Below the pieces are notes generated by a model that saw only the letters and a program-made list of their open reading frames with translations, was not told where the DNA came from and made no database searches. From contig NZ_KZ119600.1 in assembly GCF_002153425.1 (NCBI RefSeq), positions 1,153,714-1,217,713 on the forward strand: 64,000 bases of DNA, in the 5' to 3' direction. Below are positions 1 through 64,000 of this stretch, one piece after another. Positions within the stretch are counted from its first letter, which is position 1. Every line of letters starts with the position of its first letter. A program made the translations under genes and the position numbers. Source of the DNA: Litchfieldia alkalitelluris. GTDB lineage: Bacteria; Bacillota; Bacilli; Bacillales; Salisediminibacteriaceae.

Positions 1-416
1 ATTCTATCAGCATAATGTTTTGCTACAAAATATGGTTTGATGACGTCGTTCCAGTTTTCACGGTTGTGAGCTTGGATGGCACTAACCATAATGAAGCGAT
101 CAACACCTGCTTTTTCCGCAGCTTCAATAGATTTAACAGCTCCATCTAAGTCGATTAATAAGGTTTTATCTGGTCCAGTCTTTCCTCCAGACCCTGCACT
201 GAACACAATACCATCGATCCCTTTCATTGCCGCAGCAATTTCATCAACTGTCCCTTCCAAGTCAGCCAGTACTGTCTCTACTCCTTTTTGTCTAAAGGTT
301 TCTGCCTGCTCTTCTTTTCGAACCATAGCAACGCCTGTATGATCAGTGCTTTCTTGTAATAAATTGATTAAGTGCTTACCAATTTGTCCGTTTGCTCCAA
401 TAACAAGTATTTTCAT
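1..416 (-). CDS. yhfK: YhfK-like NAD(P)-binding atypical SDR, 3' part outside the window
   Basis: The reverse strand reads ATG at 416 and stays open to the window edge, giving about 138 N-terminal residues. The protein begins MKILVIGANGQIGKHL, the glycine-rich dinucleotide fold (GxxGxxG) of atypical short-chain dehydrogenases. It continues with AMVRKEEQ and ends near NWNDVIKPYFVAKHYAD. I recognise this as close to B. subtilis YhfK, a putative NAD(P)-dependent epimerase/reductase of unknown substrate. A strong ribosome site (AGGGAG) lies just upstream of the ATG. The C-terminal substrate-binding part is not in the window, so substrate cannot be argued. The family call is secure; orthology to YhfK is likely. 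Confidence 0.85.
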   Translation of the reverse strand, partial: MKILVIGANGQIGKHLINLLQESTDHTGVAMVRKEEQAETFRQKGVETVLADLEGTVDEIAAAMKGIDGIVFSAGSGGKTGPDKTLLIDLDGAVKSIEAAEKAGVDRFIMVSAIQAHNRENWNDVIKPYFVAKHYADR

Positions 417-477
417 GTTCAATATCTCCCTTCTATATAGGATTTCCGTAAAAATAGGTCTTGTGTTGGAGATCGTT

Positions 478-560
478 AGAGTCCACTCGCTTTCCGCGGG
501 CGGGTGGTGAGCCTCCTCGTGCATTCGCACTGCGGGGTCTCACCAGCCTTGACTTTTGTT
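478..560. repeat. Dispersed GC-rich Bacillaceae-type repeat
   Basis: A GC-rich block in AT-rich intergenic DNA carries the modules CGCTTTCCGCGGGCGG, TGAGCCTCCTCG and TGCGGGGTCTCACC. The same modules, in slightly different form, are inside the larger elements at 25634-26004 and, inverted, at 50189-50448. GGTGAGCC and the later GGTCTCACC can pair, so it may fold as a hairpin. The rest of the 421-772 gap holds nothing else I can name. Confidence 0.6.
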
Positions 561-772
561 CTATCTCAATTATTTCAAATTGTTTTTCACTAATCAAATG
601 TCTTGTTTATAAGAAACTTGTTCCAGTTTATATTTAGTTATTTTTACAAAAATGCAACAATTCTGTTAAATTGGGCTTGAATTACTGTCCAAGATGAAGG
701 TGGGATGAGATAATGAGGCTAGATTTGCTCAAAGCTTTTGTTACTTCGACTAAAAACCAGGAGGGTGAAACA

Positions 773-952
773 GTGAAGTGTAAAAAGTGTAATGGCAAAG
801 CATTAATTCAATGTAAAGACTGTAGTGGTTTAGGGACACAGATGGGTAACAGATTATGTGAAACATGTGCTGGGGAAAAAGAACTCCCATGTCCTGAATG
901 TAAAGGGACTGGTAAAGTCAGTATCATGACAATCTTTAAGAAATCAGGTTAA
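773..952 (+). CDS. Small DnaJ-type zinc-finger (CxxCxGxG) protein
   Basis: This 59-residue protein is almost entirely zinc-binding motifs: CKKCNGKA, CKDCSGLG, CETCAGEK and CPECKGTG. That is four CxxC pairs spaced as in the cysteine-rich domain of DnaJ, enough for two zinc sites. No J domain or substrate domain is present. I chose GTG 773 because AGGAGGG lies seven bases upstream; an in-frame ATG at 713 would add 20 residues but has a weaker site. A terminator follows at 1010. Such short stand-alone proteins are common in Bacillaceae; the function is unknown. Confidence 0.75.
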   Translation: MKCKKCNGKALIQCKDCSGLGTQMGNRLCETCAGEKELPCPECKGTGKVSIMTIFKKSG

Positions 953-1009
953 ACTGCTGTGATGTGTTGTGACATTCAACTTAAAATATAGGGACTTAAG
1001 TATAAGTCA

Positions 1010-1048
1010 GCCACTTCTATTTTCACGATAGAAGTGGCGATTTCTTTT
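1010..1048 (+). terminator. Intrinsic terminator after the zinc-finger gene
   Basis: An 11-bp perfect stem (GCCACTTCTAT / ATAGAAGTGGC) with a 7-base loop is followed by a T-rich run on the + strand. The opposite strand lacks a T run, so it serves the gene ending at 952. Confidence 0.85.
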
Positions 1049-1070
1049 TAGGCTATATGGTGTTGAGTCA

Positions 1071-2030
1071 TTAATAACCTTTGTCATAATCAACTAGGTT
1101 AGTCGTTGGAGGTTTTTCTTGTAAATACTCCTTTAAGTTAGGAATGAAAATATCCTCAATCACCCGTTGATCATAATGCTCGGTGGAACCTGCTGTATGG
1201 GGAGTAACGATGACATTATCCATTTCCCACAATGGGTTTTCCTCTGGTAGTGGTTCTGTTGCAAAAACATCGAGACCAGCCCCAGCTATTTGCTTATTCT
1301 GCAGTGCAGCAATCATATCTTCTTCCACAATGATATTCCCTCTACCAATGTTAATAAAGAATGACGATTCTTTCATGAGATCAAATTGTTTTTTGGTAAA
1401 TAAATGCTCTGTTTCCTTCGTAAGGGGAAGGGTCACAACAACATAATCGCAGCGCGGAAGCATGCTATTGAGCTCGTTGGGTGTAAACATTTCATCTACA
1501 AATTCAGAAGTTTTTCCTGAATGGCGAACTCCAAGTACGTGCATTCCGAAAGCTTTAGCTATTTTAGCTGTTTCCTTTCCAATAGCCCCAACGCCAATAA
1601 CTCCAATTGTTTTATTGTGTATTTCTAGTTTCATATGGGAGTGATGCCATGTCTTTTCTGTCTGGTTTCGCACATATGTATGAATTTTCCTTGTTAAGCC
1701 TAACATTAAGGCAAAAATAGTTTCAGAGATGGGATAAGCATGGACCCCATTTGCACTCGTTGTATATACGTTTCTTTGTTGTAATTTCGGTAGCGGCAGG
1801 CTATTAACTCCAGCACTCCACGCTTGAACCCAGCGAAGCTTGGAACCATCAACAAGACTGGCACTATCAATACCATCTTTCCACCCAGCAATAATTTCTG
1901 CATCATTTAAATGATCTTCCCAAATAGATCGTTCTTTCCCTGCGATAATCTCCCAAGTTGGGATAACGGCTTTGATTTGATCTAATAATTCTTCTTTTAA
2001 TTGGTGAGTGATGACGAGTTTTCTTTTCAT
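1071..2030 (-). CDS. D-isomer-specific 2-hydroxyacid dehydrogenase
   Basis: A 319-residue NAD-dependent dehydrogenase of the phosphoglycerate/glyoxylate reductase superfamily. The cofactor-binding fold shows GVGAIGKETAKIA near residue 150, the second signature LPLTKETEHLF near 205, and INIGRGNIIVEEDMIAAL near 230. The catalytic His is in TPHTAGSTEHY near 280, with the partner Glu in ATEPLPEENPLW. No ACT domain is present, which makes a dedicated SerA less likely and a 2-ketoacid reductase more likely; the substrate is not determined. The start is ATG 2030 with AAGGGAG ten bases upstream; an in-frame GTG at 2039 sits too close to that site. Confidence 0.9.
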   Translation of the reverse strand: MKRKLVITHQLKEELLDQIKAVIPTWEIIAGKERSIWEDHLNDAEIIAGWKDGIDSASLVDGSKLRWVQAWSAGVNSLPLPKLQQRNVYTTSANGVHAYPISETIFALMLGLTRKIHTYVRNQTEKTWHHSHMKLEIHNKTIGVIGVGAIGKETAKIAKAFGMHVLGVRHSGKTSEFVDEMFTPNELNSMLPRCDYVVVTLPLTKETEHLFTKKQFDLMKESSFFINIGRGNIIVEEDMIAALQNKQIAGAGLDVFATEPLPEENPLWEMDNVIVTPHTAGSTEHYDQRVIEDIFIPNLKEYLQEKPPTTNLVDYDKGY

Positions 2031-2093
2031 TGTGATCACGCTCCCTTCTTCCTCATCTTACGTTAGCTGGTAACTTTGCACAAGGGCAAAATC

Positions 2094-2130
2094 ATCAAAA
2101 CCCCTCTACAACAACGTTTATAGAGAGGGG
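2094..2130 (-). terminator. Intrinsic terminator of the membrane transporter gene
   Basis: Read on the minus strand, a C/G stem of seven pairs (GGGGAGA... with its partner CCCC) closes a loop and is followed by a T-rich stretch. It lies downstream of the minus-strand transporter ending at 2254, beyond the palindrome cluster. Confidence 0.6.
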
Positions 2131-2136
2131 TGGGGT

Positions 2137-2244
2137 GAGGAGTGTGCGAGTTACCTGGTAACTCGCACACTCCTCAGGGTGAAATCGCGTAAGGGTGCGG
2201 TTAACAGCCCTTTAAGTTACCAGGTAACTTAAAGGTAACTTAAA
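2137..2244. promoter_or_regulatory. Cluster of GGTAACT palindromes
   Basis: Positions 2137-2175 form a perfect 19-bp inverted repeat around a single central base, with core AGTTACCTGGTAACT. Positions 2211-2233 form an 11-bp inverted repeat with nearly the same core, AGTTACCAGGTAACT. Two further GGTAACT or CGTAACT half-sites follow at about 2234-2250, and one lies at about 2069. The cluster sits between the transporter stop and the start of the dehydrogenase gene. It could be a multi-site operator or a very stable mRNA hairpin; I do not recognise the binding protein. Confidence 0.5.
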
Positions 2245-2253
2245 GAACGTAAC

Positions 2254-3675
2254 TTAAATTAACAAGATCGCAATGACAGTCGCTACGAATAATCCAGCCA
2301 TCACGGGTATAAAGTTTGCCCGGACGAGATCCATTGGTTTCACACCTGCAATACCAGCATCAGCTGCAACTCCGAATGCCCATGCAGCGAGTGTTCCGCC
2401 ACCTGCGAAAATGGTTGCTACTTGACCGATTGAGGCTAGAACTGCAACATCTACACCAGCTGCACCTCCAAGTCCGGCTGATAGGGCGCCTACTAGTGGT
2501 AGACCTGAGAAGCCAGATCCGTCCATTCCTGCTAACAAGGAGATGATAACCATACCTATGACAAGAGTTACGGCATTTGCATCTATATGGTGTGCCATTG
2601 CCGTGCCGAGGTCAAACAGAAAGCCAGGTGCTCCTTCTCCAAGTACTGTTTCCGCATGATCAGGGTGCCCAAGTAAGAAGAATGCAGCGATCGGAATAAC
2701 TGGAGCAAATATTTTTATGGCGAAATAAAAGCCTACCCGAATGTGTCCTACAATGTCTTCTATCGCTTTATTTTTCCTTGTTGTAAAGGAAGCGACAAGC
2801 ATAAGAACGACAGCTGTACCCCCAAGCAGTGCTGTTGCTTCGCCACCTTGAATTGGGCTATCAGTAAAGAAGGCGCGGTACAGCATAAGGAATACAACCC
2901 CGAAAAGCATAAAAGGGACGAAGGCTGCTAGGAATTTCGTCTTCCATGTTGGAGACACATCTTCTTTTTCGCCAATATCTAAGCTATCTTCCGTTTTAAC
3001 TGACCATTTTCCGTTCTTCATATTCTTCCTAAGTTTTAAATAAGCAAAGCCGATCGCAACAAACCCAACGACGAGAGAAAAAATAGCCGTGTACGGGAGA
3101 ATCTGCGCTGACTCTAATCCAGCAGCAGAGGAGGTGATACCTGTTGCCCCTTGAATGACAAGGTCACCTGACAAGGCCATTCCGTGACCGAATAAGTTAA
3201 TGGCGACAGCAGCTCCCATTGCAGGTAGACCAGCCTTGATGGCGATTGGAATGAGGACCGTTCCCACTAATGCAACGGCAGGTGTCGGCCAAAAAAATGT
3301 TGCTGCTAAATACATGGTTGCACCAAGTACGAAGAAGGCTGTCGTTGGATTTACCATAAGCCGCTTCATAGGGGATATCATGAGTACGTCAGCCCCGCTC
3401 GACTGCAGAGATTTTAACATCGCTACCATGAGGGCGATAACTAGCATGATATCAAACAGAACCATACCTGAATTTAAGAATGCTTCAAACACCACTTGCG
3501 CCGATGAGATGACACCGTCTACGATGCCGTGTTCCAGGTTATAAATAAAACCAAGTAGGAAAGTTCCAATGATGGATGGAAGTACTACATCCCTGCGAAA
3601 AATCATGAATGTAAAGATCGTAATGATCACAAGGAGAAATACCCAATGCGCCATTGTTAAAGATACTTGTTCCAT
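2254..3675 (-). CDS. Ion-transporter-superfamily membrane protein (YhfA-like)
   Basis: A 473-residue, very hydrophobic protein with about 11-12 predicted membrane segments and a charged cytoplasmic stretch near residues 215-250. The repeated Gly/Ala-rich re-entrant-looking segments (LFGHGMALSGDLVIQGATG near 165 and a long Gly-rich segment near 395-430) resemble the ArsB/NhaD/citrate type ion transporter superfamily. It reminds me of B. subtilis YhfA, which would match the YhfK-like gene nearby, but I am not certain. The start is ATG 3675 with AAAAGGAGAGG upstream. The substrate is not evident. Confidence 0.65.
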   Translation of the reverse strand: MEQVSLTMAHWVFLLVIITIFTFMIFRRDVVLPSIIGTFLLGFIYNLEHGIVDGVISSAQVVFEAFLNSGMVLFDIMLVIALMVAMLKSLQSSGADVLMISPMKRLMVNPTTAFFVLGATMYLAATFFWPTPAVALVGTVLIPIAIKAGLPAMGAAVAINLFGHGMALSGDLVIQGATGITSSAAGLESAQILPYTAIFSLVVGFVAIGFAYLKLRKNMKNGKWSVKTEDSLDIGEKEDVSPTWKTKFLAAFVPFMLFGVVFLMLYRAFFTDSPIQGGEATALLGGTAVVLMLVASFTTRKNKAIEDIVGHIRVGFYFAIKIFAPVIPIAAFFLLGHPDHAETVLGEGAPGFLFDLGTAMAHHIDANAVTLVIGMVIISLLAGMDGSGFSGLPLVGALSAGLGGAAGVDVAVLASIGQVATIFAGGGTLAAWAFGVAADAGIAGVKPMDLVRANFIPVMAGLFVATVIAILLI

Positions 3676-3718
3676 GTAACCTCTCCTTTTTATGAAAAAC
3701 GCGTTATTTCTTTTGTTT

Positions 3719-3784
3719 GGCTATGTTAATATTTGATGTTGATTTCTTACAGGTACTCGCTTTTTTGCGGGCGTTAACAAAGCC
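3719..3784. repeat. 66-bp miniature element with terminal inverted repeats
   Basis: The segment begins GGCTATGTTAA and ends TTAACAAAGCC, inverted repeats matching at 10 of 11 positions. After the left end it reads TGATGTTGATTTCTTACAGGT and then ACTCGCTTTT, as in the longer elements at 25634 and 50189. It looks like an internally deleted copy of that non-autonomous family, between the transporter promoter region and the glycosylase gene. Confidence 0.65.
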
Positions 3785-3951
3785 TTATGATTATCATTAG
3801 AAGTGGAAATAGAAACTGGGAATTGCTTATGATAATGTATGAACATCATGGGTAGATGTGCCATGTGTAAAAGCCTATTTGCAGTGGGTTATGAGTAGTG
3901 GTGTAAGATTAATGGCGTAAGAGCAAGGGTAGCTGGAAGGGAGTGGAACCA

Positions 3952-4533
3952 ATGGAAATTGTTCAACACAAGTTTTTTCACCAAAAGACGTTGGATTTGG
4001 CTAAAAGTCTAATCGGAAAACTGTTAGTAAAGGAAACGGACGAGGGCACCTGTGCTGGCTGGATTGTGGAGACGGAAGCATATATTGGACCAGGGGATAG
4101 GGCTGCACACAGCTTTGGAAATCGGCGAACGGCAAGAACAGAGGTGATGTTCGGTCCACCTGGTTATGTTTATACGTATGTGATGCATACCCATTGCCTT
4201 GTGAACGTCGTCAGTGGAAGGGAAGGAGATCCAGAAGCTGTGTTAATCAGGGCAGTGGAGCCATGTGAGGGTGTAGATTTGATGTTTGAACGAAGGGGGA
4301 AAGGCAAGAAACGGAAGGAGTTAACGAGTGGACCAGGGAAATTGACGAAGGCGATGGGAATCGTGAAAGAGGATTATGGTCGTTCCTTGTCTGAACCACC
4401 TCTTTACATAGCCGAAGGTCGTGAACCTGGTGAGGTCGTAAGTGGCCCAAGGATTGGGATTGGAAACAGTGGAGAGGCACGGGACTATCCTTGGCGGTTT
4501 TTTGAAAAAAATAATGAGTTTGTGTCAAGGTGA
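3952..4533 (+). CDS. Alkyladenine (3-methyladenine) DNA glycosylase, AAG/MPG family
   Basis: This 193-residue protein removes alkylated purines from DNA in base excision repair. It has the family core GWIVETEAYIGPGDRAAHSF, including the catalytic Glu and the Tyr near residues 42-48. The product-site segment MFGPPGYVYTYVMHTHCLVN and the conserved R(A)VEP and LTSGPGKLTKAMGI stretches follow. Length is normal for bacterial members. The start is ATG 3952 with AAGGGAG upstream; an in-frame GTG at 3943 overlaps that site. The gene is followed by the DUF3892 gene on the same strand. Confidence 0.93.
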   Translation: MEIVQHKFFHQKTLDLAKSLIGKLLVKETDEGTCAGWIVETEAYIGPGDRAAHSFGNRRTARTEVMFGPPGYVYTYVMHTHCLVNVVSGREGDPEAVLIRAVEPCEGVDLMFERRGKGKKRKELTSGPGKLTKAMGIVKEDYGRSLSEPPLYIAEGREPGEVVSGPRIGIGNSGEARDYPWRFFEKNNEFVSR

Positions 4534-4653
4534 TGACTGTTGTTTTCCGAAAGGTGTTAAGGAGTGGAGGTGATTTGTTTAGAAAAATTGTCTCCTGTTT
4601 GATACATAAATTGTGAGTTTGTGAGCATGATAATGGATAAGGAGGCGATAAAC

Positions 4654-4878
4654 ATGGCAAAAACGGTAACCGCAGTAAGGAAGAACAATGAAGGAGATAT
4701 CGTAGAGTTGCAATTATCGTCAGGAGAAGTGGTTGACTACAAGCAGGCCCAGCAAATGGCTAAAGCTGGGGATATTGAACATGTTAATGTGTTCCGCGGT
4801 CGCGATGGTGAAGAACATTTGCGTAGTGATGCAGATGGTATTGAAGAAAACAATTTAGATAATTTACCGACATTCTAA
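4654..4878 (+). CDS. DUF3892 domain protein
   Basis: A 74-residue protein, MAKTVTAVRK..., that matches the small DUF3892 fold family: a short beta-rich domain with the pattern I...ELQLSSGEVVDYKQA and HVNVFRGRDGEE, then an acidic tail ending DNLPTF. The function is unknown. The start at ATG 4654 is supported by AAGGAGG eight bases upstream; longer in-frame starts lack a site. A strong terminator follows and then the first large hairpin array. Confidence 0.85.
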   Translation: MAKTVTAVRKNNEGDIVELQLSSGEVVDYKQAQQMAKAGDIEHVNVFRGRDGEEHLRSDADGIEENNLDNLPTF

Positions 4879-4888
4879 ATTTGAATGA

Positions 4889-4931
4889 GGGCCCGTGCAG
4901 ATGGAAACGATCTGCACGGGCCTATTTTTAT
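4889..4931 (+). terminator. Intrinsic terminator, left boundary of array 1
   Basis: A 13-bp stem (GGCCCGTGCAGAT / ATCTGCACGGGCC) with loop GGAAACG is followed by CTATTTTTATTT. A near copy lies at 7712-7749 on the far side of the hairpin array, in the same sequence orientation but serving the minus-strand gene. Confidence 0.9.
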
Positions 4932-4947
4932 TTAGAAGGACAAGGTT

Positions 4948-7660
4948 ACGGGCACTATTAACAGTTTATAGTGCCCGAAATGGTGGAGTCATGGTGTTTC
5001 CGGGCACTATCCCAGCTCAATAGTTCCCGAACCCAATTTGTGAAGTGCGCTCCGGGCACTATCACGGCTCAATAGTGCCCGAAATCCTTATGGGAGGTGG
5101 GCTCCGGGCACTATGACAGCTTATTAGTGCCCGAAACCATTTTGAGACCTGGACTTCGGGCACTATCACGGCTCAATAGTGCCCGAAATCCTATTGGGAC
5201 CTGTGCTTCGGGCACTATGACAGCTTATTAGTGCCCGAAAAGAATTTGTGATGTGAGCTTCGGGCACTATCACAGCTCAATAGTGCCCGAACACAATTTG
5301 TGAAGTGCGCTGCGGGCACTATCACGGCTCAATAGTGCCCGAAATCCTTATGGGAGGTGGGCGCCGGGCACTATGACAGCTTATTAGTGCCCGAAAAGAA
5401 TTTGTGATGTGAGCTTCGGGCACTATCACAGCTCAATAGTGCCCGAACACAATTTGTGAAGTGCGCTGCGGGCACTATCACGGCTCAATAGTGCCCGAAA
5501 TCCTTATGGGAGGTGGGCGCCGGGCACTATGACAGCTTATTAGTGCCCGAAAAGAATTTGTGATGTGAGCTTCGGGCACTATCACAGCTCAATAGTGCCC
5601 GAACACAATTTGTGAAGTGCGCTGCGGGCACTATCACGGCTCAATAGTGCCCGAAATCCTTATGGGAGGTGGGCGCCGGGCACTATGACAGCTTATTAGT
5701 GCCCGAAAAGAATTTGTGATGTGAGCTTCGGGCACTATCACAGCTCAATAGTGCCCGAACACAATTTGTGAAGTGCGCTGCGGGCACTATCACGGCTCAA
5801 TAGTGCCCGAAATCCTTATGGGAGGTGGGCGCCGGGCACTATGACAGCTTATTAGTGCCCGAAAAGAATTTGTGATGTGAGCTTCGGGCACTATCACAGC
5901 TCAATAGTGCCCGAACACAATTTGTGAAGTGCGCTGCGGGCACTATCACGGCTCAATAGTGCCCGAAATCCTTATGGGAGGTGGGCGCCGGGCACTATGA
6001 CAGCTTATTAGTGCCCGAAAAGAATTTGTGATGTGAGCTTCGGGCACTATCACAGCTCAATAGTGCCCGAACACAATTTGTGAAGTGCGCTGCGGGCACT
6101 ATCACGGCTCAATAGTGCCCGAAATCCTTATGGGAGGTGGGCGCCGGGCACTATGACAGCTTATTAGTGCCCGAAAAGAATTTGTGATGTGAGCTTCGGG
6201 CACTATCACAGCTCAATAGTGCCCGAACACAATTTGTGAAGTGCGCTGCGGGCACTATCACGGCTCAATAGTGCCCGAAATCCTTATGGGAGGTGGGCGC
6301 CGGGCACTATGACAGCTTATTAGTGCCCGAAAAGAATTTGTGATGTGAGCTTCGGGCACTATCACAGCTCAATAGTGCCCGAACACAATTTGTGAAGTGC
6401 GCTGCGGGCACTATCACGGCTCAATAGTGCCCGAAATCCTTATGGGAGGTGGGCGCCGGGCACTATGACAGCTTATTAGTGCCCGAAAAGAATTTGTGAT
6501 GTGAGCTTCGGGCACTATCACAGCTCAATAGTGCCCGAAACCATATTTGGACCTGCGCTCCGGGCACTATGACAGCTCAATAGTGCCCGAAACCATATTG
6601 GGACTGGTGCTCCGGGCACTATGACAGCTTATTAGTGCCCGAAACCAATTTGTGACGTGAGCTTCGGGCACTATGACAGCTCAATAGTGCCCGAAATCCT
6701 ATTGGGAGGTGGGCTCCGGGCACTATCTCATCTCAATAGTGCCCGAAACCCTGATGGGAGGTGGGCTTCGGGCACTATGATAGCTCAATAGTGCCCGAAA
6801 CCAATTTGTGACGTGAGCTTCGGGCACTATGACAATTCAATGGTGCCCGAAACCAATTTGTGACGTGCGTTCCGGGCACTATCACGGCTCAATAGTGCCC
6901 GAAACCATTTTGAGACCTGGACTTCGGGCACTATCACGGCTCAATAGTGCCCGAAATCCTATTGGGACCTGTGTTTCGGGCACTATGACAGCTTATTAGT
7001 GCCCGAAACCTGAGCTTCGGGCACTATGATAGCTCAATAGTGCCCGAAACCATATTTGGACTGGTGCTCCGGGCACTATCCCATCTCAATAGTGCCCGAA
7101 ACCATATTTGGACTGGTGCTCCGGGCACTATGACAGCTCAATAGTGCCCGAAACCATATTTGGACTGGTGCTCCGGGCACTATCACGGCTCAATAGTGCC
7201 CGAAATCCTATTGGGACCTGTGCTTCGGGCACTATGACAGCTTATTAGTGCCCGAAACCAATTTGTGACGTGAGCTTCGGGCACTATCTCATCTCAATAG
7301 TGCCCGAAACCCTGATGGGAGGTGGGCTTCGGGCACTATGATAGCTCAATAGTGCCCGAAACCATTTTGTGACGTGCGTTCCGGGCACTATCACGGCTCA
7401 ATAGTGCCCGAAACCATTTTGAGACCTGGACTTCGGGCACTATCACGGCTCAATAGTGCCCGAAATCCTATTGGGACCTGTGCTTCGGGCACTATGACAG
7501 CTTATTAGTGCCCGAAACCAATTTGTGACGTGAGCTTCGGGCACTATGACAGCTCAATAGTGCCCGAAACCAATTTGGGACCTGTGCTCCGGGCACTATC
7601 ATCAAGGAATAGTGCCCGAAACGCTGAAGTCGCTGTAGCTCCGGGCACTATCATCAAGCA
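4948..7660. repeat. Array 1: 52 tandem hairpins with 52-bp period
   Basis: Each unit is a near-perfect inverted repeat YTCGGGCACTAT-loop-ATAGTGCCCGAA (loop about 9 bases, commonly CACAGCTCA, CACGGCTCA or GACAGCTTA) followed by a 19-20 base spacer such as TCCTTATGGGAGGTGGGC. Hairpin starts fall at 4948, 5000 and so on every 52 bp to 7641. The only break is one 41-bp unit between 6976 and 7017, where 11 bp of spacer are missing. The last unit has only its left arm. The array lies between two convergent genes, each with its own terminator outside the array. No open frame in it looks coding. Confidence 0.95.
5208..6540. repeat. Higher-order 156-bp repeat block inside array 1
   Basis: Three successive 52-bp units with different spacers form a 156-bp super-unit. 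It recurs with no visible difference: the marker ACACAATTTGTG starts at 5291, 5447, 5603, 5759, 5915, 6071, 6227 and 6383, exactly 156 bp apart. Units outside the block have diverged spacers and loops. This indicates recent amplification of a three-unit segment. Confidence 0.93.
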
Positions 7661-7711
7661 TCAAGAGGTAGCTCCATCTTTTTTATACGAAGCAAGAGCC
7701 AGCATAAAAAA

Positions 7712-7749
7712 GGCCCGTGCAGGTAGGAAGGAAACGATCTGCACGGGCC
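7712..7749 (-). terminator. Intrinsic terminator of the rocB-like gene, right boundary of array 1
   Basis: On the minus strand an 11-bp stem GGCCCGTGCAG / CTGCACGGGCC is followed by TTTTTTATG. It shares its right arm and loop (GGAAACGATCTGCACGGGCC) with the terminator at 4889-4931. Confidence 0.85.
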
Positions 7750-7755
7750 CTATAA

Positions 7756-9411
7756 TTAACCTAACAAGTTCTTGATGACTGCATTTGTTAGGTTTGGAAC
7801 GATTTCTAAGGAGTAGCTCTTTTCCATTCGCTCATATTGTTTGTGAGCGTCAAAGCCATACGGTCCGATATTAATAACAGGAACATTGATCTCCCTTATA
7901 TCATCATAATTTGCATAATGCTTTGTACCCCAACTCGGGTTGTTATCTGTGACTGCTTTTATGCCAGCATCATCATCGCTTAAGGCTACGAAGCTCATAT
8001 CTGAGATATATGGGAAAAAGTTTTTCGTCACTATTGGATGTGGGTAATGCGGTTGAACAGATTCCACTCCTTTTTCCAAGGAATCGATCAAGTTTTTCTC
8101 CAAATCATTCTTTCCGCTCACTTCGATCCTAGGTGAGTAGAGGGAAGAGTAAAAGACGATAATTGCTGGATCCTTGTCCGTCATCCATTTCCATGCCTCT
8201 TCCACTACCCTCACTGCAAACATTCTTGTATCAAGTGATTCGTCGAGTAAAAGCTCTTCTTTGAATTCCTTCATATGGTCTTCGTAAGCAGAACCATGTT
8301 CCGTGTTGAGTAATTGATCCAACTCTTCATACGTCATCACTCGAGTTTTCCAAGGGATATCCACATAGGGCTGAGAACTTGCTTTGCTAAAAGCTTTGTA
8401 CCTTTCTTTGTATAAGTTTAAGGCGTTCTCAAAGGCAATCTCAGCTTGATCCTTTAGCTTGGACAGGACATCACGTGGTGACCATGAATGGATGAAAAAA
8501 TTAAAGTAAACGTAAGCAGAAAGTGCTGTTTGAACTGTATAAGATGGCTTTAAATCTGTCTGTTTTAACGATACTGGAGGCACTGTCGTTTCTCCAAAAG
8601 CTTCATTACAAAGGTCTGGATTATAGTTAATTTGTCTTGTTAGTTCTGCTACTATAAAGTTAGGATCTAGGCCTTCAAAACAGGAGCCGACGTGCGTTTC
8701 TGCTCCAGTGATAAAGAAGGAAGGCAGCAGTTTTCCAACGGTCCCCTTGTAGATATATCTATTCTCGTCCCCTTCATATCTAGGTGAAACGAAGTCAGCG
8801 TTAATGGCTGCAACATATTCAAAGCCATGTTCTTCCCGAAGACTCTTCAGATCCTTTAATGCTGATAAAATGCCCCGGGAGCCGTCCTCTTCATCACATT
8901 CCAGTACAACGAGTAAATTGCCTTCTAATTCCTCAGGGTGCTGGGAGTAATATTTTAATAAATAGAGATGACTGGCGAGACCGCTTTTCATATCAAGAAC
9001 TCCGCGTCCAAAATGATAGTCTCCTGATTGTAACTGCTCCTCCACAAGTGAGGGAAGGTCTTCAGACTCTAGTGCTTTATGAAGTTCCTCAGGGTCACAA
9101 GCCACATCTTGTAATTGATTGAAATCATCGATTCCTACAGTATCCATATGACCCATTAAGATGACGGTTTTATTAGATTGGCCCTTGGTCCCCTTTACGA
9201 AAGCTAGAACATTGTACCTTTCTTGTTCATCATTCACCGTCTGCTGTCGAATGATATGGGACGGGTTTTCCTTGAAATAAGGGAAGGAGGAAATTAGTGT
9301 ATGTAATACTTGGCTAATCTCCTTTTCCCCTTCTGTATTAACAATGCTTGTGATATTCACAAGCTGATTGGTGTAAAATAGAACGTCTTCTCGGCATGGA
9401 AGCATGGTCAT
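7756..9411 (-). CDS. rocB: RocB-like M20-family metallopeptidase
   Basis: A 551-residue protein of the M20 peptidase/deacylase clan. The metal-binding His and catalytic Asp appear in ILMGHMDTVG near residue 90, the bridging Asp in GRGVLDMKSGLASHL near 140, and the general-base Glu pair in VVLECDEEDGSRG near 178. Length and overall pattern match B. subtilis RocB (arginine utilisation, exact reaction unclear). No other roc gene is adjacent, so involvement in arginine catabolism is only inferred. The start is ATG 9411; an in-frame GTG at 9423 abuts the AAGGAGTG site. Transcription ends at the terminator next to array 1. Confidence 0.85.
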   Translation of the reverse strand: MTMLPCREDVLFYTNQLVNITSIVNTEGEKEISQVLHTLISSFPYFKENPSHIIRQQTVNDEQERYNVLAFVKGTKGQSNKTVILMGHMDTVGIDDFNQLQDVACDPEELHKALESEDLPSLVEEQLQSGDYHFGRGVLDMKSGLASHLYLLKYYSQHPEELEGNLLVVLECDEEDGSRGILSALKDLKSLREEHGFEYVAAINADFVSPRYEGDENRYIYKGTVGKLLPSFFITGAETHVGSCFEGLDPNFIVAELTRQINYNPDLCNEAFGETTVPPVSLKQTDLKPSYTVQTALSAYVYFNFFIHSWSPRDVLSKLKDQAEIAFENALNLYKERYKAFSKASSQPYVDIPWKTRVMTYEELDQLLNTEHGSAYEDHMKEFKEELLLDESLDTRMFAVRVVEEAWKWMTDKDPAIIVFYSSLYSPRIEVSGKNDLEKNLIDSLEKGVESVQPHYPHPIVTKNFFPYISDMSFVALSDDDAGIKAVTDNNPSWGTKHYANYDDIREINVPVINIGPYGFDAHKQYERMEKSYSLEIVPNLTNAVIKNLLG

Positions 9412-9632
9412 AAGGCCGTTCACACTCCTTTTTTATGAAAAATAAAGTTGTCTTTGCAAACAAATGATCATTAGCCACATTATGATGGATAACTGGCAAC
9501 GGAAAAATGAAGCTAATGGCTAGTTTTTTATAATTACCTAATTATAAAGGAAGAAGTCCGATTAGTAGAATAGAAAGGTATGAAATCTACCAACAAATTT
9601 TTTCCGACAATAGTTGCTGTGTTGTAAATAAG

Positions 9633-10087
9633 TTATTCATCATCATCTGCGTCTTCATCATGCTTCTTCTTCGCGAAAAATCCAAAGGTATAGGCCCCTA
9701 AAAAACATAGGAAAAAGACGGTTGCAATAATGATTGTGTCACGGATCGGATAATCAGGTGTTACGAGCTGTATAAATAGTCCCATGATAATTCCAATACT
9801 TAATGAGATCGTGAATCCTACGGGATAGGAATTAAAATGGATTTAGCTTTGGGCGGCTTATTTTCATTTGCGATGGAAACTCTCATACTAAGAAGTCCAG
9901 AAAGAATCCCCGTGATAAGAAGGATAAAGGTTAAAGGTGTTCCTGAGGTGCCTTGACCTTGAATGAAGGCTTCATAGACCCAAAGTCCAGTTAATAAAAG
10001 AGTCTGTACAATCGCAATAATACGGATATTTTTTAAGTTTTCGAGCTTCAGTCGTTCGTCTTCAATTTTCTTAAACAAGTTACTCAC
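9633..10087 (-). pseudogene. Four-helix membrane protein gene split by a one-base frameshift
   Basis: The first frame encodes a basic N-terminus and two membrane segments (near IIAIVQTLLLTGLWVYEAF and FILLITGILSGLLSMRV) and stops at 9818. The next frame, open to the stop at 9633, encodes two more helices (FTISLSIGIIMGLFIQLV and TIIIATVFFLCFLGAYTFGF) and an acidic tail KKKHDEDADDDE, but has no proper start. Adding one T to the T run at about 9838-9841 joins them in frame. The gene overlaps the end of an XRE regulator gene and probably formed a pair with it. The start is ambiguous: GTG 10087, TTG 10078 or ATG 10114. A sequencing error cannot be excluded. Confidence 0.6.
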
Positions 10088-10283
10088 TCTCCTTATCAAT
10101 CCAAAAAATTTCATCTAAGGTTTTGTCAACGGTATGACAGATGTCGAGGCACAGCTTCAGGCTAGGGTTATATTTCCCTTTTTCAATCAGACTGATGGTT
10201 TGTCTAGTTACGCCAATTTTTTGAGCAAGTTGCTGTTGGGTTAGTTCTGCTTGTACTCGAGCAATCTTTACATTGTTTTTCAT
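10080..10283 (-). CDS. Small XRE-family transcriptional regulator
   Basis: A 67-residue protein that is essentially one helix-turn-helix: VKIARVQAELTQQQLAQKIG, then VTRQTISLIEKGKYNPSLKL as the recognition helix region, then a helix with LDEIFWIDKE. This is the classical short Xre/YozG-like form found beside small membrane proteins. ATG 10283 was chosen because the family begins MKNN...; a longer in-frame ATG at 10316 has no ribosome site. Its 3' end overlaps the following membrane-protein gene by eight bases, so they are translationally coupled. Confidence 0.88.
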   Translation of the reverse strand: MKNNVKIARVQAELTQQQLAQKIGVTRQTISLIEKGKYNPSLKLCLDICHTVDKTLDEIFWIDKESE

Positions 10284-10433
10284 CGAGCTAACCAGCCTTT
10301 CTAAAAGATGGTGCATTCATTGCTGTTGGATGTTATTTTGATATGATTGTAACATATATATTCCTTAATGCAATGTATAATTTACATTAGTGAGTTGTGA
10401 GAAGTTAGGATTATGTGGGATTAATTTAACTAA

Positions 10434-10470
10434 GTAAAAAAACTGTCTGGTTAAGTTAGACCAGACAGTT
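10434..10470 (-). terminator. Intrinsic terminator of the GltS-type symporter gene
   Basis: An 11-bp stem (AACTGTCTGGT / ACCAGACAGTT) with an 8-base loop is followed on the minus strand by TTTTTTTACT. It lies about 70 bp beyond the symporter stop. Confidence 0.85.
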
Positions 10471-10540
10471 TCCTATGGGAAAGGAATAGAAAAGAAGTCA
10501 CACCCGTTCAAAGCATGACCCCTTTTTTGCAACGATATAA

Positions 10541-11950
10541 TTATTTTCTTCCAAAATAAAGCAATCCAAAGATCAACCAGAATAAGGTAACGACTATGGA
10601 CAGGATTAATATGGCGACAGGTCCGAATTGGAAGATTAGCGGTAAGGACGCCGCTGTGAACAAACCACCACCAACAAGTGGTTCAAATAAGATCTGTTTA
10701 TACCCGAAACCTTCCAGTGCTGGGGTACGAACGTTAGGGTCAGCAATTCGGATTAACAAGAGTCCTGTTGCGGTGATCCCTGTCGCTTGACCGAAGTCAC
10801 CGATTCCCCGTTCAAACCAGTATGATGGAATCATTTTAGGTGCCAGTACTATAAAGGCAAAGACGTTCCAGATGACACCAGCCGCTGCAAGGGTAAGGAA
10901 TGGAACGATATTATCCCCAATGACTGCTAGGGATACGGTTCCTAATGCACTGACGATTAATAAATCGAGGGAAAGGCCTCCGATTCGGTCGATCATACTT
11001 CTATCGATGACTTTGAACCTATCGTATTTATCGGAAAAAGCTTGTACAATAATTCCCCCAACCATGGCTAATGGGAATAAAGGTAAATAAATCATTAAAT
11101 AAGTATCTGTTAATGGTCCCCAAGTCACAGACTCTAACCAGATTAAACCTTCTAGCAAAATGGCGCCAATACCGATTGCAACCCCAACGTAAGCGAGATG
11201 CAAGGAAAGAGGCTCAATGGATTCAGGACGCGTCGTAATTTTTCCAGCAGCTTCACGGTGTTCAAATTCAATGATCCCATGATTCTGAGTCGTGGATATT
11301 CCAGATTTAGCGCCAATTTGTTTGGCTCGGCCAGTCCGCGCCCCCCAGTTGATTAAGATGATTCCGACAATCACCCCAGTTAAGATACCAACTGTAGCGA
11401 GACCGATTGCTAAATCGACTCCTTCCGCAAAACCCAGTTCCTCAAATGTCCCAGAGAGACCAGCAGCAGTCCCGTGTCCACCTACAAAGCTAATTTCGAT
11501 CAAGGCACCAGCTAAAGGGTTTACGCCAAAAAACGGTGTTAGTATAAATATAACGAGTAATAAACCGATCACATATTGTCCCCAGGATACCATTTGTCCC
11601 ATCGCCACTTGAGGTCCACCAATAATCCAAACATTTTTTAAGCTAGGGAGTGTTTTTCCTAAAAAGAGTGAGGCAAAAACGATATTAATGAAAAGTCCAG
11701 GCAATGTTCCCCAGACTGCTAGGATGTTATCACTAATAAATCCGTTTGCTAAAAATGCATCATCAGAACTAAATAGTCGTACAATTCTTCCTAATACTTC
11801 AGGACCTACTAGCAGAGCTATGATCCCGGCGATAATGGAGGAGGGGAGATAGAGTCGTTGAAGCAATGGTGTAAAAACCCGTATCCATTTCCCCAATACG
11901 ATAAATATGCCTAATACGATAAAACTAAGTCCGACTATTTCTGGTGTCAT
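10541..11950 (-). CDS. Sodium/glutamate symporter family (GltS-like) permease
   Basis: A 469-residue membrane protein with two homologous halves of about five helices. The first half includes VFTPLLQRLYLPSSIIAGI near residue 30 and GGPQVAMGQ near 110. The hydrophilic loop near residues 215-245 separates the halves. The second half includes FIVLAPKMIPSYWFERGIGD and GQATGITATGLLLIR, like the re-entrant GltS signature. Members use Na+ to import glutamate; the substrate here is inferred from family only. The start is ATG 11950 with AAGGAGG eight bases upstream. A single-gene transcription unit. Confidence 0.82.
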   Translation of the reverse strand: MTPEIVGLSFIVLGIFIVLGKWIRVFTPLLQRLYLPSSIIAGIIALLVGPEVLGRIVRLFSSDDAFLANGFISDNILAVWGTLPGLFINIVFASLFLGKTLPSLKNVWIIGGPQVAMGQMVSWGQYVIGLLLVIFILTPFFGVNPLAGALIEISFVGGHGTAAGLSGTFEELGFAEGVDLAIGLATVGILTGVIVGIILINWGARTGRAKQIGAKSGISTTQNHGIIEFEHREAAGKITTRPESIEPLSLHLAYVGVAIGIGAILLEGLIWLESVTWGPLTDTYLMIYLPLFPLAMVGGIIVQAFSDKYDRFKVIDRSMIDRIGGLSLDLLIVSALGTVSLAVIGDNIVPFLTLAAAGVIWNVFAFIVLAPKMIPSYWFERGIGDFGQATGITATGLLLIRIADPNVRTPALEGFGYKQILFEPLVGGGLFTAASLPLIFQFGPVAILILSIVVTLFWLIFGLLYFGRK

Positions 11951-12244
11951 CTGGCAAATCCTCCTTGAATAAAAATTTGGTAAAGTTAGGTGAAACTGTT
12001 ATTAGATGTAATATAATTTAATCTATACTGCAAATTTGACAAAATATCAATAGAAAACTCACATTTTCTTAGTTTGGTGTAAAAAGCCATCAATATGCAC
12101 AATGTGACTTCTCTTTCCATATTCGCTTACCCTAAATTTAGGAATTTTAAAAACGTTTATAATTGGCTTTTCCTACAAATAATTTTTTTTACCTCAGTAA
12201 ACGATATATAGTATTGATGAGATGAATAGGCTGGTGATTTAAAC

Positions 12245-13201
12245 ATGACTTATGTATTACTACTTATAGGCTTTGGTTTACTGATTAAGGGTGCAGATTA
12301 TTTTGTGTTGGGATCGTCAAAAATAGCGAGTTTATTGAACATCTCTCCTCTTATTGTGGGGCTTACCATTGTGGCATTCGGAACAGGGTCTCCAGAAGCA
12401 ACGGTTAGTATCATTGCTGCAATTGAAGGGAATTCTGAGGTGACTATCGGAAATATCGTAGGGAGCAATATTATCAATACGGCCCTTGTCATTGGTCTGA
12501 CAGCATTTATTTCTCCTTTAGTTGTGCAGAGTCAGACCCTTCGTAAAGAAATTCCGTTTACATTGCTCGCTAGTGTTGCCCTACTTGTTTTAATCAATGA
12601 TATGCAGTTTCAGTTAACAGATGTAAATGTGATTACACGGTCTGATGGGATTATCCTGCTCATGTTTTTTTCAATCTTTATGTACTATATTTTTGAGATA
12701 GCTCGAAATAGTCGTGATAAATCATTGGAAGTTAAGGTGGAAACAAGTCGTAAGGAGTGGGGGAAGAATATTCTCGTTACTGTCGGTGGACTTGCTGCCA
12801 TTATTTTAGGTGGGTATTTTGTAGTAGAGAGCAGTACAAGTATTGCACTTAACTTTGGAATGAGTGAAACACTGGTCGGTCTAACGATCGTTGCGATCGG
12901 TTCCTCCTTGCCAGAGCTAATTACTTCCGTTACAGCTGCTTTGAAAAAACAAAGTGAAATAGCTCTTGGGAACATTGTTGGTAGTAACATTTTTAATATC
13001 CTTTTTGTACTTGGAGTGTCTTCCTTAATCACGCCACTTCCAGTAAACAATATCATTTTTGTTGATGTTATCTTCATGATTGTCTTGACGGTTGCACTAC
13101 TTATTTTCTCTAAAACGCAGTGTAATGTTGGTAAGTATGAAGGTCTAACCCTCGTAGTGGCTTATATTTTATACTTTGTGTATATCATTATTAGAAATTG
13201 A
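12245..13201 (+). CDS. Calcium/sodium antiporter, CaCA family (YrbG-like)
   Basis: A 318-residue protein with ten predicted membrane helices in two inverted halves. The two alpha-repeats that form the ion path are clear: AFGTGSPEATVS plus GNIVGSNIINTALVIGL near residues 45-85, and AIGSSLPELITSV plus GNIVGSNIFNILFVLG near 217-255. The second repeat keeps the acidic residue in SLPELI; the first has SPEA. A charged loop lies near residues 155-170. Expected role: Na+- or H+-coupled calcium export. The upstream site is weak (GGCTGGTGAT). It is not obviously part of an operon. Confidence 0.88.
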   Translation: MTYVLLLIGFGLLIKGADYFVLGSSKIASLLNISPLIVGLTIVAFGTGSPEATVSIIAAIEGNSEVTIGNIVGSNIINTALVIGLTAFISPLVVQSQTLRKEIPFTLLASVALLVLINDMQFQLTDVNVITRSDGIILLMFFSIFMYYIFEIARNSRDKSLEVKVETSRKEWGKNILVTVGGLAAIILGGYFVVESSTSIALNFGMSETLVGLTIVAIGSSLPELITSVTAALKKQSEIALGNIVGSNIFNILFVLGVSSLITPLPVNNIIFVDVIFMIVLTVALLIFSKTQCNVGKYEGLTLVVAYILYFVYIIIRN

Positions 13202-13396
13202 TCAGACTTTTCCCTTGGGCAATCCGCTCGGAGGAATGAGGAAATCATCAACACCAGATGGGTTGATATAATAAGGGGAGAAACTTCCCTTATTTAAGAA
13301 ATGGAACCAAAAATAGTGAAAATAGAAGGAAAAATTCCTGCTAATTTCTAAATAAACAAGATAATTAGATGTCTGTTTGTTCATAAAGGGAAAAAC

Positions 13397-15338
13397 GAGA
13401 CTGTCGATTTATTGTAGTTTATTTCACTTCTATCCCTTATTTCACAAACTTCTTGGCTTTTATTGAGTTTTTTCACAAAGTTTCACTATTTTAATGCTTT
13501 CTGCCCTTTTTAAGGCCTTCGATATTGTCCTAATTTACCTATTTTACCTAATTTGGGCAGACGGGGGCCTTTATCCGATTTTCGCATTTTTTATAACGGT
13601 AAAAAGGCTTTATGGGTTCAGCTAATTTCTTCACCATTATTTTCAAGTTGATAACCATTGCCGTCAATTTAGATGTTATCCTTAATGATTCTCTCCCTCT
13701 TGTTCTTGGTTTCCTGAGTCCATGATGGTTGGCTGCTTCATTATTCGTTCTTTCCACATCGTACCGATCCCTTAATGCATCTTTTCCAACTTCAGTTAAA
13801 TTATAGGATTTTCCTTGTTCCATTATTTCATAGTAATCACTGATAAAAACGGTACGACCTTTTTCATTGGTTGTACATTGTTCAAATAGTGGACAAACTT
13901 GACAAGTTTTCGCTTCGAATTTGAATTGATTCCCTTGATTTACGTTATTTCGCACTTTCTTAGAAGTCGAATACCCTTGAGGACAGATGACCTCATCCAA
14001 ATTGGCATCATAAACAAACCAATCGCTTTCTAATAACCCCGTTGGATTTTTATATTTTTGTATAGGAGCTGTCATTAAAATTTTCATTCCTTGTATTTTC
14101 TGACGATTTTCACCTGTGCCATAGGCCGTATCACCTATGAGCTGTTTCGGTGCAATTCCGTAACTACCTATCATTTCTTTCACCATTGGACCAAGACGCT
14201 CTCCGTCCCACTCATTGCCTGGAATGGGTTCAATATTCAAGACTAATCCGTTCTCCCTCGACTCTAAGACTTGGATTTTATCTCCGGTAAACTTCAAGGA
14301 TTTCGATTTATATCCACTCCGAATTTCTGGATCATAGGCACTTCGAATTCGATCTTTTGGTTTTTCTTTTTTTGATAATTCTTGGTACTGGGGTTGTCCC
14401 TGTTCGGCCCCTTCGTGCTTATCCTGATCAATTGATTTAGTGTTTTCCTGTAAAATTTGATAGAGAATGGCTTGAAGTTCCAAACAACGAAGTTGTTGTT
14501 TTGATTTCTTCCATGTCCAGAATATAGGTTTTACTTTTTCATTTTCTAGCCAATGTAACAGGCTATAGGCTTCCACCACCAGGCGACTAAATAATACCAA
14601 TCGTCGCTTTTCAGGTATTTGATCCGAGAGTGGCTTCATAAAGCTTTTGAGTGCACAATCCTTTTGAAGATAGGTATACAGCTTTGGATATGTACGTTCG
14701 ATGTGATGAATAATTTGAAGGATTCCTTGTTGGATTAAGCGATACGACCCTACTTTGGCAATGTTAGCATACGTATGAAAGGAATCAATAAGCCAACGAT
14801 CATCTTCTTTCCCCCACAGCCCTTTGTCTAAAGCTTGGGAAAGAATGTGGTGGTGACACGCATCAAATAGGGCAGAACCCATGCGATCTCGATCGAGCCC
14901 TAAGGTACTATGGTCGAAACCGTTAAAAGCAACGGGCACTCCCAAAAAACGTTTTATATGTAGATGATAAAGAATGGCCACTTCCATTTCACGATCAGAG
15001 TAATTGTGATAGCGTTGAGCAAAATGAATCTTTAATTTAAGAGAAGGAGCATAAGGACGTTGTCCTTTAGAGGAATACAAGGATGCACAGAGTTCATCTG
15101 CAAAGGAAAAGTCAATCACTTGTTCTACTCGGCTCCAGAAAGGATGGGAAGGGACTGAAGAGAAAACTTCATAATCTGCGAAAGACAACTGACCAAATGT
15201 TTTATATTGAATATGAGCCATCACGATCACTCCATATATAAGATTTGTCTTAATTTTACCTTAGATATGGAGGAAAGTGATAAGTTAATGAAAAAAGTAT
15301 GTGAAATAGGGGTTTATTATGAGTTAATCGACAGTCTC
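13397..15338. mobile_element. Complete IS1182-type insertion sequence
   Basis: The transposase gene is bounded by terminal inverted repeats GAGACTGTCGATT at 13397 and AATCGACAGTCTC ending at 15338, followed by further similarity (TTTATTTCAC / GTGAAATA). The sequence AAAAC directly precedes the left end and directly follows the right end, a possible 5-bp target duplication. The A-rich context makes a chance match possible. The element is 1,942 bp with an intact gene, so it may be active or recently active. Confidence 0.82.
13548..15221 (-). CDS. IS1182-family DDE transposase
   Basis: A 557-residue transposase. The N-terminal domain starts near FSFADELCASLYSSKGQRPY and contains LKIHFAQRYHNYSDREME, typical of the DUF772 region of IS1182/IS5-like enzymes. 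The catalytic core includes IGDTAYGTGENRQ near residue 365 and the C-terminal RYDVERTNNEAANHHGLRK with the expected Glu. Between them lies a cysteine cluster, CPQGYS and CQVCPLFEQC, characteristic of IS1182 members. The start is ATG 15221 with GGAG nine bases upstream. No frameshift is visible. Confidence 0.92.
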   Translation of the reverse strand: MAHIQYKTFGQLSFADYEVFSSVPSHPFWSRVEQVIDFSFADELCASLYSSKGQRPYAPSLKLKIHFAQRYHNYSDREMEVAILYHLHIKRFLGVPVAFNGFDHSTLGLDRDRMGSALFDACHHHILSQALDKGLWGKEDDRWLIDSFHTYANIAKVGSYRLIQQGILQIIHHIERTYPKLYTYLQKDCALKSFMKPLSDQIPEKRRLVLFSRLVVEAYSLLHWLENEKVKPIFWTWKKSKQQLRCLELQAILYQILQENTKSIDQDKHEGAEQGQPQYQELSKKEKPKDRIRSAYDPEIRSGYKSKSLKFTGDKIQVLESRENGLVLNIEPIPGNEWDGERLGPMVKEMIGSYGIAPKQLIGDTAYGTGENRQKIQGMKILMTAPIQKYKNPTGLLESDWFVYDANLDEVICPQGYSTSKKVRNNVNQGNQFKFEAKTCQVCPLFEQCTTNEKGRTVFISDYYEIMEQGKSYNLTEVGKDALRDRYDVERTNNEAANHHGLRKPRTRGRESLRITSKLTAMVINLKIMVKKLAEPIKPFYRYKKCENRIKAPVCPN

Positions 15339-15668
15339 AAAACTACCCTTATTTATGCCTAACTAAGTTACATCTGCTGTTTAGAGGGAAAAACTCCTCT
15401 TAATTTATATATAAAATTTGGTTATTCAACTATTGAGGAATGATTTTATTCTGTAAAAAACAATTTTGACAATTCTTCCTCTTCCTGTGTTTCTTTATGC
15501 ACATTCATAGACAAAGTGAATATATAACAACAAAAATCACATGTGATTTCTGCTATGAAACCGCATGTGATTTTGCTTGCGAATGGAACGTTAGAACCTC
15601 TGAAGTAAACCCCTTAATGGTAGAGGAGGTCCAGCTTTTGTTTTAGCCAAAACCGCCGATTGAGTTGA
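15339..15668. other. Intergenic DNA between the IS and the UPF0210 gene
   Basis: No gene is seen in these 330 bases. The only recognisable item is the dispersed palindromic repeat at 15532-15616. The part next to the insertion sequence (ACCCTTATTT, TAGAGGGAAAAACTCCTCTTA) contains short inverted repeats without a convincing terminator. Confidence 0.5.
15532..15616. repeat. Dispersed repeat with ATCACATGTGAT palindrome, copy A
   Basis: It contains AAATCACATGTGATTTCTG, then a second CGCATGTGATT and TGCTTG, and ends ACCTCTGAAGTAA. Copy B at 47573-47657 matches along its whole length with a few substitutions. A fragment of the 3' part (CTTGTTTGCACCTCCGAAGG) is seen near 23358-23380. Confidence 0.7.
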
Positions 15669-17030
15669 TTAGTTGATTAATGATTGAAGTGGTGCAGGAA
15701 TTCTACCACCTCTAGATACGAAACGATCAGAACTAAATGGATTTACACCCATGACAGGTGCACGGCCGAGGAGGCCACCGAATTCAACCATTTCCCCTTC
15801 TTTTTTCCCAGGGACAGGAATAACACGGACAGCCGTTGTTTTCTTGTTAATCATCCCGATAGCTGCTTCATCGGCAATCATTGCAGACAAGGTCGCTGCT
15901 GATACCTCTCCTGTAAGGGCGATCATGTCAAGACCAACGGAACATACGCAAGTCATGGCTTCTAGTTTTGAGAGGGTAAGGGCATCGTCCATAATCCCCC
16001 GAATCATTCCATTATCCTCACTGACAGGTATGAAGGCTCCGCTCAAACCACCAACGTAGGAGCTAGCCATAGCACCACCTTTTTTCACAGCATCATTCAT
16101 TAGGGCAAGGGCTGCAATGGTTCCGTGGGTACCTACACGTTCTAATCCGATCTCTTCAAGAATTTCTGCGACACTATCGTTCATAGCGTTGGTTGGTGCG
16201 AGGGATAAGTCCATGATTCCAAATGGCACTTCAAGCCTCTCAGCGACAATTCTTCCTAACAATTCCCCTGCTCGGGTAATTTTAAATGCCGTCTTTTTGA
16301 TCACGTCAGCCACCTGTCCTAAATCGGCATCAGGATGACGCTTCAACGCATTTAGGACAACGCCAGGGCCGCTAACACCTACATTGATGACTGCTTCCCC
16401 TTCACCAGAACCGTGGAAAGCCCCAGCCATGAATGGATTATCTTCTACAGGATTACAGAAAACAACGAGTTTTGCACAGGCAATTCCATTTCTGTCTTTC
16501 GTTAGTTCTGAAGCCTTTTTAATGATTTCTCCCATTTGGCGAACGGCGTCCATATTGATCCCTGTGCGCGTTGTAGCCACGGAAATGGAGGCACACACAC
16601 GCTCCGTTGTGCTCAAAGCTTCAGGCAGGGCATCTAACAAAGTTTGGTCCCCTTTGGTAATTCCCTTGTGGACGAGGGCAGAGTATCCACCGATGAAGTC
16701 CACTCCTAATTCTTTAGCAGCCCGATCTAACGTTTTTGCCAATTCTACCGCTTGTTCAACCGTGGCATTGCCTAGAATTTCAGCAATTGGAGTGATTGAT
16801 ATTCTTTTATTGATGATTGGGATGCCATATTCCTTTTCCACCTGCTCGGCTGTTTCCTTTAATTTCGCTGCATAGCTTGTTATTTTTTCGAAAACTCGTG
16901 TATTCATTTTTTCAAAATCTGAGTCTGCACAATCACGAAGGTTGATCCCCATGGTGACAGTACGTATATCAAGGCTCTCCATTTGAACCATTCTGATTGT
17001 TTCTTGTATTTCCGCAAATGCTAAATTCAC
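15669..17030 (-). CDS. PFL family / UPF0210 protein
   Basis: A 453-residue protein of the UPF0210 (DUF711) family, structurally linked to glycyl-radical enzyme folds but lacking demonstrated activity. Recognisable parts are NLRDCADSD near residue 35, [11 protein letters not shown] near 135, [15 protein letters not shown] near 220 and [13 protein letters not shown] at the C-terminus. The ORF could start at TTG 17048, but GGAAGGAG is placed correctly for GTG 17030. It follows the ACT-domain gene by about 110 bases on the same strand, the usual pairing in Firmicutes. The pair lies behind a glycine riboswitch, so expression probably responds to glycine. Confidence 0.9.
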
Positions 17031-17139
17031 AGTAGTTACTCCTTCCAAATTCAGTAATTCGTTTATTCGCAGCTTTAGTTAAACTATAATCTAACTAAGG
17101 TTCCAATTAAGCATACAATCTATTTGCAGTTCTAGTTAA

Positions 17140-17415
17140 CTATACTCGGTGCATAGATTGGAAAATTTCTTCGAGTTGTATATTTATTTTTAACCCTAAT
17201 TCGTTACTCACTTTATCGAAGGCGGTTTGTAATTCTTCTAGATCCTCCAGTTCCGATACATCTACAAGCATCATCATGGTGAAAAAATCTTGTAGAATGG
17301 TTTGACTAATGTCCAATACATTAATATGGTTATCCGCTAGAATCGTAGTAACCTTTGCGATGATTCCAACTTGGTCCTTTCCTATAACACTTACAACAGC
17401 TCTTTTTTGACTCAT
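17140..17415 (-). CDS. ACT-domain protein, UPF0237 family
   Basis: A 91-residue single ACT domain: AVVSVIGKDQVGIIAKVTTI with the ligand-loop Gly, then ADNHINVLDISQTILQDFF and MMMLVDVSELED. Proteins of this family bind small ligands, often amino acids, and occur directly upstream of UPF0210 genes, as here. The start is ATG 17415 with GAGGTG ten bases upstream; a GTG four codons earlier overlaps that site. The leader (17448-17605) contains a terminator and a glycine aptamer. Confidence 0.92.
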   Translation of the reverse strand: MSQKRAVVSVIGKDQVGIIAKVTTILADNHINVLDISQTILQDFFTMMMLVDVSELEDLEELQTAFDKVSNELGLKINIQLEEIFQSMHRV

Positions 17416-17447
17416 TTTGATCAACACCTCACAAGTATTTTGGGTAA

Positions 17448-17477
17448 TAAAAAAAAGATTGGAATATCTCCAATCTC
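17448..17477 (-). terminator. Riboswitch expression-platform terminator
   Basis: On the minus strand GATTGGAGATATTCCAATC forms a compact stem followed by eight T residues. It lies between the glycine aptamer and the ACT gene and so is a likely attenuator rather than an end-of-gene terminator. Confidence 0.85.
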
Positions 17478-17519
17478 ATTGAGGTCAGTACCGAATAATT
17501 GTACACAAAATATGTATGA

Positions 17520-17605
17520 ATTACTCTCCTGTCCTTTTGCCTGAGATTGTGAATCCTTCGGCGCCACATGACGTGAACTCTCCAGAAGTTGCTCCTGTTA
17601 TAGTT
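17520..17605 (-). promoter_or_regulatory. Glycine riboswitch aptamer
   Basis: On the minus strand the sequence contains the class signatures in order: TCTGGAGAG, then GGCGCCGAAGG, then ATCTCAGGCAAAAGGACAG. These match the conserved core of the glycine (gcvT-type) aptamer. One aptamer is visible; I see no clear second one. The downstream terminator at 17448 supplies the expression platform for the ACT/UPF0210 operon. Confidence 0.88.
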
Positions 17606-17778
17606 TTATCCATAACGATCATTGCTACTTATAAATTATTTAATTAAAGTGATATTACCAATATTTATTATATCCGTCAACATAATGGTTTGTTAATCGT
17701 ATTTTGTTGGAGTTGTTACTACTGTGATGTTGTTTTGGTTGAAGGGGTGGGGGAGGGTCGGATTTAGGGATGGCTGGA

Positions 17779-18290
17779 ATGGGGCCTCGAATCTGTCGGG
17801 GTTGGGAGTTTAGGTTGTGTTATGTTGGAATGCGGCCTGAACTCGCTGGTGGAGGGGAACTCAGTCCGCATTATGCAGGAATGCGGCCTGAACTCACTGG
17901 TGGAGGGAAACTCAGTCCGCATTATGCAGGAATGCGGCCTGAACTCGCTGGTGGAGGGGAACTCAGTCCGCATTATGCAGGAATGCGGCCTGAACTCGCT
18001 GGTGGAGGGAAACTCAGTCCGCATTATGAAGGAATGCGGCCTGAACTCACTGGTAGGGGGAAACTCAGTCCGCATTATGAAGGAATGCGGCCTGAACTCA
18101 CTGGTGGAGGGAAACTCAGTCCGCATTATGAAGGAATGCGGCCTGAAATCGCTGAGGGAAGGGAACTTAGTCCGCATTTTGCAGGAATGCGGCCTGAACT
18201 CGCTGGTGGAGGGAAACTCAGTCCGCATTCTGCAGAAATGCGGCCTGAAGTAGCTGGTGGAGGGAAACTCAGTCCGCACTCTGCATTATC
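17779..18290. repeat. Array 6: ten tandem hairpin units with 51-bp period
   Basis: Marker ATGCGGCCTGAA recurs every 51 bp (17830, 17881, 17932, 17983, 18034, 18085, 18136, 18187, 18238), preceded by one decayed unit at 17779. CAGTCCGCATT-loop-AATGCGGCCTG gives an imperfect stem around a 7-base loop. Because 51 is a multiple of three, several reading frames stay open on both strands and look like a 17-residue repeat protein; no frame has supporting context. It lies upstream of the glycine riboswitch operon and of the small zinc-ribbon gene. Confidence 0.9.
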
Positions 18291-18537
18291 CAATAATGCG
18301 AAAACGCTACACACTGAGTTCTGTTACTAAGGTGGTTGCCATGCATACGATGAAGAAGGGATACCTGATACTATATTTCATTTAAATGAACTTGAAAGCT
18401 CTATTATTTGTAAAAAATGGTTGTGTTGGATTACGGTAAAATATGATACAATTTTTCATCAATAAGGTCTATTGAAGTTTGATCTTGAGTTATCATCACA
18501 ATCCTTAAATAGATTCATTTAAAGGGGAGAGGCTAAT

Positions 18538-18690
18538 ATGTTTTCTAAATTGTTTGGAACAAGGAAATGCTACATTTGTAAAAAGAAACTCGTGAGTCCA
18601 AGCAAATATTTAGATGATGCTGGACAGCCGGTAAAAGTCTGTCAAAAGTGCGTTCCTTACGCTGAACGGAGGGCACTTAGAAAGATATAG
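18538..18690 (+). CDS. Small zinc-ribbon-like protein
   Basis: A 50-residue protein beginning MFSKLFGTRKCYICKKKL, with two CxxC knuckles (CYIC and CQKC) 26 residues apart and a basic C-terminus (AERRALRKI). The knuckle spacing fits one treble-clef or ribbon-type zinc site. AAAGGGGAGAGG precedes the ATG. The family is not recognised and no neighbour suggests a job. Confidence 0.75.
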   Translation: MFSKLFGTRKCYICKKKLVSPSKYLDDAGQPVKVCQKCVPYAERRALRKI

Positions 18691-19135
18691 GATTTATGGC
18701 GCCATGAAAGAGAGCGCCTCGCCAGTTATGTCAACAGCCCATTTCATAGAGACATGAAATGTAATACTTCGTCATTTAAGTCGTCAAAGTCCATTCCATG
18801 GCGAAATAAAATAGCCCCCCCGCCCCTAATTATGTCGCCCTTAGCTAGCTATTTGCTACCCTTTCAGCGCTATCATACTCATGCGATTCCCCAAAAATCT
18901 CAACTATTCTCCTCGCCACCTCCCCATCCTCTTGCCCCGCCCTCGCGCCACCCACGCCACTAATTACAACCACGACCAGGATAACAACCACGTACTGCCC
19001 ACAACCACGCCACTAACTACGACCACAATCAAAACAAACTAACTTCAATTCTTTCTCTCTTCCAACAAACTGTACTAGCCTATACCAATAGAACATTGTA
19101 TACTCGACTGTAGCAAATATGATGAAGGTGATGGT
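18691..19135. other. Intergenic region, C-rich, no gene seen
   Basis: The 445 bases contain a run of C-rich sequence (CCCCCCCGCCCCTAATTATG, then CCACGACC/ACCACG-type simple repeats around 18940-19010). A 69-codon open frame here has a proline- and histidine-rich translation, no ribosome site and looks non-coding. No terminator or repeat with copies elsewhere was found. Confidence 0.5.
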
Positions 19136-21445
19136 ATGGGGGAAACGGAAACGCAATTTAAGGACCTGCCGCAGGGAGCAGAACTTAACAAAGAACTAAA
19201 AGCAAAAATGGCACCAGCAGATACAAGTGATAGCCTCGTGAAAAATCATGAGTTTGATGCACCTTATTTCAGAGAGTTGGAGAAAAAGGGAATCCACTTA
19301 AATAAACCGCAAATTGAAGCAGTTCGTCATTTTGAAGGGCCACTTCTCACCCTTGCTGGAGCAGGGTCTGGGAAAACGTCTGTGCTTGTGTGTCGAACTG
19401 GATACTTAATTTCCGTCCAAAAGGTCAAACCGACAAATATTCTCCTTGTAACCTTTACAAGGAAAGCAGCAGATGAAATGAAAGAAAGAATTAGTAAGCT
19501 ACCAGGACTAACGCGGCAGCATGCGAACCAGGTTCAAGCAAACACTTTTCATGCTTTTTTCTTAAGGCTGTTAAAAAGCAGAGGATACGATCAGGAGATA
19601 TTAAGTAGCGAACGGCAAAAGCAAATTACGATAAAAATTATTCTCAGAGAGCTCGGTTTAGAGGATACGTACCAACCAGAAACACTAATTGCTCTCTTGT
19701 CCTCCTATAAAATGAATATGATTAGCATGGACAAGATACCTGAGAAAACAAAGGTGGATCAGGAAGCGAAGGAAGTTTTCAAGAGATATGAAAGCTGGAA
19801 AAAAACGAATCACAAAATAGATTTCGATGATATTTTGGTAGAAGCCTATCAGTTATTACAAAGAGATCCGCAGCTTCTTCAAGCCCTTCAAAAGCGTTTT
19901 ACCCAAGTTATGGTTGATGAATTTCAAGATACCAATCTTCTTCAATATGAACTGATAAAGATGATTGCGAAAGCGCACTTGAACCTGTTCGTTGTGGGAG
20001 ATGACGATCAGACAATCTACTCCTTTAATGGTGCGCGCAATGAATTCATTCTGGAGTTTACGAATGAGTTTAAGTCGGCAAAAACTGTGACACTCGACAT
20101 TAATTACAGGTCACCTGACACAATTGTTGGCTTGGGAAATGCTGTTATAGAGAAGAATACGATGCGGAAAAAGAAGACGCTGCAGGTAACCCGCGAGAGT
20201 AGCTCGCCTCCTCAATTTGGACAACCACCTACAACGGATGAAGAAGCCGTTTTAGTCGTGGAGGATATTCAACAAAAAGTGGAAGCAGGAACCCATCAAT
20301 ATGGTGATTTTGCCATTCTTCACCGAGCTGCGAGTAACAGCAGGGCGATCTTTGAACAATTAACAATGGAGGAAATTCCTTTTCTTCAGTTTTCCATGAA
20401 TGATCAGCTGTTTTATGACCATTGGACCGTAAAACCAATTGTGGATCATTTACGCCTTTCCATCAACCCACGTGAGTTTTCTGCAATGGAGAGTATCTTG
20501 CCGACTCTTTATATCAACAGGGAGAAGGGCATGCATGTCATTCATGGCCAAGAGCTGGGCAATAAAAAGAAGTATCCATTAATTCACTTGATGAAACTGG
20601 CGAGCTTAAAGGACTATCAGAGGAAAAAAGTAGAAGAGCGGATTCAACTGATAAAAAGTCTTAGTGGAATGGAGCCACAGCATGCAATCAAGAAGCTTAG
20701 ACAGAAGTTTTATGAGAGCTATGTAGAAGCGGATGATCGCCAGACCCTTACTGTTCATAAGGAAACTGTGAAGGAAATGCTGGATGAGCTCGAGGCATCA
20801 TCCAAGAGGTTCGGGACCATTTCTTCTTTTCTTAGCTTTATAGATGATATGAACAACATGCACAAGAAAATGAAAGAGCTTAATAAAACTCCTGACGCGA
20901 ATGTGGTAAAACTGATGACGATCCATCGATCAAAGGGACTGGAATTTCCTGTTGTCTACTTAATTGGAGCATCTGAAGGAATCTTGCCACACACCTCGGC
21001 TTTAGAAGCTGGGAAGATGGAAGACAACGTGAGTTTTCAGAAAAATAATAGCGTTAAGCACGCGATCGAGGAAGAACGACGATTGGCTTACGTTGCTATC
21101 ACCCGGGCAATGAATGAGCTTATAATCACGTCCCCTGAGTACAACCGTGGGAAAAGCGTGAGGCCATCGAGGTTTATATTAGAGCCTTTTGAGAAGGAAA
21201 AAACAAGTGGAGCTGTGAAAAAGAAAATTAAAATCCACGACGGGAAGAAGAGGAAGAGGGACGGAGCCACAGAAAATGGGGAACAACTACTTATCACAGT
21301 CCTAGCTTGGATCTGCACAAAGGACGGGTGTCGTGCGTGGACGAGAATAAGGACGGAAGTGGATCAGAAGTTGTCTGCCAAAAAATGTCCTCTTTGTCAA
21401 AGTGAAATGGAGCAAGGGGAGAAGAAACTGCTTGAAAAAGCTTAG
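19136..21445 (+). CDS. UvrD/Rep/PcrA-type superfamily 1 DNA helicase
   Basis: A 769-residue ATP-dependent 3'-5' helicase. Motifs in order: LTLAGAGSGKTSVLV (Walker A) near residue 75, TFTRKAADEMKERI, VMVDEFQDTN (Walker B) near 260, VVGDDDQTIYSFNGA near 290, LDINYRSP near 325, VKLMTIHRSKGLEFPVVY near 595, and EERRLAYVAITRA near 655. The C-terminus adds two knuckles (CTKDGC and CPLC) that look like a zinc ribbon not found in PcrA. It resembles the YjcD type of Bacillus helicase, distinct from the pcrA-ligA operon. AAGGTG lies upstream of the ATG. Role in repair or replication-fork maintenance is inferred. Confidence 0.9.
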   Translation: MGETETQFKDLPQGAELNKELKAKMAPADTSDSLVKNHEFDAPYFRELEKKGIHLNKPQIEAVRHFEGPLLTLAGAGSGKTSVLVCRTGYLISVQKVKPTNILLVTFTRKAADEMKERISKLPGLTRQHANQVQANTFHAFFLRLLKSRGYDQEILSSERQKQITIKIILRELGLEDTYQPETLIALLSSYKMNMISMDKIPEKTKVDQEAKEVFKRYESWKKTNHKIDFDDILVEAYQLLQRDPQLLQALQKRFTQVMVDEFQDTNLLQYELIKMIAKAHLNLFVVGDDDQTIYSFNGARNEFILEFTNEFKSAKTVTLDINYRSPDTIVGLGNAVIEKNTMRKKKTLQVTRESSSPPQFGQPPTTDEEAVLVVEDIQQKVEAGTHQYGDFAILHRAASNSRAIFEQLTMEEIPFLQFSMNDQLFYDHWTVKPIVDHLRLSINPREFSAMESILPTLYINREKGMHVIHGQELGNKKKYPLIHLMKLASLKDYQRKKVEERIQLIKSLSGMEPQHAIKKLRQKFYESYVEADDRQTLTVHKETVKEMLDELEASSKRFGTISSFLSFIDDMNNMHKKMKELNKTPDANVVKLMTIHRSKGLEFPVVYLIGASEGILPHTSALEAGKMEDNVSFQKNNSVKHAIEEERRLAYVAITRAMNELIITSPEYNRGKSVRPSRFILEPFEKEKTSGAVKKKIKIHDGKKRKRDGATENGEQLLITVLAWICTKDGCRAWTRIRTEVDQKLSAKKCPLCQSEMEQGEKKLLEKA

Positions 21446-21585
21446 TGAAGTAATTTCACTATATTTTTGCAAAAAAATCATGTAATTATTCTGTATTTGA
21501 AATGACATCATCCCTTGTCTTTATGCTTCTTAAAACGTATACTTCGAGGTGAATAGGAAGGAAATAAGTCCGAGGAGTGATTGGA

Positions 21586-22509
21586 ATGAAATACCGTACG
21601 CTTGGAAAAACAGGATTACGTACATCTGTCGTAGGTGTCGGAACTTGGCAGTTTGGGGGAGAATGGGGGATGGACTTCACGCAAAAAGAAGTCGATGCAA
21701 TCTTACATAAAAGTAAGGAAGTCGGGATTAACCTCATTGACACGGCAGAATGCTATGGAGACCACCTTTCCGAAAAATTTATAGGCAACTTTTTAAAGCA
21801 AGATCACAGGGAAGACTGGCTGGTGGCTACTAAGTTTGGTCATAAGTTCCACCATAACTTCGAACGGACGAATCACTGGTCCCCTGAGGAGGTACTTCAG
21901 CAACTAGATGATTCATTGCGAGCCCTTCAGACTGATTATGTAGATTTATATCAGTTCCATTCCGGTAGTGATGAAGCATTTAGAAACGATGATTTGTGGA
22001 CCTTGTTAGATAAACAAGTGCAAGCAGGAAAAATAAGGCATTTGGGCATATCCATCGGTAGTAATCAAAATATCTATCAAACGGAGCTTGCTACAGAATA
22101 CAATGCAAAGGCCATTCAAGTTGTTTATAACCGATTAGAGCGGGAGCCAGAGGAGGAAGTTTTCCCGTCCTGTGAAAATCAAAATCTAGGAGTTCTTGCA
22201 AGAGTTCCTTTAGCGAGTGGATATTTGAGCGGGAAATATAAGCCAGGTGCACAATTCGGAGAACAAGATGTAAGACATAAGCATGACATGGAAGAGGTGG
22301 CCAAAAAGCTACGTGAAGTGGAACGAATTCAACATGAAGAAGTTCCTGAAGGCGTCAATATGGCACAGTGGGCCCTTGCATGGTGCTTAAAGCATCCAGC
22401 AGTAACAACCGTTATCCCTGGCTGTAAAAATGTGGAGCAAGTGGAGCTGAATGCAAGTGCAGCAGATCTTGACCTTGTGAAAGAGGACCATCCACAAGCA
22501 GTAAAGTAA
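21586..22509 (+). CDS. Aldo/keto reductase
   Basis: A 307-residue NADPH-dependent oxidoreductase. It begins MKYRTLGKTGLRTSVVGVGT, the standard start of the AKR fold. The tetrad is visible: Asp in LIDTAECYGDHLSEK (with the catalytic Tyr), Lys in VATKFGHKF, and a His in YVDLYQFHSG. NADP-binding segments near 200 and 275 (VIPGCKNVEQVELNA) are present. The start is ATG 21586 with GAGGAGTG upstream. The substrate is unknown. Confidence 0.92.
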   Translation: MKYRTLGKTGLRTSVVGVGTWQFGGEWGMDFTQKEVDAILHKSKEVGINLIDTAECYGDHLSEKFIGNFLKQDHREDWLVATKFGHKFHHNFERTNHWSPEEVLQQLDDSLRALQTDYVDLYQFHSGSDEAFRNDDLWTLLDKQVQAGKIRHLGISIGSNQNIYQTELATEYNAKAIQVVYNRLEREPEEEVFPSCENQNLGVLARVPLASGYLSGKYKPGAQFGEQDVRHKHDMEEVAKKLREVERIQHEEVPEGVNMAQWALAWCLKHPAVTTVIPGCKNVEQVELNASAADLDLVKEDHPQAVK

Positions 22510-22520
22510 CGATATAAGAT

Positions 22521-22554
22521 ATAAGGTATAAGGTATAAGGTATAAGGTATAAGC
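22521..22554. repeat. Heptamer microsatellite
   Basis: ATAAGGT is repeated four times head to tail, followed by a partial fifth copy, just downstream of the aldo/keto reductase stop. Such tracts vary in copy number by slippage. Confidence 0.85.
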
Positions 22555-22620
22555 TAAAGCGCAAGTAACGCGTAGCAAGTGGTGCTGGAATTAGAGATAA
22601 AATAACTTCATCTTTTACAA

Positions 22621-22672
22621 AAAAGCTGTCTCAAAAGTTAAGTTAAGTTTTAACTTTGAGGCAGCTTTTTTT
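22621..22672. terminator. Bidirectional terminator
   Basis: AAAAAGCTGTCTCAAAAGTTAA pairs with TTAACTTTGAGGCAGC and both strands end in T runs. It separates the convergent aldo/keto reductase gene and the gene at 22696-23208. The arms have small mismatches. Confidence 0.88.
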
Positions 22673-22695
22673 AGGTGGCTCTGCTAATGCCCAGG

Positions 22696-23208
22696 TCAAG
22701 GTTTTTCCTTCATAGACGCTATTGCTTTAAACATTTCTTCTGGATTCTGTGTGCCGATCACTATCGTTTCCTTATTTAGATGTAATTTGATTCCATGCTT
22801 CCCGTGCATTGTATAGGAGGTTCCTCCTTGGAAGTCGAACCGAATTCCCGAACCTCCAAATTCAAGGGGGCTAAAAACTATTTGCTCATACTCTTGTATA
22901 TCATGATATAAAAATTTTCTATAGTGAAGATGAAACGGGATAAAGCGGATATAGACACCATCATCTCGGACCTCGGTTATTAATTTTAGAAAAGCTATGA
23001 GTACCAATGGAAAAATAACTCCAAATATTAGCCAGAAAATAATCAGTATTACATTCGGAGCAGGATTAGTACCTACAGGAACCCCTAGAATTACTTGTTG
23101 GATAAAGGCGTACCACAAAAGTAAAGCCAACCCGAAAACTAACGCCTTTGCCCAAATTTGACCTGGTTTTTGAATTTCTCGATAGATAACTTTACTTTGA
23201 CTCCCCAT
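22696..23208 (-). CDS. Two-helix membrane protein (DUF6141-like)
   Basis: A 170-residue protein with two membrane helices near residues 21-40 and 55-75, then a soluble C-terminal domain of about 90 residues with alternating beta-like strands (DDGVYIRFIPFHLHYRKF, SYTMHGKHGIKLHL, TIVIGTQNPEEM). This layout resembles Bacillus proteins I recall as DUF6141; function unknown. The ATG has AAAGGGTGAA upstream. It is a single minus-strand gene. Confidence 0.65.
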   Translation of the reverse strand: MGSQSKVIYREIQKPGQIWAKALVFGLALLLWYAFIQQVILGVPVGTNPAPNVILIIFWLIFGVIFPLVLIAFLKLITEVRDDGVYIRFIPFHLHYRKFLYHDIQEYEQIVFSPLEFGGSGIRFDFQGGTSYTMHGKHGIKLHLNKETIVIGTQNPEEMFKAIASMKEKP

Positions 23209-23499
23209 TCAATTCACCCTTTTTCACGGAAATCAGACTTTCACTTTTACCTATATTAACATAAAGAGACTCTATTTTTCTTTTTTAAATGCTTTTCTTG
23301 AGAGGTGTGTGTAAAACGTTAAATGGCATGATTTTATAAGGGGAAAATCTCCGTGGCTTGTTTGCACCTCCGAAGGAAACCCGTTATCTCTTTTGGGTTA
23401 GTTGAAACCATATGGTAATTAATGACTTTCGTTATTTGAATGTATTGCATAAGTTAGAAGTAAGTGTGTTTATATAGAGAGATAAAGGTGGGCATACCA

Positions 23500-24129
23500 T
23501 TGTCAGATCAATTATTAGACCTCACAGGTAACTGGATAGAATCGATTGGAGCGACAATCGCAGCTGTTGGCGAAACACAGCAATTATATAGTCAAAAAGT
23601 TGAGGGCTTTAAGCTTGGTGTAGTTGGAAATAGTGTCCAAGGGGTAGGAAATGCCTTCCAAGCGATTGCAGAAACAGATGATGGGTATGTAGAGTTAGGT
23701 AACTGGCTACAGGCAGCAGGGACGTCAAGTAATTCCATTGCTGAATATCGCATGCTTTATGATCTAGGTAACAAATTTGATAACAATCTAATGGAAATAA
23801 ACGGAGATGTTCTCCAAGCAATTGGAGCATTTTATGCTTCCATAGGGAGAATAGAGCAAAATCCTAAATTAGTATACGGAAATTTACTTCAATCATTAGG
23901 CGCAATTGTAGAAGCTATTGGGGTAATACACACAATTAATTCAGATGAAGTAACAGGACAGAAAATGGAGACTGTTGGTGGGTGGCTCCAATCAATTGGT
24001 ACTATGTATCAAGCAATCGGTGCTACTAGATTGTATTTAAATGGCATGAGCCCTGATGGAAATAATAGTGCGAGTGAAGATGGGGTGGGTACAGATGAAA
24101 ACGAACAAGAAACTGCCGTGGACACCTAG
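23500..24129 (+). CDS. Gly-rich helical repeat protein, first of three paralogues (DUF6944-like)
   Basis: A 209-residue protein of degenerate repeats with pattern G-N-x-[LIV]-[QE]-[AS]-[IL]-G-x(5)-[AS]-[IV]-G: GNWIESIGATIAAVGE, GNSVQGVGNAFQAIAE, GNWLQAAGTSSNSIAE, GDVLQAIGAFYASIGR, GNLLQSLGAIVEAIGV, GGWLQSIGTMYQAIGA. The spaced glycines suggest closely packed amphipathic helices. An acidic tail follows. I recall NCBI naming similar proteins DUF6944 family repetitive protein; no function is known. I chose TTG 23500 because AAAGGTGGG precedes it and the paralogues also start close to the first repeat. Two homologues follow. Confidence 0.75.
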   Translation: MSDQLLDLTGNWIESIGATIAAVGETQQLYSQKVEGFKLGVVGNSVQGVGNAFQAIAETDDGYVELGNWLQAAGTSSNSIAEYRMLYDLGNKFDNNLMEINGDVLQAIGAFYASIGRIEQNPKLVYGNLLQSLGAIVEAIGVIHTINSDEVTGQKMETVGGWLQSIGTMYQAIGATRLYLNGMSPDGNNSASEDGVGTDENEQETAVDT

Positions 24130-24212
24130 GTAATGACAAATAACTCAATTGACTATTAACTTTAGGATTATACTAATAATATATTTTTTTCAAACAAAAG
24201 GTGGACGATCAA

Positions 24213-24791
24213 ATGTCTAACCATTTATATACTATCAGTAATTGGATTGAGGCAATTGGTGCCAATCTGGCCGCCTTGGGTGTAAGTATTGAGATTAGAG
24301 ATAGCGTAGATGGAAAAAGAATACGCGTTATTGGCGATGGTATACAAGGGGTGGGGAACTTTCTAATTGCAGAGACCACCCCTGCAGATGGTCTTTCAAT
24401 ATTGGGTAACAGACTACAGGGGATAGCTTCTTCTGGGAATGCAGTGCTTGCATATAGGGAGATATATGTAGATGAAAAAGTGAACGATCAGCTGGAGATC
24501 ATAAGTGATTGCGTTCAAGTAATTGGCTCCTACTTAAGTGCGATTGCAAGAAGAGAGGATAATCCTCCAAAGGCAATAGGTAATACAATTCAAGCCCTTG
24601 GTGCTCTTATTGAAGCTGCTGGTGTGTTACACATATTAAAAGATGATGTTGAAAAAGGGGATGAATTAAGGAGTGCAGGAAAATGGATTCAAGGATTTGG
24701 TACGATCATTCAAGCAATTTCTGTAACTCCTGGTTTAAGGGAACTCCTAAACCAAGGGGAAGACAATGACTTGGAAGTGAGAGAGAGTTAG
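24213..24791 (+). CDS. Gly-rich helical repeat protein, second paralogue
   Basis: A 192-residue protein aligned with the genes on both sides: SNWIEAIGANLAALGV, GDGIQGVGNFLIAETT, GNRLQGIASSGNAVLA, SDCVQVIGSYLSAIAR, GNTIQALGALIEAAGV, GKWIQGFGTIIQAISV. The order and spacing of repeats are conserved, but sequence identity to its neighbours is low, so the duplication is old. The ATG at 24213 is preceded by AAAAGGTGG, the same type of site as gene 1. No signal peptide is present; there is an acidic C-terminal tail. Confidence 0.75.
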   Translation: MSNHLYTISNWIEAIGANLAALGVSIEIRDSVDGKRIRVIGDGIQGVGNFLIAETTPADGLSILGNRLQGIASSGNAVLAYREIYVDEKVNDQLEIISDCVQVIGSYLSAIARREDNPPKAIGNTIQALGALIEAAGVLHILKDDVEKGDELRSAGKWIQGFGTIIQAISVTPGLRELLNQGEDNDLEVRES

Positions 24792-24933
24792 TTATTTTTT
24801 TTGCAAAAATTGATATGAAGCCATCGATTATGGCTAGTTTAATATACAATCAAAAACTAAGGTTATGAATATAAGTAAATGAAGGTGGATTCAATTCATC
24901 AATTCATGTTTAGGTAGATAGAAGGTGAAGGAG

Positions 24934-25563
24934 ATGGCAACGGATTCACGGGACGTCATAGGTAACTGGTTAGGTGCGATTGGAACTACCATTGGTGCGG
25001 TTGGACAGACAAAAGATTTGTTTGGAAGACATATTGTTGGCCAGCATTTGTGGATTGCTGGTAAAGGGACACAAGGGGTAGGTGCTGCTATCCAAGCTGT
25101 GGCAGAGGATGAAAATGTGTTAGCAGAGTTAGGTAACTGGCTCATATCAGCTGGTTCGTCTACCGTTTCAGCAGTCGGTGTTAAGGATCTACCAAATGCC
25201 TATGAGAAGGAAGCTAAGAAGCGATTTGGGATAAAACATGATAATGAACCTAAAAAGCAAGATGAAGTAGATAATAAAAAATTAATTGTGATTGCGAATG
25301 CGCTGCAAGCAAAAGGTGCTTTTATCGTTGCTTCACAACGGGATCATCCTAAGCGTAAAGTAGGAGGTTTCATACAGTCTTATGGGGCCTTCATTGAAGC
25401 ATTAGGGACATTAACTGAGATATCTTCTGATGAAAAAACCGCACAGTATTTAGCAGTATTAGGTGCGTGGCTACAGGCAGCCGGTATATCCTTGCAAGCT
25501 GTAGGAACAACGGAGCAATTTATTGAAGATAATGCTGAAGGGGAAGATACTGATATTGCCTAA
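24934..25563 (+). CDS. Gly-rich helical repeat protein, third paralogue
   Basis: A 209-residue member of the same family: GNWLGAIGTTIGAVGQ, GKGTQGVGAAIQAVAE, GNWLISAGSSTVSAVG, ANALQAKGAFIVASQR, GGFIQSYGAFIEALGT, GAWLQAAGISLQAVGT. It differs by a charged, lysine-rich insertion of about 25 residues in the middle (near residues 90-115). The ATG at 24934 has GAAGGTGAAGG upstream. It ends in an acidic tail like the other two. A composite repeat element begins 70 bases downstream. Confidence 0.75.
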   Translation: MATDSRDVIGNWLGAIGTTIGAVGQTKDLFGRHIVGQHLWIAGKGTQGVGAAIQAVAEDENVLAELGNWLISAGSSTVSAVGVKDLPNAYEKEAKKRFGIKHDNEPKKQDEVDNKKLIVIANALQAKGAFIVASQRDHPKRKVGGFIQSYGAFIEALGTLTEISSDEKTAQYLAVLGAWLQAAGISLQAVGTTEQFIEDNAEGEDTDIA

Positions 25564-25633
25564 CTGTATGTAAGGGATATAGTATGAAGAAATGTTGTAT
25601 TTAGGGCTAGGGGAAAGTGTTGTTTATAAGAAA

Positions 25634-26004
25634 GGCTCTGTTAAAACTAAGTTGTTGATTTTTTGTTACAGGTACTCGCTTTCACGCAAGGTACAAGTGC
25701 GACATCTGCTCAACTTTCGCAGTGTCTTCTTTGCCGCGGGCGGCTGGTAAGCCTCCTCCAAATTCCGCCTAAGAACATGCCCACTTCCTGTGGGCAACGG
25801 CGTAATGTCGGCGTCCTGCCTCCTGCATCTGCGGGGTCTTACCCCTGCCTTTAATCCCGCAGGAACGAGCGTTTACATCACGAGTAAGCTTCGAGTTGTC
25901 TCGACGGATATACTACAGAGCATTTGCTTGTAGAGGAAGAGACAGGTATACCTTCCACAAAAAATCAAAAGTGTTAAATATCAACATTATCCTTTAACAG
26001 AGCT
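25634..26004. repeat. Non-autonomous composite element, about 370 bp
   Basis: The segment is bounded by GGCTCTGTTAAA and TTTAACAGAGCT, with TTGATTTTTTGT on the left and AAAAAATCAA on the right, so the ends are inverted repeats. Inside are CCGCGGGCGG, AAGCCTCCTC and GCGGGGTCTTACC (shared with 478-560) and CGAGCGTTTACATCACGA plus CTCGACGGATA (shared with 30534-30795). A related copy lies inverted at 50189-50448. There is no transposase. A 63-codon frame inside it is not a gene. Confidence 0.8.
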
Positions 26005-26125
26005 ATAATAAAAGAACTTATTACCCCCTTTGTGAATAAAGTAGCAGGAATTCAATGTTTATCTATCGAACTAAAGTACAATTACTACTACTTTATTTTT
26101 GCAATATTAAAGGAGCTGAGGGGAT

Positions 26126-26701
26126 ATGGAGATAGAGGATATTTATGGAGATCTACCAAGCTTAGAAACCGATAGACTCGTTTTGCGGAAAATAACGTTA
26201 AATGACGTAGATGATATGTATAGCTACAGCTCCAGTAATGATGTATCAAGGTATGTGACTTGGGATACTCACGACAGTATTAAAGATACGAAAGCCTTTG
26301 TGAAGTTCGCCAAAAACCAATATGAAAATAAGAAGATAGCTCCTTGGGGCATTATTTTAAAAGAAAATGATAAATTCATAGGAACGATAGACTTTGTATG
26401 GTGGAAGCCCGTTCATAAAACAGCCGAAATTGGTTACGTCCTCTCGCAAGAATATTGGGGACAAGGGCTTATGCCTGAAGCTGCAAGGGAAATCATTAAG
26501 TTTGGATTTGAGAAGATGGATCTGGTGCGAATCCAAGCTAAATGTTTTGTAGAGAATGTTCCTTCGCAGAGGGTCATGGAAAAGGTAGGAATGACATACG
26601 AAGGAACATTACGAAAAAGTATGTTGGTAAAAGGTGAGCATCGGGACTTAAAAACTTACTCGATTTTAAGAGAAGAGTTTGAAGGAAAGAGTGTTGATTA
26701 A
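26126..26701 (+). CDS. GNAT acetyltransferase, RimJ/RimL-like
   Basis: A 191-residue acetyltransferase. It starts LPSLETDRLVLRKITLNDVDD, the standard N-terminus of the Acetyltransf_3 group that includes ribosomal-protein N-acetyltransferases. The acetyl-CoA site is AEIGYVLSQEYWGQGLMPEA near residues 95-120, and the C-terminal hallmark is NVPSQRVMEKVGMTYEGTLR near 150-170. AAGGAGCTGAGG precedes the ATG. Many stand-alone members act on small molecules, so the substrate is left open. Confidence 0.92.
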   Translation: MEIEDIYGDLPSLETDRLVLRKITLNDVDDMYSYSSSNDVSRYVTWDTHDSIKDTKAFVKFAKNQYENKKIAPWGIILKENDKFIGTIDFVWWKPVHKTAEIGYVLSQEYWGQGLMPEAAREIIKFGFEKMDLVRIQAKCFVENVPSQRVMEKVGMTYEGTLRKSMLVKGEHRDLKTYSILREEFEGKSVD

Positions 26702-26782
26702 GTCTTCCATTGATGATTCTCATTCATTGGGGATTTTCTATATTTAGATAGTTATTTATAGTTTTAAACAGGTTTAGTAGAG

Positions 26783-26842
26783 GATGTTCCATCAGTGGCT
26801 GAAAGGTGAGGGTGATGCCACTTGCAGGAACATCTTTTTTTG
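26783..26842 (+). terminator. Intrinsic terminator after the GNAT gene
   Basis: GATGTTCC...GTGGC pairs with GCCAC...GGAACATC, a stem with an internal mismatch block, and is followed by TTTTTTTGTTTTTTG. Confidence 0.8.
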
Positions 26843-26896
26843 TTTTTTGATTGTTTGTTGGTTGTTTGTTTCTTTGTATACGAGGGGGGTTTTTAT

Positions 26897-27035
26897 GGAC
26901 AGTTTATCAATTTGAAGCTTGCTTAGTGTCTTTGAGAGTGAGTGTCATGGACAGTTTAGCAATTAAAAATAGGAAAACTGTCTTTGAAGGCTTGTTTGAA
27001 GGACAGATTTCTAATTAAAACTAGGAAAACTGTCC
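26897..27035. repeat. Array 7: three GGACAGTTT hairpins at 52-bp spacing
   Basis: GGACAG starts at 26897, 26949 and 27001, exactly 52 bp apart. Units two and three carry GGACAG(T/A)TT, an A-rich loop (CTAATTAAAACTAGG type) and AAAACTGTCY, giving a 9-10 bp stem. The first unit has lost most of its right arm. This is the shortest and most decayed array and uses a stem unlike the others. The rest of the 26702-27207 gap is AT-rich promoter-like DNA. Confidence 0.75.
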
Positions 27036-27207
27036 AAGAGAGATCAAGAAGTTTCATAGACAAAAATTTTCGTATTACAAATATCGACATATTAATATTT
27101 TAATATAACATTAATATTGGAAATTAGACATAATTTGTGCGATAATTGTCTGGTTTTTAGTGGTAATATTTTATTATTGTAGAGAATTAAATTAGGAGGG
27201 TGACAGA

Positions 27208-28644
27208 ATGGGATTTATCGATTCAATATTAGATGGAGTAAACTACATCGTTGACTTTGGAAATAACATCTTGTGGACTTATGTTCTTATCGGTTTATTG
27301 ATTGGGTTGGGGATTTATTTTACAATTCGAACGAAATTTGTACAGTTTCGACTCTTCGGAGAAATGTTTCGAGTTATAACGGAGAAGAAAACGAGTGACA
27401 AGGGAATCTCCGCGTTCCAGGCGTTTACAATCAGTACGGCATCAAGGGTTGGAACGGGTAACTTAACAGGTGTGGCACTAGCAATTGCGATAGGTGGTCC
27501 AGGTGCTGTTTTCTGGATGTGGATGGTTGCAATTATTGGTATGGCGACTTCTTTTATAGAAAGTACGTTAGCGCAAGTGTACAAAGTGAAAGATGGGGAT
27601 AATTTCCGAGGTGGTCCGGCGTATTACATGGAAAAAGTGCTTAAAAAACGTGGACTTGGTATCGTCTTCGCTATTTTACTTACATTATGCTTTGGTTTGA
27701 TCTTTAACTCTGTTCAAGCAAATACGATTACAGGTGCATTTGAAAATGCATTTGGAACGAGTCCATTTATTCTAGGATTAATCATTGCTACTGTTGCGGG
27801 GATTATCATTTTTGGTGGCGTGAGAAGGATTGCGCGAGTAACGCAAGTCGTTGTTCCGTTTATGGCTATCATATATTTAATCATTGCCTTCTATGTCGTT
27901 GTTACAAATATCACAGAAATTCCAGCTGTGTTTAACTTAATCCTATCTAGTGCATTCGGTATGAATGAGATGATTGGAGGAGGAATTGGTGCTGCAATCA
28001 TGCAAGGGGTTAGACGTGGTTTATTCTCCAACGAAGCTGGTATGGGTAGTGTGCCGAACGCAGCTGCAACAGCAAACGTTAGTCACCCTGCAAAACAAGG
28101 GTTGTTACAGAGTCTTGGCGTTTTCTTTGATACAATCATTATCTGTTCAGCAACGGCGTTTATCATTTTATTAACAGATGTGTATCAAATGGGAGAATTA
28201 ACTGGTATTCAATTGACACAAGGAGCTTTAGAAACGCATGTTGGTGCATGGGCGACAAGCTTCGTTGCAATCGCTATTTTATTCTTTGCATTTAGCTCCA
28301 TTATCGGTAACTATTACTATGGTGAAACGAATATTGAGTTTATCCGTAATAATACAATTTGGCTTCAAGTTTACCGTACAGCAGTAGTTCTCATGGTTGT
28401 CTTTGGTGCTGTTGCTGAGGTTGGCCTCGTATGGAACATGGCTGATTTATTTATGGGACTAATGGCGGTTATTAACTTGATTGTGATCTTCCTCATTGGT
28501 AAAGTTGCTTATCAAGTATTGGATGACTACACGAGTCAACGTCGCAAAGGCAAAGACCCAGTTTTTTATTCAGAAAACATTGAAGGACTTGAAGGTGCTG
28601 AATGCTGGGACAAAGCTGAATTAACTTCTCGTGAAAATAAGTAA
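27208..28644 (+). CDS. Alanine/glycine:cation symporter (AGCS family)
   Basis: A 478-residue protein with 11 predicted helices. The AGCS signatures are clear: KGISAFQAFTISTASRVGTG near residue 65, GPGAVFWMWMVAIIGMATSF near 92, GGPAYYME near 132, and GVRRGLFSNEAGMGSVPNAA near 268. Members couple Na+ or H+ to uptake of alanine or glycine. A glycine-responsive leader occurs elsewhere in the window, but not in front of this gene. The ATG has AGGAGGGTGA upstream. A hairpin at 28714 follows. Confidence 0.93.
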   Translation: MGFIDSILDGVNYIVDFGNNILWTYVLIGLLIGLGIYFTIRTKFVQFRLFGEMFRVITEKKTSDKGISAFQAFTISTASRVGTGNLTGVALAIAIGGPGAVFWMWMVAIIGMATSFIESTLAQVYKVKDGDNFRGGPAYYMEKVLKKRGLGIVFAILLTLCFGLIFNSVQANTITGAFENAFGTSPFILGLIIATVAGIIIFGGVRRIARVTQVVVPFMAIIYLIIAFYVVVTNITEIPAVFNLILSSAFGMNEMIGGGIGAAIMQGVRRGLFSNEAGMGSVPNAAATANVSHPAKQGLLQSLGVFFDTIIICSATAFIILLTDVYQMGELTGIQLTQGALETHVGAWATSFVAIAILFFAFSSIIGNYYYGETNIEFIRNNTIWLQVYRTAVVLMVVFGAVAEVGLVWNMADLFMGLMAVINLIVIFLIGKVAYQVLDDYTSQRRKGKDPVFYSENIEGLEGAECWDKAELTSRENK

Positions 28645-28713
28645 ATTAGGTATCTCATAAACAATAATTTTTTCAAAAAATGATGATGTATCATAAAATA
28701 AGCACCCGATGTG

Positions 28714-28746
28714 ACACCCCCATTCAAACAGTGTAGAATGGGGGTG
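28714..28746. terminator. Strong hairpin between the AGCS and lipoprotein genes
   Basis: CACCCCCATTC and GAATGGGGGTG form an 11-bp perfect stem with an 11-base loop. A T run is lacking on the + strand, so it may be a weak terminator or a leader structure for the lipoprotein mRNA beginning at 28782. Confidence 0.5.
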
Positions 28747-28781
28747 ATTACGTTTGGAAATAAAAGTATAGAGGTGTAAAA

Positions 28782-29615
28782 ATGAAAACATTGTCACTGA
28801 AAAAATCAATATTTGCGCTCATTGTTACTAGTGTTCTAGCTTTGGCAGCTTGTGGGCAAGGGGACGGAGACGAATCTGATTCTCATGGTGCAAATTCAGA
28901 ACTAAATTTAGATCCATTGGCAGTAGAGTTAATTATGGATGAAGAAGGGGATCCAGGTACGGAGATTGTAATCCAGGCATTAGTTACACAAGGAGAAGAA
29001 AAAGTGGACGATGCTAGTGAAGTCATATTTGAGATTTGGGAGCAAGGACAGAAAGAAGAAAGTGAATTCATTGAAGTGGAAGAGTCTCTTGGGGATGGGG
29101 TATATGAGTTAGTCCATATATTCGAAAATGAAAACATCTATTTTGTTCAACCACATGTTACTGCCCGCGGCCAACACATGATGCCAGTAGGGGAAATAAA
29201 AATTGGTGATGCTCCAGAAAGACTAGAAGAAGATGAGTTAGACGATCACGACCATATGGATCACGACCATCATGGTGGTGAAGATGGAGAAGGTGATGGC
29301 CATCATCATCATGTGGAAGATCTGACGATTGACTGGAAAACAGGAGAAATCATTCAATCAGAAAATACAGAGTTGGCGGTATACATTGAATTAGAAGGTT
29401 CCGCGTTAACAGGTGGGGACATTCAATTTGAAATTTGGCAGGACGGTGATGAGCGGCATACATGGCTAGAGGCCGACGAAACTAATCCAGGTGAGTATAC
29501 GGCGACACACACTTTCGAAAGAACTGGAGATTATTTCATTGAGATACATGTAGAAGATGATTCTGGTTTACATGAGCATAAATTAATGGAAGTGTCGGTT
29601 GACCATTCGCACTAG
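28782..29615 (+). CDS. Lipoprotein with two YtkA/FixH-like domains and a His-rich linker
   Basis: A 277-residue protein. The signal peptide ends in a lipobox, LALAACGQ, so it should be lipid-anchored outside the membrane. Two beta-sandwich domains follow (about residues 45-135 and 185-270). Both contain the pattern FEIWEQGQ/FEIWQDGD, then GVYELVHIFE / GEYTATHTFE, as in YtkA-like domains. The linker near 150-180 is loaded with His and Asp (DHDHMDHDHHGG, GHHHHVED), a probable metal-binding stretch. It may buffer or deliver Cu or Zn; that is inference from composition. GAGGTG precedes the ATG. Confidence 0.82.
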   Translation: MKTLSLKKSIFALIVTSVLALAACGQGDGDESDSHGANSELNLDPLAVELIMDEEGDPGTEIVIQALVTQGEEKVDDASEVIFEIWEQGQKEESEFIEVEESLGDGVYELVHIFENENIYFVQPHVTARGQHMMPVGEIKIGDAPERLEEDELDDHDHMDHDHHGGEDGEGDGHHHHVEDLTIDWKTGEIIQSENTELAVYIELEGSALTGGDIQFEIWQDGDERHTWLEADETNPGEYTATHTFERTGDYFIEIHVEDDSGLHEHKLMEVSVDHSH

Positions 29616-29622
29616 AACAATG

Positions 29623-29656
29623 AGGCTGATCCTAAAACAACTTTTAGGGTCAGCCT
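29623..29656 (+). terminator. Intrinsic terminator after the lipoprotein gene
   Basis: AGGCTGATCCTAAAA pairs with TTTTAGGGTCAGCCT around a short loop. The following sequence (ATTGTATAG) is only weakly T-rich. Confidence 0.65.
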
Positions 29657-29729
29657 ATTGTATAGATAACAAACATTCATGGGTGAATCTTTGTTAGAGG
29701 GTAAATCCATGATAGAATGGGTGCTGGTG

Positions 29730-30455
29730 ATGAAAATGAGGAACAAGTATATACAAATATATAAAGACATTGTGGATGACATAACTAAAGCTACATACCA
29801 GCCACAAACCCTATTACCTTCAGAGCATGAGTTAATGGACAAGTACGGTACTTCTAGGGAAACGATTCGTAAAGCTTTGACGTTGCTTGCACAAAACGGT
29901 TTTATCCAGAAGGTTCAAGGGAAGGGTTCGATCGTATTAGATACACCTCGCTTCGATTTCCCAATATCAGGTCTAGTCAGCTTTAAGGAGTTAGCCAATC
30001 AGCTTGGGGAAAACCATAAGACAATTGTGGAAAAACTTGAGTTGCTCCCGCCTACAGAAGATATGAAGGGCATATTACAAATAGATTCTTCAGAGGAAAT
30101 GGTGTGGGAAGTACAGCGTGTGAGGGAAATTGATGATGAGAAGATCATTTTGGACAAAGATTATATTAAGTCCTCTAAGGTGGAAAAATTAAGTAGGGAA
30201 GTCTGTGCTTCCTCCATTTATGAATACATCGAAGGGGAATTGGGATTAACGATTAGCTTTGCTAAGAAAGAAATCACAGTAGAGGAACCAACGAAAGAGG
30301 ATAGGAACCTTCTTGATTTGGAAGGCTTTTCGAATGTTGTTGTCGTCAAAAACTATGTGTATTTAGAGGACGCTAGTATTTTTCAATATACAGAGTCCAG
30401 GCACCGTCCCGACAAGTTCCGTTTCGTCGACTTTGCAAGGAGAACGAAAAACTAA
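29730..30455 (+). CDS. treR: Trehalose operon repressor TreR (GntR/HutC family)
   Basis: A 241-residue regulator that aligns throughout with B. subtilis TreR. The winged helix is at the N-terminus (YIQIYKDIVDDI, LLPSEHELMDKYGTSRETIR, LAQNGFIQKVQGKGSIV), followed by a UTRA effector domain with FPISGLVSFKELANQLG, SSIYEYIEGELGL and a conserved end FQYTESRHRPDKFRFVDFAR. TreR binds trehalose-6-phosphate and represses treP-treA. Those genes are not adjacent: upstream is a lipoprotein gene, downstream a repeat element. The start is uncertain (ATG 29730 or 29736, no strong site). Confidence 0.93.
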   Translation: MKMRNKYIQIYKDIVDDITKATYQPQTLLPSEHELMDKYGTSRETIRKALTLLAQNGFIQKVQGKGSIVLDTPRFDFPISGLVSFKELANQLGENHKTIVEKLELLPPTEDMKGILQIDSSEEMVWEVQRVREIDDEKIILDKDYIKSSKVEKLSREVCASSIYEYIEGELGLTISFAKKEITVEEPTKEDRNLLDLEGFSNVVVVKNYVYLEDASIFQYTESRHRPDKFRFVDFARRTKN

Positions 30456-30462
30456 TCAAATT

Positions 30463-30530
30463 AAAAACTGTCTTTACTGCTCCTGCTGAACCTAACTTCA
30501 GATTTAGAGTTTTGTAAAGACAGTTTTTTT
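30463..30530 (+). terminator. Intrinsic terminator of treR
   Basis: AAAAACTGTCTTTAC pairs with GTAAAGACAGTTTTTTT, with a long interior segment. The pairing is perfect across the outer 14 bases and ends in seven T residues. Confidence 0.85.
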
Positions 30531-30533
30531 ATA

Positions 30534-30795
30534 GGCGCTTACGCTTTTCTTGTCTAGCTCCAGCGCCTATCGGCCCAAGAAACTTTCCTCACCTCGTCTA
30601 CGATAAGTCAACATCAACTCACTACGTTCGTTGTGTTTCCTTTATCTCACGATAGCTTCTTCGGATTAGCTCCTCCAACGAGCGTTTACATCACGAATAT
30701 GCTTCGAGTTGCCTCGACGGATACACTCCAGAGCGATGCTAGTAGAGGAAGAGGCAGTTTTTGTGGCCGATGATCAAGGCGCTTGCGCTTTTCTG
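30534..30795. repeat. Composite dispersed element with GGCGCTTRCGCTTTTCT ends
   Basis: The segment begins GGCGCTTACGCTTTTCTTGT followed by CTAGCTCCAGCGCC, a motif widely seen between Bacillaceae genes. It ends with a second GGCGCTTGCGCTTTTCT in the same orientation. The centre (ACGAGCGTTTACATCACGA, then GAGTTGCCTCGACGGATACA and GTAGAGGAAGAGGCAG) is shared with the element at 25634-26004. It lies between treR and a convergent gene and encodes nothing. Confidence 0.75.
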
Positions 30796-30796
30796 A

Positions 30797-31675
30797 TTAA
30801 CCTGTTTTTTTCTTAAGGTCACTGATGATGGTGCGTTTTAGCTGGCGATCGTGAATCGTTTCATTGAGCCAGTCTTTTGGTGTACCGCCAGTTTCTTCTT
30901 TTACACGGCGGATCAATCGGCTTAAAATGTGGCGCATCACACCAGTGTAGAAAAGATTGTCAATTTTTTTAGCAGAATTCAATAGCTGTTCTACAGCATT
31001 GTGATCACTCACAGGAACATGCTTGACGGCTACGTTTAGGAAGTCTTCAACTATAGCAGATTCGTTGTAGGAAAGGTAGTAGGATGTAATGTCTTCGATG
31101 AGGTCCGGGTGAGTGGCAACTCGTTCCCCCAACTTAGGGATAAAAGTGTCTAATCTGTGATTGATTATAAATTGGAACGATTTTATTGGATTGGCTAGTT
31201 TAATGGCTTCTGATAAGGCTGACATAATCAGTGATTGATCAGATTTACCATCAGCATTTTGGATAGCAATGAGCCTTGATGGCCACAAATGTTTAATGTC
31301 CTCTAGATGTTCGTCCGTGAGATGTTTCAAGATATTCTCGTTTTTCATCCTTGCTTCTTCCATCGGCCTTAAGGCATCGCGGAGGTCGTCCTGCGTCACT
31401 GTATGCAGTTTTTTCCGTTCTACAATTTCCTTGTAGTTTTCTAACGTCTTCGCTGCTTCCTGTGTTGTCTTGTTTGATAAATAAAAAGAATCTAGGAAAC
31501 GTCCAGTTCGGTCGATGACTGCAAAAATCACAGGTGTTTCGTGATCGAATAAGAGGATATTCGACTTTTTCTTTGATATATGTTCCTCGTATTTTACAAC
31601 ATAGCTGCGACTATTTTGTCCATCTAGATTTACATTTTTTCCTAAGAAGCTTGGTGGTAATGTACCCATTGGCAT
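30797..31675 (-). CDS. Uncharacterised 292-residue protein
   Basis: The protein has no signal peptide or membrane segment. The N-terminal 80 residues look like a beta-rich domain (SYVVKYEEHI, SNILLFDHETPVIFAVIDRT, FLDSFYLSNKT). The rest is helical and charged, with basic clusters RLIRRVKEE and RQLKRTIISDLKKKTG at the C-terminus. I do not recognise the family. AAAGGACCGG precedes the ATG. It is a single gene; the composite repeat ends right at its stop codon. Confidence 0.7.
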   Translation of the reverse strand: MPMGTLPPSFLGKNVNLDGQNSRSYVVKYEEHISKKKSNILLFDHETPVIFAVIDRTGRFLDSFYLSNKTTQEAAKTLENYKEIVERKKLHTVTQDDLRDALRPMEEARMKNENILKHLTDEHLEDIKHLWPSRLIAIQNADGKSDQSLIMSALSEAIKLANPIKSFQFIINHRLDTFIPKLGERVATHPDLIEDITSYYLSYNESAIVEDFLNVAVKHVPVSDHNAVEQLLNSAKKIDNLFYTGVMRHILSRLIRRVKEETGGTPKDWLNETIHDRQLKRTIISDLKKKTG

Positions 31676-31890
31676 TCACCGGTCCTTTCAAATGTTTTAA
31701 TTAAAGTGACAGCCTTTACTTATCTTAAGTAAAGGGAGGCTAAGCAATTTGAGGTTTCATTGCTTTTATGTGCTTCTTGGTGTGAAAGGAGTTGGTGGGT
31801 AGTCGTGTTTTTTTATCTCCTATCTCCATCATACCTGTCTTTTGCCTTTAATGCTAATAAGAATAAAAAAATTCTTAAAATTGTTAATGT

Positions 31891-31915
31891 AAAAAAAACG
31901 AAGTCACTTCGTTTT
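31891..31915 (-). terminator. Intrinsic terminator of the yfhD-yfhE-yfhF genes
   Basis: AAAACGAAGTCACTTCGTTTT is a 9-bp stem with a 3-base loop, and the minus strand continues with eight T residues. It lies about 30 bases beyond the yfhD stop. Confidence 0.85.
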
Positions 31916-31941
31916 AGACGATAGGACTTCGTTATATTTGA

Positions 31942-32100
31942 TTATATATTTTCCTTATTAACACGCTGCGTTGCGGCTTCTGCACGAGCTTGTGCTTCAC
32001 GATCTTCCGCATCAGCTAATTCTTCAGAATACTCTACTTCGTGATCCTTTGAAATATTTGGTAACTTTTGATTGCTTCTTTTTTCATTATGTTTTGCCAT
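31942..32100 (-). CDS. yfhD: YfhD family small protein
   Basis: A 52-residue hydrophilic protein. MAKHNEKRSNQKLPNIS is followed by the family signature EEYSEELADAEDREAQARA-like segment (here YSEELADAEDREAQARAEAA). The position next to yfhE, yfhF and recX matches B. subtilis. Function unknown. It is too short for many gene finders but has a good site, AAAGGGTG, before the ATG. Confidence 0.88.
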   Translation of the reverse strand: MAKHNEKRSNQKLPNISKDHEVEYSEELADAEDREAQARAEAATQRVNKENI

Positions 32101-32140
32101 GATGTCTTCACCCTTTCGTCATCTTGGTGTTGGAAAGCTA

Positions 32141-32275
32141 TTAGAGGTTCGCACCATTACCTTTCGCACGTTGATACTCCCGATCCGCAGCTTTAAAATC
32201 AGATTGATATAATACTTCCTGAGTTTTATTAATAGTACGGTGCTCTTCTTTTGTTCTTCTTTTCTTGCTTTCCAT
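32141..32275 (-). CDS. yfhE: YfhE family small protein
   Basis: A 44-residue protein, MESKKRRTKEEHRTINKT then QEVLYQSDFKAADREYQ, matching the YfhE pattern of a basic start and an RT..KTQEVLY core. ATG 32275 has GAGGTG upstream; the longer in-frame version has none. The position between yfhF and yfhD is the B. subtilis order. Function unknown. Confidence 0.85.
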   Translation of the reverse strand: MESKKRRTKEEHRTINKTQEVLYQSDFKAADREYQRAKGNGANL

Positions 32276-32357
32276 ATCTATCACCTCATTAGTCATTTTA
32301 ATCACATATACAGTATGACCTTTAAGATGTAACAATATTCAATTGCCCCAACATTAC

Positions 32358-33257
32358 TCACCTCAGTATGTTTATTAAGGCTGGCTTCAGATTAGGGTAT
32401 TGGAAGGTAAAACCATGTTCCTGAAGCTTATCTGGTAGAACCCGTTGTCCTTCCACTACTAAAATGCTCATTTCCCCTAACACGATTTTTAGCAGGAAAG
32501 CTGGCACTGGCGCCCAATGCGGCTTGTTCAAAACGCTTCCCAATGTTTTGCCAAAGTCGTTCATCCGAAGAGGTTCAGATGCTGTCATATTGACTGGTCC
32601 ACTAATCTCTCCTTGCATGAGGCAGAAGTGAATGGCATTAACTAAGTCGTCGATATGAATCCAGGACAACCACTGCTTCCCACTGCCCAATGGACCTCCG
32701 ATAAAAAGCTTGTACGGAAGCAACATCTTGTTTAATGCCCCTTCATCTTTATCTAAGATCATGCCAAATCTAGCAAAAACGACGCGGACGGAATCGGGAA
32801 CATCGTTTGCGGCTTGTTCCCAAGTTTTTACGACATTGGCTAAAAAATCATTACCGCTCTTGTCCGTTTGTTCAGTGAAAGTTGATTCTTCCGAAGTGCC
32901 GTAATATCCAATAGCAGAAGCGTTAATCAATATCTTGGGCTTCGTCTCCATCTTTGTGATGATACGAGTGATTTCCTTCGTAGCATCGATTCTACTTTGC
33001 AAAATATCTTGTTTCTTTGCTTTCGTCCAACGACCACTATTGAGGTTTTCGCCAGCTAAATTAATGAAGGCAGTTATATCAGTCAATGCCTTCTCTGGCT
33101 CAGCTTGTTCTGTCAGCCATTCCACATATGTAATGTCTTTATGTTGTGTGTGTGGTTTATTTCTTGTCAGAATAACTACCTGGTGCCCTTCTGCCACAAG
33201 CTTCATTGTTAGATGCTTTCCTACAAACCCAGATCCACCTGCAATTGCGATTTTCAT
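32358..33257 (-). CDS. yfhF: TIGR01777-family NAD-dependent epimerase-like protein YfhF
   Basis: A 299-residue SDR-extended protein. It begins MKIAIAGGSGFVGKHLTMKL with the GGxGFVG dinucleotide motif. INLAGENLNSGRW near residue 73 and INASAIGYYG near 115 (catalytic Ser and Tyr with following residues) are typical of the TIGR01777/SulA-like group. WLSWIHIDDLVNAI near 205 and a C-terminal conserved domain (LVVEGQRVLPDKL) complete the family layout. The true substrate of the group is unknown. The start is ATG 33257 with GAGGGGTG upstream. It is divergent from recX, as in B. subtilis. Confidence 0.92.
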   Translation of the reverse strand: MKIAIAGGSGFVGKHLTMKLVAEGHQVVILTRNKPHTQHKDITYVEWLTEQAEPEKALTDITAFINLAGENLNSGRWTKAKKQDILQSRIDATKEITRIITKMETKPKILINASAIGYYGTSEESTFTEQTDKSGNDFLANVVKTWEQAANDVPDSVRVVFARFGMILDKDEGALNKMLLPYKLFIGGPLGSGKQWLSWIHIDDLVNAIHFCLMQGEISGPVNMTASEPLRMNDFGKTLGSVLNKPHWAPVPAFLLKIVLGEMSILVVEGQRVLPDKLQEHGFTFQYPNLKPALINILR

Positions 33258-33415
33258 AACGCACACCCCTCAGAGCATTTTATATTACACGTAACCGTTT
33301 GTGTATAAAATCAAACTATTTTGTTAGAACATTAGCATTGCTTTCATAGGAATGCAATGAAATAATCATAGAGACAATAATTTTTTATCGTAAAAAATAC
33401 AGAGGTGACGGTGCT

Positions 33416-34246
33416 ATGCCAGCTATTAGTAAAATAACAGTAGCTAAAAAGAATAAAGGTCGTTTTCATATATATGTAGATCGCGGGCAAGGAGATGAAT
33501 ATGCCTTGACAGTTTCTGAGGATATATTCGTAAAATGGAGTTTTTCCAAAGGGATGGAATTATCGGAAGACGATATCGTAAAAATTCGTGAAGAAGACGT
33601 ACTAGATAAAGCGTTTCAAAAGACCCTGAACTATCTCTCATATAGAATGCGTTCTGAAAAAGAAGTGCTGCAATATATGAAGGACCAAGAGGTTGGGGAA
33701 GAGGAAGCTAGGCGACTACTTGATAGATTACAGGACTTGAACCTTCTTGATGATCGGGCGTTTGCAGAAGCCTTTGTTCGGACGAAGAAGAATACACAAA
33801 AAAAAGGTCCACTTCTAATAGAGCAAGAGCTGTATCAAAAGGGGATTTCCCAAAAGGATATTGATCATGCCTTAAAGGAATATCCTGAGGAAGAGGAGCT
33901 TGAAAATGCTATAAAGACGGCTTCGAAAAAGCAGACGAGCTACAAGAAGGAAGGAAATCGACAGCGTAAACAAAAGCTCTTGCAGTTTTTAATGCAGAGG
34001 GGCTTTAGTAACGGCATTGCTAAACAGGCAGTGGACAAATGTGAAGCGGAAATTCCTGAGGATTTTGAATGGGAGGGCTTAGTTAAACAGGGGGAAAAGG
34101 CAATAAAGAAGTTTCAGAAGTATGAAGCCTGGGAAAGGGACCAACGAATCAAGCAATACTTGTATCAACGGGGGTTTTCTGGGGACTCCATCGAGGCTTG
34201 GTTTTCTAAAATGAAAGAGGAAGGTTCTCTTGCGGAAGATGAATGA
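33416..34246 (+). CDS. recX: RecX recombination regulator
   Basis: A 276-residue protein of the RecX family, which modulates RecA filaments. The core LNYLSYRMRSEKEVLQYMK near residue 68, LLDDRAFAEAFVRTKK near 112, and PLLIEQELYQKGISQKDID near 130 are the three-helix repeats. Further copies follow (KLLQFLMQRGFSNGIAKQAV; IKQYLYQRGFSGDSIEAW), as in the long Bacillus form. GAGGTGACGG precedes the ATG. The gene is divergent from yfhF and is followed by its own terminator. Confidence 0.93.
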   Translation: MPAISKITVAKKNKGRFHIYVDRGQGDEYALTVSEDIFVKWSFSKGMELSEDDIVKIREEDVLDKAFQKTLNYLSYRMRSEKEVLQYMKDQEVGEEEARRLLDRLQDLNLLDDRAFAEAFVRTKKNTQKKGPLLIEQELYQKGISQKDIDHALKEYPEEEELENAIKTASKKQTSYKKEGNRQRKQKLLQFLMQRGFSNGIAKQAVDKCEAEIPEDFEWEGLVKQGEKAIKKFQKYEAWERDQRIKQYLYQRGFSGDSIEAWFSKMKEEGSLAEDE

Positions 34247-34355
34247 GGCTTGGGTCTTCTTTCAGTTTCAGGGGCAGTTAGGAATAACAGACTAGTTGAT
34301 GGTGCATGAGGTAAATAGGATTTGGACAATATAAAACTGGAAAATGTGGCACACT

Positions 34356-34388
34356 AAAACACTGAGATTCGATTTCGGTGTTTTTTAT
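34356..34388 (+). terminator. Intrinsic terminator of recX
   Basis: AAAACACTGAG with CGGTGTTTTTT forms a short stem closing on a T run. The loop is about nine bases. Confidence 0.7.
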
Positions 34389-34505
34389 TTGAAAGTTGTA
34401 TGAATTGTTTGAAAATAATTGTAAAATGGAAAAGGAATGTGTAGGGGTACTCATATATATAGTTATTTGATGTGAATTTTATTTTTTATGGAAAGGATTT
34501 TGAAT

Positions 34506-36179
34506 ATGACTTCAATCGTTGCTCTCACGCCAATTCTTGCTGTAATGTTATTCCTCGTTGTCCTAAAAATGTCTGCAGTACGTGCTATGACGATAAGTTT
34601 AATTGCAACAGCAGTTTTGGCAGTTATCTATTGGAAGGTGCCACTAAAAATTATTGCAGCTTCGACAATTGAAGGGATTATCATCGGTATCTCTATTTTA
34701 TATATCGTCTTTGGTGCAATTCTATTGTTAAATACATTAAAGCTTTCTGGGGCGATTGATAAGATTCGGACAAGCTTTATGGGAATCTCAGGGGATCGAA
34801 GGGTTCAGCTCATTATTATTGCATGGCTCTTTGGTTCATTTATTGAAGGGGCAGCTGGATTCGGAACACCGCCAGCCATTGCAGCACCATTGCTTGTTGC
34901 TTTAGGTTTTCCAGCATTAGCTGCAGTAGTATTAGCATTGATTGCAGATAGTAGTCCTGTTTCCTTTGGTGCAGTTGGAACGCCGATTATTGTCGGTGTC
35001 GGTCAAGGGGTTCAAGAGGGAGCGCACGTTTCTCCAGTAGTAGCACCTTATGTTGAAGCAAGCGGTGGTATTACTGGTTTTCTACAAAGTATTGCTAGCC
35101 AGGTGATGCAGATAGATATATTTGTAGGAACGTTTATGCCACTTATTATCGTTGCTATGCTCACACGATTTTTTGGTGAAAATAAATCGTGGAAGGAAGG
35201 TTTGGCAATTTGGAAGTTTGCCATTTTTGCAGGGTTAAGTTTCACTGTTCCAGCTTTACTTGTGGCTACATTTTTAGGGCCTGAGTTCCCAGCTATTTTT
35301 GGAGGATTGATTGGTCTAATTATTGTGGTTCCAGCGGCAAAAAAAGGGTTTTTATTACCGAAGGAAGAATGGGAATTTCCTGATCGCAAGGATTGGCTAC
35401 AATCATGGATAGGAACATTAATTGAGAAAGATGACGATAAAGAAGGGGAAAAACCGAAGCTTTCGTTAGTGCAAGCCTGGATTCCATACTTATTAGTTGG
35501 CTTTTTCTTAGTATTAACAAGACTTGAAGTATTGCCATTTAAAGAGATGCTCCAAAGTGTGAGCATTGAATATAATCAAATTCTCGGTTCTGACATACGA
35601 GCGGCAATTGAACCATTTTACTTACCAGGATTTGTGTTCCTTCTTGTAGTTATCATTACAATATTTATTCATAAAATGAGCTTTTCAAAGGTGAAAGCTG
35701 CTTTTACAAAGTCTGGAACAGCAGTTATTGGAACTGGAATCACCTTATTTACGGCAGTACCAATGGTGAGAATCTTCATCAATTCTGGTGTCAATGAGAG
35801 TGGACTCATGAGTATGCCGTTAGAACTCGCTAGTACAGCGGCTGGCATCATGGGAGGTGTTTGGCCGTTAGTAGCTCCAATGATCGGAGCGTTAGGATCG
35901 TTTATATCAGGGAGTGCTACGTTCAGTAATATGATGTTTTCTTTATTCCAGTCAAGTATCGCTGAACAAATTCAGGCTGATCCACGTTTGATCTTGTCGT
36001 TGCAAGTACTAGGTTCGAATGGTGGAAATATGATTTGCGTTGTAAATGTAGTAGCCGCAGCTGCAGTAGTAGGTTTAGTTGGGCGTGAAGGGGCAATTAT
36101 TCGTTTAACGATTGTGCCGATGCTGTATTATTCCTTATTTGCAGGGGTCATTGGTATGATACTCACCCTGTTGCGATGA
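34506..36179 (+). CDS. L-lactate permease (LctP/LldP family)
   Basis: A 557-residue protein with about 13 helices. Family features include [20 protein letters not shown] near residue 118, [18 protein letters not shown] near 150, and [18 protein letters not shown] near 465, the residues lining the lactate path. A charged cytoplasmic loop lies near 300-325. It imports lactate or glycolate with H+. ATG 34506 fits AAAGGA eight bases upstream, better than ATG 34488. The gene lies between recX and yfhH, where B. subtilis has no permease, so it is an insertion relative to that order. Confidence 0.92.
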
Positions 36180-36242
36180 CTTGTTGCCTGCTAGGTAGGG
36201 CGTAGTGAAGGAGTAGACCGAATTGTGTTTTTATAATGGCAA

Positions 36243-36316
36243 GGATAGGTGTGGTTTGGAATCACGAGGTATTGACTATCTTGTGGTTCCTTATTTGATT
36301 CTACCTCGTCCTATCC
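36243..36316. other. Nested inverted repeat, possible structured RNA
   Basis: GGATAGG at 36243 pairs with CCTATCC at 36310, and ACGAGGTA at 36264 pairs with TACCTCGT at 36302 immediately inside it. The 14-base bulge between the left arms and the 30-base loop share the sequence TGTGGTT. No T run follows, so it is not a standard terminator. It lies between the lactate permease and yfhH. Confidence 0.5.
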
Positions 36317-36409
36317 CTAAGTGTAGCTGGAGTTATGCGTTATTCTTTCATCTTTTCCAGGCTTTATTTATAATAAAGGTAACAAAGTAGCTTTTAAGGA
36401 GAATAATAT

Positions 36410-36727
36410 ATGGATAAGCGATATAGCCAAATGACAGAAGAAGAGTTACGTAATGAAATTGCAGACTTAAAGGTGAAAGCACAAAAAGCTGAGCAAATGG
36501 GAATGGTAAATGAGTATGCAGTACATGAGCGCAAGATGATGATGGCTCAAGCATATATGATGGATCCTTCAGCATTTAACTCAGGTGAAACGTATGAAAT
36601 AATTGGTTCAAGGGATACTTTTAAAATATCTTATATGAACGGTGTTTTCGCATGGGGAAATCGCAACAACAGCCAAGAAGAAGAAGCATTACCAATCTCT
36701 GTGTTAGGAAACATCATCGTAATATAA
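36410..36727 (+). CDS. yfhH: YfhH family protein (DUF1811)
   Basis: A 105-residue protein. An N-terminal helical hairpin (RYSQMTEEELRNEIADLKVK, then AEQMGMVNEYAVHERKMMMA) is followed by a small SH3-like beta domain containing GETYEII, FKISYMNGVFAWG and the end PISVLGNIIVI. This matches the DUF1811 fold. Function unknown. AAGGAGAA precedes the ATG. The position after recX corresponds to B. subtilis once the permease is discounted. Confidence 0.92.
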   Translation: MDKRYSQMTEEELRNEIADLKVKAQKAEQMGMVNEYAVHERKMMMAQAYMMDPSAFNSGETYEIIGSRDTFKISYMNGVFAWGNRNNSQEEEALPISVLGNIIVI

Positions 36728-36734
36728 TTTTAAA

Positions 36735-36780
36735 TTAAAAAGCTGCTTCAAACAGCTTGGTAGAAGCTGTTGAAGCAACT
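36735..36780. terminator. Terminator between convergent yfhH and the YpzG-like gene
   Basis: GCTGCTTCAAACAGCTT and AAGCTGTTGAAGCAAC form a long stem with one bulge. The minus strand continues with TTTTTAATTT, the + strand with a poorer T stretch, so it mainly serves the minus-strand gene. Confidence 0.75.
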
Positions 36781-36797
36781 TATTTGTAGAGTTTCAA

Positions 36798-36956
36798 CTA
36801 CGATCTTTTTCGCGTCTGAACCTCTAATATTTGCACATCTAATGCTCGTCTGGTTTCCCCATTCACTTGGTGATACGCATGCTTTGGATTTGAACGTGGT
36901 GATTGGAATGGATCCTGATAACCTCTTCCCGTTTGTGGCAGGTGTTTATAGTGCAT
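36798..36956 (-). CDS. YpzG-like small protein
   Basis: A 52-residue protein with the conserved block FQSPRSNPKHAYHQVNGETR and the C-terminal VQTRKRS. I associate this pattern with the YpzG family of Bacillus small proteins; function unknown. AGGAGG sits seven bases before the ATG on the minus strand. It lies directly downstream of the sspK gene in the same direction, so it may be spore-associated by context only. Confidence 0.72.
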   Translation of the reverse strand: MHYKHLPQTGRGYQDPFQSPRSNPKHAYHQVNGETRRALDVQILEVQTRKRS

Positions 36957-37015
36957 GACTTAACGCCTCCTCAAATTTGGGTATACATGCATCAATCTCT
37001 AATCAAGGTCCCTTA

Positions 37016-37171
37016 TTATTTAGGTTTTCGATCTTGAGTTGAAGCTTGCATACGTTCTTGTGGGTGGTCATTGATTGTTCCATCAGCCCGCTTGGAAGCA
37101 TAAGCTGCTTTTGCCCTTGGCTCACCGTCTAATGACATACGCTCTGGAAAATCCTTTTCTTTGTTGCGCAT
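37016..37171 (-). CDS. sspK: Small acid-soluble spore protein K
   Basis: A 51-residue protein, [11 protein letters not shown] then [19 protein letters not shown] and HPQERMQAS, which matches SspK throughout. SspK is a minor spore-core protein made in the forespore. ATG 37171 has AAGGAGG upstream; the longer frame has no site. Placement between yfhH and yfhJ agrees with B. subtilis. Confidence 0.93.
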
Positions 37172-37300
37172 TGGGAAAACCTCCTTATGGTACTTAACCC
37201 ATGTAAGCATCTGCCCTTTTTCTCTCTTTTTTAGGGCAGTTATAGTGTGTGTGTTCTTTAAAAAATAATGAAATGTAATTCCTGACAAGGGGGGAGAAAT

Positions 37301-37567
37301 ATGAATGATTATTTTGAACGATTAACGAACAAACTCTTGGAGCAAAATGAGCAAATGTCTTATTCTGAAGCAAGAACTTGGGTGGAAATTCTTTGGGAGG
37401 ATTTCGAAAGTACTTCTGCGAAAGCAGGCCGTAAGTACCGTGGTTCAGAAATGACAGAGAAAATTATTGAAGAGTGGATCAACCGTTATGGTCCAAAGCT
37501 GCATGAGGTATTATTGGAAAAACCAAGATACCGCAAGCTTTTCAAAAATAAAGAATTTTACCATTAA
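37301..37567 (+). CDS. yfhJ: YfhJ (WVELL family protein)
   Basis: An 88-residue mainly helical protein: [36 protein letters not shown] (the WVELL signature, here WVEIL) and [16 protein letters not shown]. Function unknown. AGGGGGGAG precedes the ATG. It is transcribed away from sspK and ends at a strong terminator shared with yfhP. Confidence 0.9.
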
Positions 37568-37570
37568 AAA

Positions 37571-37613
37571 GAGGTTTTCCAGTGGTCGATATAAAGCCAC
37601 TTGGAAAACCTCT
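37571..37613. terminator. Bidirectional terminator between yfhJ and yfhP
   Basis: GAGGTTTTCCAGTGG pairs with CCACTTGGAAAACCTC (one bulge) around an 11-base loop, flanked by AAAAA and TCTTATGTTT. Confidence 0.88.
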
Positions 37614-37614
37614 C

Positions 37615-38598
37615 TTATGTTTCTATGGCAATTTCAAGCTTTCGCTGAAGTGTTTCATTATTATAAATCCAGCCTGTATAGGAGGATAAAATACTTAAGT
37701 TTTCATCCAATCGAACAATGGCGATAAAAGGGTAATGGCCTTTACTACGGTAGCGCAAATCAACGAATTTCACTGTGAAACCGTGATCTTCCTCTGTTAC
37801 CTGCCAATGATAAGCTGGTGAAAAGGATAGAAAGGCATGCAAATTTTGATCTTTACATGCAGCGTTGATAATTGGATCATCTGGAATTGGTTCGAATGGA
37901 TATGTTTCGTAATAGTTAATCACCCCATTCTTCACTTGAGCAACGTGCATTTTTTCCTGTGTTCGAATAACAACATGCCAATGGTGCCATTTAAACGTTG
38001 GTGAGGTGAAAATGTGCGTCGCATCAGGGTGCTTCCTTTTTAACAAATGGTAGACCTTCCGTTGGGTCCTAATGCGCCAAATATAGTACCCTGTTAACAG
38101 GATATACAAAGTAAGGAACGTCCAGCCTGGATCTGTTCCGTAACGCCAAAATATAATAGCCACGATATGCGCCGTAAAAATAAGAGGATCAAATATATTG
38201 ATAATGCCAAGTGCAATCCATTTTTCCCTTATGGGTGAAAAAAACTTGGTCCCGTATGCATTGAAGATGTCCACAAAAACGTGGAGAAAAACAGCGAGAA
38301 ACGTCCAAAGCCATAAATGTAATAAATTTAAATCAGGCATCGTAGCACCTAATAATATGGTGATGGCAGTTGGCCAAATAAACCAAAAGGGGATAGAGTG
38401 GGTGACGCCACGATGATTCCGAATGTAAACAGCATTATTTTTTAATTTCAATATTGTATCAAAGTCAGGAGCTTGTGATCCGATTAATGCACTAACCATT
38501 ACTGCTTGTGTCATGGCAGGATTACTTGATACAACTGGGTCTAGCGTAGCGAGGCCCCCGATTGCGATTCCCATTACAACATGGGTTCCCGTATCCAT
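37615..38598 (-). CDS. yfhP: Membrane-bound metal-dependent hydrolase YfhP (YdjM family)
   Basis: A 327-residue protein with four to five helices in the N-terminal half and a soluble C-terminal half. The metal-site pattern of the YdjM/LexA-regulated group is visible: TGTHVVMGIAIGG at residue 3, GSQAPDFDTILKL near 42, and RNHRGVTHSIPFW near 60, plus HVFVDIFNAYGTKFFSP near 105. B. subtilis YfhP sits in the same place, next to mutY. The ATG has AAGGAGG upstream. The reaction is unknown. Confidence 0.9.
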   Translation of the reverse strand: MDTGTHVVMGIAIGGLATLDPVVSSNPAMTQAVMVSALIGSQAPDFDTILKLKNNAVYIRNHRGVTHSIPFWFIWPTAITILLGATMPDLNLLHLWLWTFLAVFLHVFVDIFNAYGTKFFSPIREKWIALGIINIFDPLIFTAHIVAIIFWRYGTDPGWTFLTLYILLTGYYIWRIRTQRKVYHLLKRKHPDATHIFTSPTFKWHHWHVVIRTQEKMHVAQVKNGVINYYETYPFEPIPDDPIINAACKDQNLHAFLSFSPAYHWQVTEEDHGFTVKFVDLRYRSKGHYPFIAIVRLDENLSILSSYTGWIYNNETLQRKLEIAIET

Positions 38599-38830
38599 TT
38601 GATAACCCTCCTTACCTATACGACATTTTCTTGATACAATAATTTATAGTTATTTTATTATGTTATGTAGAGTGGAGTTTATCCCTATGCTTTATGTGAA
38701 AGAGAGCAACCTGTAGCCCAAATTCTAACATCATTATTTTTCAAAGGCTACTTCTAATCTAAGGGGATTTTAGAAAACTCACTACTATTATTACCCTATT
38801 CAAGCAGTTTTCAAAAGGAGAAATTCAAAT

Positions 38831-39145
38831 ATGAATGATTTACAAATTTTTATTGAATATAAAATATCTGCTGACATGGTACATGAATATGAGAACCATA
38901 TGCAGAAAGTTCTAGACGAATTAAGGGCATTTGGTGCTGCAGATGTTGAGTGGTTTGAAGCGGCAGACCAAGAAAATTTGTATGTGGAGATGTTCCTCCT
39001 TCCCACTATGGAAAGCTACGAATTGATAAAGGGAAAACGTAGAGACGGTGCTGACCCCGTATTTGGACAGCTCGACAAATATATTGTTGGTGGTTTACAG
39101 AAGCTCCATTGTTGGGCATTTGTCCAAAGGGGGAGCAACAGGTGA
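38831..39145 (+). CDS. Uncharacterised protein translationally coupled to mutY
   Basis: A 104-residue soluble protein with an alternating beta-alpha pattern (LQIFIEYKIS, YENHMQKVLDEL, GAADVEWFEAADQENLYVEM, YIVGGLQKLHCWAF), consistent with a ferredoxin-like alpha+beta barrel of about 100 residues. I see no catalytic motif. Its TGA overlaps the GTG start of mutY, so the two proteins are likely made together. AAAAGGAG precedes the ATG. Confidence 0.78.
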   Translation: MNDLQIFIEYKISADMVHEYENHMQKVLDELRAFGAADVEWFEAADQENLYVEMFLLPTMESYELIKGKRRDGADPVFGQLDKYIVGGLQKLHCWAFVQRGSNR

Positions 39146-40245
39146 CGACTTTAGAAAAATTAAGTAACTGGAATATAAAAGGATATCAACAGGATCTCTT
39201 GAAATGGTACGACGAAAATAAACGAGACCTTCCTTGGCGTCGAGAAAGGGATCCATATAAGATTTGGGTTTCTGAAATTATGCTTCAACAGACGAAGGTT
39301 GACACAGTTATCCCATATTATAATCGCTTTATGAAGTTTTTTCCAACCGTACAAGCCCTTGCGGAAGCTGAAGAAGAAACGGTTTTGAAAGCATGGGAAG
39401 GCCTTGGGTACTATTCAAGGGCTCGAAATCTGCACAAGGCTGTGAAGGAAGTCCAAGAGAATTATGGTGGACAAGTTCCAGCTGAAAAAGAAGAGGTGCA
39501 TAAGCTAAGTGGAGTTGGTCCGTATACAGCAGGCGCAATCTTAAGCATTGCATTCAATATCCCAGCACCTGCAGTGGATGGTAACGTCATGCGAGTCTTA
39601 TCACGAATTTTTTCCATATATGACGACATTTCAAAGGCTACTACGCGAAAACGATTTGAAAGTATTGTGGACGAGATTATTTCAAAGGAAAATCCTTCTC
39701 ATTTTAATCAGGCATTAATGGAGCTTGGGGCGTTAATATGCACGCCAAAGTCACCTGCCTGTTTAATCTGCCCTGTTCAAGAGCATTGCGCTGCTAGGGC
39801 AGAGGGAGTTCAAGAACTATTACCTGTGAAGGCAAAAAAATCGCCACCGAAGAAAAAACAGATGAAAGCCATTGTCCTAAAAGATGATGCAGGTCGAATA
39901 TTGATCCAGCAACGTCCTGAAACAGGAATGTTGGCTAAGCTCTGGCAATTTCCTAATATCGAGGCAGAAGAGGTTGTGGAAGATTACGCTGATTTGAAGA
40001 AGCACTTGTTATTTATGGGACTTCAAGTCGATATTTTTGAGAAAGTACATGAAGTCAGGCATGTTTTTACTCACCTCATTTGGGAAATTGATGTTTATAT
40101 CGGCGAACTTAAAGGAATGGCTCGTGAGGCAGATTTGGAATTAGCCAGCTTACGCTTAGTAGAAAAGGGAGATGTAGACTTGTACCCATTCCCGGTCTCA
40201 CATCAAAAGATTAATGACTTTGTTTTAAAGAAGGGAGATTTCTAA
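39142..40245 (+). CDS. mutY: Adenine DNA glycosylase MutY
   Basis: A 367-residue base-excision enzyme that removes adenine opposite 8-oxoguanine. The HhH-GPD domain shows VSEIMLQQTKVDTVIPYY (catalytic Glu), the hairpin LSGVGPYTAGAI near residue 118, and VDGNVMRVLSR with the catalytic Asp. The iron-sulfur ligands follow C-x6-C-x2-C-x5-C (CTPKSPACLICPVQEHC) near 195-212. A C-terminal NUDIX-like domain (KLWQFPNIEAEE, HVFTHLIWEIDVY) recognises 8-oxoG. GTG 39142 overlaps the previous stop and has a good site (AAAGGGGGAG). Confidence 0.95.
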   Translation: MTTLEKLSNWNIKGYQQDLLKWYDENKRDLPWRRERDPYKIWVSEIMLQQTKVDTVIPYYNRFMKFFPTVQALAEAEEETVLKAWEGLGYYSRARNLHKAVKEVQENYGGQVPAEKEEVHKLSGVGPYTAGAILSIAFNIPAPAVDGNVMRVLSRIFSIYDDISKATTRKRFESIVDEIISKENPSHFNQALMELGALICTPKSPACLICPVQEHCAARAEGVQELLPVKAKKSPPKKKQMKAIVLKDDAGRILIQQRPETGMLAKLWQFPNIEAEEVVEDYADLKKHLLFMGLQVDIFEKVHEVRHVFTHLIWEIDVYIGELKGMAREADLELASLRLVEKGDVDLYPFPVSHQKINDFVLKKGDF

Positions 40246-40246
40246 T

Positions 40247-41005
40247 ATGGATTTACGTTTGACTGGTAAGCACGTGTTAGTGACTGGGGGATCTAAAGGA
40301 ATTGGAAAGGGAATCGCAAAAGGTTTTATAGAAGAAGGAGCGAAGGTTGCCGTTGTTGCAAGGGGAGAAGGGGCATTAAAGCAGGCGAAACTGGAACTCC
40401 CTGAAGTGGAATTGATCCAGGCAGATTTATTAAGTGAAAAAGGTCGTGAAGAAGCATTTCAGCAGTTCATTGGTCTGTTCGGTGAGATCGACATTTTGAT
40501 TAATAATGTTGGTGGAAGCAACGGTGGAGCTGCGGCGGAAACATCATTAGATTTGTTTAAAGACGCAATGAACTTAAATTACTATTCTGCGGTCCACTTC
40601 AGTCAAATGGCACTTCCATATATGAAGAAAAACAAGGCAGGATCCATCGTCAATGTTTCTTCAATTTTCGGAAGGGAAGCTGGTGGAAAGGTAACTTACA
40701 ATTCTGCAAAGGCAGCAATGATTAGTTTTACAAAATCATTAGCTGACGAAGTAGTAAAGGACGGCATTCGAGTGAATGGGATTGCCCCTGGCTCCATTTT
40801 ACACCCGTCAGGAAATTGGCAGCGGAGAATAGAAGAGAATCCTGAAAAAATGAAGAAGTTTGTTGAAGATCAAATTCCAGCTGGGCGTTTCGGTACGGTG
40901 GAGGAAATTGCCGATACAGTTGTATTCATGGCTTCGGAGAGAGCGAATTGGGTGGTTGGTGCCACGCTGAATGTGGACGGTGGGCAGTCACGATCGAATT
41001 TTTAG
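40247..41005 (+). CDS. SDR family oxidoreductase
   Basis: A 252-residue classical short-chain dehydrogenase: VTGGSKGIGKGIAKG (cofactor loop), INNVGGSNGG, SIVNVSSIFG (catalytic Ser), YNSAKAAMISFTK (Tyr-x3-Lys) and a C-terminal GATLNVDGGQSRSNF. It resembles 3-oxoacyl-ACP reductase-like proteins, but the substrate is not evident. The ATG follows the mutY stop by one base and has GAAGGGAG upstream, so the two are cotranscribed. The stop is followed by hairpin array 2; no separate terminator is seen. Confidence 0.92.
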   Translation: MDLRLTGKHVLVTGGSKGIGKGIAKGFIEEGAKVAVVARGEGALKQAKLELPEVELIQADLLSEKGREEAFQQFIGLFGEIDILINNVGGSNGGAAAETSLDLFKDAMNLNYYSAVHFSQMALPYMKKNKAGSIVNVSSIFGREAGGKVTYNSAKAAMISFTKSLADEVVKDGIRVNGIAPGSILHPSGNWQRRIEENPEKMKKFVEDQIPAGRFGTVEEIADTVVFMASERANWVVGATLNVDGGQSRSNF

Positions 41006-41029
41006 GGGGTAGGTTCGGGGAGAAAGAAA

Positions 41030-41070
41030 TGTGATTTAATTTCCCTTTATGGGGTGTGGCGTCTAGCTCC
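41030..41070. repeat. Chimeric junction unit at the left end of array 2
   Basis: GATTTAATTTCCCTTTATGG is the left half of the TTTCCC-family unit seen in array 5. It runs without a break into CTCCGGGCACTA, the first hairpin of array 2. The distance from CCC to YCGGG is 26 bp, as inside array 5 units. The same junction occurs at 57706-57745. Confidence 0.75.
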
Positions 41071-43160
41071 GGGCACTACCACCCAAGAATAGTGCCCGAA
41101 ACACACGAATCGATCTAGCTCCGGGCACTATCAACGAGAAATAGTGCCCGAAGCGCTGGAGTCGAGTTTGCTCCGGGCACTATCAACGAGAAATAGTGCC
41201 CGAAGCCCCTGAATCGAGCTCGCTTCGGGCACTATCAACAAAGAATAGTTCCCGAAGCACTTGAATCGAGCTTGCTTCGGGCACTATCACCCAAGAATAG
41301 TGCCCGAAGCGCCCGAGTCGAGCCTGCTTCGGGCACTATCAACCAAGAATAGTGCCCGAAGCGCTGGAGTCGATCTAGCTCCGGGCACTATCAACAAGAA
41401 ATAGTGCCCGAAGCACCTGAATCGATCTAGCTTCGGGCACTATCATCAAAGAATAGTGCCCGAAGCGCCGGAGTCGATCTAGCTCCGGGCACTATCAACA
41501 AGAAATAGTGCCCGAAGCACCTGAATCGATCTAGCTTCGGGCACTATCAACAGGAAATAGTGCCCGAAGCGCTGGAACCGATCTAGCTTCGGGCACTATC
41601 AACAAGAAATAGTGCCCGAAGCGCCGGAGTCGATCTAGCTCCGGGCACTATCAACGCAGAATAGTGCCCGAAGCGCTGGAGTCGATCTAGCTTCGGGCAC
41701 TATCACCCAAGATTAGGGCCCGAAGCCTCCAAACCGAGCTCGCTTCGGGCACTATAAACGAAGAATAGTGCCCGAAGCGCCCGAGTCGATCTTGCTCCGG
41801 GCACTAACACCCAAGAATAGTGCCCGAAGCGGGGAAGTCGATCTAGCTCCGGGCACTATCACCCAAGATTAGTGCCCGAAGCCTCCAAACCGAGCTCGCT
41901 TCGGGCACTATAAACGAAGAATAGTGCCCGAAGCGCCCGAGTCGATCTTGCTCCGGGCACTAACAACTAGGAATAGTGCCCGAAGCGCTGGAACCGATCT
42001 AGCTCCGGGCACTAACAACCAAGAATAGTGCCCGAAGCGCTGGAATCGATCTAGCTCCGGGCACTAACAACCAGGATTAGTGCCCGAAGCGGGGAAGTCG
42101 ATCTAGCTTCGGGCACTATCTACCAAGAATAGTGCCCGAAGCGCTGGAACCATTCTTGCTTCGGGCACTATCACCCAAGATTAGTGCCCGAAGCCTCCAA
42201 ACCGAGCTCGCTTCGGGCACTATAAACGAAGAATAGTGCCCGAAGCGCCCGAGTCGATCTTGCTCCGGGCACTAACACCCAAGAATAGTGCCCGAAGCGG
42301 GGAAGTCGATCTAGCTCCGGGCACTAACAACCAAGAATAGTGCCCGAAGCGCGGGAATCGATCTAGCTCCGGGCACTAACAACCAAGAATAGTGCCCGAA
42401 GCGCGGGAATCGATCTAGCTCCGGGCACTAACAACCAAGAATAGTGCCCGAAGCGCGGGAATCGATCTAGCTCCGGGCACTAACAACCAAGAATAGTGCC
42501 CGAAGCGCGGGAATCGATCTAGCTCCGGGCACTAACAACCAAGAATAGTGCCCGAAGCGCGGGAATCGATCTAGCTCCGGGCACTAACAACCAAGAATAG
42601 TGCCCGAAGCGCGGGAATCGATCTAGCTCCGGGCACTAACAACCAAGAATAGTGCCCGAAGCGCGGGAATCGATCTAGCTCCGGGCACTAACAACCAAGA
42701 ATAGTGCCCGAAGCGCGGGAATCGATCTAGCTCCGGGCACTAACAACCAAGAATAGTGCCCGAAGCGCGGGAATCGATCTAGCTCCGGGCACTAACAACC
42801 AAGAATAGTGCCCGAAGCGCGGGAATCGATCTAGCTCCGGGCACTAACAACCAAGAATAGTGCCCGAAGCGCGGGAATCGATCTAGCTCCGGGCACTAAC
42901 AACCAAGAATAGTGCCCGAAGCGCGGGAATCGATCTAGCTCCGGGCACTAACAACCAAGAATAGTGCCCGAAGCGCGGGAATCGATCTAGCTCCGGGCAC
43001 TAACAACCAAGAATAGTGCCCGAAGCGCGGGAATCGATCTAGCTCCGGGCACTAACAACCAAGAATAGTGCCCGAAGCGCGGGAATCGATCTAGCTCCGG
43101 GCACTAACAACCAAGAATAGTGCCCGAAGCGCCGGAACCGATCTAGCTCCGGGCACTATC
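41069..43160. repeat. Array 2: 40 tandem hairpins with exact 52-bp period
   Basis: Hairpin CYCGGGCACTAT (or ...ACTAA) - loop CAACCAAGA or variants - ATAGTGCCCGAAG, then a spacer such as GCGCGGGAATCGATCTAG. The box YCGGG starts at 41069 and recurs every 52 bp to 43149, with no net indel over 2,080 bp. The last copy has only its left arm. In many units the left arm has ACTAAC instead of ACTATC, weakening the stem by a pair. Spacers contain CGATCTAGCT or CGAGCTCGCT. The array lies between the SDR gene and ywrD. Confidence 0.95.
42351..43130. repeat. Fifteen identical 52-bp monomers in array 2
   Basis: The spacer GCGGGAATCGATCTAG starts at 42351 and recurs at 42403, 42455 and so on to 43079, each followed by the same hairpin. 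I see no base differences between these units. The remainder of array 2 is variable and includes a longer recurring block (at about 41690, 41860 and 42170). Confidence 0.93.
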
Positions 43161-43220
43161 ACCGGTGCTGCACTAACGGCATTAGTGATTGGTTTCTTGA
43201 AAAAGCCAGTGACCAAGTAA
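43161..43220 (+). pseudogene. Possible 3' remnant of a membrane-protein gene at the array edge
   Basis: Directly after the last half-hairpin, one frame reads TGAALTALVIGFLKKPVTK and stops at 43220, followed at once by a strong terminator. A hydrophobic helix plus a short basic tail looks like the C-terminus of a multi-helix membrane protein. No start is possible upstream because the array fills the sequence. It may be what is left of a gene displaced or deleted when the array grew; a chance open frame of this length is also possible. Confidence 0.4.
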
Positions 43221-43230
43221 ATCAAATGAA

Positions 43231-43270
43231 GAAAAAACGGTTGAGCACCGAGTGGCTCAACTGTTTTTTA
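43231..43270 (+). terminator. Intrinsic terminator at the right edge of array 2
   Basis: AAAAAACGGTTGAGC pairs with GCTCAACTGTTTTTT (one mismatch) around a short loop. With no intact gene directly upstream, it probably belonged to the gene remnant at 43161-43220. Confidence 0.85.
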
Positions 43271-43367
43271 GATCTAATAATGTTAGAAATCAAAAATTAG
43301 TTAATAAACCATTCGCCACTCGAAATATGTTACGATAAAAAAAACGAATAAAATGGAGGAAGCAGGA

Positions 43368-44981
43368 ATGATTACATTTGATAGTTCACATTACCCTTAT
43401 CCATCACAACGAAATGTTACATATGGGAAGAACGGCATGGTTGCCACCTCACAGCCACTCGCTTCCCAGGCTGGTCTCGATATATTGAAAAAAGGAGGTA
43501 ACGCCATTGATGCAGCGATTGCTACAGCTGCATGTTTGACAGTGGTGGAGCCAACTTCAAATGGAATTGGCGGTGACGCCTTTGCCCTCGTGTGGACAAA
43601 GGGGGAGCTGCACGGACTGAATGCCAGTGGTCCAGCACCTCAATCCATCTCAATAGAAAAACTGAAGGAGCAAGGGGTGGATGAGATTCCTAAATTTGGT
43701 TGGATTCCTGTCACTGTTCCTGGTGTTCCAGCAGCGTGGGCAGAGCTTTCAGAACGATTTGGTAAGCTGCCATTAAAGGAAGTGTTACAACCTGCTATTG
43801 ATTACGCCAGAGAAGGGTATCCCCTTAGCCCAACTTTAGCGTACTTTTGGGAGCGAGGGGCAGCGGCTTACTCTAGTGTTTTAAAGGGAGAAGAGTTCGA
43901 GAATTGGTTTGGAACGTTTGCGCCGAATGGTAAGGCTCCAAAGGCTGGGGAAATGTGGCGGTCTGAGGATCATGCACGTACTCTTGAAGCAATTGCAGAA
44001 GCAAATGCAGAGGCTTTCTACCGTGGTGAACTTGCGGAAAAAATCGATGCCTTTTCGAAGAAATACAATGGATTTTTAACAAAAGAGGACTTAGCCTCCT
44101 TTAAACCTGAATGGGTGAAGCCGATCAGTGTGAATTACAAAGGCTACGATGTATGGGAAATTCCACCGAACGGGCAGGGCTTAGTGGCATTAATGGCACT
44201 CAATATGCTGAAGGAGGATACGTTCCATTCCCGCGATGATGCGGAAACATTCCACAAGCAAATTGAAGCGATGAAGCTCGCCTTTGCAGATGGGGAGAAA
44301 TACATCACTGAGGAATCAGAGATGAGCAGCTCTTTGTCTGACTTATTGAGTGAAAGCTACGGAAGAGAACGGCGTGGCTTAATTGGAGAGGAAGCGTTGA
44401 TGCCAGAAGCAGGCGAGCCATCTAAAGGTGGAACAGTTTACTTAGCTACTGCTGACGGGGAAGGAAATATGGTTTCTTTCATTCAAAGTAACTATATGGG
44501 CTTCGGTTCTGGACTCGTAGTTCCAGGTACGGGAATTGCCTTACAGAATCGAGGACATAATTTCAGTATGGACCCTGATCATGATAACGCATTGAAGCCA
44601 GGAAAACGCACTTATCATACAATCATACCTGGTTTTTTAACAAAGGGTGATGAGCCTGTAGGTCCTTTCGGTGTCATGGGTGGATTCATGCAGCCACAAG
44701 GACATATGCAAGTCGTCATGAATACCATTGATTTCGGCTTAAATCCTCAAGCAGCATTGGACGCGCCTCGCTGGCAGTGGATAAAGGATAAGCAAGTATT
44801 ATTAGAGCAGAATGTTCCGAACCACCTTGCTACTGCGTTGTCTGCAAAAGGGCATGCGGTGCAAGTCACACATCAGTCAGGAAGCTTCGGACGCGGTCAA
44901 ATCATTTGGCGTGATCCAGTGACAGGCGTGTTGGCTGGCGGTACAGAAGCGAGGACTGACGGCGCGATAGCGGTTTATTAA
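43368..44981 (+). CDS. ywrD: Gamma-glutamyltransferase family protein YwrD
   Basis: A 537-residue Ntn-hydrolase proenzyme. The N-terminal part has MVATSQPLASQAGLDILKKG and NAIDAAIATAACLTVVEPTS with GIGGDAFALV, all typical of GGT-like enzymes. The expected autoprocessing Thr is in KGGTVYLATADGEGNMVSF near residue 350, followed by YMGFGSGLVVPGTGI. There is no signal peptide, in contrast to secreted Ggt, in agreement with cytoplasmic YwrD. ATG 43368 has TGGAGGA upstream. The next two genes are chromate-transporter halves, as in the B. subtilis ywr cluster. Confidence 0.92.
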   Translation: MITFDSSHYPYPSQRNVTYGKNGMVATSQPLASQAGLDILKKGGNAIDAAIATAACLTVVEPTSNGIGGDAFALVWTKGELHGLNASGPAPQSISIEKLKEQGVDEIPKFGWIPVTVPGVPAAWAELSERFGKLPLKEVLQPAIDYAREGYPLSPTLAYFWERGAAAYSSVLKGEEFENWFGTFAPNGKAPKAGEMWRSEDHARTLEAIAEANAEAFYRGELAEKIDAFSKKYNGFLTKEDLASFKPEWVKPISVNYKGYDVWEIPPNGQGLVALMALNMLKEDTFHSRDDAETFHKQIEAMKLAFADGEKYITEESEMSSSLSDLLSESYGRERRGLIGEEALMPEAGEPSKGGTVYLATADGEGNMVSFIQSNYMGFGSGLVVPGTGIALQNRGHNFSMDPDHDNALKPGKRTYHTIIPGFLTKGDEPVGPFGVMGGFMQPQGHMQVVMNTIDFGLNPQAALDAPRWQWIKDKQVLLEQNVPNHLATALSAKGHAVQVTHQSGSFGRGQIIWRDPVTGVLAGGTEARTDGAIAVY

Positions 44982-45011
44982 TTATTAGATAACTTTGAGA
45001 GGAATTGTAAG

Positions 45012-45578
45012 ATGAAACAAGCTAATTTATTTTTTGCGTTTTTTCGAGTTGGAATGCTTGGGTATGGAGGTGGTCCTGCCTCTATCCCATTAATCCACAA
45101 AGAAGTGGTGGAAAAATACAGTTGGATGACAAGCGATGAGTTTTCCGACGTGCTCGCAATCGGGAATACGCTTCCAGGGCCAATTGCAACTAAGATGGCA
45201 GGGTACATAGGCTATCGGGTTGGCGGTATTATGGGGATGCTGAATGCTATTGCTGCTTCTGTTATACCAACAGTCGTGCTAATGATTATCCTTCTAGTAT
45301 CACTATCATCATTTAGGGATTTTGCCTGGGTGCAAGGAATGACCCACGGTGTTTTACCTGTCGTGGCAGTGATGATGGGAGTGTTGACTTGGGGATTCAT
45401 TGATAAAACAACAAAGGATTTAGGCTGGCTGAAAGTTGTTTTCTTAGTAGTTATGTCAGTCCTACTAATCCAAGTTTTAGGATTGCACCCAGCGATTGTT
45501 GTAGGTGCTTTGATTGCATTCGCCCTTTTGAAAAAAACAGATACAGATAAGGGGAAAAAGGGGGAAGCGTCCTCATGA
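45012..45578 (+). CDS. ywrB: Short-chain chromate transporter subunit (YwrB-like)
   Basis: A 188-residue single-domain CHR protein with five to six helices. The family motif FFRVGMLGYGGGPASIPLIH is at the N-terminus, followed by WMTSDEFSDVLAIGNTLPGP and TKMAGYIGYRVGG near residues 40-75. Short CHR proteins work as heterologous pairs in which the two copies insert with opposite topology. Its ATGA stop/start overlap with the next gene supports that. The exported ion (chromate or sulfate in studied cases) cannot be read from sequence. Confidence 0.92.
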   Translation: MKQANLFFAFFRVGMLGYGGGPASIPLIHKEVVEKYSWMTSDEFSDVLAIGNTLPGPIATKMAGYIGYRVGGIMGMLNAIAASVIPTVVLMIILLVSLSSFRDFAWVQGMTHGVLPVVAVMMGVLTWGFIDKTTKDLGWLKVVFLVVMSVLLIQVLGLHPAIVVGALIAFALLKKTDTDKGKKGEASS

Positions 45579-46114
45579 TTTATTGGGAAATTTTTCTTGC
45601 CTTTTTTATCCCAGGAATTTTAGGTTACGGCGGTGGTCCAGCAACGATACCGCTCATTGAGCACGAGGTCGTTCATCGGTTTGAATGGATGACAGTGGAG
45701 GAGTTTGGGGAAGTTCTTGCATTAGGGAACGCCCTTCCTGGCCCAATCGCAACGAAGATGGCAGGCTTCATTGGTTATGAACAAGGCGGGATTTTAGGTG
45801 CAGGTGTCGGCCTTTTTGCCACCATTGCCCCTTCACTTATTTTGATGATTGTCTTATTGAGTATTTTGTATCGCTTTAAGGATTCGCCGAAAGTGAAGCT
45901 CCTATCAAATATTGTTAGGCCGACAATTGCCGTTCTTCTTGGTGTCTTAACGTTCCGATTTGTGGAGACTTCTTACCTAGAAAGTGGTTGGCTTCAGACT
46001 GGATTCCTGCTTGTTGTGAGCTATTATTTGTTGGAAAAAAGAAAGATACATCCTGCTTACGTCATACTCGGTGCCCTCGTGTATGGAGCATTGTTTTTAG
46101 CGCCAACGGGGTAA
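45575..46114 (+). CDS. ywrA: Short-chain chromate transporter subunit (YwrA-like)
   Basis: A 179-residue second CHR domain: FFIPGILGYGGGPATIPLIE, WMTVEEFGEVLALGNALPGP, TKMAGFIGYEQGG, with about five helices and a short basic segment (LEKRKIHPAY). It overlaps the preceding gene by four bases (ATGA), so both halves are made at matched levels. A terminator at 46251 closes the ywrD-ywrB-ywrA unit. Confidence 0.92.
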   Translation: MIYWEIFLAFFIPGILGYGGGPATIPLIEHEVVHRFEWMTVEEFGEVLALGNALPGPIATKMAGFIGYEQGGILGAGVGLFATIAPSLILMIVLLSILYRFKDSPKVKLLSNIVRPTIAVLLGVLTFRFVETSYLESGWLQTGFLLVVSYYLLEKRKIHPAYVILGALVYGALFLAPTG

Positions 46115-46250
46115 GTCGTTGTAGTGTTGGGTAGGGAGGTTTAAGTTATAAACAGTAGCGTAAGTTAGGTGAGGGCTTTATCTTTTATATGCTGCAACAT
46201 AGTTTAGTATAAACGAAAGGGTAAAGCTATCACTTTGCTTGAACTATAGG

Positions 46251-46298
46251 AAAAAGCGCAGTTCACCTTATTGGAAAGGGAGGGACTGCGTTTTTTTA
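46251..46298 (+). terminator. Intrinsic terminator of the ywrDBA unit
   Basis: AAAAAGCGCAGT pairs with ACTGCGTTTTTTT around a 22-base interior. It lies within the 46115-46491 gap, which contains no gene I can support. Confidence 0.85.
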
Positions 46299-46491
46299 AA
46301 AGAATAGCTTGTATATGATGTGATGGCTTCGAATTTAGATTGGAGACTGAACTGAGGTTGAGCTGAAACTTGAGTCTTCATTTTTTGCAGAATAAAGATA
46401 CAAATGAGGGTGAGATGCAAGTAAGAATTGGCCCGTAAAATGGACGGAGTCTTACTATGTTTAAACATATAGTGGTGTTCGTGGTCAGCAC

Positions 46492-46695
46492 CTAATAAAT
46501 ATAGTAAGAAAGAATGGCTAGGAGGGTTATACCCAAGCCTATTAAAATAAATAGCTTTCTTTTTTTTACCGGAAAATAGGCGCCAAGTAACCAAACTGTT
46601 AAACCGATCGCAAAATACAAAACTACTTCAAATTTACTCGGTGTAAAAAATCCTCTTGAGTGGGCTAAAACGATGAAGTTATTGATATTGAACAT
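46492..46695 (-). CDS. Small two-helix membrane protein
   Basis: A 67-residue protein with helices at about residues 22-42 (FEVVLYFAIGLTVWLLGAYF) and 48-66 (LFILIGLGITLLAILSYYIY), joined by a basic PVKKRK turn. GAGGAGGGTG precedes the ATG on the minus strand, a strong sign it is translated. Family unknown. Confidence 0.72.
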   Translation of the reverse strand: MFNINNFIVLAHSRGFFTPSKFEVVLYFAIGLTVWLLGAYFPVKKRKLFILIGLGITLLAILSYYIY

Positions 46696-46918
46696 ATCAC
46701 ACCCTCCTCATCTCTCCTAAATGTTGACGTTAAGACAAGGATTCTAAAGCTGCATAAAGTATAGTGGGAACACCTAGCATTAACGTAGTTAGTTCATTTA
46801 CGTTTTATTGGCGGTTTAGGTTTCTATTTAGGTTACAAATCACAGTGCTCCAAAATACCTTCATGGGGTTACTTGAGAGGTGCAAAATGTCAATTCGTAG
46901 AAGTCCCACAGTCTAATT

Positions 46919-46960
46919 AAAAAAATACATCATAGCGTCATACAAGCTATGATGTATTTT
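46919..46960. terminator. Terminator of the toxin-antitoxin operon
   Basis: AAAATACATCATAGC pairs with GCTATGATGTATTTT perfectly over 15 bases around a 9-base loop. The minus strand ends in a T run. The stem touches the toxin stop codon. Confidence 0.9.
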
Positions 46961-47249
46961 ACTCTAACTTTTTTAATTGTCTAGCGTTGTGAATAATGCG
47001 AACTATCTCCATTTTTTCATTGTTGAATCTATATATAATTCTATAATTGGTTAATACCATCTCTCTTATCATATCATTGTTTAATTCAGGAACTACCCTA
47101 CCAGATGAAGGGAATATTGCAATTGTTTCGATTGTGTCAATAACTCTAATAGCGAAAATATTGGCATATTCCTCCGAATCTTGAGCTATATAATTACATA
47201 TTCCTTCTAGGTCTTTAACTGCAGATTCCGCCCAAACTAATTCAACCAT
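46959..47249 (-). CDS. RelE/ParE-family toxin
   Basis: A 96-residue toxin-like protein: VWAESAVKDLEGICNYIAQ at the start, FPSSGRVVPEL near residue 48, MIREMVLTNYRIIYRFNN near 60-77 and the C-terminal VRIIHNARQLKKLE. This strand-helix order is that of ParE/RelE proteins, which inhibit gyrase (ParE) or cleave ribosomal mRNA (RelE). The REMVLTNYRIIYR block is closer to ParE. Its start overlaps the antitoxin gene end by 13 bases. Confidence 0.92.
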   Translation of the reverse strand: MVELVWAESAVKDLEGICNYIAQDSEEYANIFAIRVIDTIETIAIFPSSGRVVPELNNDMIREMVLTNYRIIYRFNNEKMEIVRIIHNARQLKKLE

Positions 47250-47419
47250 TTCCCTAATTTTTCCTTAACTTCATTATGGGAAACGACTTTTCCATTATTT
47301 AGTTCTTGTATTCCTTTTTCAATTTTCTTTCTAACATAAAGTTCCTTGATTATATCTTCAAGAGTCACATTTTCTGGTAAATCTTTTATAAATTTTATTA
47401 CTTCCTCTTTAGTGCTCAT
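47237..47419 (-). CDS. Antitoxin partner of the RelE/ParE toxin
   Basis: A 60-residue protein, MSTKEEVIKFIKDLPENVTL then DIIKELYVRKKIEKGIQEL and VVSHNEVKEKLGKWLN. Short helical antitoxins with a VSHEEV-type C-terminal toxin-binding part are usual partners of ParE. It precedes and overlaps the toxin gene. AAAGGAGAG lies before the ATG, and a perfect palindrome overlaps the presumed -10 region upstream. Confidence 0.85.
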   Translation of the reverse strand: MSTKEEVIKFIKDLPENVTLEDIIKELYVRKKIEKGIQELNNGKVVSHNEVKEKLGKWLN

Positions 47420-47437
47420 AGCAAACTCTCCTTTCCA

Positions 47438-47452
47438 TTATAATCATTATAA
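47438..47452. promoter_or_regulatory. Palindromic operator overlapping the TA promoter
   Basis: TTATAATCATTATAA is a perfect palindrome of 7-bp arms around one base. It contains TATAAT and lies about 20 bases upstream of the antitoxin ATG, a fitting site for autoregulation by the toxin-antitoxin complex. Function is inferred. Confidence 0.55.
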
Positions 47453-47572
47453 ACCAATTAGAAGCAATTATCACCAAACAAGAAGTTGTGTATAAATACT
47501 AAAATATTCGTTTCAACTTATATGGATAGGTTGTGTGATGTACTGGATGTTTAGCAATAAAGCCCTAATATC

Positions 47573-47657
47573 AAAAAATCACATGTGATTTCTGTTGTGA
47601 AATCGCATGTGATTCTGCTTGTGAATAGTTTATGTGCACCTCTGAAGTAACTCGTTA
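47573..47657. repeat. Dispersed repeat with ATCACATGTGAT palindrome, copy B
   Basis: AAAATCACATGTGATTTCTG, then CGCATGTGATTCTGCTTG and GCACCTCTGAAGTAACTCG. It is in the same orientation as copy A at 15532-15616 and is similar throughout. Confidence 0.7.
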
Positions 47658-47690
47658 AAATTACCTTTATGGTTTTAACTCAGAATTGAT

Positions 47691-48656
47691 TTAAGGGACT
47701 AAGACGATGCTTCCGTTCACCTGTTTTTCCTCTAATTTTCTATGAGCTTCTGCTGCTTCTTCAAACGTGAAGGTTGCCCCAACGTGAGGTTTCACGCGTT
47801 CATTTTTTAACAACGCACTAATATCTTCTCCAGCTTTTCTAATTTCCTCTTTAGGTGCGGTGAATAATAATATCCCAAGAAGTGCTGCGTTTTTTTGGTT
47901 CAATACTCTCCAAGGTAACGTAGGTGTATTGTTGACTGGCGAGCCAATCGTAACAATTCTGCCTCCTACTTTGATGGCTTGAAGATCAGTTTCCAAATTC
48001 TCACTAAGTGACATATCTAAAATGACATCAATACCAGCCTCTGAGCCAGTTATATCAGCTAATTTTTCCAAAAGATCCGTTTCTTTGTACAAAATAACGT
48101 GGTCAGCTCCAGCTTCTCGGCATATATCAGCCTTCTCCTCATTCCCAGCCGTAGCAATGACGGTGGCCCCAGCGACCTTAGCAAGCTGGATCGCAGCATT
48201 TCCAACTGCTCCTGCACCGCCATAAACTAGGACGGTTTCACCTGCTTGGAGATTGGCGCGATAATGAAGGGAGAGGTGAGCAGTGGTGAATGGCATGGCA
48301 ACCGCTGCCCCTTCCACTTCCGTTATTTTATCTGGGAGCAGGAAGACATCTTCTTGAGTCGCCGTTAAGTATTCAGCTGAAGTACCACTTATGTTTGTCG
48401 CCCAGACGCCATCACCAGGCTTCACCTTAGTGATGTTTTTACCCACGCTGTCCACAACGCCCCCTAGATCAAAGTGAGGGATATGAGGAAAGGCAGGAAC
48501 AGGACGAATTCCTTTTCGAAAATAAGTGTCCACTGGGTTCAAGGCGCTTCCGCCAACCTTGATTAAGATCTCGTTATCTTGAGGGACAGGCTTCTCCATT
48601 TCAGTTACGGTTAAAACTTCAGGGCCTCCGTATTCATTGTATACAACAGTTCTCAT
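47691..48656 (-). CDS. Zinc-independent quinone oxidoreductase (MDR superfamily)
   Basis: A 321-residue NADPH-dependent oxidoreductase. It starts MRTVVYNEYGGPEVLTV as quinone reductases do, with ALNPVDTYFRKG near residue 40, the cofactor fold VLVYGGAGAVGNAAIQLAKV near 140 and GGRIVTIGS near 225. The usual structural-zinc cysteines of alcohol dehydrogenases are absent. Likely substrate: quinones or other enals. The start is ATG 48656 with GAGAGGTG upstream; an earlier ATG overlaps that site. Confidence 0.92.
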   Translation of the reverse strand: MRTVVYNEYGGPEVLTVTEMEKPVPQDNEILIKVGGSALNPVDTYFRKGIRPVPAFPHIPHFDLGGVVDSVGKNITKVKPGDGVWATNISGTSAEYLTATQEDVFLLPDKITEVEGAAVAMPFTTAHLSLHYRANLQAGETVLVYGGAGAVGNAAIQLAKVAGATVIATAGNEEKADICREAGADHVILYKETDLLEKLADITGSEAGIDVILDMSLSENLETDLQAIKVGGRIVTIGSPVNNTPTLPWRVLNQKNAALLGILLFTAPKEEIRKAGEDISALLKNERVKPHVGATFTFEEAAEAHRKLEEKQVNGSIVLVP

Positions 48657-48942
48657 CAAGCACCTCTCCATTCTATTGGTTTTATTTATCTATTTTTATT
48701 GTAATTTGTTTTGAAAAATAAAGCACGGGTTTATGGAAATTACTTAATTAACGGTAGTTTGCTATGTTCCTACTCTTATTTTTTGGAAGTTGTATGGAAA
48801 ATTCCGTGGTATAATTAAATAGAATAAGATTGTGAAGAAATACACTTGAAATATTTGGAGAGATCATAACAAGATTTTTAATTTTGTTTAAACACTTATT
48901 GTGAAAAATATCTTAATTAGATATTTTCAGAGGGGGAGAGAA

Positions 48943-50136
48943 ATGTTAAATTTCGAAAACTTATATGAACACATTATTCTTAATTCGAAGTTTTATTGGA
49001 GGGAATTTACAACGGTTGCCTTTGCTTTGTATGATAAAGAAAAGGTGTACTTATACAATCATCCCAATTATTCTAACGAGGGTAAGCACTACTATATAAT
49101 CCAATGGAATAGCCAATTCAATGGAGCAAATACTCTTATTATGTATGATCATTATCCAACCGCTATAGTTAATTTAGATTATTATAATGATATAGAGAAG
49201 ATATATGCTATTTTACAACATGAATTATTCCATGGATTACAATATCTAAATGAAGAAAAAAGATTTCCTAACGAATTTTTAGGAATGATCTACCCATTAT
49301 TAAAAGAGAATTTGGAACTAAGAAGTAGGGAAAGAAAGATTCTTTATAATGCTGTAATAGCACCTTCTCATACTGAAAAGATAAATCTCCTTAAACACTT
49401 TATTTCCATACGTGAAAAAAGACGAAGTTATATTAATGACTTCTTGGAGTACGAAACTTCTATCGAAACAGTAGAAGGACCAGCTTTTTATATTGAATTA
49501 CACGCATACTCACACATTAGTTCCAATAAAAAAGAGGTCGAAATAAAAGAATATGGTTATGATTTACTTGATAACAAAGAATCTGCTTTTAACCTTAGAA
49601 AGAGTTGTTATAGTTCAGGATTATATATCTGTTTGTTGCTTGATGAACTTTCCCCTGATTGGAAAGAAGTGTTATTTATGACCGAAAAATCGCTATACGA
49701 CCTATTGAAAGATACAGTTGATTGGGAAGTTAACGATACCCAAGAAGTGGAAATTAGTTTGGAGACAAATTTTATTTTTAATGCTATAAGAGAAAATACG
49801 CAAGAGGTATTCAGGCATTTCGAAAATGATAAGGGCCATCATCTTCTGATTATAGGTGAAATAATTTGCAAGGAATTTGACCCAATGAATGTAGTTGCAT
49901 ATGAAAATCAACTTTTACACAAAACTTTCCTTTCTATCTTAATAAATGAGAAAGAATATTATATTAGCCAGCCTGTTATTACTCACTTTTATCAAAAGGT
50001 CAGTTCTATTACTAAATTACATATTGTATTAAATGAAAAACCAGTATATAAGAACGGTGTAGTCAGAATTAAGGGATTAGGAAAGATTAAGGGTCAATAC
50101 TCTTTTGATAAAGGTTACCATTATGTCGTTATTTAG
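48943..50136 (+). CDS. Uncharacterised protein with HExxH metallopeptidase motif
   Basis: A 397-residue AT-rich gene product. ILQHELFHGLQYLNEE near residue 104 is a zinc-binding HExxH motif. SIETVEGPAFYIELHAY near 180 supplies a plausible third ligand Glu in an EGPA context, as in gluzincin-type peptidases. No signal peptide or membrane helix is seen, so it may act inside the cell. The C-terminal 100 residues look beta-rich (KLHIVLNEKPVYK, VVRIKGLGKIKGQY). The start is ATG 48943 with AGGGGGAGAG upstream. The family is not recognised and base composition is lower in GC than the neighbours, a hint of transfer. Confidence 0.7.
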   Translation: MLNFENLYEHIILNSKFYWREFTTVAFALYDKEKVYLYNHPNYSNEGKHYYIIQWNSQFNGANTLIMYDHYPTAIVNLDYYNDIEKIYAILQHELFHGLQYLNEEKRFPNEFLGMIYPLLKENLELRSRERKILYNAVIAPSHTEKINLLKHFISIREKRRSYINDFLEYETSIETVEGPAFYIELHAYSHISSNKKEVEIKEYGYDLLDNKESAFNLRKSCYSSGLYICLLLDELSPDWKEVLFMTEKSLYDLLKDTVDWEVNDTQEVEISLETNFIFNAIRENTQEVFRHFENDKGHHLLIIGEIICKEFDPMNVVAYENQLLHKTFLSILINEKEYYISQPVITHFYQKVSSITKLHIVLNEKPVYKNGVVRIKGLGKIKGQYSFDKGYHYVVI

Positions 50137-50188
50137 ATATTTATTTGTTTTATTGTGAATTATGGATTAACAAAGCCATTTATTTAAA

Positions 50189-50448
50189 GATTTTGTTAAA
50201 GGATAATGTTGATATTTAACACTGTTGATTTTTATAGATACACCTGTCTCTTTCTCTACGAATAAATGCTCCGTAACGTATCCGTCTAGACAACTGAAGC
50301 ATACTCGTGATGTTTATGCTTGTTCCTGCGGGATTGAAGTCAGGTAATAAGCCCCGCAGATATTAAAAATACATCGAGGAGGCTTATCAGCCGCCAGCGG
50401 AAAGTAAGTACCAGTAACAAAAAATCAACATCAAAGTATAACATAGCC
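50189..50448. repeat. Non-autonomous composite element, inverted copy
   Basis: Read on the minus strand it begins GGCTATGTTATACTTTGATG, continues with TTGATTTTTTGTTACTGGTA, contains GGCGGCTGATAAGCCTCCTC, AATCCCGCAGGAACAAGC and AGACGGATACG, and ends TCAACATTATCCTTTAACA. This follows the element at 25634-26004 module by module, without one internal stretch. It fills most of the 50137-50492 gap. Confidence 0.78.
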
Positions 50449-50456
50449 AACAAAAA

Positions 50457-50482
50457 ACCTCACTAGCATTAGCTAGCAAGGT
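50457..50482 (-). terminator. Intrinsic terminator of yfhS
   Basis: On the minus strand ACCTTGCTAGC and GCTAGTGAGGT form an 11-pair stem with one G-T mismatch around a 4-base loop, followed by TTTTTTG. Confidence 0.8.
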
Positions 50483-50492
50483 ATTAACCACA

Positions 50493-50717
50493 TTAATCAA
50501 AGTGTATTCTAGATCCGCTTTCATAATCGGCTTCGTGATGATTAAAGCTGTCACGATTCATAATTTCTTTTACAATCTCCTTATGAATCGTATTCCCCTC
50601 CGCATTTAAATATGGCACCATTTGTTGTAGACTATGGTGGAAGTATGCAAGCTCTTTATCTGTCCATTCTGTTTTCGGCAGCATACCGAGCTCTGTCATG
50701 TCACGGCCAACGTACAT
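50493..50717 (-). CDS. yfhS: YfhS-like small protein
   Basis: A 74-residue protein: MYVGRDMTELGMLPKTEW, ELAYFHHSLQQMVPYLN, HKEIVKEIMNR and a charged tail with HHEADYESGS. The position just before fabL and the MY.GRDMTEL start agree with B. subtilis YfhS, which is expressed during sporulation; no biochemical role is known. ATG 50717 has GGAGGAG upstream, which the longer frame would use as coding sequence. Confidence 0.78.
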   Translation of the reverse strand: MYVGRDMTELGMLPKTEWTDKELAYFHHSLQQMVPYLNAEGNTIHKEIVKEIMNRDSFNHHEADYESGSRIHFD

Positions 50718-50841
50718 AAAAATCTCCTCCATGAATACGGCTTAAGGGTAGAGACAGTGATCAATTTTTTACGAAAGCGTAAGATGGAAAAGCCATCTCA
50801 CAGATAGTATCTCTAGAGGACTTGGCCTATATTCGTTATAA

Positions 50842-51648
<807 letters not shown>

Positions 51649-51697
51649 GGGTCGAGTTAGTTTTGTTTGGTAAAGGGTGTTGTTCATTTAAGTTATA

Positions 51698-51731
51698 AAA
51701 ACAGGCTTCCATTTTAACGGAAGCCTGTTTT
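51698..51731. terminator. Terminator between fabL and the 51765 gene
   Basis: AAAACAGGCTTCC pairs perfectly with GGAAGCCTGTTTT around an 8-base loop; T runs on both strands suit the convergent genes. Confidence 0.88.
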
Positions 51732-51764
51732 GCTGTTCTAACGTTTGTGTTTAGTGGCGTGGAA

Positions 51765-52187
51765 TTATTTGCCGAAAAGTAAACACCATCTTTGGTGTTT
51801 GTTCCAATTTATCTTTCTTAAGGCTTCATCTGTTATCCATAAGAAAAGCGCAACTGTAATCGCTGAAAGGAATGCTATGTCTACTTCCATACCGAATAGT
51901 GGAGTTGGCCAGTTCATTGGATAAACGAAACCAAATATTATGGCAAAAATCATATGTACAAATAAGGCAATGAGTGATTTTGCTTTCCTCGATTTTTTCC
52001 TAGCAAAGTCTGATAAATAAGTAACTGGTATTCCGTACAATAAAATAAATGGCGATATGATAAGGGTATAAAGAGCTGTTAAAACAACTAACTCAAAAGG
52101 GTGCATCCAGGCATCAAAAAACACTGTAAGAATGAGGAGGAGAGAAACAGGAGTTGCTATTAGGGCTGTCGTTAATTTTCTTTTCAT
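51765..52187 (-). CDS. Four-helix membrane protein
   Basis: A 140-residue protein with helices at about residues 5-25, 34-54, 70-88 and 102-118, and a basic loop (DFARKKSRKAKS). It ends in a Trp- and Lys-rich tail. AAAGGAGAC precedes the ATG. The family is not recognised; small multi-helix proteins near fabL-sspE vary among Bacillaceae. Confidence 0.7.
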   Translation of the reverse strand: MKRKLTTALIATPVSLLLILTVFFDAWMHPFELVVLTALYTLIISPFILLYGIPVTYLSDFARKKSRKAKSLIALFVHMIFAIIFGFVYPMNWPTPLFGMEVDIAFLSAITVALFLWITDEALRKINWNKHQRWCLLFGK

Positions 52188-52468
52188 GAACGTAGTCTCC
52201 TTTGGGTTAGTTTGTTATCTTCTCAGATATAGTAGTGCGTCGTTGTTGTTTCTCTAGGCTATGTCCGTTATGTAAGCTATGTGGTTATACTAGTTAAACT
52301 TTATTTTATCATAAGTTTCTAAATATTCGTTAATCTAATTTCTGAGTAGATTACTTTGCAGAATTTATCATTTTCATACGAACCAAAAATTGTGAAAAAT
52401 TTGTCATTCTTTATCGGGATAAATGAATCGTCACCGGGACATTCTAATCTACGTGGAGGTGATAAGCC

Positions 52469-52663
52469 ATGGCAAGAAGACAACAACAACAAGCGTCTCA
52501 AACTAACGCTCAAGAAGTTCGTCGTCAAAACCAACAATCTGCACAAGGTCAGAGCCAGAACTTTGAATTCGCGAGTGAGACTGACGCTCAAGAAGTTCGT
52601 CAACAAAACCAACAGTCTGCTGCTCGTAAACAGCAAGCTTCTGGTGGGCAACAACAACAGTAA
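52469..52663 (+). CDS. sspE: Gamma-type small acid-soluble spore protein
   Basis: A 64-residue, Gln- and Asn-rich protein with two copies of AQEVRRQNQQSA / AQEVRQQNQQSA, the hallmark of gamma-type SASP. EFASETDAQEV holds the GPR protease cleavage type motif (F-A-S-E). It stores amino acids in the spore core and is degraded at germination. TGGAGGTGAT precedes the ATG. An overlapping +1 frame is open but not plausible. The position after fabL is as in B. subtilis. Confidence 0.95.
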   Translation: MARRQQQQASQTNAQEVRRQNQQSAQGQSQNFEFASETDAQEVRQQNQQSAARKQQASGGQQQQ

Positions 52664-52702
52664 TTAATTTACTGTAAGAATGTTCGCTCTAATTTATTTC
52701 AT

Positions 52703-52739
52703 TACCCCTTTTTCCGATTCGGAAGAAGGGGTATTTTTT
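52703..52739 (+). terminator. Intrinsic terminator of sspE
   Basis: TACCCCTTTTTCCG and CGGAAGAAGGGGTA form a 14-bp stem (T-G pair included) around ATT, followed by TTTTTT. Confidence 0.9.
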
Positions 52740-52755
52740 AGTTTGTCGAGCGTCT

Positions 52756-53000
52756 TCGGGCACTATTCCTTGATGTTAGTGCCCGGAGCAACCTTGAGAC
52801 GAGCGCTTCGGGTACTATCCTGTGATGATAGTGCCCGGAGAAACCTTGATGCGAGCGCTTCGGGCACTATTCCGTGATGATAGTGCCCGGAGAAACCTTG
52901 ATGCGAGCGCTTCGGGCACTATTCCGTGATGATAGTGCCCGGAGCACCCTTGATGCGAGCGCTTCGGGTACTATCCCGTGATGATAGTGCCCGGAGTACC
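52756..53000. repeat. Array 3: five hairpins with 52-bp period
   Basis: TCGGG(C/T)ACTATTCCGTGATGATAGTGCCCGGA hairpins start at 52756, 52808, 52860, 52912 and 52964. The stem is the same as in arrays 1, 2 and 4; the loop (TCCGTGATG) and the spacer (GAAACCTTGATGCGAGCG) are private to this array. In two copies the left arm reads GGGTACTAT. Confidence 0.92.
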
Positions 53001-53049
53001 CTTGAGGCGGGTGGCGGTTTGCTTTCTTTGGTCAATTCTGATTGGAAAT

Positions 53050-54195
53050 TGTGTTTAATTTCCCTTTACGAAAGCAGACGCATTGCTTCGGTAAAATAAA
53101 TCAAGTTTAATTTCCCTTTACAAAGGCATGCGCATTGCTACGGGTAAATAAACCGCATTTAATTTCCCTTTACGAAGGCATGCGCATTGCTACGGGTAAA
53201 TAAATCAAGTTTATTTTCCCTTTACGAAGGGAGGCGCAATGCTTCGGGTAAATAAACCGCATTTAATTTCCCTTTACGAGGTCAGGCATAGTGCTTCCGG
53301 TAAATAAATCAAGTTTAATTTCCCTTTACGAGGTCAGGCACATTGCTTCGGGTAAATAAATCGCGTTTAATTTCCCTTTCCGAGGTTAGGCATAGTGCTT
53401 CGGTAAAATAAATCAAGTTTAATTTCCCTTTACAAAGGCATGCGCATTGCTACGGGTAAATAAACCGCATTTAATTTCCCTTTACGAAGGCATGCGCATT
53501 GCTACGGGTAAATAAATCAAGTTTATTTTCCCTTTACGAAGGGAGGCGCAATGCTTCGGGTAAATAAACCGTATTTAATTTCCCTTTGCAAGGTCAGGCA
53601 TAGTACTTCGGGTAAATAAATCGCGTTTAATTTCCCTTTCCGAGGTTAGGCATAGTGCTTCGGTAAAATAAATCAAGTTTAATTTCCCTTTACAGAGGCA
53701 TGCGCATTGCTACGGGTAAATAAATCAAGTTTATTTTCCCTTTACGAAGGGAGGCGCAATGCTTCGGGTAAATAAACCGTATTTAATTTCCCTTTGCAAG
53801 GTCAGGCATAGTACTTCGGGTAAATAAATCGCGTTTAATTTCCCTTTACGGTGTCAGGCACATTGCTTCGGGATAATAAATCGCGTTTAATTTCCCTTTC
53901 CGAGGTTAGGCATAGTGCTTCGGTAAAATAAATCAAGTTTAATTTCCCTTTACGAGTTCATGCGCATTGCTACGGGTAAATAAACCGCATTTAATTTCCC
54001 TTTACGAAGGCATGCGCAATGCTACGGGTAAATAAATCAAGTTTATTTTCCCTTTACGAAAGCAGGCGCACCGCTTCGGGTAAATAAATCAAGTTTAATT
54101 TCCCTTTACGAAAGCAGACGCATCGCTTCGGGTAAATAAATCAAATTTAATTTCCCTTTACAAAGCCAGGCGCACCCCTTCGATCAAATAAACAA
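53050..54195. repeat. Array 5: 22 units of a TTTCCC/GGGTAAA element with 52-bp period
   Basis: AATTTCCC (or TTTTTCCC) starts at 53057, 53109 and so on every 52 bp to 54149, 21 exact periods with no net indel. Each unit reads TTTAATTTCCCTTTACGA, a middle such as AGGCATGCGCATTGCT, then (T/A)CGGGTAAATAAA. TTTATTTTCCC and GGGTAAATAAA can pair with one mismatch, giving a weaker hairpin with a 26-base offset between boxes. It follows array 3 directly and fills the gap before the gene at 54427. Confidence 0.92.
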
Positions 54196-54426
54196 AGCAC
54201 TAATTAGAACTTTCAAGAAGCTGCCAGTGAAATAGCCTTCAAGTCACCTTATCCATGCATTAATTCTCTTCCAAGACCAAGCCCCTTTTCGCTTTTCTAC
54301 TATAGAAACATTTTAAATTTGGTTAAACAATAGTATAATGATGATGATAGAAACAGGAAAAGAACCACCATTTTTTCCAATAGTATAATATAGGCTCTGA
54401 TGGAGTAACTTTAGGAGGGAATTGCA

Positions 54427-54900
54427 TTGTTCAATTGGGGGAACCGCAAGAAACCTAAGGGGGACGCAAAAGGAAAGTCGTCAGAGAAAGAAAAAAAGAT
54501 CATCAATGCGTCTATTGACGAAGTGAGACAAGCAGTAAATGCTTACGCTTCTTCCATGAAAAAAGGGATATCACTAAGAAGTGTGATACAGGAAGATCAT
54601 AAAATTGACTATGATATGATCTACTCTTATTTAGGGGGCATACCTGATAAGCAGTTTTACATGTCAAGGGAGACATTTGAAATTTTTGAAGACCCGCAAT
54701 ATCCCAAGTATATTGATCTTTGTCAAATTGCCTGTGACCAATACTATCTGGAAAAAAACGAAGAGCCAGTTACGCCTGGTGATCCGTATAGGAAGTTAAA
54801 TTATTTGAAGCTTAAAGATTATTTAAAGGAAAAGCCACCATTTCAGCTTTATTTGCACCCACGGGATAAAATGGTGACACATCGATCTCCAAAAGAATAA
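54427..54900 (+). CDS. DUF3939-like uncharacterised protein
   Basis: A 157-residue soluble protein. The N-terminus is very basic ([18 protein letters not shown]); the remainder is alpha-beta with [37 protein letters not shown] and [15 protein letters not shown] associate this with the Bacillus DUF3939 family without certainty. The start is TTG 54427 with AGGAGGG nine bases upstream. It stands 19 bases before ntdP on the same strand and is probably cotranscribed. Confidence 0.7.
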
Positions 54901-54919
54901 GAGAGAAAGGAGCAAAACT

Positions 54920-55447
54920 GTGATTTTTCCCAAGACTGGCAGTAATATTTTAGTACAAAGCTATAAGCATAATGGACAGCTTCATCGAGTCTGGGAAGAG
55001 ACAATCATTCTCAAAGGTACGTCCCATGAGGTGATTGGGGGAAACGATCGAATTATGGTGCAGGAATCAGATGGGCGACAATGGCGGACGAGGGAACCTG
55101 CTATCTGCTATTTCACGGCACACCATTGGTTTAATGCTATCGGTATGATCCGCAATGACGGAATTTACTATTACTGTAATTTAGGTACCCCATTTACATA
55201 CGATGAAGAAGCATTGAAATACATTGATTACGACTTGGACATTAAAGTTTTTCCAGATATGACGTACAAGCTGTTAGATGAAGATGAATTTGCATTACAT
55301 AAAAAGCAAATGAACTATCCTGACGAAGTGGAAGTCATTCTGCGCAGAAGCGTTGATGAGCTAGTATCTTGGATTGGTCAACGGAAAGGGCCATTCGAAC
55401 CTGGTTTTATCGAATATTGGTATGAACGTTTTTTACACTATCGATAA
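54920..55447 (+). CDS. ntdP: Nucleoside tri-/diphosphate phosphatase, DUF402 family (YgaC)
   Basis: A 175-residue protein that matches YgaC/UPF0374: [34 protein letters not shown], and [20 protein letters not shown] with [18 protein letters not shown], the acidic metal-binding face of DUF402 enzymes. The C-terminus is [18 protein letters not shown]. The start is GTG 54920 with AAGGAGC upstream. It precedes the ABC transporter gene ygaD, as in B. subtilis. Confidence 0.9.
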
Positions 55448-55483
55448 AAGTAGAGTGGACAAGGCATGATAGATGGTTATATG

Positions 55484-55523
55484 TTCGGACCGGGATCTAA
55501 TAACTAAGTAACTGAGGTCCGAA
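55484..55523. other. Short hairpin without T run after ntdP
   Basis: TTCGGACC and GGTCCGAA form an 8-bp perfect stem around a 24-base loop with TAACTAAGTAAC. It is not followed by T residues. Confidence 0.4.
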
Positions 55524-55585
55524 GCGTGCCAGTCATTAAAGTTTTACCAAAACATAAGAATAATTTAATATAGGAAGAGGAGAGT

Positions 55586-55614
55586 GCGGTTTTAATGAAA
55601 ACCGTCTTTTCTTT
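55586..55614 (+). terminator. Intrinsic terminator before ygaD
   Basis: CGGTTTT-AATG-AAAACCG followed by TCTTTTCTTTT. It separates the ntdP unit from ygaD; the remainder of the 55448-55758 gap is leader DNA. Confidence 0.8.
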
Positions 55615-55758
55615 TGGGGAAAAATAAGGTTGCGAGACATGAAACAGATGATCATCAAGCTTTATTTTTCTCGGAAAAAAGCAGGGGTGAGAGTAAGTTC
55701 AGATCCCCCAACTCAGTGATCTATCACATGGATTGAGAATGTAGAAGGTGGTTGAAAG

Positions 55759-57501
55759 ATGGATAGTATTAAGCGGTACATGACATACATAAAGCCGTAT
55801 TGGAAAGAAATAACAGTGACAGTACTCATCGGGATGCTAAAATTCGGTATTCCGTTATTAATTCCATTGATTTTGAAATACGTCATCGATGACATTATCG
55901 GTGCGACAGGATTAACGAACGACGAGCGATTAACGCAATTATATTGGCTCATGGGTATTGTACTTGTCGTATTTATTTTCCTGCGACCGCCAGTGGAATA
56001 TTACCGACAATATTTCGCACAGTGGACTGGAAGCAAAATCTTGTACGATATAAGGGAACAACTTTTTTCCCACTTGCAAAAACTTAGCTTAAAGTTTTAT
56101 TCCAACAGGAAGTCTGGAGAAATCATTTCAAGGGTCGTTCACGATGTGGAGCAAACGAAAAACTTCATCATCACAGGAATGATGAATATTTGGCTAGATA
56201 TGTTTACCATCGTTGTGGCTATCGTCATCATGTTAACGATGGACGTGTGGCTCACGATAGTAGCCATTGCATTATTACCTTTCTACGGATTTGCCATTAA
56301 GTTTTTCTACAGCAGGCTTCGTGATCTTACTCGGAAACGTTCGCAAGCCCTAGCAGATGTCCAAGGCCATTTGCACGAGCGACTTCAGGGAATGAATGTC
56401 ATTCGGAGTTTTGCCTTGGAGGATCACGAGCAGAAGGCATTTAATAAACAGAACGCAAATTTTTTACAAAAAGCATTGGACCATACGCGTTGGAACGCGA
56501 AGACGTTTGCTGTCGTGAACACGGTGACGGACATTGCGCCGATTCTAGTCATTGGTGTCGCTGGATACATGGTGATCCAGATGAACCTCACTGTGGGTAC
56601 GCTCGTGGCATTCACTGCCTATATGGACCGCCTGTACAATCCACTGCGCCGACTTGTTAATTCGTCGACGACTTTGACGCAGTCCATTGCGTCTATGGAC
56701 CGAATGTTTGAGCTAGCTGATGAAAAATATGATATTACTGACAAACCAAATGCAGTTCCATATTCCATGCCGCAGGGAGAAGTCGTGTTTGAAGGTGTAG
56801 GCTTCAGCTATGACAACGATCATTCAATCTTGAAGGACATCAACTTCCGCGCCAACCGTGGCGAGACGATCGCAATCGTTGGAATGAGTGGTGGTGGAAA
56901 AAGCACGATTATGAGCTTGATTCCAAGGTTCTACGATGTTACTTCAGGAAGAATTCTCATTGACGGCAAGGATATTCGCGACTATCAAGTGCGCACCTTG
57001 CGTGATCGCATTGGAATGGTGCTTCAGGACAATATCATTTTCAGCGACTCGGTCCGCTTCAATATTTTGATGGGAAAACCTGATGCGACTGAAGAAGAAG
57101 TCATTGCAGCAGCCAAAGCGGCCAACGCCCATGATTTTATAATGGAGCTTCCAGAGGGCTACGATACGAACATTGGAGAGCGTGGCGTCAAGCTTTCTGG
57201 TGGGCAAAAACAAAGAGTTGCTATTGCACGCGTGTTTTTAAAGAGTCCAGAAATCTTGATTTTTGATGAAGCGACAAGTTCGTTGGACTTAGAAAGCGAG
57301 CATCTCATCCAGCAATCCTTGTTCCGATTAGCGGAAAACCGCACTACCTTCATTGTGGCTCATCGTCTATCAACGATCACCCACGCCGATAAAATTATCG
57401 TCATTGAAGATGGGCTCTTGAAAGAAGTAGGCAACCATGAAGAGTTGATGGAACGGCAAGGAGCTTACTATAACTTGTTCCAAGTGCAGAAGTTGAATTA
57501 G
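55759..57501 (+). CDS. ygaD: ABC transporter, fused membrane and ATPase domains (YgaD)
   Basis: A 580-residue half-transporter of the lipid/drug exporter type that works as a dimer. Six membrane helices occupy residues 1-310 (with coupling-helix region [20 protein letters not shown]-like, here [19 protein letters not shown]). The ATPase domain has Walker [10 protein letters not shown] near 375, the Q-loop [11 protein letters not shown], signature [13 protein letters not shown] near 475, Walker [13 protein letters not shown] near 500 and the H-loop [16 protein letters not shown] precedes the ATG. The substrate is unknown. Gene order ntdP-ygaD is conserved. Confidence 0.93.
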
Positions 57502-57619
57502 AGGTTAGGGAACGGGTTTGAAGTAGTGGTGAATGAAAGCTGGGGAGTAGGACTTGGGTTTAGCGCGGGTGTGTGGTGAGTGGGAAATTGAAATGTGGGA
57601 GTTAAATGGTAGGAGATCT

Positions 57620-57648
57620 AAAAAAAGCTGCAGTTTGCAGCTTTTTTT
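57620..57648 (+). terminator. Intrinsic terminator of ygaD
   Basis: AAAAAAAGCTGCA pairs perfectly with TGCAGCTTTTTTT around a 3-base loop. Confidence 0.9.
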
Positions 57649-57705
57649 AATGGGTAATAGAGCTTTTTCGATTTTAGAACCAATGATTGTTTGTTTCTAA
57701 CTGGG

Positions 57706-57745
57706 GGATTAGTTCCCTTTGCAATGGTCTTGCTGAGGTTTCGGG
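57706..57745. repeat. Chimeric junction unit at the left end of array 4
   Basis: TTAGTTCCCTTTGCAATGGT closely follows the array 5 variant TTAATTTCCCTTTGCAAGGT and then passes into TTTCGGGCACTATG, the first hairpin of array 4. The CCC to TCGGG distance is 26 bp, equal to that at the array 2 junction and inside array 5 units. Confidence 0.72.
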
Positions 57746-58605
57746 CACTATGAACCAGGAATAGTTCCCGAAGGCCTCGTCTCAAGGTTGCTTCGGGCAC
57801 TATGAGCAAGGAATAGTGCCCGAAGCGCTCGTCTCACCGTTACTCCGGGCACTATGAGCAAGGAATAGTGCCCGAAGCCCTCGTCTCAAAGCTGTTCCGG
57901 GCACTATGAACAAGGAATAGTTCCCGAAGCCCTCGTCTTACTGCTGCTCCGGGCACTATGAACAAGGAATAGTGCCCGAAGCGCTCGCATCAAAGTTGCT
58001 CCGGGCACTATCAGCTTGTAATAGTGCCCGAAGCGCTCGTCTCAAGGTTACTCCGGGCACTATTTGTACGGAATAGTGCCCGAAGGCCTCGCATCAAAGT
58101 TGCTCCGGGCACTATGAACAAGGAATAGTGCCCGAAGCGCTCGCCTCAAGGTTGCTCCGGTCACTATCAACACAGAATAGTTCCCGAAGGCCTCGTCTCA
58201 CTGCTGCTCCGGGCACTATGAACAAGGAATAGTGCCCGAAGCGTTCGTCTCACCGTTACTCCGGGCACTATGAACACGGAATAGTGCCCGAAGCGCTCGT
58301 CTCACCGTTGCTCCGGGCACTATGAACAAGGAATAGTGCCCGAAGCGTTCGTCTCACCGTTACTCCGGGCACTATGAACACGGAATAGTGCCTGAAGCGC
58401 TCGTCTCTCCGTTGCTTCGGGCACTATGAGCAAGGAATAGTTCCCGAAGCCCTCGTCTTACTGCTGCTCCGGGCACTATGAACAAGGAATAGTTCCCGAA
58501 GCGCTCGCATCAAAGTTGCTCCGGGCACTAACAACAAGGTATAGTGCCCGGAGCCCTCGCCTCAAGGTTACTCCGGGCACTATCACCAATTTTTAGTTCC
58601 TTATC
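57741..58605. repeat. Array 4: 17 hairpins with exact 52-bp period
   Basis: YCGGGCACTATGAACAAGGAATAGTGCCCGAAG hairpins begin at 57741 and recur every 52 bp to 58573 (16 periods, no indel). Spacers are of the type CGCTCGTCTCACCGTTGCT. The private loop is GAACAAGGA or close variants. Several right arms carry ATAGTTCCCG, a G-to-T change also seen in arrays 1 and 2. The last unit is decayed. It lies between ygaD and the MBL gene. Confidence 0.93.
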
Positions 58606-58724
58606 TACTGGCAGATTAATCCCCTTACCAAAAGGCAACACAATTTTTTTTACCCAAAAGAAAGGGTTTTGAAGTATGGTCTTGAACATGTAAAGGAAGT
58701 TATTTAACGCTTGGAGGTAGTCAG

Positions 58725-59510
58725 ATGATAATAGATGACGCGTGGTTTACTGTGCAAGAAATTGATTCAAATACATATGCAATCAGTGAATACGGGCATT
58801 GGGAGAAGGTACACTCATTTTTATTGTTGGGTAAAAAGAAAGCCGTTTTAATTGATACAGGTCTCGGCATTGATAATATAAAAAGAATCACTGACCAATT
58901 GACAACATTACCAATTGAAGTTTTCACCACACATGTTCACACTGACCATATTGGAAGTCATGGAGAATATGAAAAGATTTATGTCCACGAGGGGGATAGG
59001 GATTGGTTAGTGAACGGAATACAGGGCTTATCAATCGAGCAAATTAGAAAAGACATTAGTAGAGATATAACTTTGCCTACACCAGATTCATTTGACCCTA
59101 ACACATATCAACCATTTCAAGGGGAACCAACGGGTTTATTACGTGATGGAGATGTATTTGATTTGGGGAATAGGGAGTTAGTTATCTATCATACGCCTGG
59201 ACATTCTCCTGGCCACATTTCCATTTTTGATAAAACTAACGGGTACTTGTTTACAGGGGATTTACTATATGATGAAACGCCTGTATACGCTTTTTTCCCT
59301 TCTACGAACCCTGTGGATTTAGTGAATTCTTTGGAAAAAATTTCAGAGATACGTAATATTACAATGATTTATGGTTCACACAATAGTTTAGGGCTGAATC
59401 CGGAAATTTTAGAAGAGGTAAAAACGGCAGTTACGTATTTGAGAGAAAACGAGCTTACTAAATTCGGTACAGGCATTCATCAATTTAAAGGCTTTAGTGT
59501 ACAGTTTTGA
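58725..59510 (+). CDS. MBL-fold metallo-hydrolase
   Basis: A 261-residue metallo-beta-lactamase-fold protein. The metal-binding motif is THVHTDHIGSHG near residue 67 (HxHxDH), with the later His in TPGHSPGHIS near 155 and the bridging Asp in LFTGDLLYDE near 175, and a final His in YGSHNSLG near 225. The layout fits glyoxalase II-like or related hydrolases; the substrate is open. GGAGGTAGTC precedes the ATG. Confidence 0.92.
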   Translation: MIIDDAWFTVQEIDSNTYAISEYGHWEKVHSFLLLGKKKAVLIDTGLGIDNIKRITDQLTTLPIEVFTTHVHTDHIGSHGEYEKIYVHEGDRDWLVNGIQGLSIEQIRKDISRDITLPTPDSFDPNTYQPFQGEPTGLLRDGDVFDLGNRELVIYHTPGHSPGHISIFDKTNGYLFTGDLLYDETPVYAFFPSTNPVDLVNSLEKISEIRNITMIYGSHNSLGLNPEILEEVKTAVTYLRENELTKFGTGIHQFKGFSVQF

Positions 59511-59709
59511 AGTCTATTCAGTAAGGCTAAAGAAAACTACAATCTGAATGAGCTAGATTTTTAAGCTTGTAGTTCTTGTTATATATGGATTATATGTATT
59601 AAAAACTCTGCTTCCGGGATTGCTATATGTTACCAAAAGTGTAAGCTGTCTGTTGGGAATTTGTGTTAAAATGGTTTTAATACAACACGTGATGAAGGGA
59701 GGCAGTGTT

Positions 59710-59901
59710 ATGATTCTCTCGGCCATCGTTGATTTCTTTATTATACTTATCCCTTGGTGGTTATTTCTCCTTTTTTTCCAAAGGGTCACCCACCGCTATC
59801 CAAAGAAAAATAGTTGGAAAAAAGACATTTTCCTTACACTAGTTCAAACTATTGTAATTATATTCATATTTTTACCCCTCCTTAATTGGATGTTGAATTG
59901 A
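59710..59901 (+). CDS. Small two-helix membrane protein
   Basis: A 63-residue protein with helices near residues 3-25 (DFFIILIPWWLFLLFF) and 42-61 (IFLTLVQTIVIIFIFLPLL), separated by a basic loop HRYPKKNSWKKD. AAGGGAGG lies eight bases before ATG 59710. Function unknown. Confidence 0.75.
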   Translation: MILSAIVDFFIILIPWWLFLLFFQRVTHRYPKKNSWKKDIFLTLVQTIVIIFIFLPLLNWMLN

Positions 59902-60119
59902 TGCTATGGTTACACGATTTGAGTAGGGAGTGAATGGTAATTTTTATAACCACATATGTGAATTTGTTCACAATCAAGGGTCGTGGCGGACTTTTCGCTG
60001 TAGTACTAACATGTTAAAGCAATGTGAAACGAGAGATATGATAGGGCTTGCTCTGTTTCAACTATTCAAAAGTTTTTTCATCAAATTTACTATATAAACT
60101 GAAAAGGCGGAGATGGAAC

Positions 60120-60524
60120 ATGAAACGTACTTGGATCTTATTGATTTGTTGTTTCGTCATATTGTTTGGAACAGGGTGTACTAGCATGTGGGATAGTACG
60201 ATGTATAAAGACAAATATGTCAGTCACATCATTCTTGAGGATGTTAAAAATGGTGGTGAATACTCGAAAACCTTTAGGGATCATAAACGTATGAATGTAT
60301 TTATTGATGCTATTGAGAACGGGGAGGAGCTGCCAGGGATTTTAAGTTATTCAACAGAATTCTGGTTGTCAATTAACTTTGATGACGGTTCAGTAGAGCA
60401 ATTTGATTTCAGTTTGGGGACAGACGATGACATAGAAGGTTTACTTGTAAATCTCATCAATACTCATAAAGGATTTGCCATCACTATAGAAGATTCCAAT
60501 GCATTGCGAGAGATTATTTATTGA
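60120..60524 (+). CDS. Predicted lipoprotein
   Basis: A 134-residue protein with signal peptide MKRTWILLICCFVILFGTGC ending at a lipobox Cys. The mature part contains IILEDVKNGGEYSKTF and FDDGSVEQFDFSLGTDDD, a small alpha-beta domain. AAGGCGGAGATGG precedes ATG 60120. Function unknown; it opens a run of envelope-type genes. Confidence 0.8.
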   Translation: MKRTWILLICCFVILFGTGCTSMWDSTMYKDKYVSHIILEDVKNGGEYSKTFRDHKRMNVFIDAIENGEELPGILSYSTEFWLSINFDDGSVEQFDFSLGTDDDIEGLLVNLINTHKGFAITIEDSNALREIIY

Positions 60525-60585
60525 CTTTTTCGGAAAAAATTAGTCCTTATTCTTCCATAATAGGTGATAAAATGAAAGGTGAATT

Positions 60586-60834
60586 ATGCAATTCTTTGTC
60601 ATCAACAATTGGGGGAGGCTCCTAGAACAAATGCTTAAAAGTTGGGGAAGTATGTCTACATGGGGAAAATTTTGCCTTGTATCCAGTGTGATTTTTTTAT
60701 TAATAGGAGTTATTTGGCTCATTTTTGATGTTTTTACAAGTGGACTGTCGTTTTGGTCTCCAGCTAGGACGTTCCTCATCGTCGGGATTTGTTTATTTCT
60801 CATGATGTTGAGTGAGAACGAGACAGAAGCGTGA
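60586..60834 (+). CDS. Small two-helix membrane protein
   Basis: An 82-residue protein with helices near residues 28-49 (FCLVSSVIFLLIGVIWLIFD) and 58-76 (ARTFLIVGICLFLMML). AAAGGTGAA precedes the ATG. The N-terminal 25 residues are amphipathic. Family not recognised. Confidence 0.7.
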   Translation: MQFFVINNWGRLLEQMLKSWGSMSTWGKFCLVSSVIFLLIGVIWLIFDVFTSGLSFWSPARTFLIVGICLFLMMLSENETEA

Positions 60835-60881
60835 GGTAAGGTCTTGTTATATAAGGTGGGTACATAGGAGGGGGTGAGACT

Positions 60882-61268
60882 TTGAAAAAATTTGTAGCTT
60901 TATTTTTAGCAATAGTAGTATTCATATTCTTTATTTCTGGTTGTTCTGGAAAACAAGAGTTAACAGTAGATGAGATATTAGGGATCCTTGATAATGAAGG
61001 AATAAGCTATGAAGAAAGAGAAGTACACCCGTCAGAGGAACTCTCAAAGACAGTAGAAAATTACGTTTATGAACTAGAGGAAGGAAGATTTCGTATCCAC
61101 TTTTTCTCTTCAGTAGACGATAGAATGGAAGTCGAAAAGGATCCATACCCTGCTGCGATCTTTATGCCAAACGCATCTTATAGTAAAGATAAAATTTTGT
61201 TATATTATGTGGCCGGAAACGAAGCCTTAGTCGAAAAACTAGACAAGGCCTTTGAAGGGTGGAATTGA
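60882..61268 (+). CDS. Predicted lipoprotein
   Basis: A 128-residue protein: MKKFVALFLAIVVFIFFISG then the lipobox Cys, followed by an acidic domain (ELTVDEILGILDNEGISYEE; RFRIHFFSSVDDRMEVEKD). The start is TTG with GGAGGGGGTGAG upstream. It ends shortly before the GNAT gene. Function unknown. Confidence 0.78.
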   Translation: MKKFVALFLAIVVFIFFISGCSGKQELTVDEILGILDNEGISYEEREVHPSEELSKTVENYVYELEEGRFRIHFFSSVDDRMEVEKDPYPAAIFMPNASYSKDKILLYYVAGNEALVEKLDKAFEGWN

Positions 61269-61326
61269 ATTTAGTACATATTTTCTAAAGGTCCGAATTG
61301 TGTTCTTGAAGGGGAGGCGAAATCTA

Positions 61327-62154
61327 GTGATCTCAGAATTAAAGAAATCTGAATTTTTCAAATGTGAGGGTTTGTTAAATGAGCAAGGTCATTTAGAACC
61401 AAAGGCAATTGTCAAAGGCATAAACCCTGGACGTATTTTTGTAGATGACATCGATTCTCCAACTTCGGGTATGATTTGGTTAGGTAATAACGATGGATTT
61501 TTCTTTATTGCAAATGAACGAAACGAAGGTTTTAACGCCGAAATAAACCATTTCATAAATACAATTATTAGTCCAGAGGCCAAAAAGGTAGGTTTAACTT
61601 GGTTTGAGGGGATCGGTAACCATAGTAGATGGGATGAAACTATACAAAAGCTATTTAAATATCGTAATTTAGAAAGTTGGAATCAAAGGGTTTATTCATT
61701 GGAGAAAAAAGATTATAAAGGTAACTTAGATCTTGCTGTAGAAGAGTATAATATTGTCAGAATTACTGAAACACTTTTTAATAACAGTAAGAATTCAATT
61801 AATAATATTGATTTTTTGCAATCAAAGATACTAGAGTTTTGGACAACACCAGAAAGGTTCTTTCATGATGGCATTGGTTACTGTGCTGTTTATAAAAATA
61901 AAATAGTAAGTATTTGTATTTCGGGGTTTGCTGTTTGTAATGTTCACTGTATTGATATTGAAACGTTAGAAGAGCATCAAGGTAAAAAATTAGCACAAAA
62001 AGTAGCTTTGACTTTTGTAAAACATTGCTATGATAATAATCTAGTACCCTATTGGGATTGTATGGAGTCTAACAAAACTTCGATTGCAGTTGCAGAAAAA
62101 ATCGGTTTAAAAAATGCATTTAACTACAAGGGATATACCTTTAAGTTTGAATAA
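61327..62154 (+). CDS. GNAT acetyltransferase (GNAT_acetyltran-like)
   Basis: A 275-residue protein. The N-terminal half (FVDDIDSPTSGMIWLGNNDG, LTWFEGIGNHSRWDET) and the C-terminal half (GIGYCAVYKNKIVSICISGF, CIDIETLEEHQGKKLAQKVA, NLVPYWDCMESNKTSIAVAE) match the two-part GNAT family found in Bacillus and Clostridium. The acetyl-CoA loop is HQGKKLAQ near 220. GTG 61327 has GGGGAGGCG upstream. AT-rich relative to the older backbone genes. Confidence 0.85.
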   Translation: MISELKKSEFFKCEGLLNEQGHLEPKAIVKGINPGRIFVDDIDSPTSGMIWLGNNDGFFFIANERNEGFNAEINHFINTIISPEAKKVGLTWFEGIGNHSRWDETIQKLFKYRNLESWNQRVYSLEKKDYKGNLDLAVEEYNIVRITETLFNNSKNSINNIDFLQSKILEFWTTPERFFHDGIGYCAVYKNKIVSICISGFAVCNVHCIDIETLEEHQGKKLAQKVALTFVKHCYDNNLVPYWDCMESNKTSIAVAEKIGLKNAFNYKGYTFKFE

Positions 62155-62236
62155 TTTACTCTATTTTTTAGTGAGGTATGTTAATGACAGCAAAGTTTAA
62201 CAGAGCGTTTTAAAAAATGTTTTATAAATAAACTTG

Positions 62237-62680
62237 ATGGAAAACGCTATGGTATTGCAACGAGTTAGTTTGATAACAATTGGAGCTTTTGATTTACCTT
62301 TACTTCGCTCTTTTTATAAAAGTCTTGGATGGGAGGAGACAGAAATTAGTTCTGATAATTATGCCGCTTTTAAAACAGCTGGAGTAATCCTTTCTATATA
62401 CCCAATTGAAGAATTAGCAAGAGATGCAGGTTTGAAAATTAACATGAATACAGATAGCTTCCGCGGTGTTTCTTTTGCTATAAATGTTAATAAACTTCAA
62501 GAAGTAGATGAAACCATCGATGAAATAAGAAAAGCTGGTGGAAAAATATTAAGAGAGCCAAGTGATGCTTTTTGGGGAGGAAGAACAGCGTATTTTGCTG
62601 ATCCGGAGAACAATATATGGGAAGTTGCATATAACCCATCATCTGTTTTTGATGAAAGGGGAGCAATGCTTTCCTATTAA
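62237..62680 (+). CDS. VOC family (glyoxalase-like) protein
   Basis: A 147-residue single vicinal-oxygen-chelate protein: VSLITIGAFDLPLLRSFYKS, LGWEETEISSDNYAAFKTAG, and GGKILREPSDAFWGGRTAYF with ADPENNIWEVAYNPS, where the final Glu is the usual metal ligand. The other ligand positions are not certain. ATG 62237 or 62249 could be the start; neither has a strong site. The substrate is unknown. Confidence 0.85.
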   Translation: MENAMVLQRVSLITIGAFDLPLLRSFYKSLGWEETEISSDNYAAFKTAGVILSIYPIEELARDAGLKINMNTDSFRGVSFAINVNKLQEVDETIDEIRKAGGKILREPSDAFWGGRTAYFADPENNIWEVAYNPSSVFDERGAMLSY

Positions 62681-62715
62681 ACAGGGGTTACAGGGGGTTA
62701 TGGTTTGGAAAAAAT

Positions 62716-62937
62716 ATGTCTGGTGGTGTTGAAAACTTGAAGCAGTTTGTTAATGGATTATTAGTAGTTATCTTTTTCATTATCTATATTAATGTTTTTA
62801 ATATACTTATAAGTTATACTATTGGCGGTTTTTGGTCTGGATTATCTACATTGATAGGTACCATCATTGTAGTTGTTGCATCGATTATTTTAGGGATAGT
62901 AACGAAAGAAAAAGTTGTTGAAATAATCAAAGGTTAA
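62716..62937 (+). CDS. Small two-helix membrane protein
   Basis: A 73-residue protein with helices near residues 12-34 (LLVVIFFIIYINVFNILI) and 42-62 (LSTLIGTIIVVVASIILGIV) and a short charged tail (TKEKVVEIIKG). Its stop codon is followed at once by the next gene's ATG, which suggests coupling. Confidence 0.65.
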   Translation: MSGGVENLKQFVNGLLVVIFFIIYINVFNILISYTIGGFWSGLSTLIGTIIVVVASIILGIVTKEKVVEIIKG

Positions 62938-63558
62938 ATGATTAATAGACGTAGCATAAGGGAGGAAACTGTCATTACTTTTAAAGAAAAAATAATTGTT
63001 ACTGTAATTGGTGTTTTAGTTATTTCTTTTGTTATTTGGTTAAGTGGAGTGCCTGGGCTATTGATAAATGGAATCAGTCATCTATCAAATAATGAAGACA
63101 AGTATCATAACATGGCCCATCAGGTGGAAGGAGAATTTGTTGTTGAAATTGACTTAAGCGATCTTGAAAGCAACGAAGGGAAAATCTTATATGATGATAA
63201 AACTCAAATTTATATTTCACATCTCAACGTTGAAAATGATTCAAATTATGAAGTAATTTTCAGGTCAAGTGGCAATTATAATACAAGTGGCGCTTCATTA
63301 GTATCTGGAATTGAGCATGCTACATTTAATAACGAACCTTCGAAGATATTTCAGGCTGAGGCAAAAGCGACATATGGAGGAGAAACCTTTGTCTTATCAC
63401 CAGCCACTTCTACTGACTTAGTCTATCGGGACGGAGATAAATTTGGATTTTACTTATTCCCAGAAGGGGAAGAGGTTGAAATTGATTTGGACACTGACCC
63501 AATTATTGAAGTGGAAGTAACCAATTTATACCGGAATCTTTGGGTGAAGAAACCTTAA
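62938..63558 (+). CDS. Membrane-anchored extracytoplasmic protein
   Basis: A 206-residue protein with one N-terminal helix near residues 19-43 (IIVTVIGVLVISFVIWLSGV) and an external beta-rich domain with EGEFVVEIDLSDLESNEG, TQIYISHLNVENDSNYEV and EEVEIDLDTDPIIEVEV. Function unknown. The start at ATG 62938 directly abuts the previous stop. A good site (GGGAGGAAA) lies downstream of that ATG, before an ATT, so initiation inside the frame is possible. Confidence 0.65.
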   Translation: MINRRSIREETVITFKEKIIVTVIGVLVISFVIWLSGVPGLLINGISHLSNNEDKYHNMAHQVEGEFVVEIDLSDLESNEGKILYDDKTQIYISHLNVENDSNYEVIFRSSGNYNTSGASLVSGIEHATFNNEPSKIFQAEAKATYGGETFVLSPATSTDLVYRDGDKFGFYLFPEGEEVEIDLDTDPIIEVEVTNLYRNLWVKKP

Positions 63559-63601
63559 TAAGAGTAAGGTAGCGTTTGATTATTGTGGAGGGATTAGTAA
63601 G

Positions 63602-63697
63602 ATGACTTTTAATAAAAAAATCGTTGTAAATCTATTTATTTTCGGTTTTTTCGCTGGAATCGCAGTTACAGGAATATATTATATGTTTGTAATATAA
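63602..63697 (+). CDS. 31-residue single-helix membrane peptide
   Basis: MTFNKKIVVNLFIFGFFAGI then AVTGIYYMFVI: a basic start and one membrane helix. TGGAGGGAT precedes the ATG at good spacing, in line with neighbouring envelope genes. Length alone makes the call uncertain. Confidence 0.55.
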   Translation: MTFNKKIVVNLFIFGFFAGIAVTGIYYMFVI

Positions 63698-63789
63698 GTC
63701 TTCAAGTTTGATAAGATTAATTACTTTCATTCTCGATACATAGTTATCTAGTTTTTGTTAAAAAGAAAATGTCTTGGGGTGGATGTAAA

Positions 63790-64000
63790 GTGGAGCTACT
63801 CTTATATGGCTTTATAGCTTCAGTTATCATTCATTTCGTTTATATACTATGCATGGTAGGCTTTGGATATATAAAAACAAAGTTACATAAGCCAGACATA
63901 TCAAAGGTAGATCAACTTCCAAATAAAGTTGCTCATGGCAGGCGAAGTTCCCCAGTTTTCCTAGTATTTTCTCTGGTGGGAGTAGCCCTAATTTGTTGGT
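63790..64000 (+). CDS. Membrane protein, 3' part outside the window
   Basis: The frame from GTG 63790 is open to the edge for 70 codons, with GGGGTGG upstream. It shows an N-terminal helix (FIASVIIHFVYILCMVGFGY), a hydrophilic stretch (KTKLHKPDISKVDQLPN) and the start of a second helix (SSPVFLVFSLVGVALIC). Family not recognised. Confidence 0.55.
   Translation, partial: MELLLYGFIASVIIHFVYILCMVGFGYIKTKLHKPDISKVDQLPNKVAHGRRSSPVFLVFSLVGVALICW

What the first reader, a model, noticed from the sequence alone, without database searches (positions are those of the whole stretch)
4948..58605. Seven hairpin arrays with unrelated sequences share one 52-bp period
Arrays at 4948, 26897, 41069, 52756, 53050 and 57741 repeat every 52 bp exactly; the one at 17779 repeats every 51 bp. 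The stems are CGGGCACTAT, GGACAGTTT, TTTCCC/GGGTAAA and CCGCATT types, which are not alignable. Sequence has changed between arrays while spacing has not. 52 bp is about five turns of B-DNA (5 x 10.4), so each hairpin would face the same side of the helix. This points to selection or a mechanism that measures length, such as a protein that polymerises on DNA, a copying enzyme with a fixed step, or a chromosome-organising signal. I know of no described family defined by period rather than sequence.
Basis: partly seen in the sequence, partly recalled or inferred. Interest (0 to 1): 0.9.

Follow-up and report, generated by a model that had tools for sequence, protein, structure and literature searches.

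The report
Repeat arrays locked at 52 bases
Between the genes of this Bacillus-type bacterium lie many long DNA repeat arrays whose sequences often have nothing in common but whose repeat length is nearly always 51 to 53 bases, which suggests that something measures the length of the unit and not only its letters.

Summary
In 40 evenly spaced 20-kb stretches of the same genome outside the window, 25 of 29 tandem arrays (period >=30, >=3 copies) have period 51-53; an alignment-free scan shows the same peak. About seven sequence families hold this period, most of them no more alike on average than shuffled units. In the largest family 414 of 423 unit steps are exactly 52, while loop and spacers have diverged to 40-53% identity. 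Two sister species carry 52-bp arrays of different sequence at one orthologous site with flanks 87-91% identical. Arrays of 51-52 bp also occur in Neobacillus and Bacillus contigs and in two genomes of another family. In the main family stem changes are seldom compensated and show no G.U bias, so I favour double-stranded DNA half-sites bound by an oligomerising protein, about five helical turns per unit. That protein was not found. REP-type transposases do not sit beside these arrays. The length constraint is shown; protein, phasing and function are inferred.

The parts
4949..7654 (+). Array A1, family F1 (core GCTYCGGGCACTA-N11-TAGTGCCCGRAGC-N15), 52 bp, 52 hairpins found; 156-bp higher-order repeat of three units; one 41-bp step; ends on a lone left half-site
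17820..18285. Array A2, family F3-like (TCAGTCCGCA..TGCGGCCTGA), 51 bp, 9.1 copies; forms its own cluster
26897..27034 (.). Array A3, weak 52-bp array (2.1 copies by TRF; GGACAGTTT..AAACTGTC), 31 of 52 positions like family F2
41062..43162 (+). Array A4, family F1, 52 bp, 40 hairpins; ends on a lone left half-site; left flank carries TTTAATTTCCCTTTA, as in family F6
52747..53009 (-). Array A5, family F1 in reverse orientation, 52 bp, 5 hairpins; follows a terminator-like hairpin at about 52704-52741 (by eye)
53053..54174 (.). Array A6, family F6 (TTTAATTTCCCTTTAC..GCTTCGGGTAAATAAA), 52 bp, 21.6 copies, next to the F1 array A5
57742..58602 (+). Array A7, family F1, 52 bp, 17 hairpins, the last one degenerate; a right-type half-site lies one step upstream

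Best explanation
The arrays form one class of period-locked bacterial satellite DNA. Each unit holds two inverted half-sites of about 11-15 bp whose centres alternate, in most families, at roughly 21-24 and 28-31 bp, so that a full unit is 51-53 bp, close to five helical turns. In the one family studied in depth, half-site sequence is conserved among the arrays of the genome while loop and spacer sequence is nearly free but of fixed length; half-sites differ between families and species. I propose that each family is bound as double-stranded DNA by a sequence-specific protein that oligomerises along the array. A unit of wrong length would break the oligomer, so length is selected while the unread bases drift. 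Arrays grow and shrink by unequal exchange, and families can take over each other's sites. Shown: the period lock, the length constraint, half-site conservation in F1, different families at one orthologous site. Inferred: the protein, its oligomerisation, the helical reason for 52, and any role in organising or silencing intergenic DNA.
For: Period: 25 of 29 arrays (period >=30, >=3 copies) in 800 kb at 51-53; 61 arrays in about 1.13 Mb (partly chosen for family F1) are 52 x45, 51 x15, 53 x1. Families: mean between-family similarity 20.9-23.5 positions against a shuffled mean of 21.2, except F3/F5 at 28.2; within families 33.6-40.3. Length constraint: in F1 414 of 423 steps are exactly 52 over 27 arrays; the 25 arrays compared have stem identity 0.92, loop 0.395, spacers 0.48 and 0.53; within them 2613 substitutions from consensus in 445 units against 8 length changes in 420 steps, not independent counts. 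DNA-level reading: of 4450 F1 stem pairs 3888 are Watson-Crick, 38 G.T, 43 A.C, 481 other; at the most variable C-G pair, left-arm C to A 56, right-arm G to T 38, both together 2. Site exchange: two sister species, adjacent flanks 90.8% and 87.4% identical, different 52-bp units at the same site (24 of 52; 67 of 1000 shuffles as good); one of them matches another array of the sister at 34 of 52. Other lineages: 51-52 bp arrays in further same-genus genomes, in G033 and G327 of another family of the order, and in Neobacillus/Bacillus contigs.
Against: No binding protein was identified and no gene family recurs beside the arrays in a telling way. No lone F1 hairpin was seen in the own-genome DNA scanned, so there is no ordinary regulatory site to name the protein. 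In F5/F3 mismatches are unequal (A.C 30, G.T 3) and in F7 also (67 to 40), which could hint at a strand preference, although inherited mismatches are counted many times. At the innermost F1 pair T-A 168, A-A 146, T-T 124, A-T 2, a pattern that neither pairing nor independent half-sites explains simply. Rare length changes cluster at +-1 bp, not at whole turns. About seven families in one genome would need several proteins or one of loose specificity. The class is patchy: none in 120 kb each of G009 and G016, none in 120 kb of evenly placed G003 stretches, and in one 20-kb stretch each of 16 further genomes only G033 has one; four more G033 stretches had none.
Confidence: 0.4

Rival explanations
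1. Selfish satellites made by a mobile-element enzyme that measures length: a transposase or recombinase (RAYT/HUH-like or other) recognises the inverted half-sites and copies or inserts units of fixed length; the period is a product of the enzyme's geometry, not of selection on the host.
For: Families sit at many loci and one orthologous site holds different families in two sisters; arrays lie at different places in different species (ggt: 0 of 8 orthologues with such an array within 1.5 kb; upstream of comFA: 0 of 6 further genomes); 16 of 27 F1 arrays are followed, one step on, by a lone left half-site, and 7 of 27 are preceded by a lone right one (chance about 0.006 per test); in the same genus some Y1-transposase genes do sit beside dispersed hairpin arrays of other periods (101, 91).
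Against: Of 20 Y1-transposase loci examined in 5 genomes none has a 51-53 bp array within 2 kb; the 5 of this genome show three stray 7-base matches to the array stems within 2.5 kb and no array. No transposase recurs beside the arrays except an IS3-type pair near some F3, F5 and F6 arrays.
Confidence: 0.3
2. Ordinary descent: all arrays come from one ancestral 52-bp satellite that diverged by concerted evolution; the period is inherited because units of another length recombine poorly with the rest.
For: F6 lies within 1.5 kb of F1 at 7 of 7 F6 loci, though 5 of the 7 lie in stretches fetched because they hold F1, and F6 shares outer half-site letters with F1; of 4 compact junctions measured 3 lie within 3 bp of register and one is 9 off; F3 and F5 share an arm; one array is plainly orthologous in two sister species.
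Against: Most family pairs are at shuffled-level similarity on average, so the sequence would have turned over completely while length drifted by at most 2 bp. Upstream of comFA the units differ wholly with flanks still 87-91% alike.
Confidence: 0.15
3. RNA-level function: arrays are transcribed as strings of hairpins (sponges, 3' ends, processing sites).
For: Arrays lie between called genes and are somewhat over-represented between convergent ones (17 of 55 with both neighbours, against 115 of 645 gene pairs); unequal A.C and G.T mismatches in F5/F3 and F7.
Against: No G.U excess in F1 (38 to 43); orientation relative to co-directional genes 6 same, 3 opposite, 2 not assigned; no Rfam family matched an array of the window; no excess of open frames in the 51-bp arrays (mean 1.27 of 6; 2.20 expected for a single unit, an upper bound), so no sign of a peptide.
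Confidence: 0.1

Closest known systems
REP sequences in BIME arrays with RAYT transposases
   Same: Extragenic, palindromic, dispersed, several families per genome, regularly spaced in alternating orientation, binding sites for proteins (abstract and passages of PMC2817692)
   Different: Here the palindrome is a pair of half-sites, no GTAG/CGTC tag is seen by eye in the F1 consensus (tag: abstract and passages of PMC3733652), no Y1 gene examined lies beside the arrays, and one period is shared by unrelated families
Eukaryotic alpha-satellite and other nucleosome-phased satellites (recalled, from no call)
   Same: Fixed monomer length with fast sequence turnover, higher-order repeats, species-specific families
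   Different: Unit of 52 bp instead of 150-180 bp, no nucleosomes, inverted half-sites in each unit, bacterial host
CRISPR arrays
   Same: Regularly spaced palindromic repeats of constant step
   Different: Loop and spacer are shared within an array, not unique; arrays number dozens in the DNA sampled; no sign of spacer acquisition
LTRR/STRR tandem repeats of cyanobacteria (recalled) and bcr1 of Bacillus cereus (named in a passage of PMC3733652)
   Same: Short intergenic bacterial repeats
   Different: Defined by sequence; not known to me to share one period across unrelated sequences

Membership tests
REP/BIME with RAYT | Repeats regularly spaced in alternating orientation | tested here: met
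   Inverted half-sites alternate along the F1 arrays
REP/BIME with RAYT | RAYT gene flanked by two copies of the repeat | tested here: not met
   0 of 20 Y1 loci with a 51-53 bp array within 2 kb; 5 own-genome Y1 loci show only three stray 7-base stem matches within 2.5 kb
REP/BIME with RAYT | GTAG or CGTC tag next to an individually palindromic 20-40 bp repeat | tested here: not met
   By eye on the F1 consensus of 25 arrays: no such tag, and the 13-bp half-site is not self-complementary; other families were not examined for it
CRISPR | Identical repeats separated by unique spacers | tested here: not met
   Whole units, spacers included, are 0.84-0.96 identical to the array consensus in 25 F1 arrays
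CRISPR | cas genes nearby | not tested
   No cas search was run
Known structured RNA (Rfam) | Match above gathering score | tested here: not met
   The only match in the window is a glycine riboswitch at 17519-17595 (-)
Tandem repeats inside coding genes | Open frame kept through the array | tested here: not met
   52 is not a multiple of 3; 15 arrays of 51 bp have a mean of 1.27 open frames of 6, with 2.20 expected for a single unit from composition
Protein-bound operator-type array | Binding of a protein to the half-sites | not testable with these tools
   Needs pull-down or footprinting

The most novel reading that the evidence does not exclude
A class of bacterial DNA defined by length: many unrelated, species-specific sequence families held at five helical turns per unit by DNA-binding proteins that build a regular filament along intergenic DNA, the bacterial counterpart of phased satellite chromatin, found in several families of Bacilli.
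Probability: 0.3. Interest if true: 0.95.

Novelty: new variant of a known kind. Interest (0 to 1): 0.8.

Why it matters
Bacterial repeats are usually sorted by sequence. A class that keeps its length while its sequence is replaced implies a ruler: either a protein lattice on DNA or an enzyme with a fixed step. About 2% of the evenly sampled chromosome lies in such arrays (15.3 of 800 kb), so binding, transcription and knock-out experiments should be able to test it, and it would bring the question of why satellites keep their period into a tractable organism. Ten searches of the held paper library listed no description that I recognised; that library lacks most subscription papers, and I read passages of two papers only.

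Tried and rejected
RAYT/REP transposase as the maker: rejected as an adjacency claim, kept as a general rival. RNA hairpin function: weakened by equal G.T and A.C counts in F1, not excluded for F5/F3 and F7. Peptide coding: no support. Recurrent neighbour gene: 344 ORFs near arrays were clustered; groups of 3 or more were ABC transporters, response regulators, an IS3-type transposase pair and other common families as I read them (names from sequence, no family search), none convincing. Plasmid and phage homologues of array A7: no match in either collection. Helical phasing from deviant units: uninformative. The F2 part used a wrong gap length and is discarded. One search failed on a file name and was redone. 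Two Neobacillus novalis stretches of 20 kb held no array. In one search four of 20 contigs were too short to inform (239-3664 bases); six of 20 stretches did not exist. Of the 9 stretches found only the 5 from Bacillus-type records were scanned for arrays; the other 4 hold one hairpin each by that listing. Of the 7 of 397 genomes with the looser F1 motif one is the own genome, and of the other 6 only G327 shows an array at the loci fetched. A 51-bp array in G014 and a 54-bp one in G039 look like coding repeats by eye and are not counted. In one search the families were named by motif; clustering at 30 of 52 gave 10 clusters, which I group as about seven; single between-family pairs reach 29, shuffles 27.
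Full report
What was claimed and what is there. All seven arrays are present with the stated periods, the one at 26.9 kb only as 2.1 poor copies. Reading the units shows that four of them (A1, A4, A5, A7) carry one stem, CGGGCACTA..TAGTGCCCG, and that A6 carries related outer letters. The window thus shows about four families. The strong part of the claim, one period for unlike sequences, had to be tested outside the window.

Genome-wide test. I took 40 evenly spaced 20-kb stretches that avoid the window. Tandem Repeats Finder, one row per locus, gives 40 arrays of period >=30, of which 27 have period 51-53; with at least three copies it is 25 of 29, the rest being 36, 74, 128 and 178. An alignment-free autocorrelation finds 36 loci: 16 at lag 51-53, 6 at 102-104 or 153, 4 at lag 20 (block-shuffled sequence gave 4 at lag 20 and nothing else) and 10 scattered. 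Adding the window, five transposase loci and 16 stretches chosen for family F1, 61 arrays of 50-53 bp were catalogued: 45 of 52, 15 of 51, 1 of 53.

How unrelated are the families? Best circular ungapped matches on either strand between consensus units give shuffled-level means between most families (20.9-23.5; shuffled mean 21.2, 99th percentile 25), 33.6-40.3 within families, and 28.2 for F3 against F5, which share GACTGAA. Single between-family pairs reach 29. F6 lies within 1.5 kb of an F1 array at 7 of 7 F6 loci, but 5 of those loci are in stretches fetched because they hold F1. Of the four compact F6/F1 junctions measured, the offsets from register are -1, 0, -9 and +3 bp; a fifth lies over 1 kb away. 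So some families are kin, and some arrays are composites.

Length against sequence. Scanning for the F1 hairpin with up to 4 of 18 mismatches found 27 arrays and no lone hairpin in the own-genome DNA held; 414 of 423 steps are 52, the others 51 (4), 53 (2), 54, 41 and 104. Over the 25 arrays with at least five hairpins, stem identity is 0.92, loop 0.395 (lowest 0.0) and spacers 0.48 and 0.53; the conserved core is GCTYCGGGCACTA-N11-TAGTGCCCGRAGC-N15. Within arrays there are 2613 substitutions from consensus in 445 units but 8 length changes in 420 steps. The counts are not independent, because units duplicate, but length change is clearly held down. Other families: F4 32 of 32 steps at 51 in 3 arrays; F5/F3 66 of 68 at 51 in 12 arrays; F7 83 at 52, 27 at 53 and 1 at 58 in 5 arrays; my F2 motif was wrong and gives nothing.

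DNA or RNA? In F1, single-arm changes are common and double changes rare; G.T and A.C mismatches are equal (38 and 43 of 4450 pairs). That fits half-sites read in double-stranded DNA better than RNA hairpins. F5/F3 (G.T 3, A.C 30) and F7 (40, 67) are unequal, which I cannot explain and which may reflect a few inherited mismatches. F1 orientation against co-directional neighbours is 6 same and 3 opposite, 2 not assigned. No array lay inside a called gene, but the caller drops ORFs that overlap arrays, so this is partly by construction. Array ends: one step beyond the last hairpin 16 of 27 F1 arrays have a left half-site without its partner and 2 have both; one step before the first, 7 have a lone right half-site and 4 have both (chance about 0.006 per test).

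Relatives. The exact F1 motif is absent from 39 relatives; a looser one occurs in 7 of 397 genomes of the order, the own genome included, and of the other six only G327 shows arrays, of 51 bp, at the loci fetched. Arrays of 51-53 bp with other stems were seen in same-genus genomes G002, G003 (only at loci fetched for other reasons), G004, G007 and G008 and in G033 of another family. None of that kind was seen in 120 kb each of G009 and G016, in 15 of 16 other genomes with one 20-kb stretch, or in four more stretches of G033. Contigs of Neobacillus novalis, Bacillus sp. UNC438CL73TsuS30 and a Bacillus MAG carry CGGGCACT arrays of 52 bp.

Orthologous sites. Between genes that I read as degV and comFA (names from sequence, recalled), G002 and G003 have adjacent flanks 90.8% and 87.4% identical and both hold 52-bp arrays, yet the consensus units match at only 24 of 52 (67 of 1000 shuffles do as well). 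The G003 unit matches a different array of G002 at 34 of 52, so the site seems to have changed family. Six further genomes have no such array in about 1.6 kb upstream of comFA. At a second site both species keep the same array, with 4.8 and 9.0 copies. A third G002 array lies in DNA without an orthologous flank in G003. So of three G002 arrays tried, one site shows exchange and one shows plain inheritance. The gene beside A4 (ggt as I read it) has no 51-53 bp array within 1.5 kb in 8 of 8 relatives, and five close orthologues of the peptidase beside A1 have none either.

Mechanism. Length constraint needs a ruler. Half-sites conserved in sequence, free spacers of fixed length and inverted halves point to a DNA-binding protein that contacts its neighbours along the array; 51-53 bp is near five turns, and in most families half-site centres alternate at about 21-24 and 28-31 bp. 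A length-measuring mobile-element enzyme explains dispersal better, but no such gene was found by the arrays: in 20 Y1-transposase loci, arrays next to the gene had periods such as 101, 91, 45 and 42, never 51-53 within 2 kb. Plain descent explains kin families but not the lock across unlike ones.

Known systems. REPs in BIMEs are the nearest relatives in kind (search listing, abstract and passages of PMC2817692; listing and passages of PMC3733652). Two defining features were tested and not met, so I do not file the arrays there. Ten paper searches listed no account of a period-defined class that I recognised.

Verdict. A real, sharp regularity in this genome, present though patchy in other genera, with a shown length constraint and an unproven cause.

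Noticed in passing
L132:8500-9108, L136:10290-10917, L139:10148-11651: Some Y1-transposase genes of same-genus genomes lie beside hairpin arrays of other periods (101, 101 with 86, and 91 bp); the 101-bp kind recurs at other loci of G002 and G003 (L069, L080, L083).
   Followed up: partly
L078:8653-9232 and 13112-13692; L167:551-1010: 201-bp arrays in G016 and G008, close to four times 50 bp.
   Followed up: no
window 23464-25563: Three neighbouring ORFs on the + strand encode similar-looking proteins (NWIEAIGA/GNWLQAAG-like repeats).
   Followed up: no
window 17519-17595 (-): Glycine riboswitch aptamer near array A2.
   Followed up: no
window 13548-15230 (-): Transposase-like ORF of 560 aa, judged from its sequence; no family search was run.
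   Followed up: no
L063:17526-19314 against L047:5734-7062, L060:10667-12268, L063:8510-9300 and 14378-14910: Family F7 (CGAACGCGAA..TTCGCGTG) has one array at 53 bp and four at 52, the only family of the catalogue with two modal lengths.
   Followed up: partly
window about 4900-4945 and 52704-52741; flanks of arrays in L148 and L051: Several arrays begin just after terminator-like hairpins with T runs (by eye), which may mark where arrays settle.
   Followed up: no
L029:18996-19780: 128-bp array, 6.1 copies at 99% matches with a 10-bp inverted stem, an exception to the 51-53 rule.
   Followed up: no
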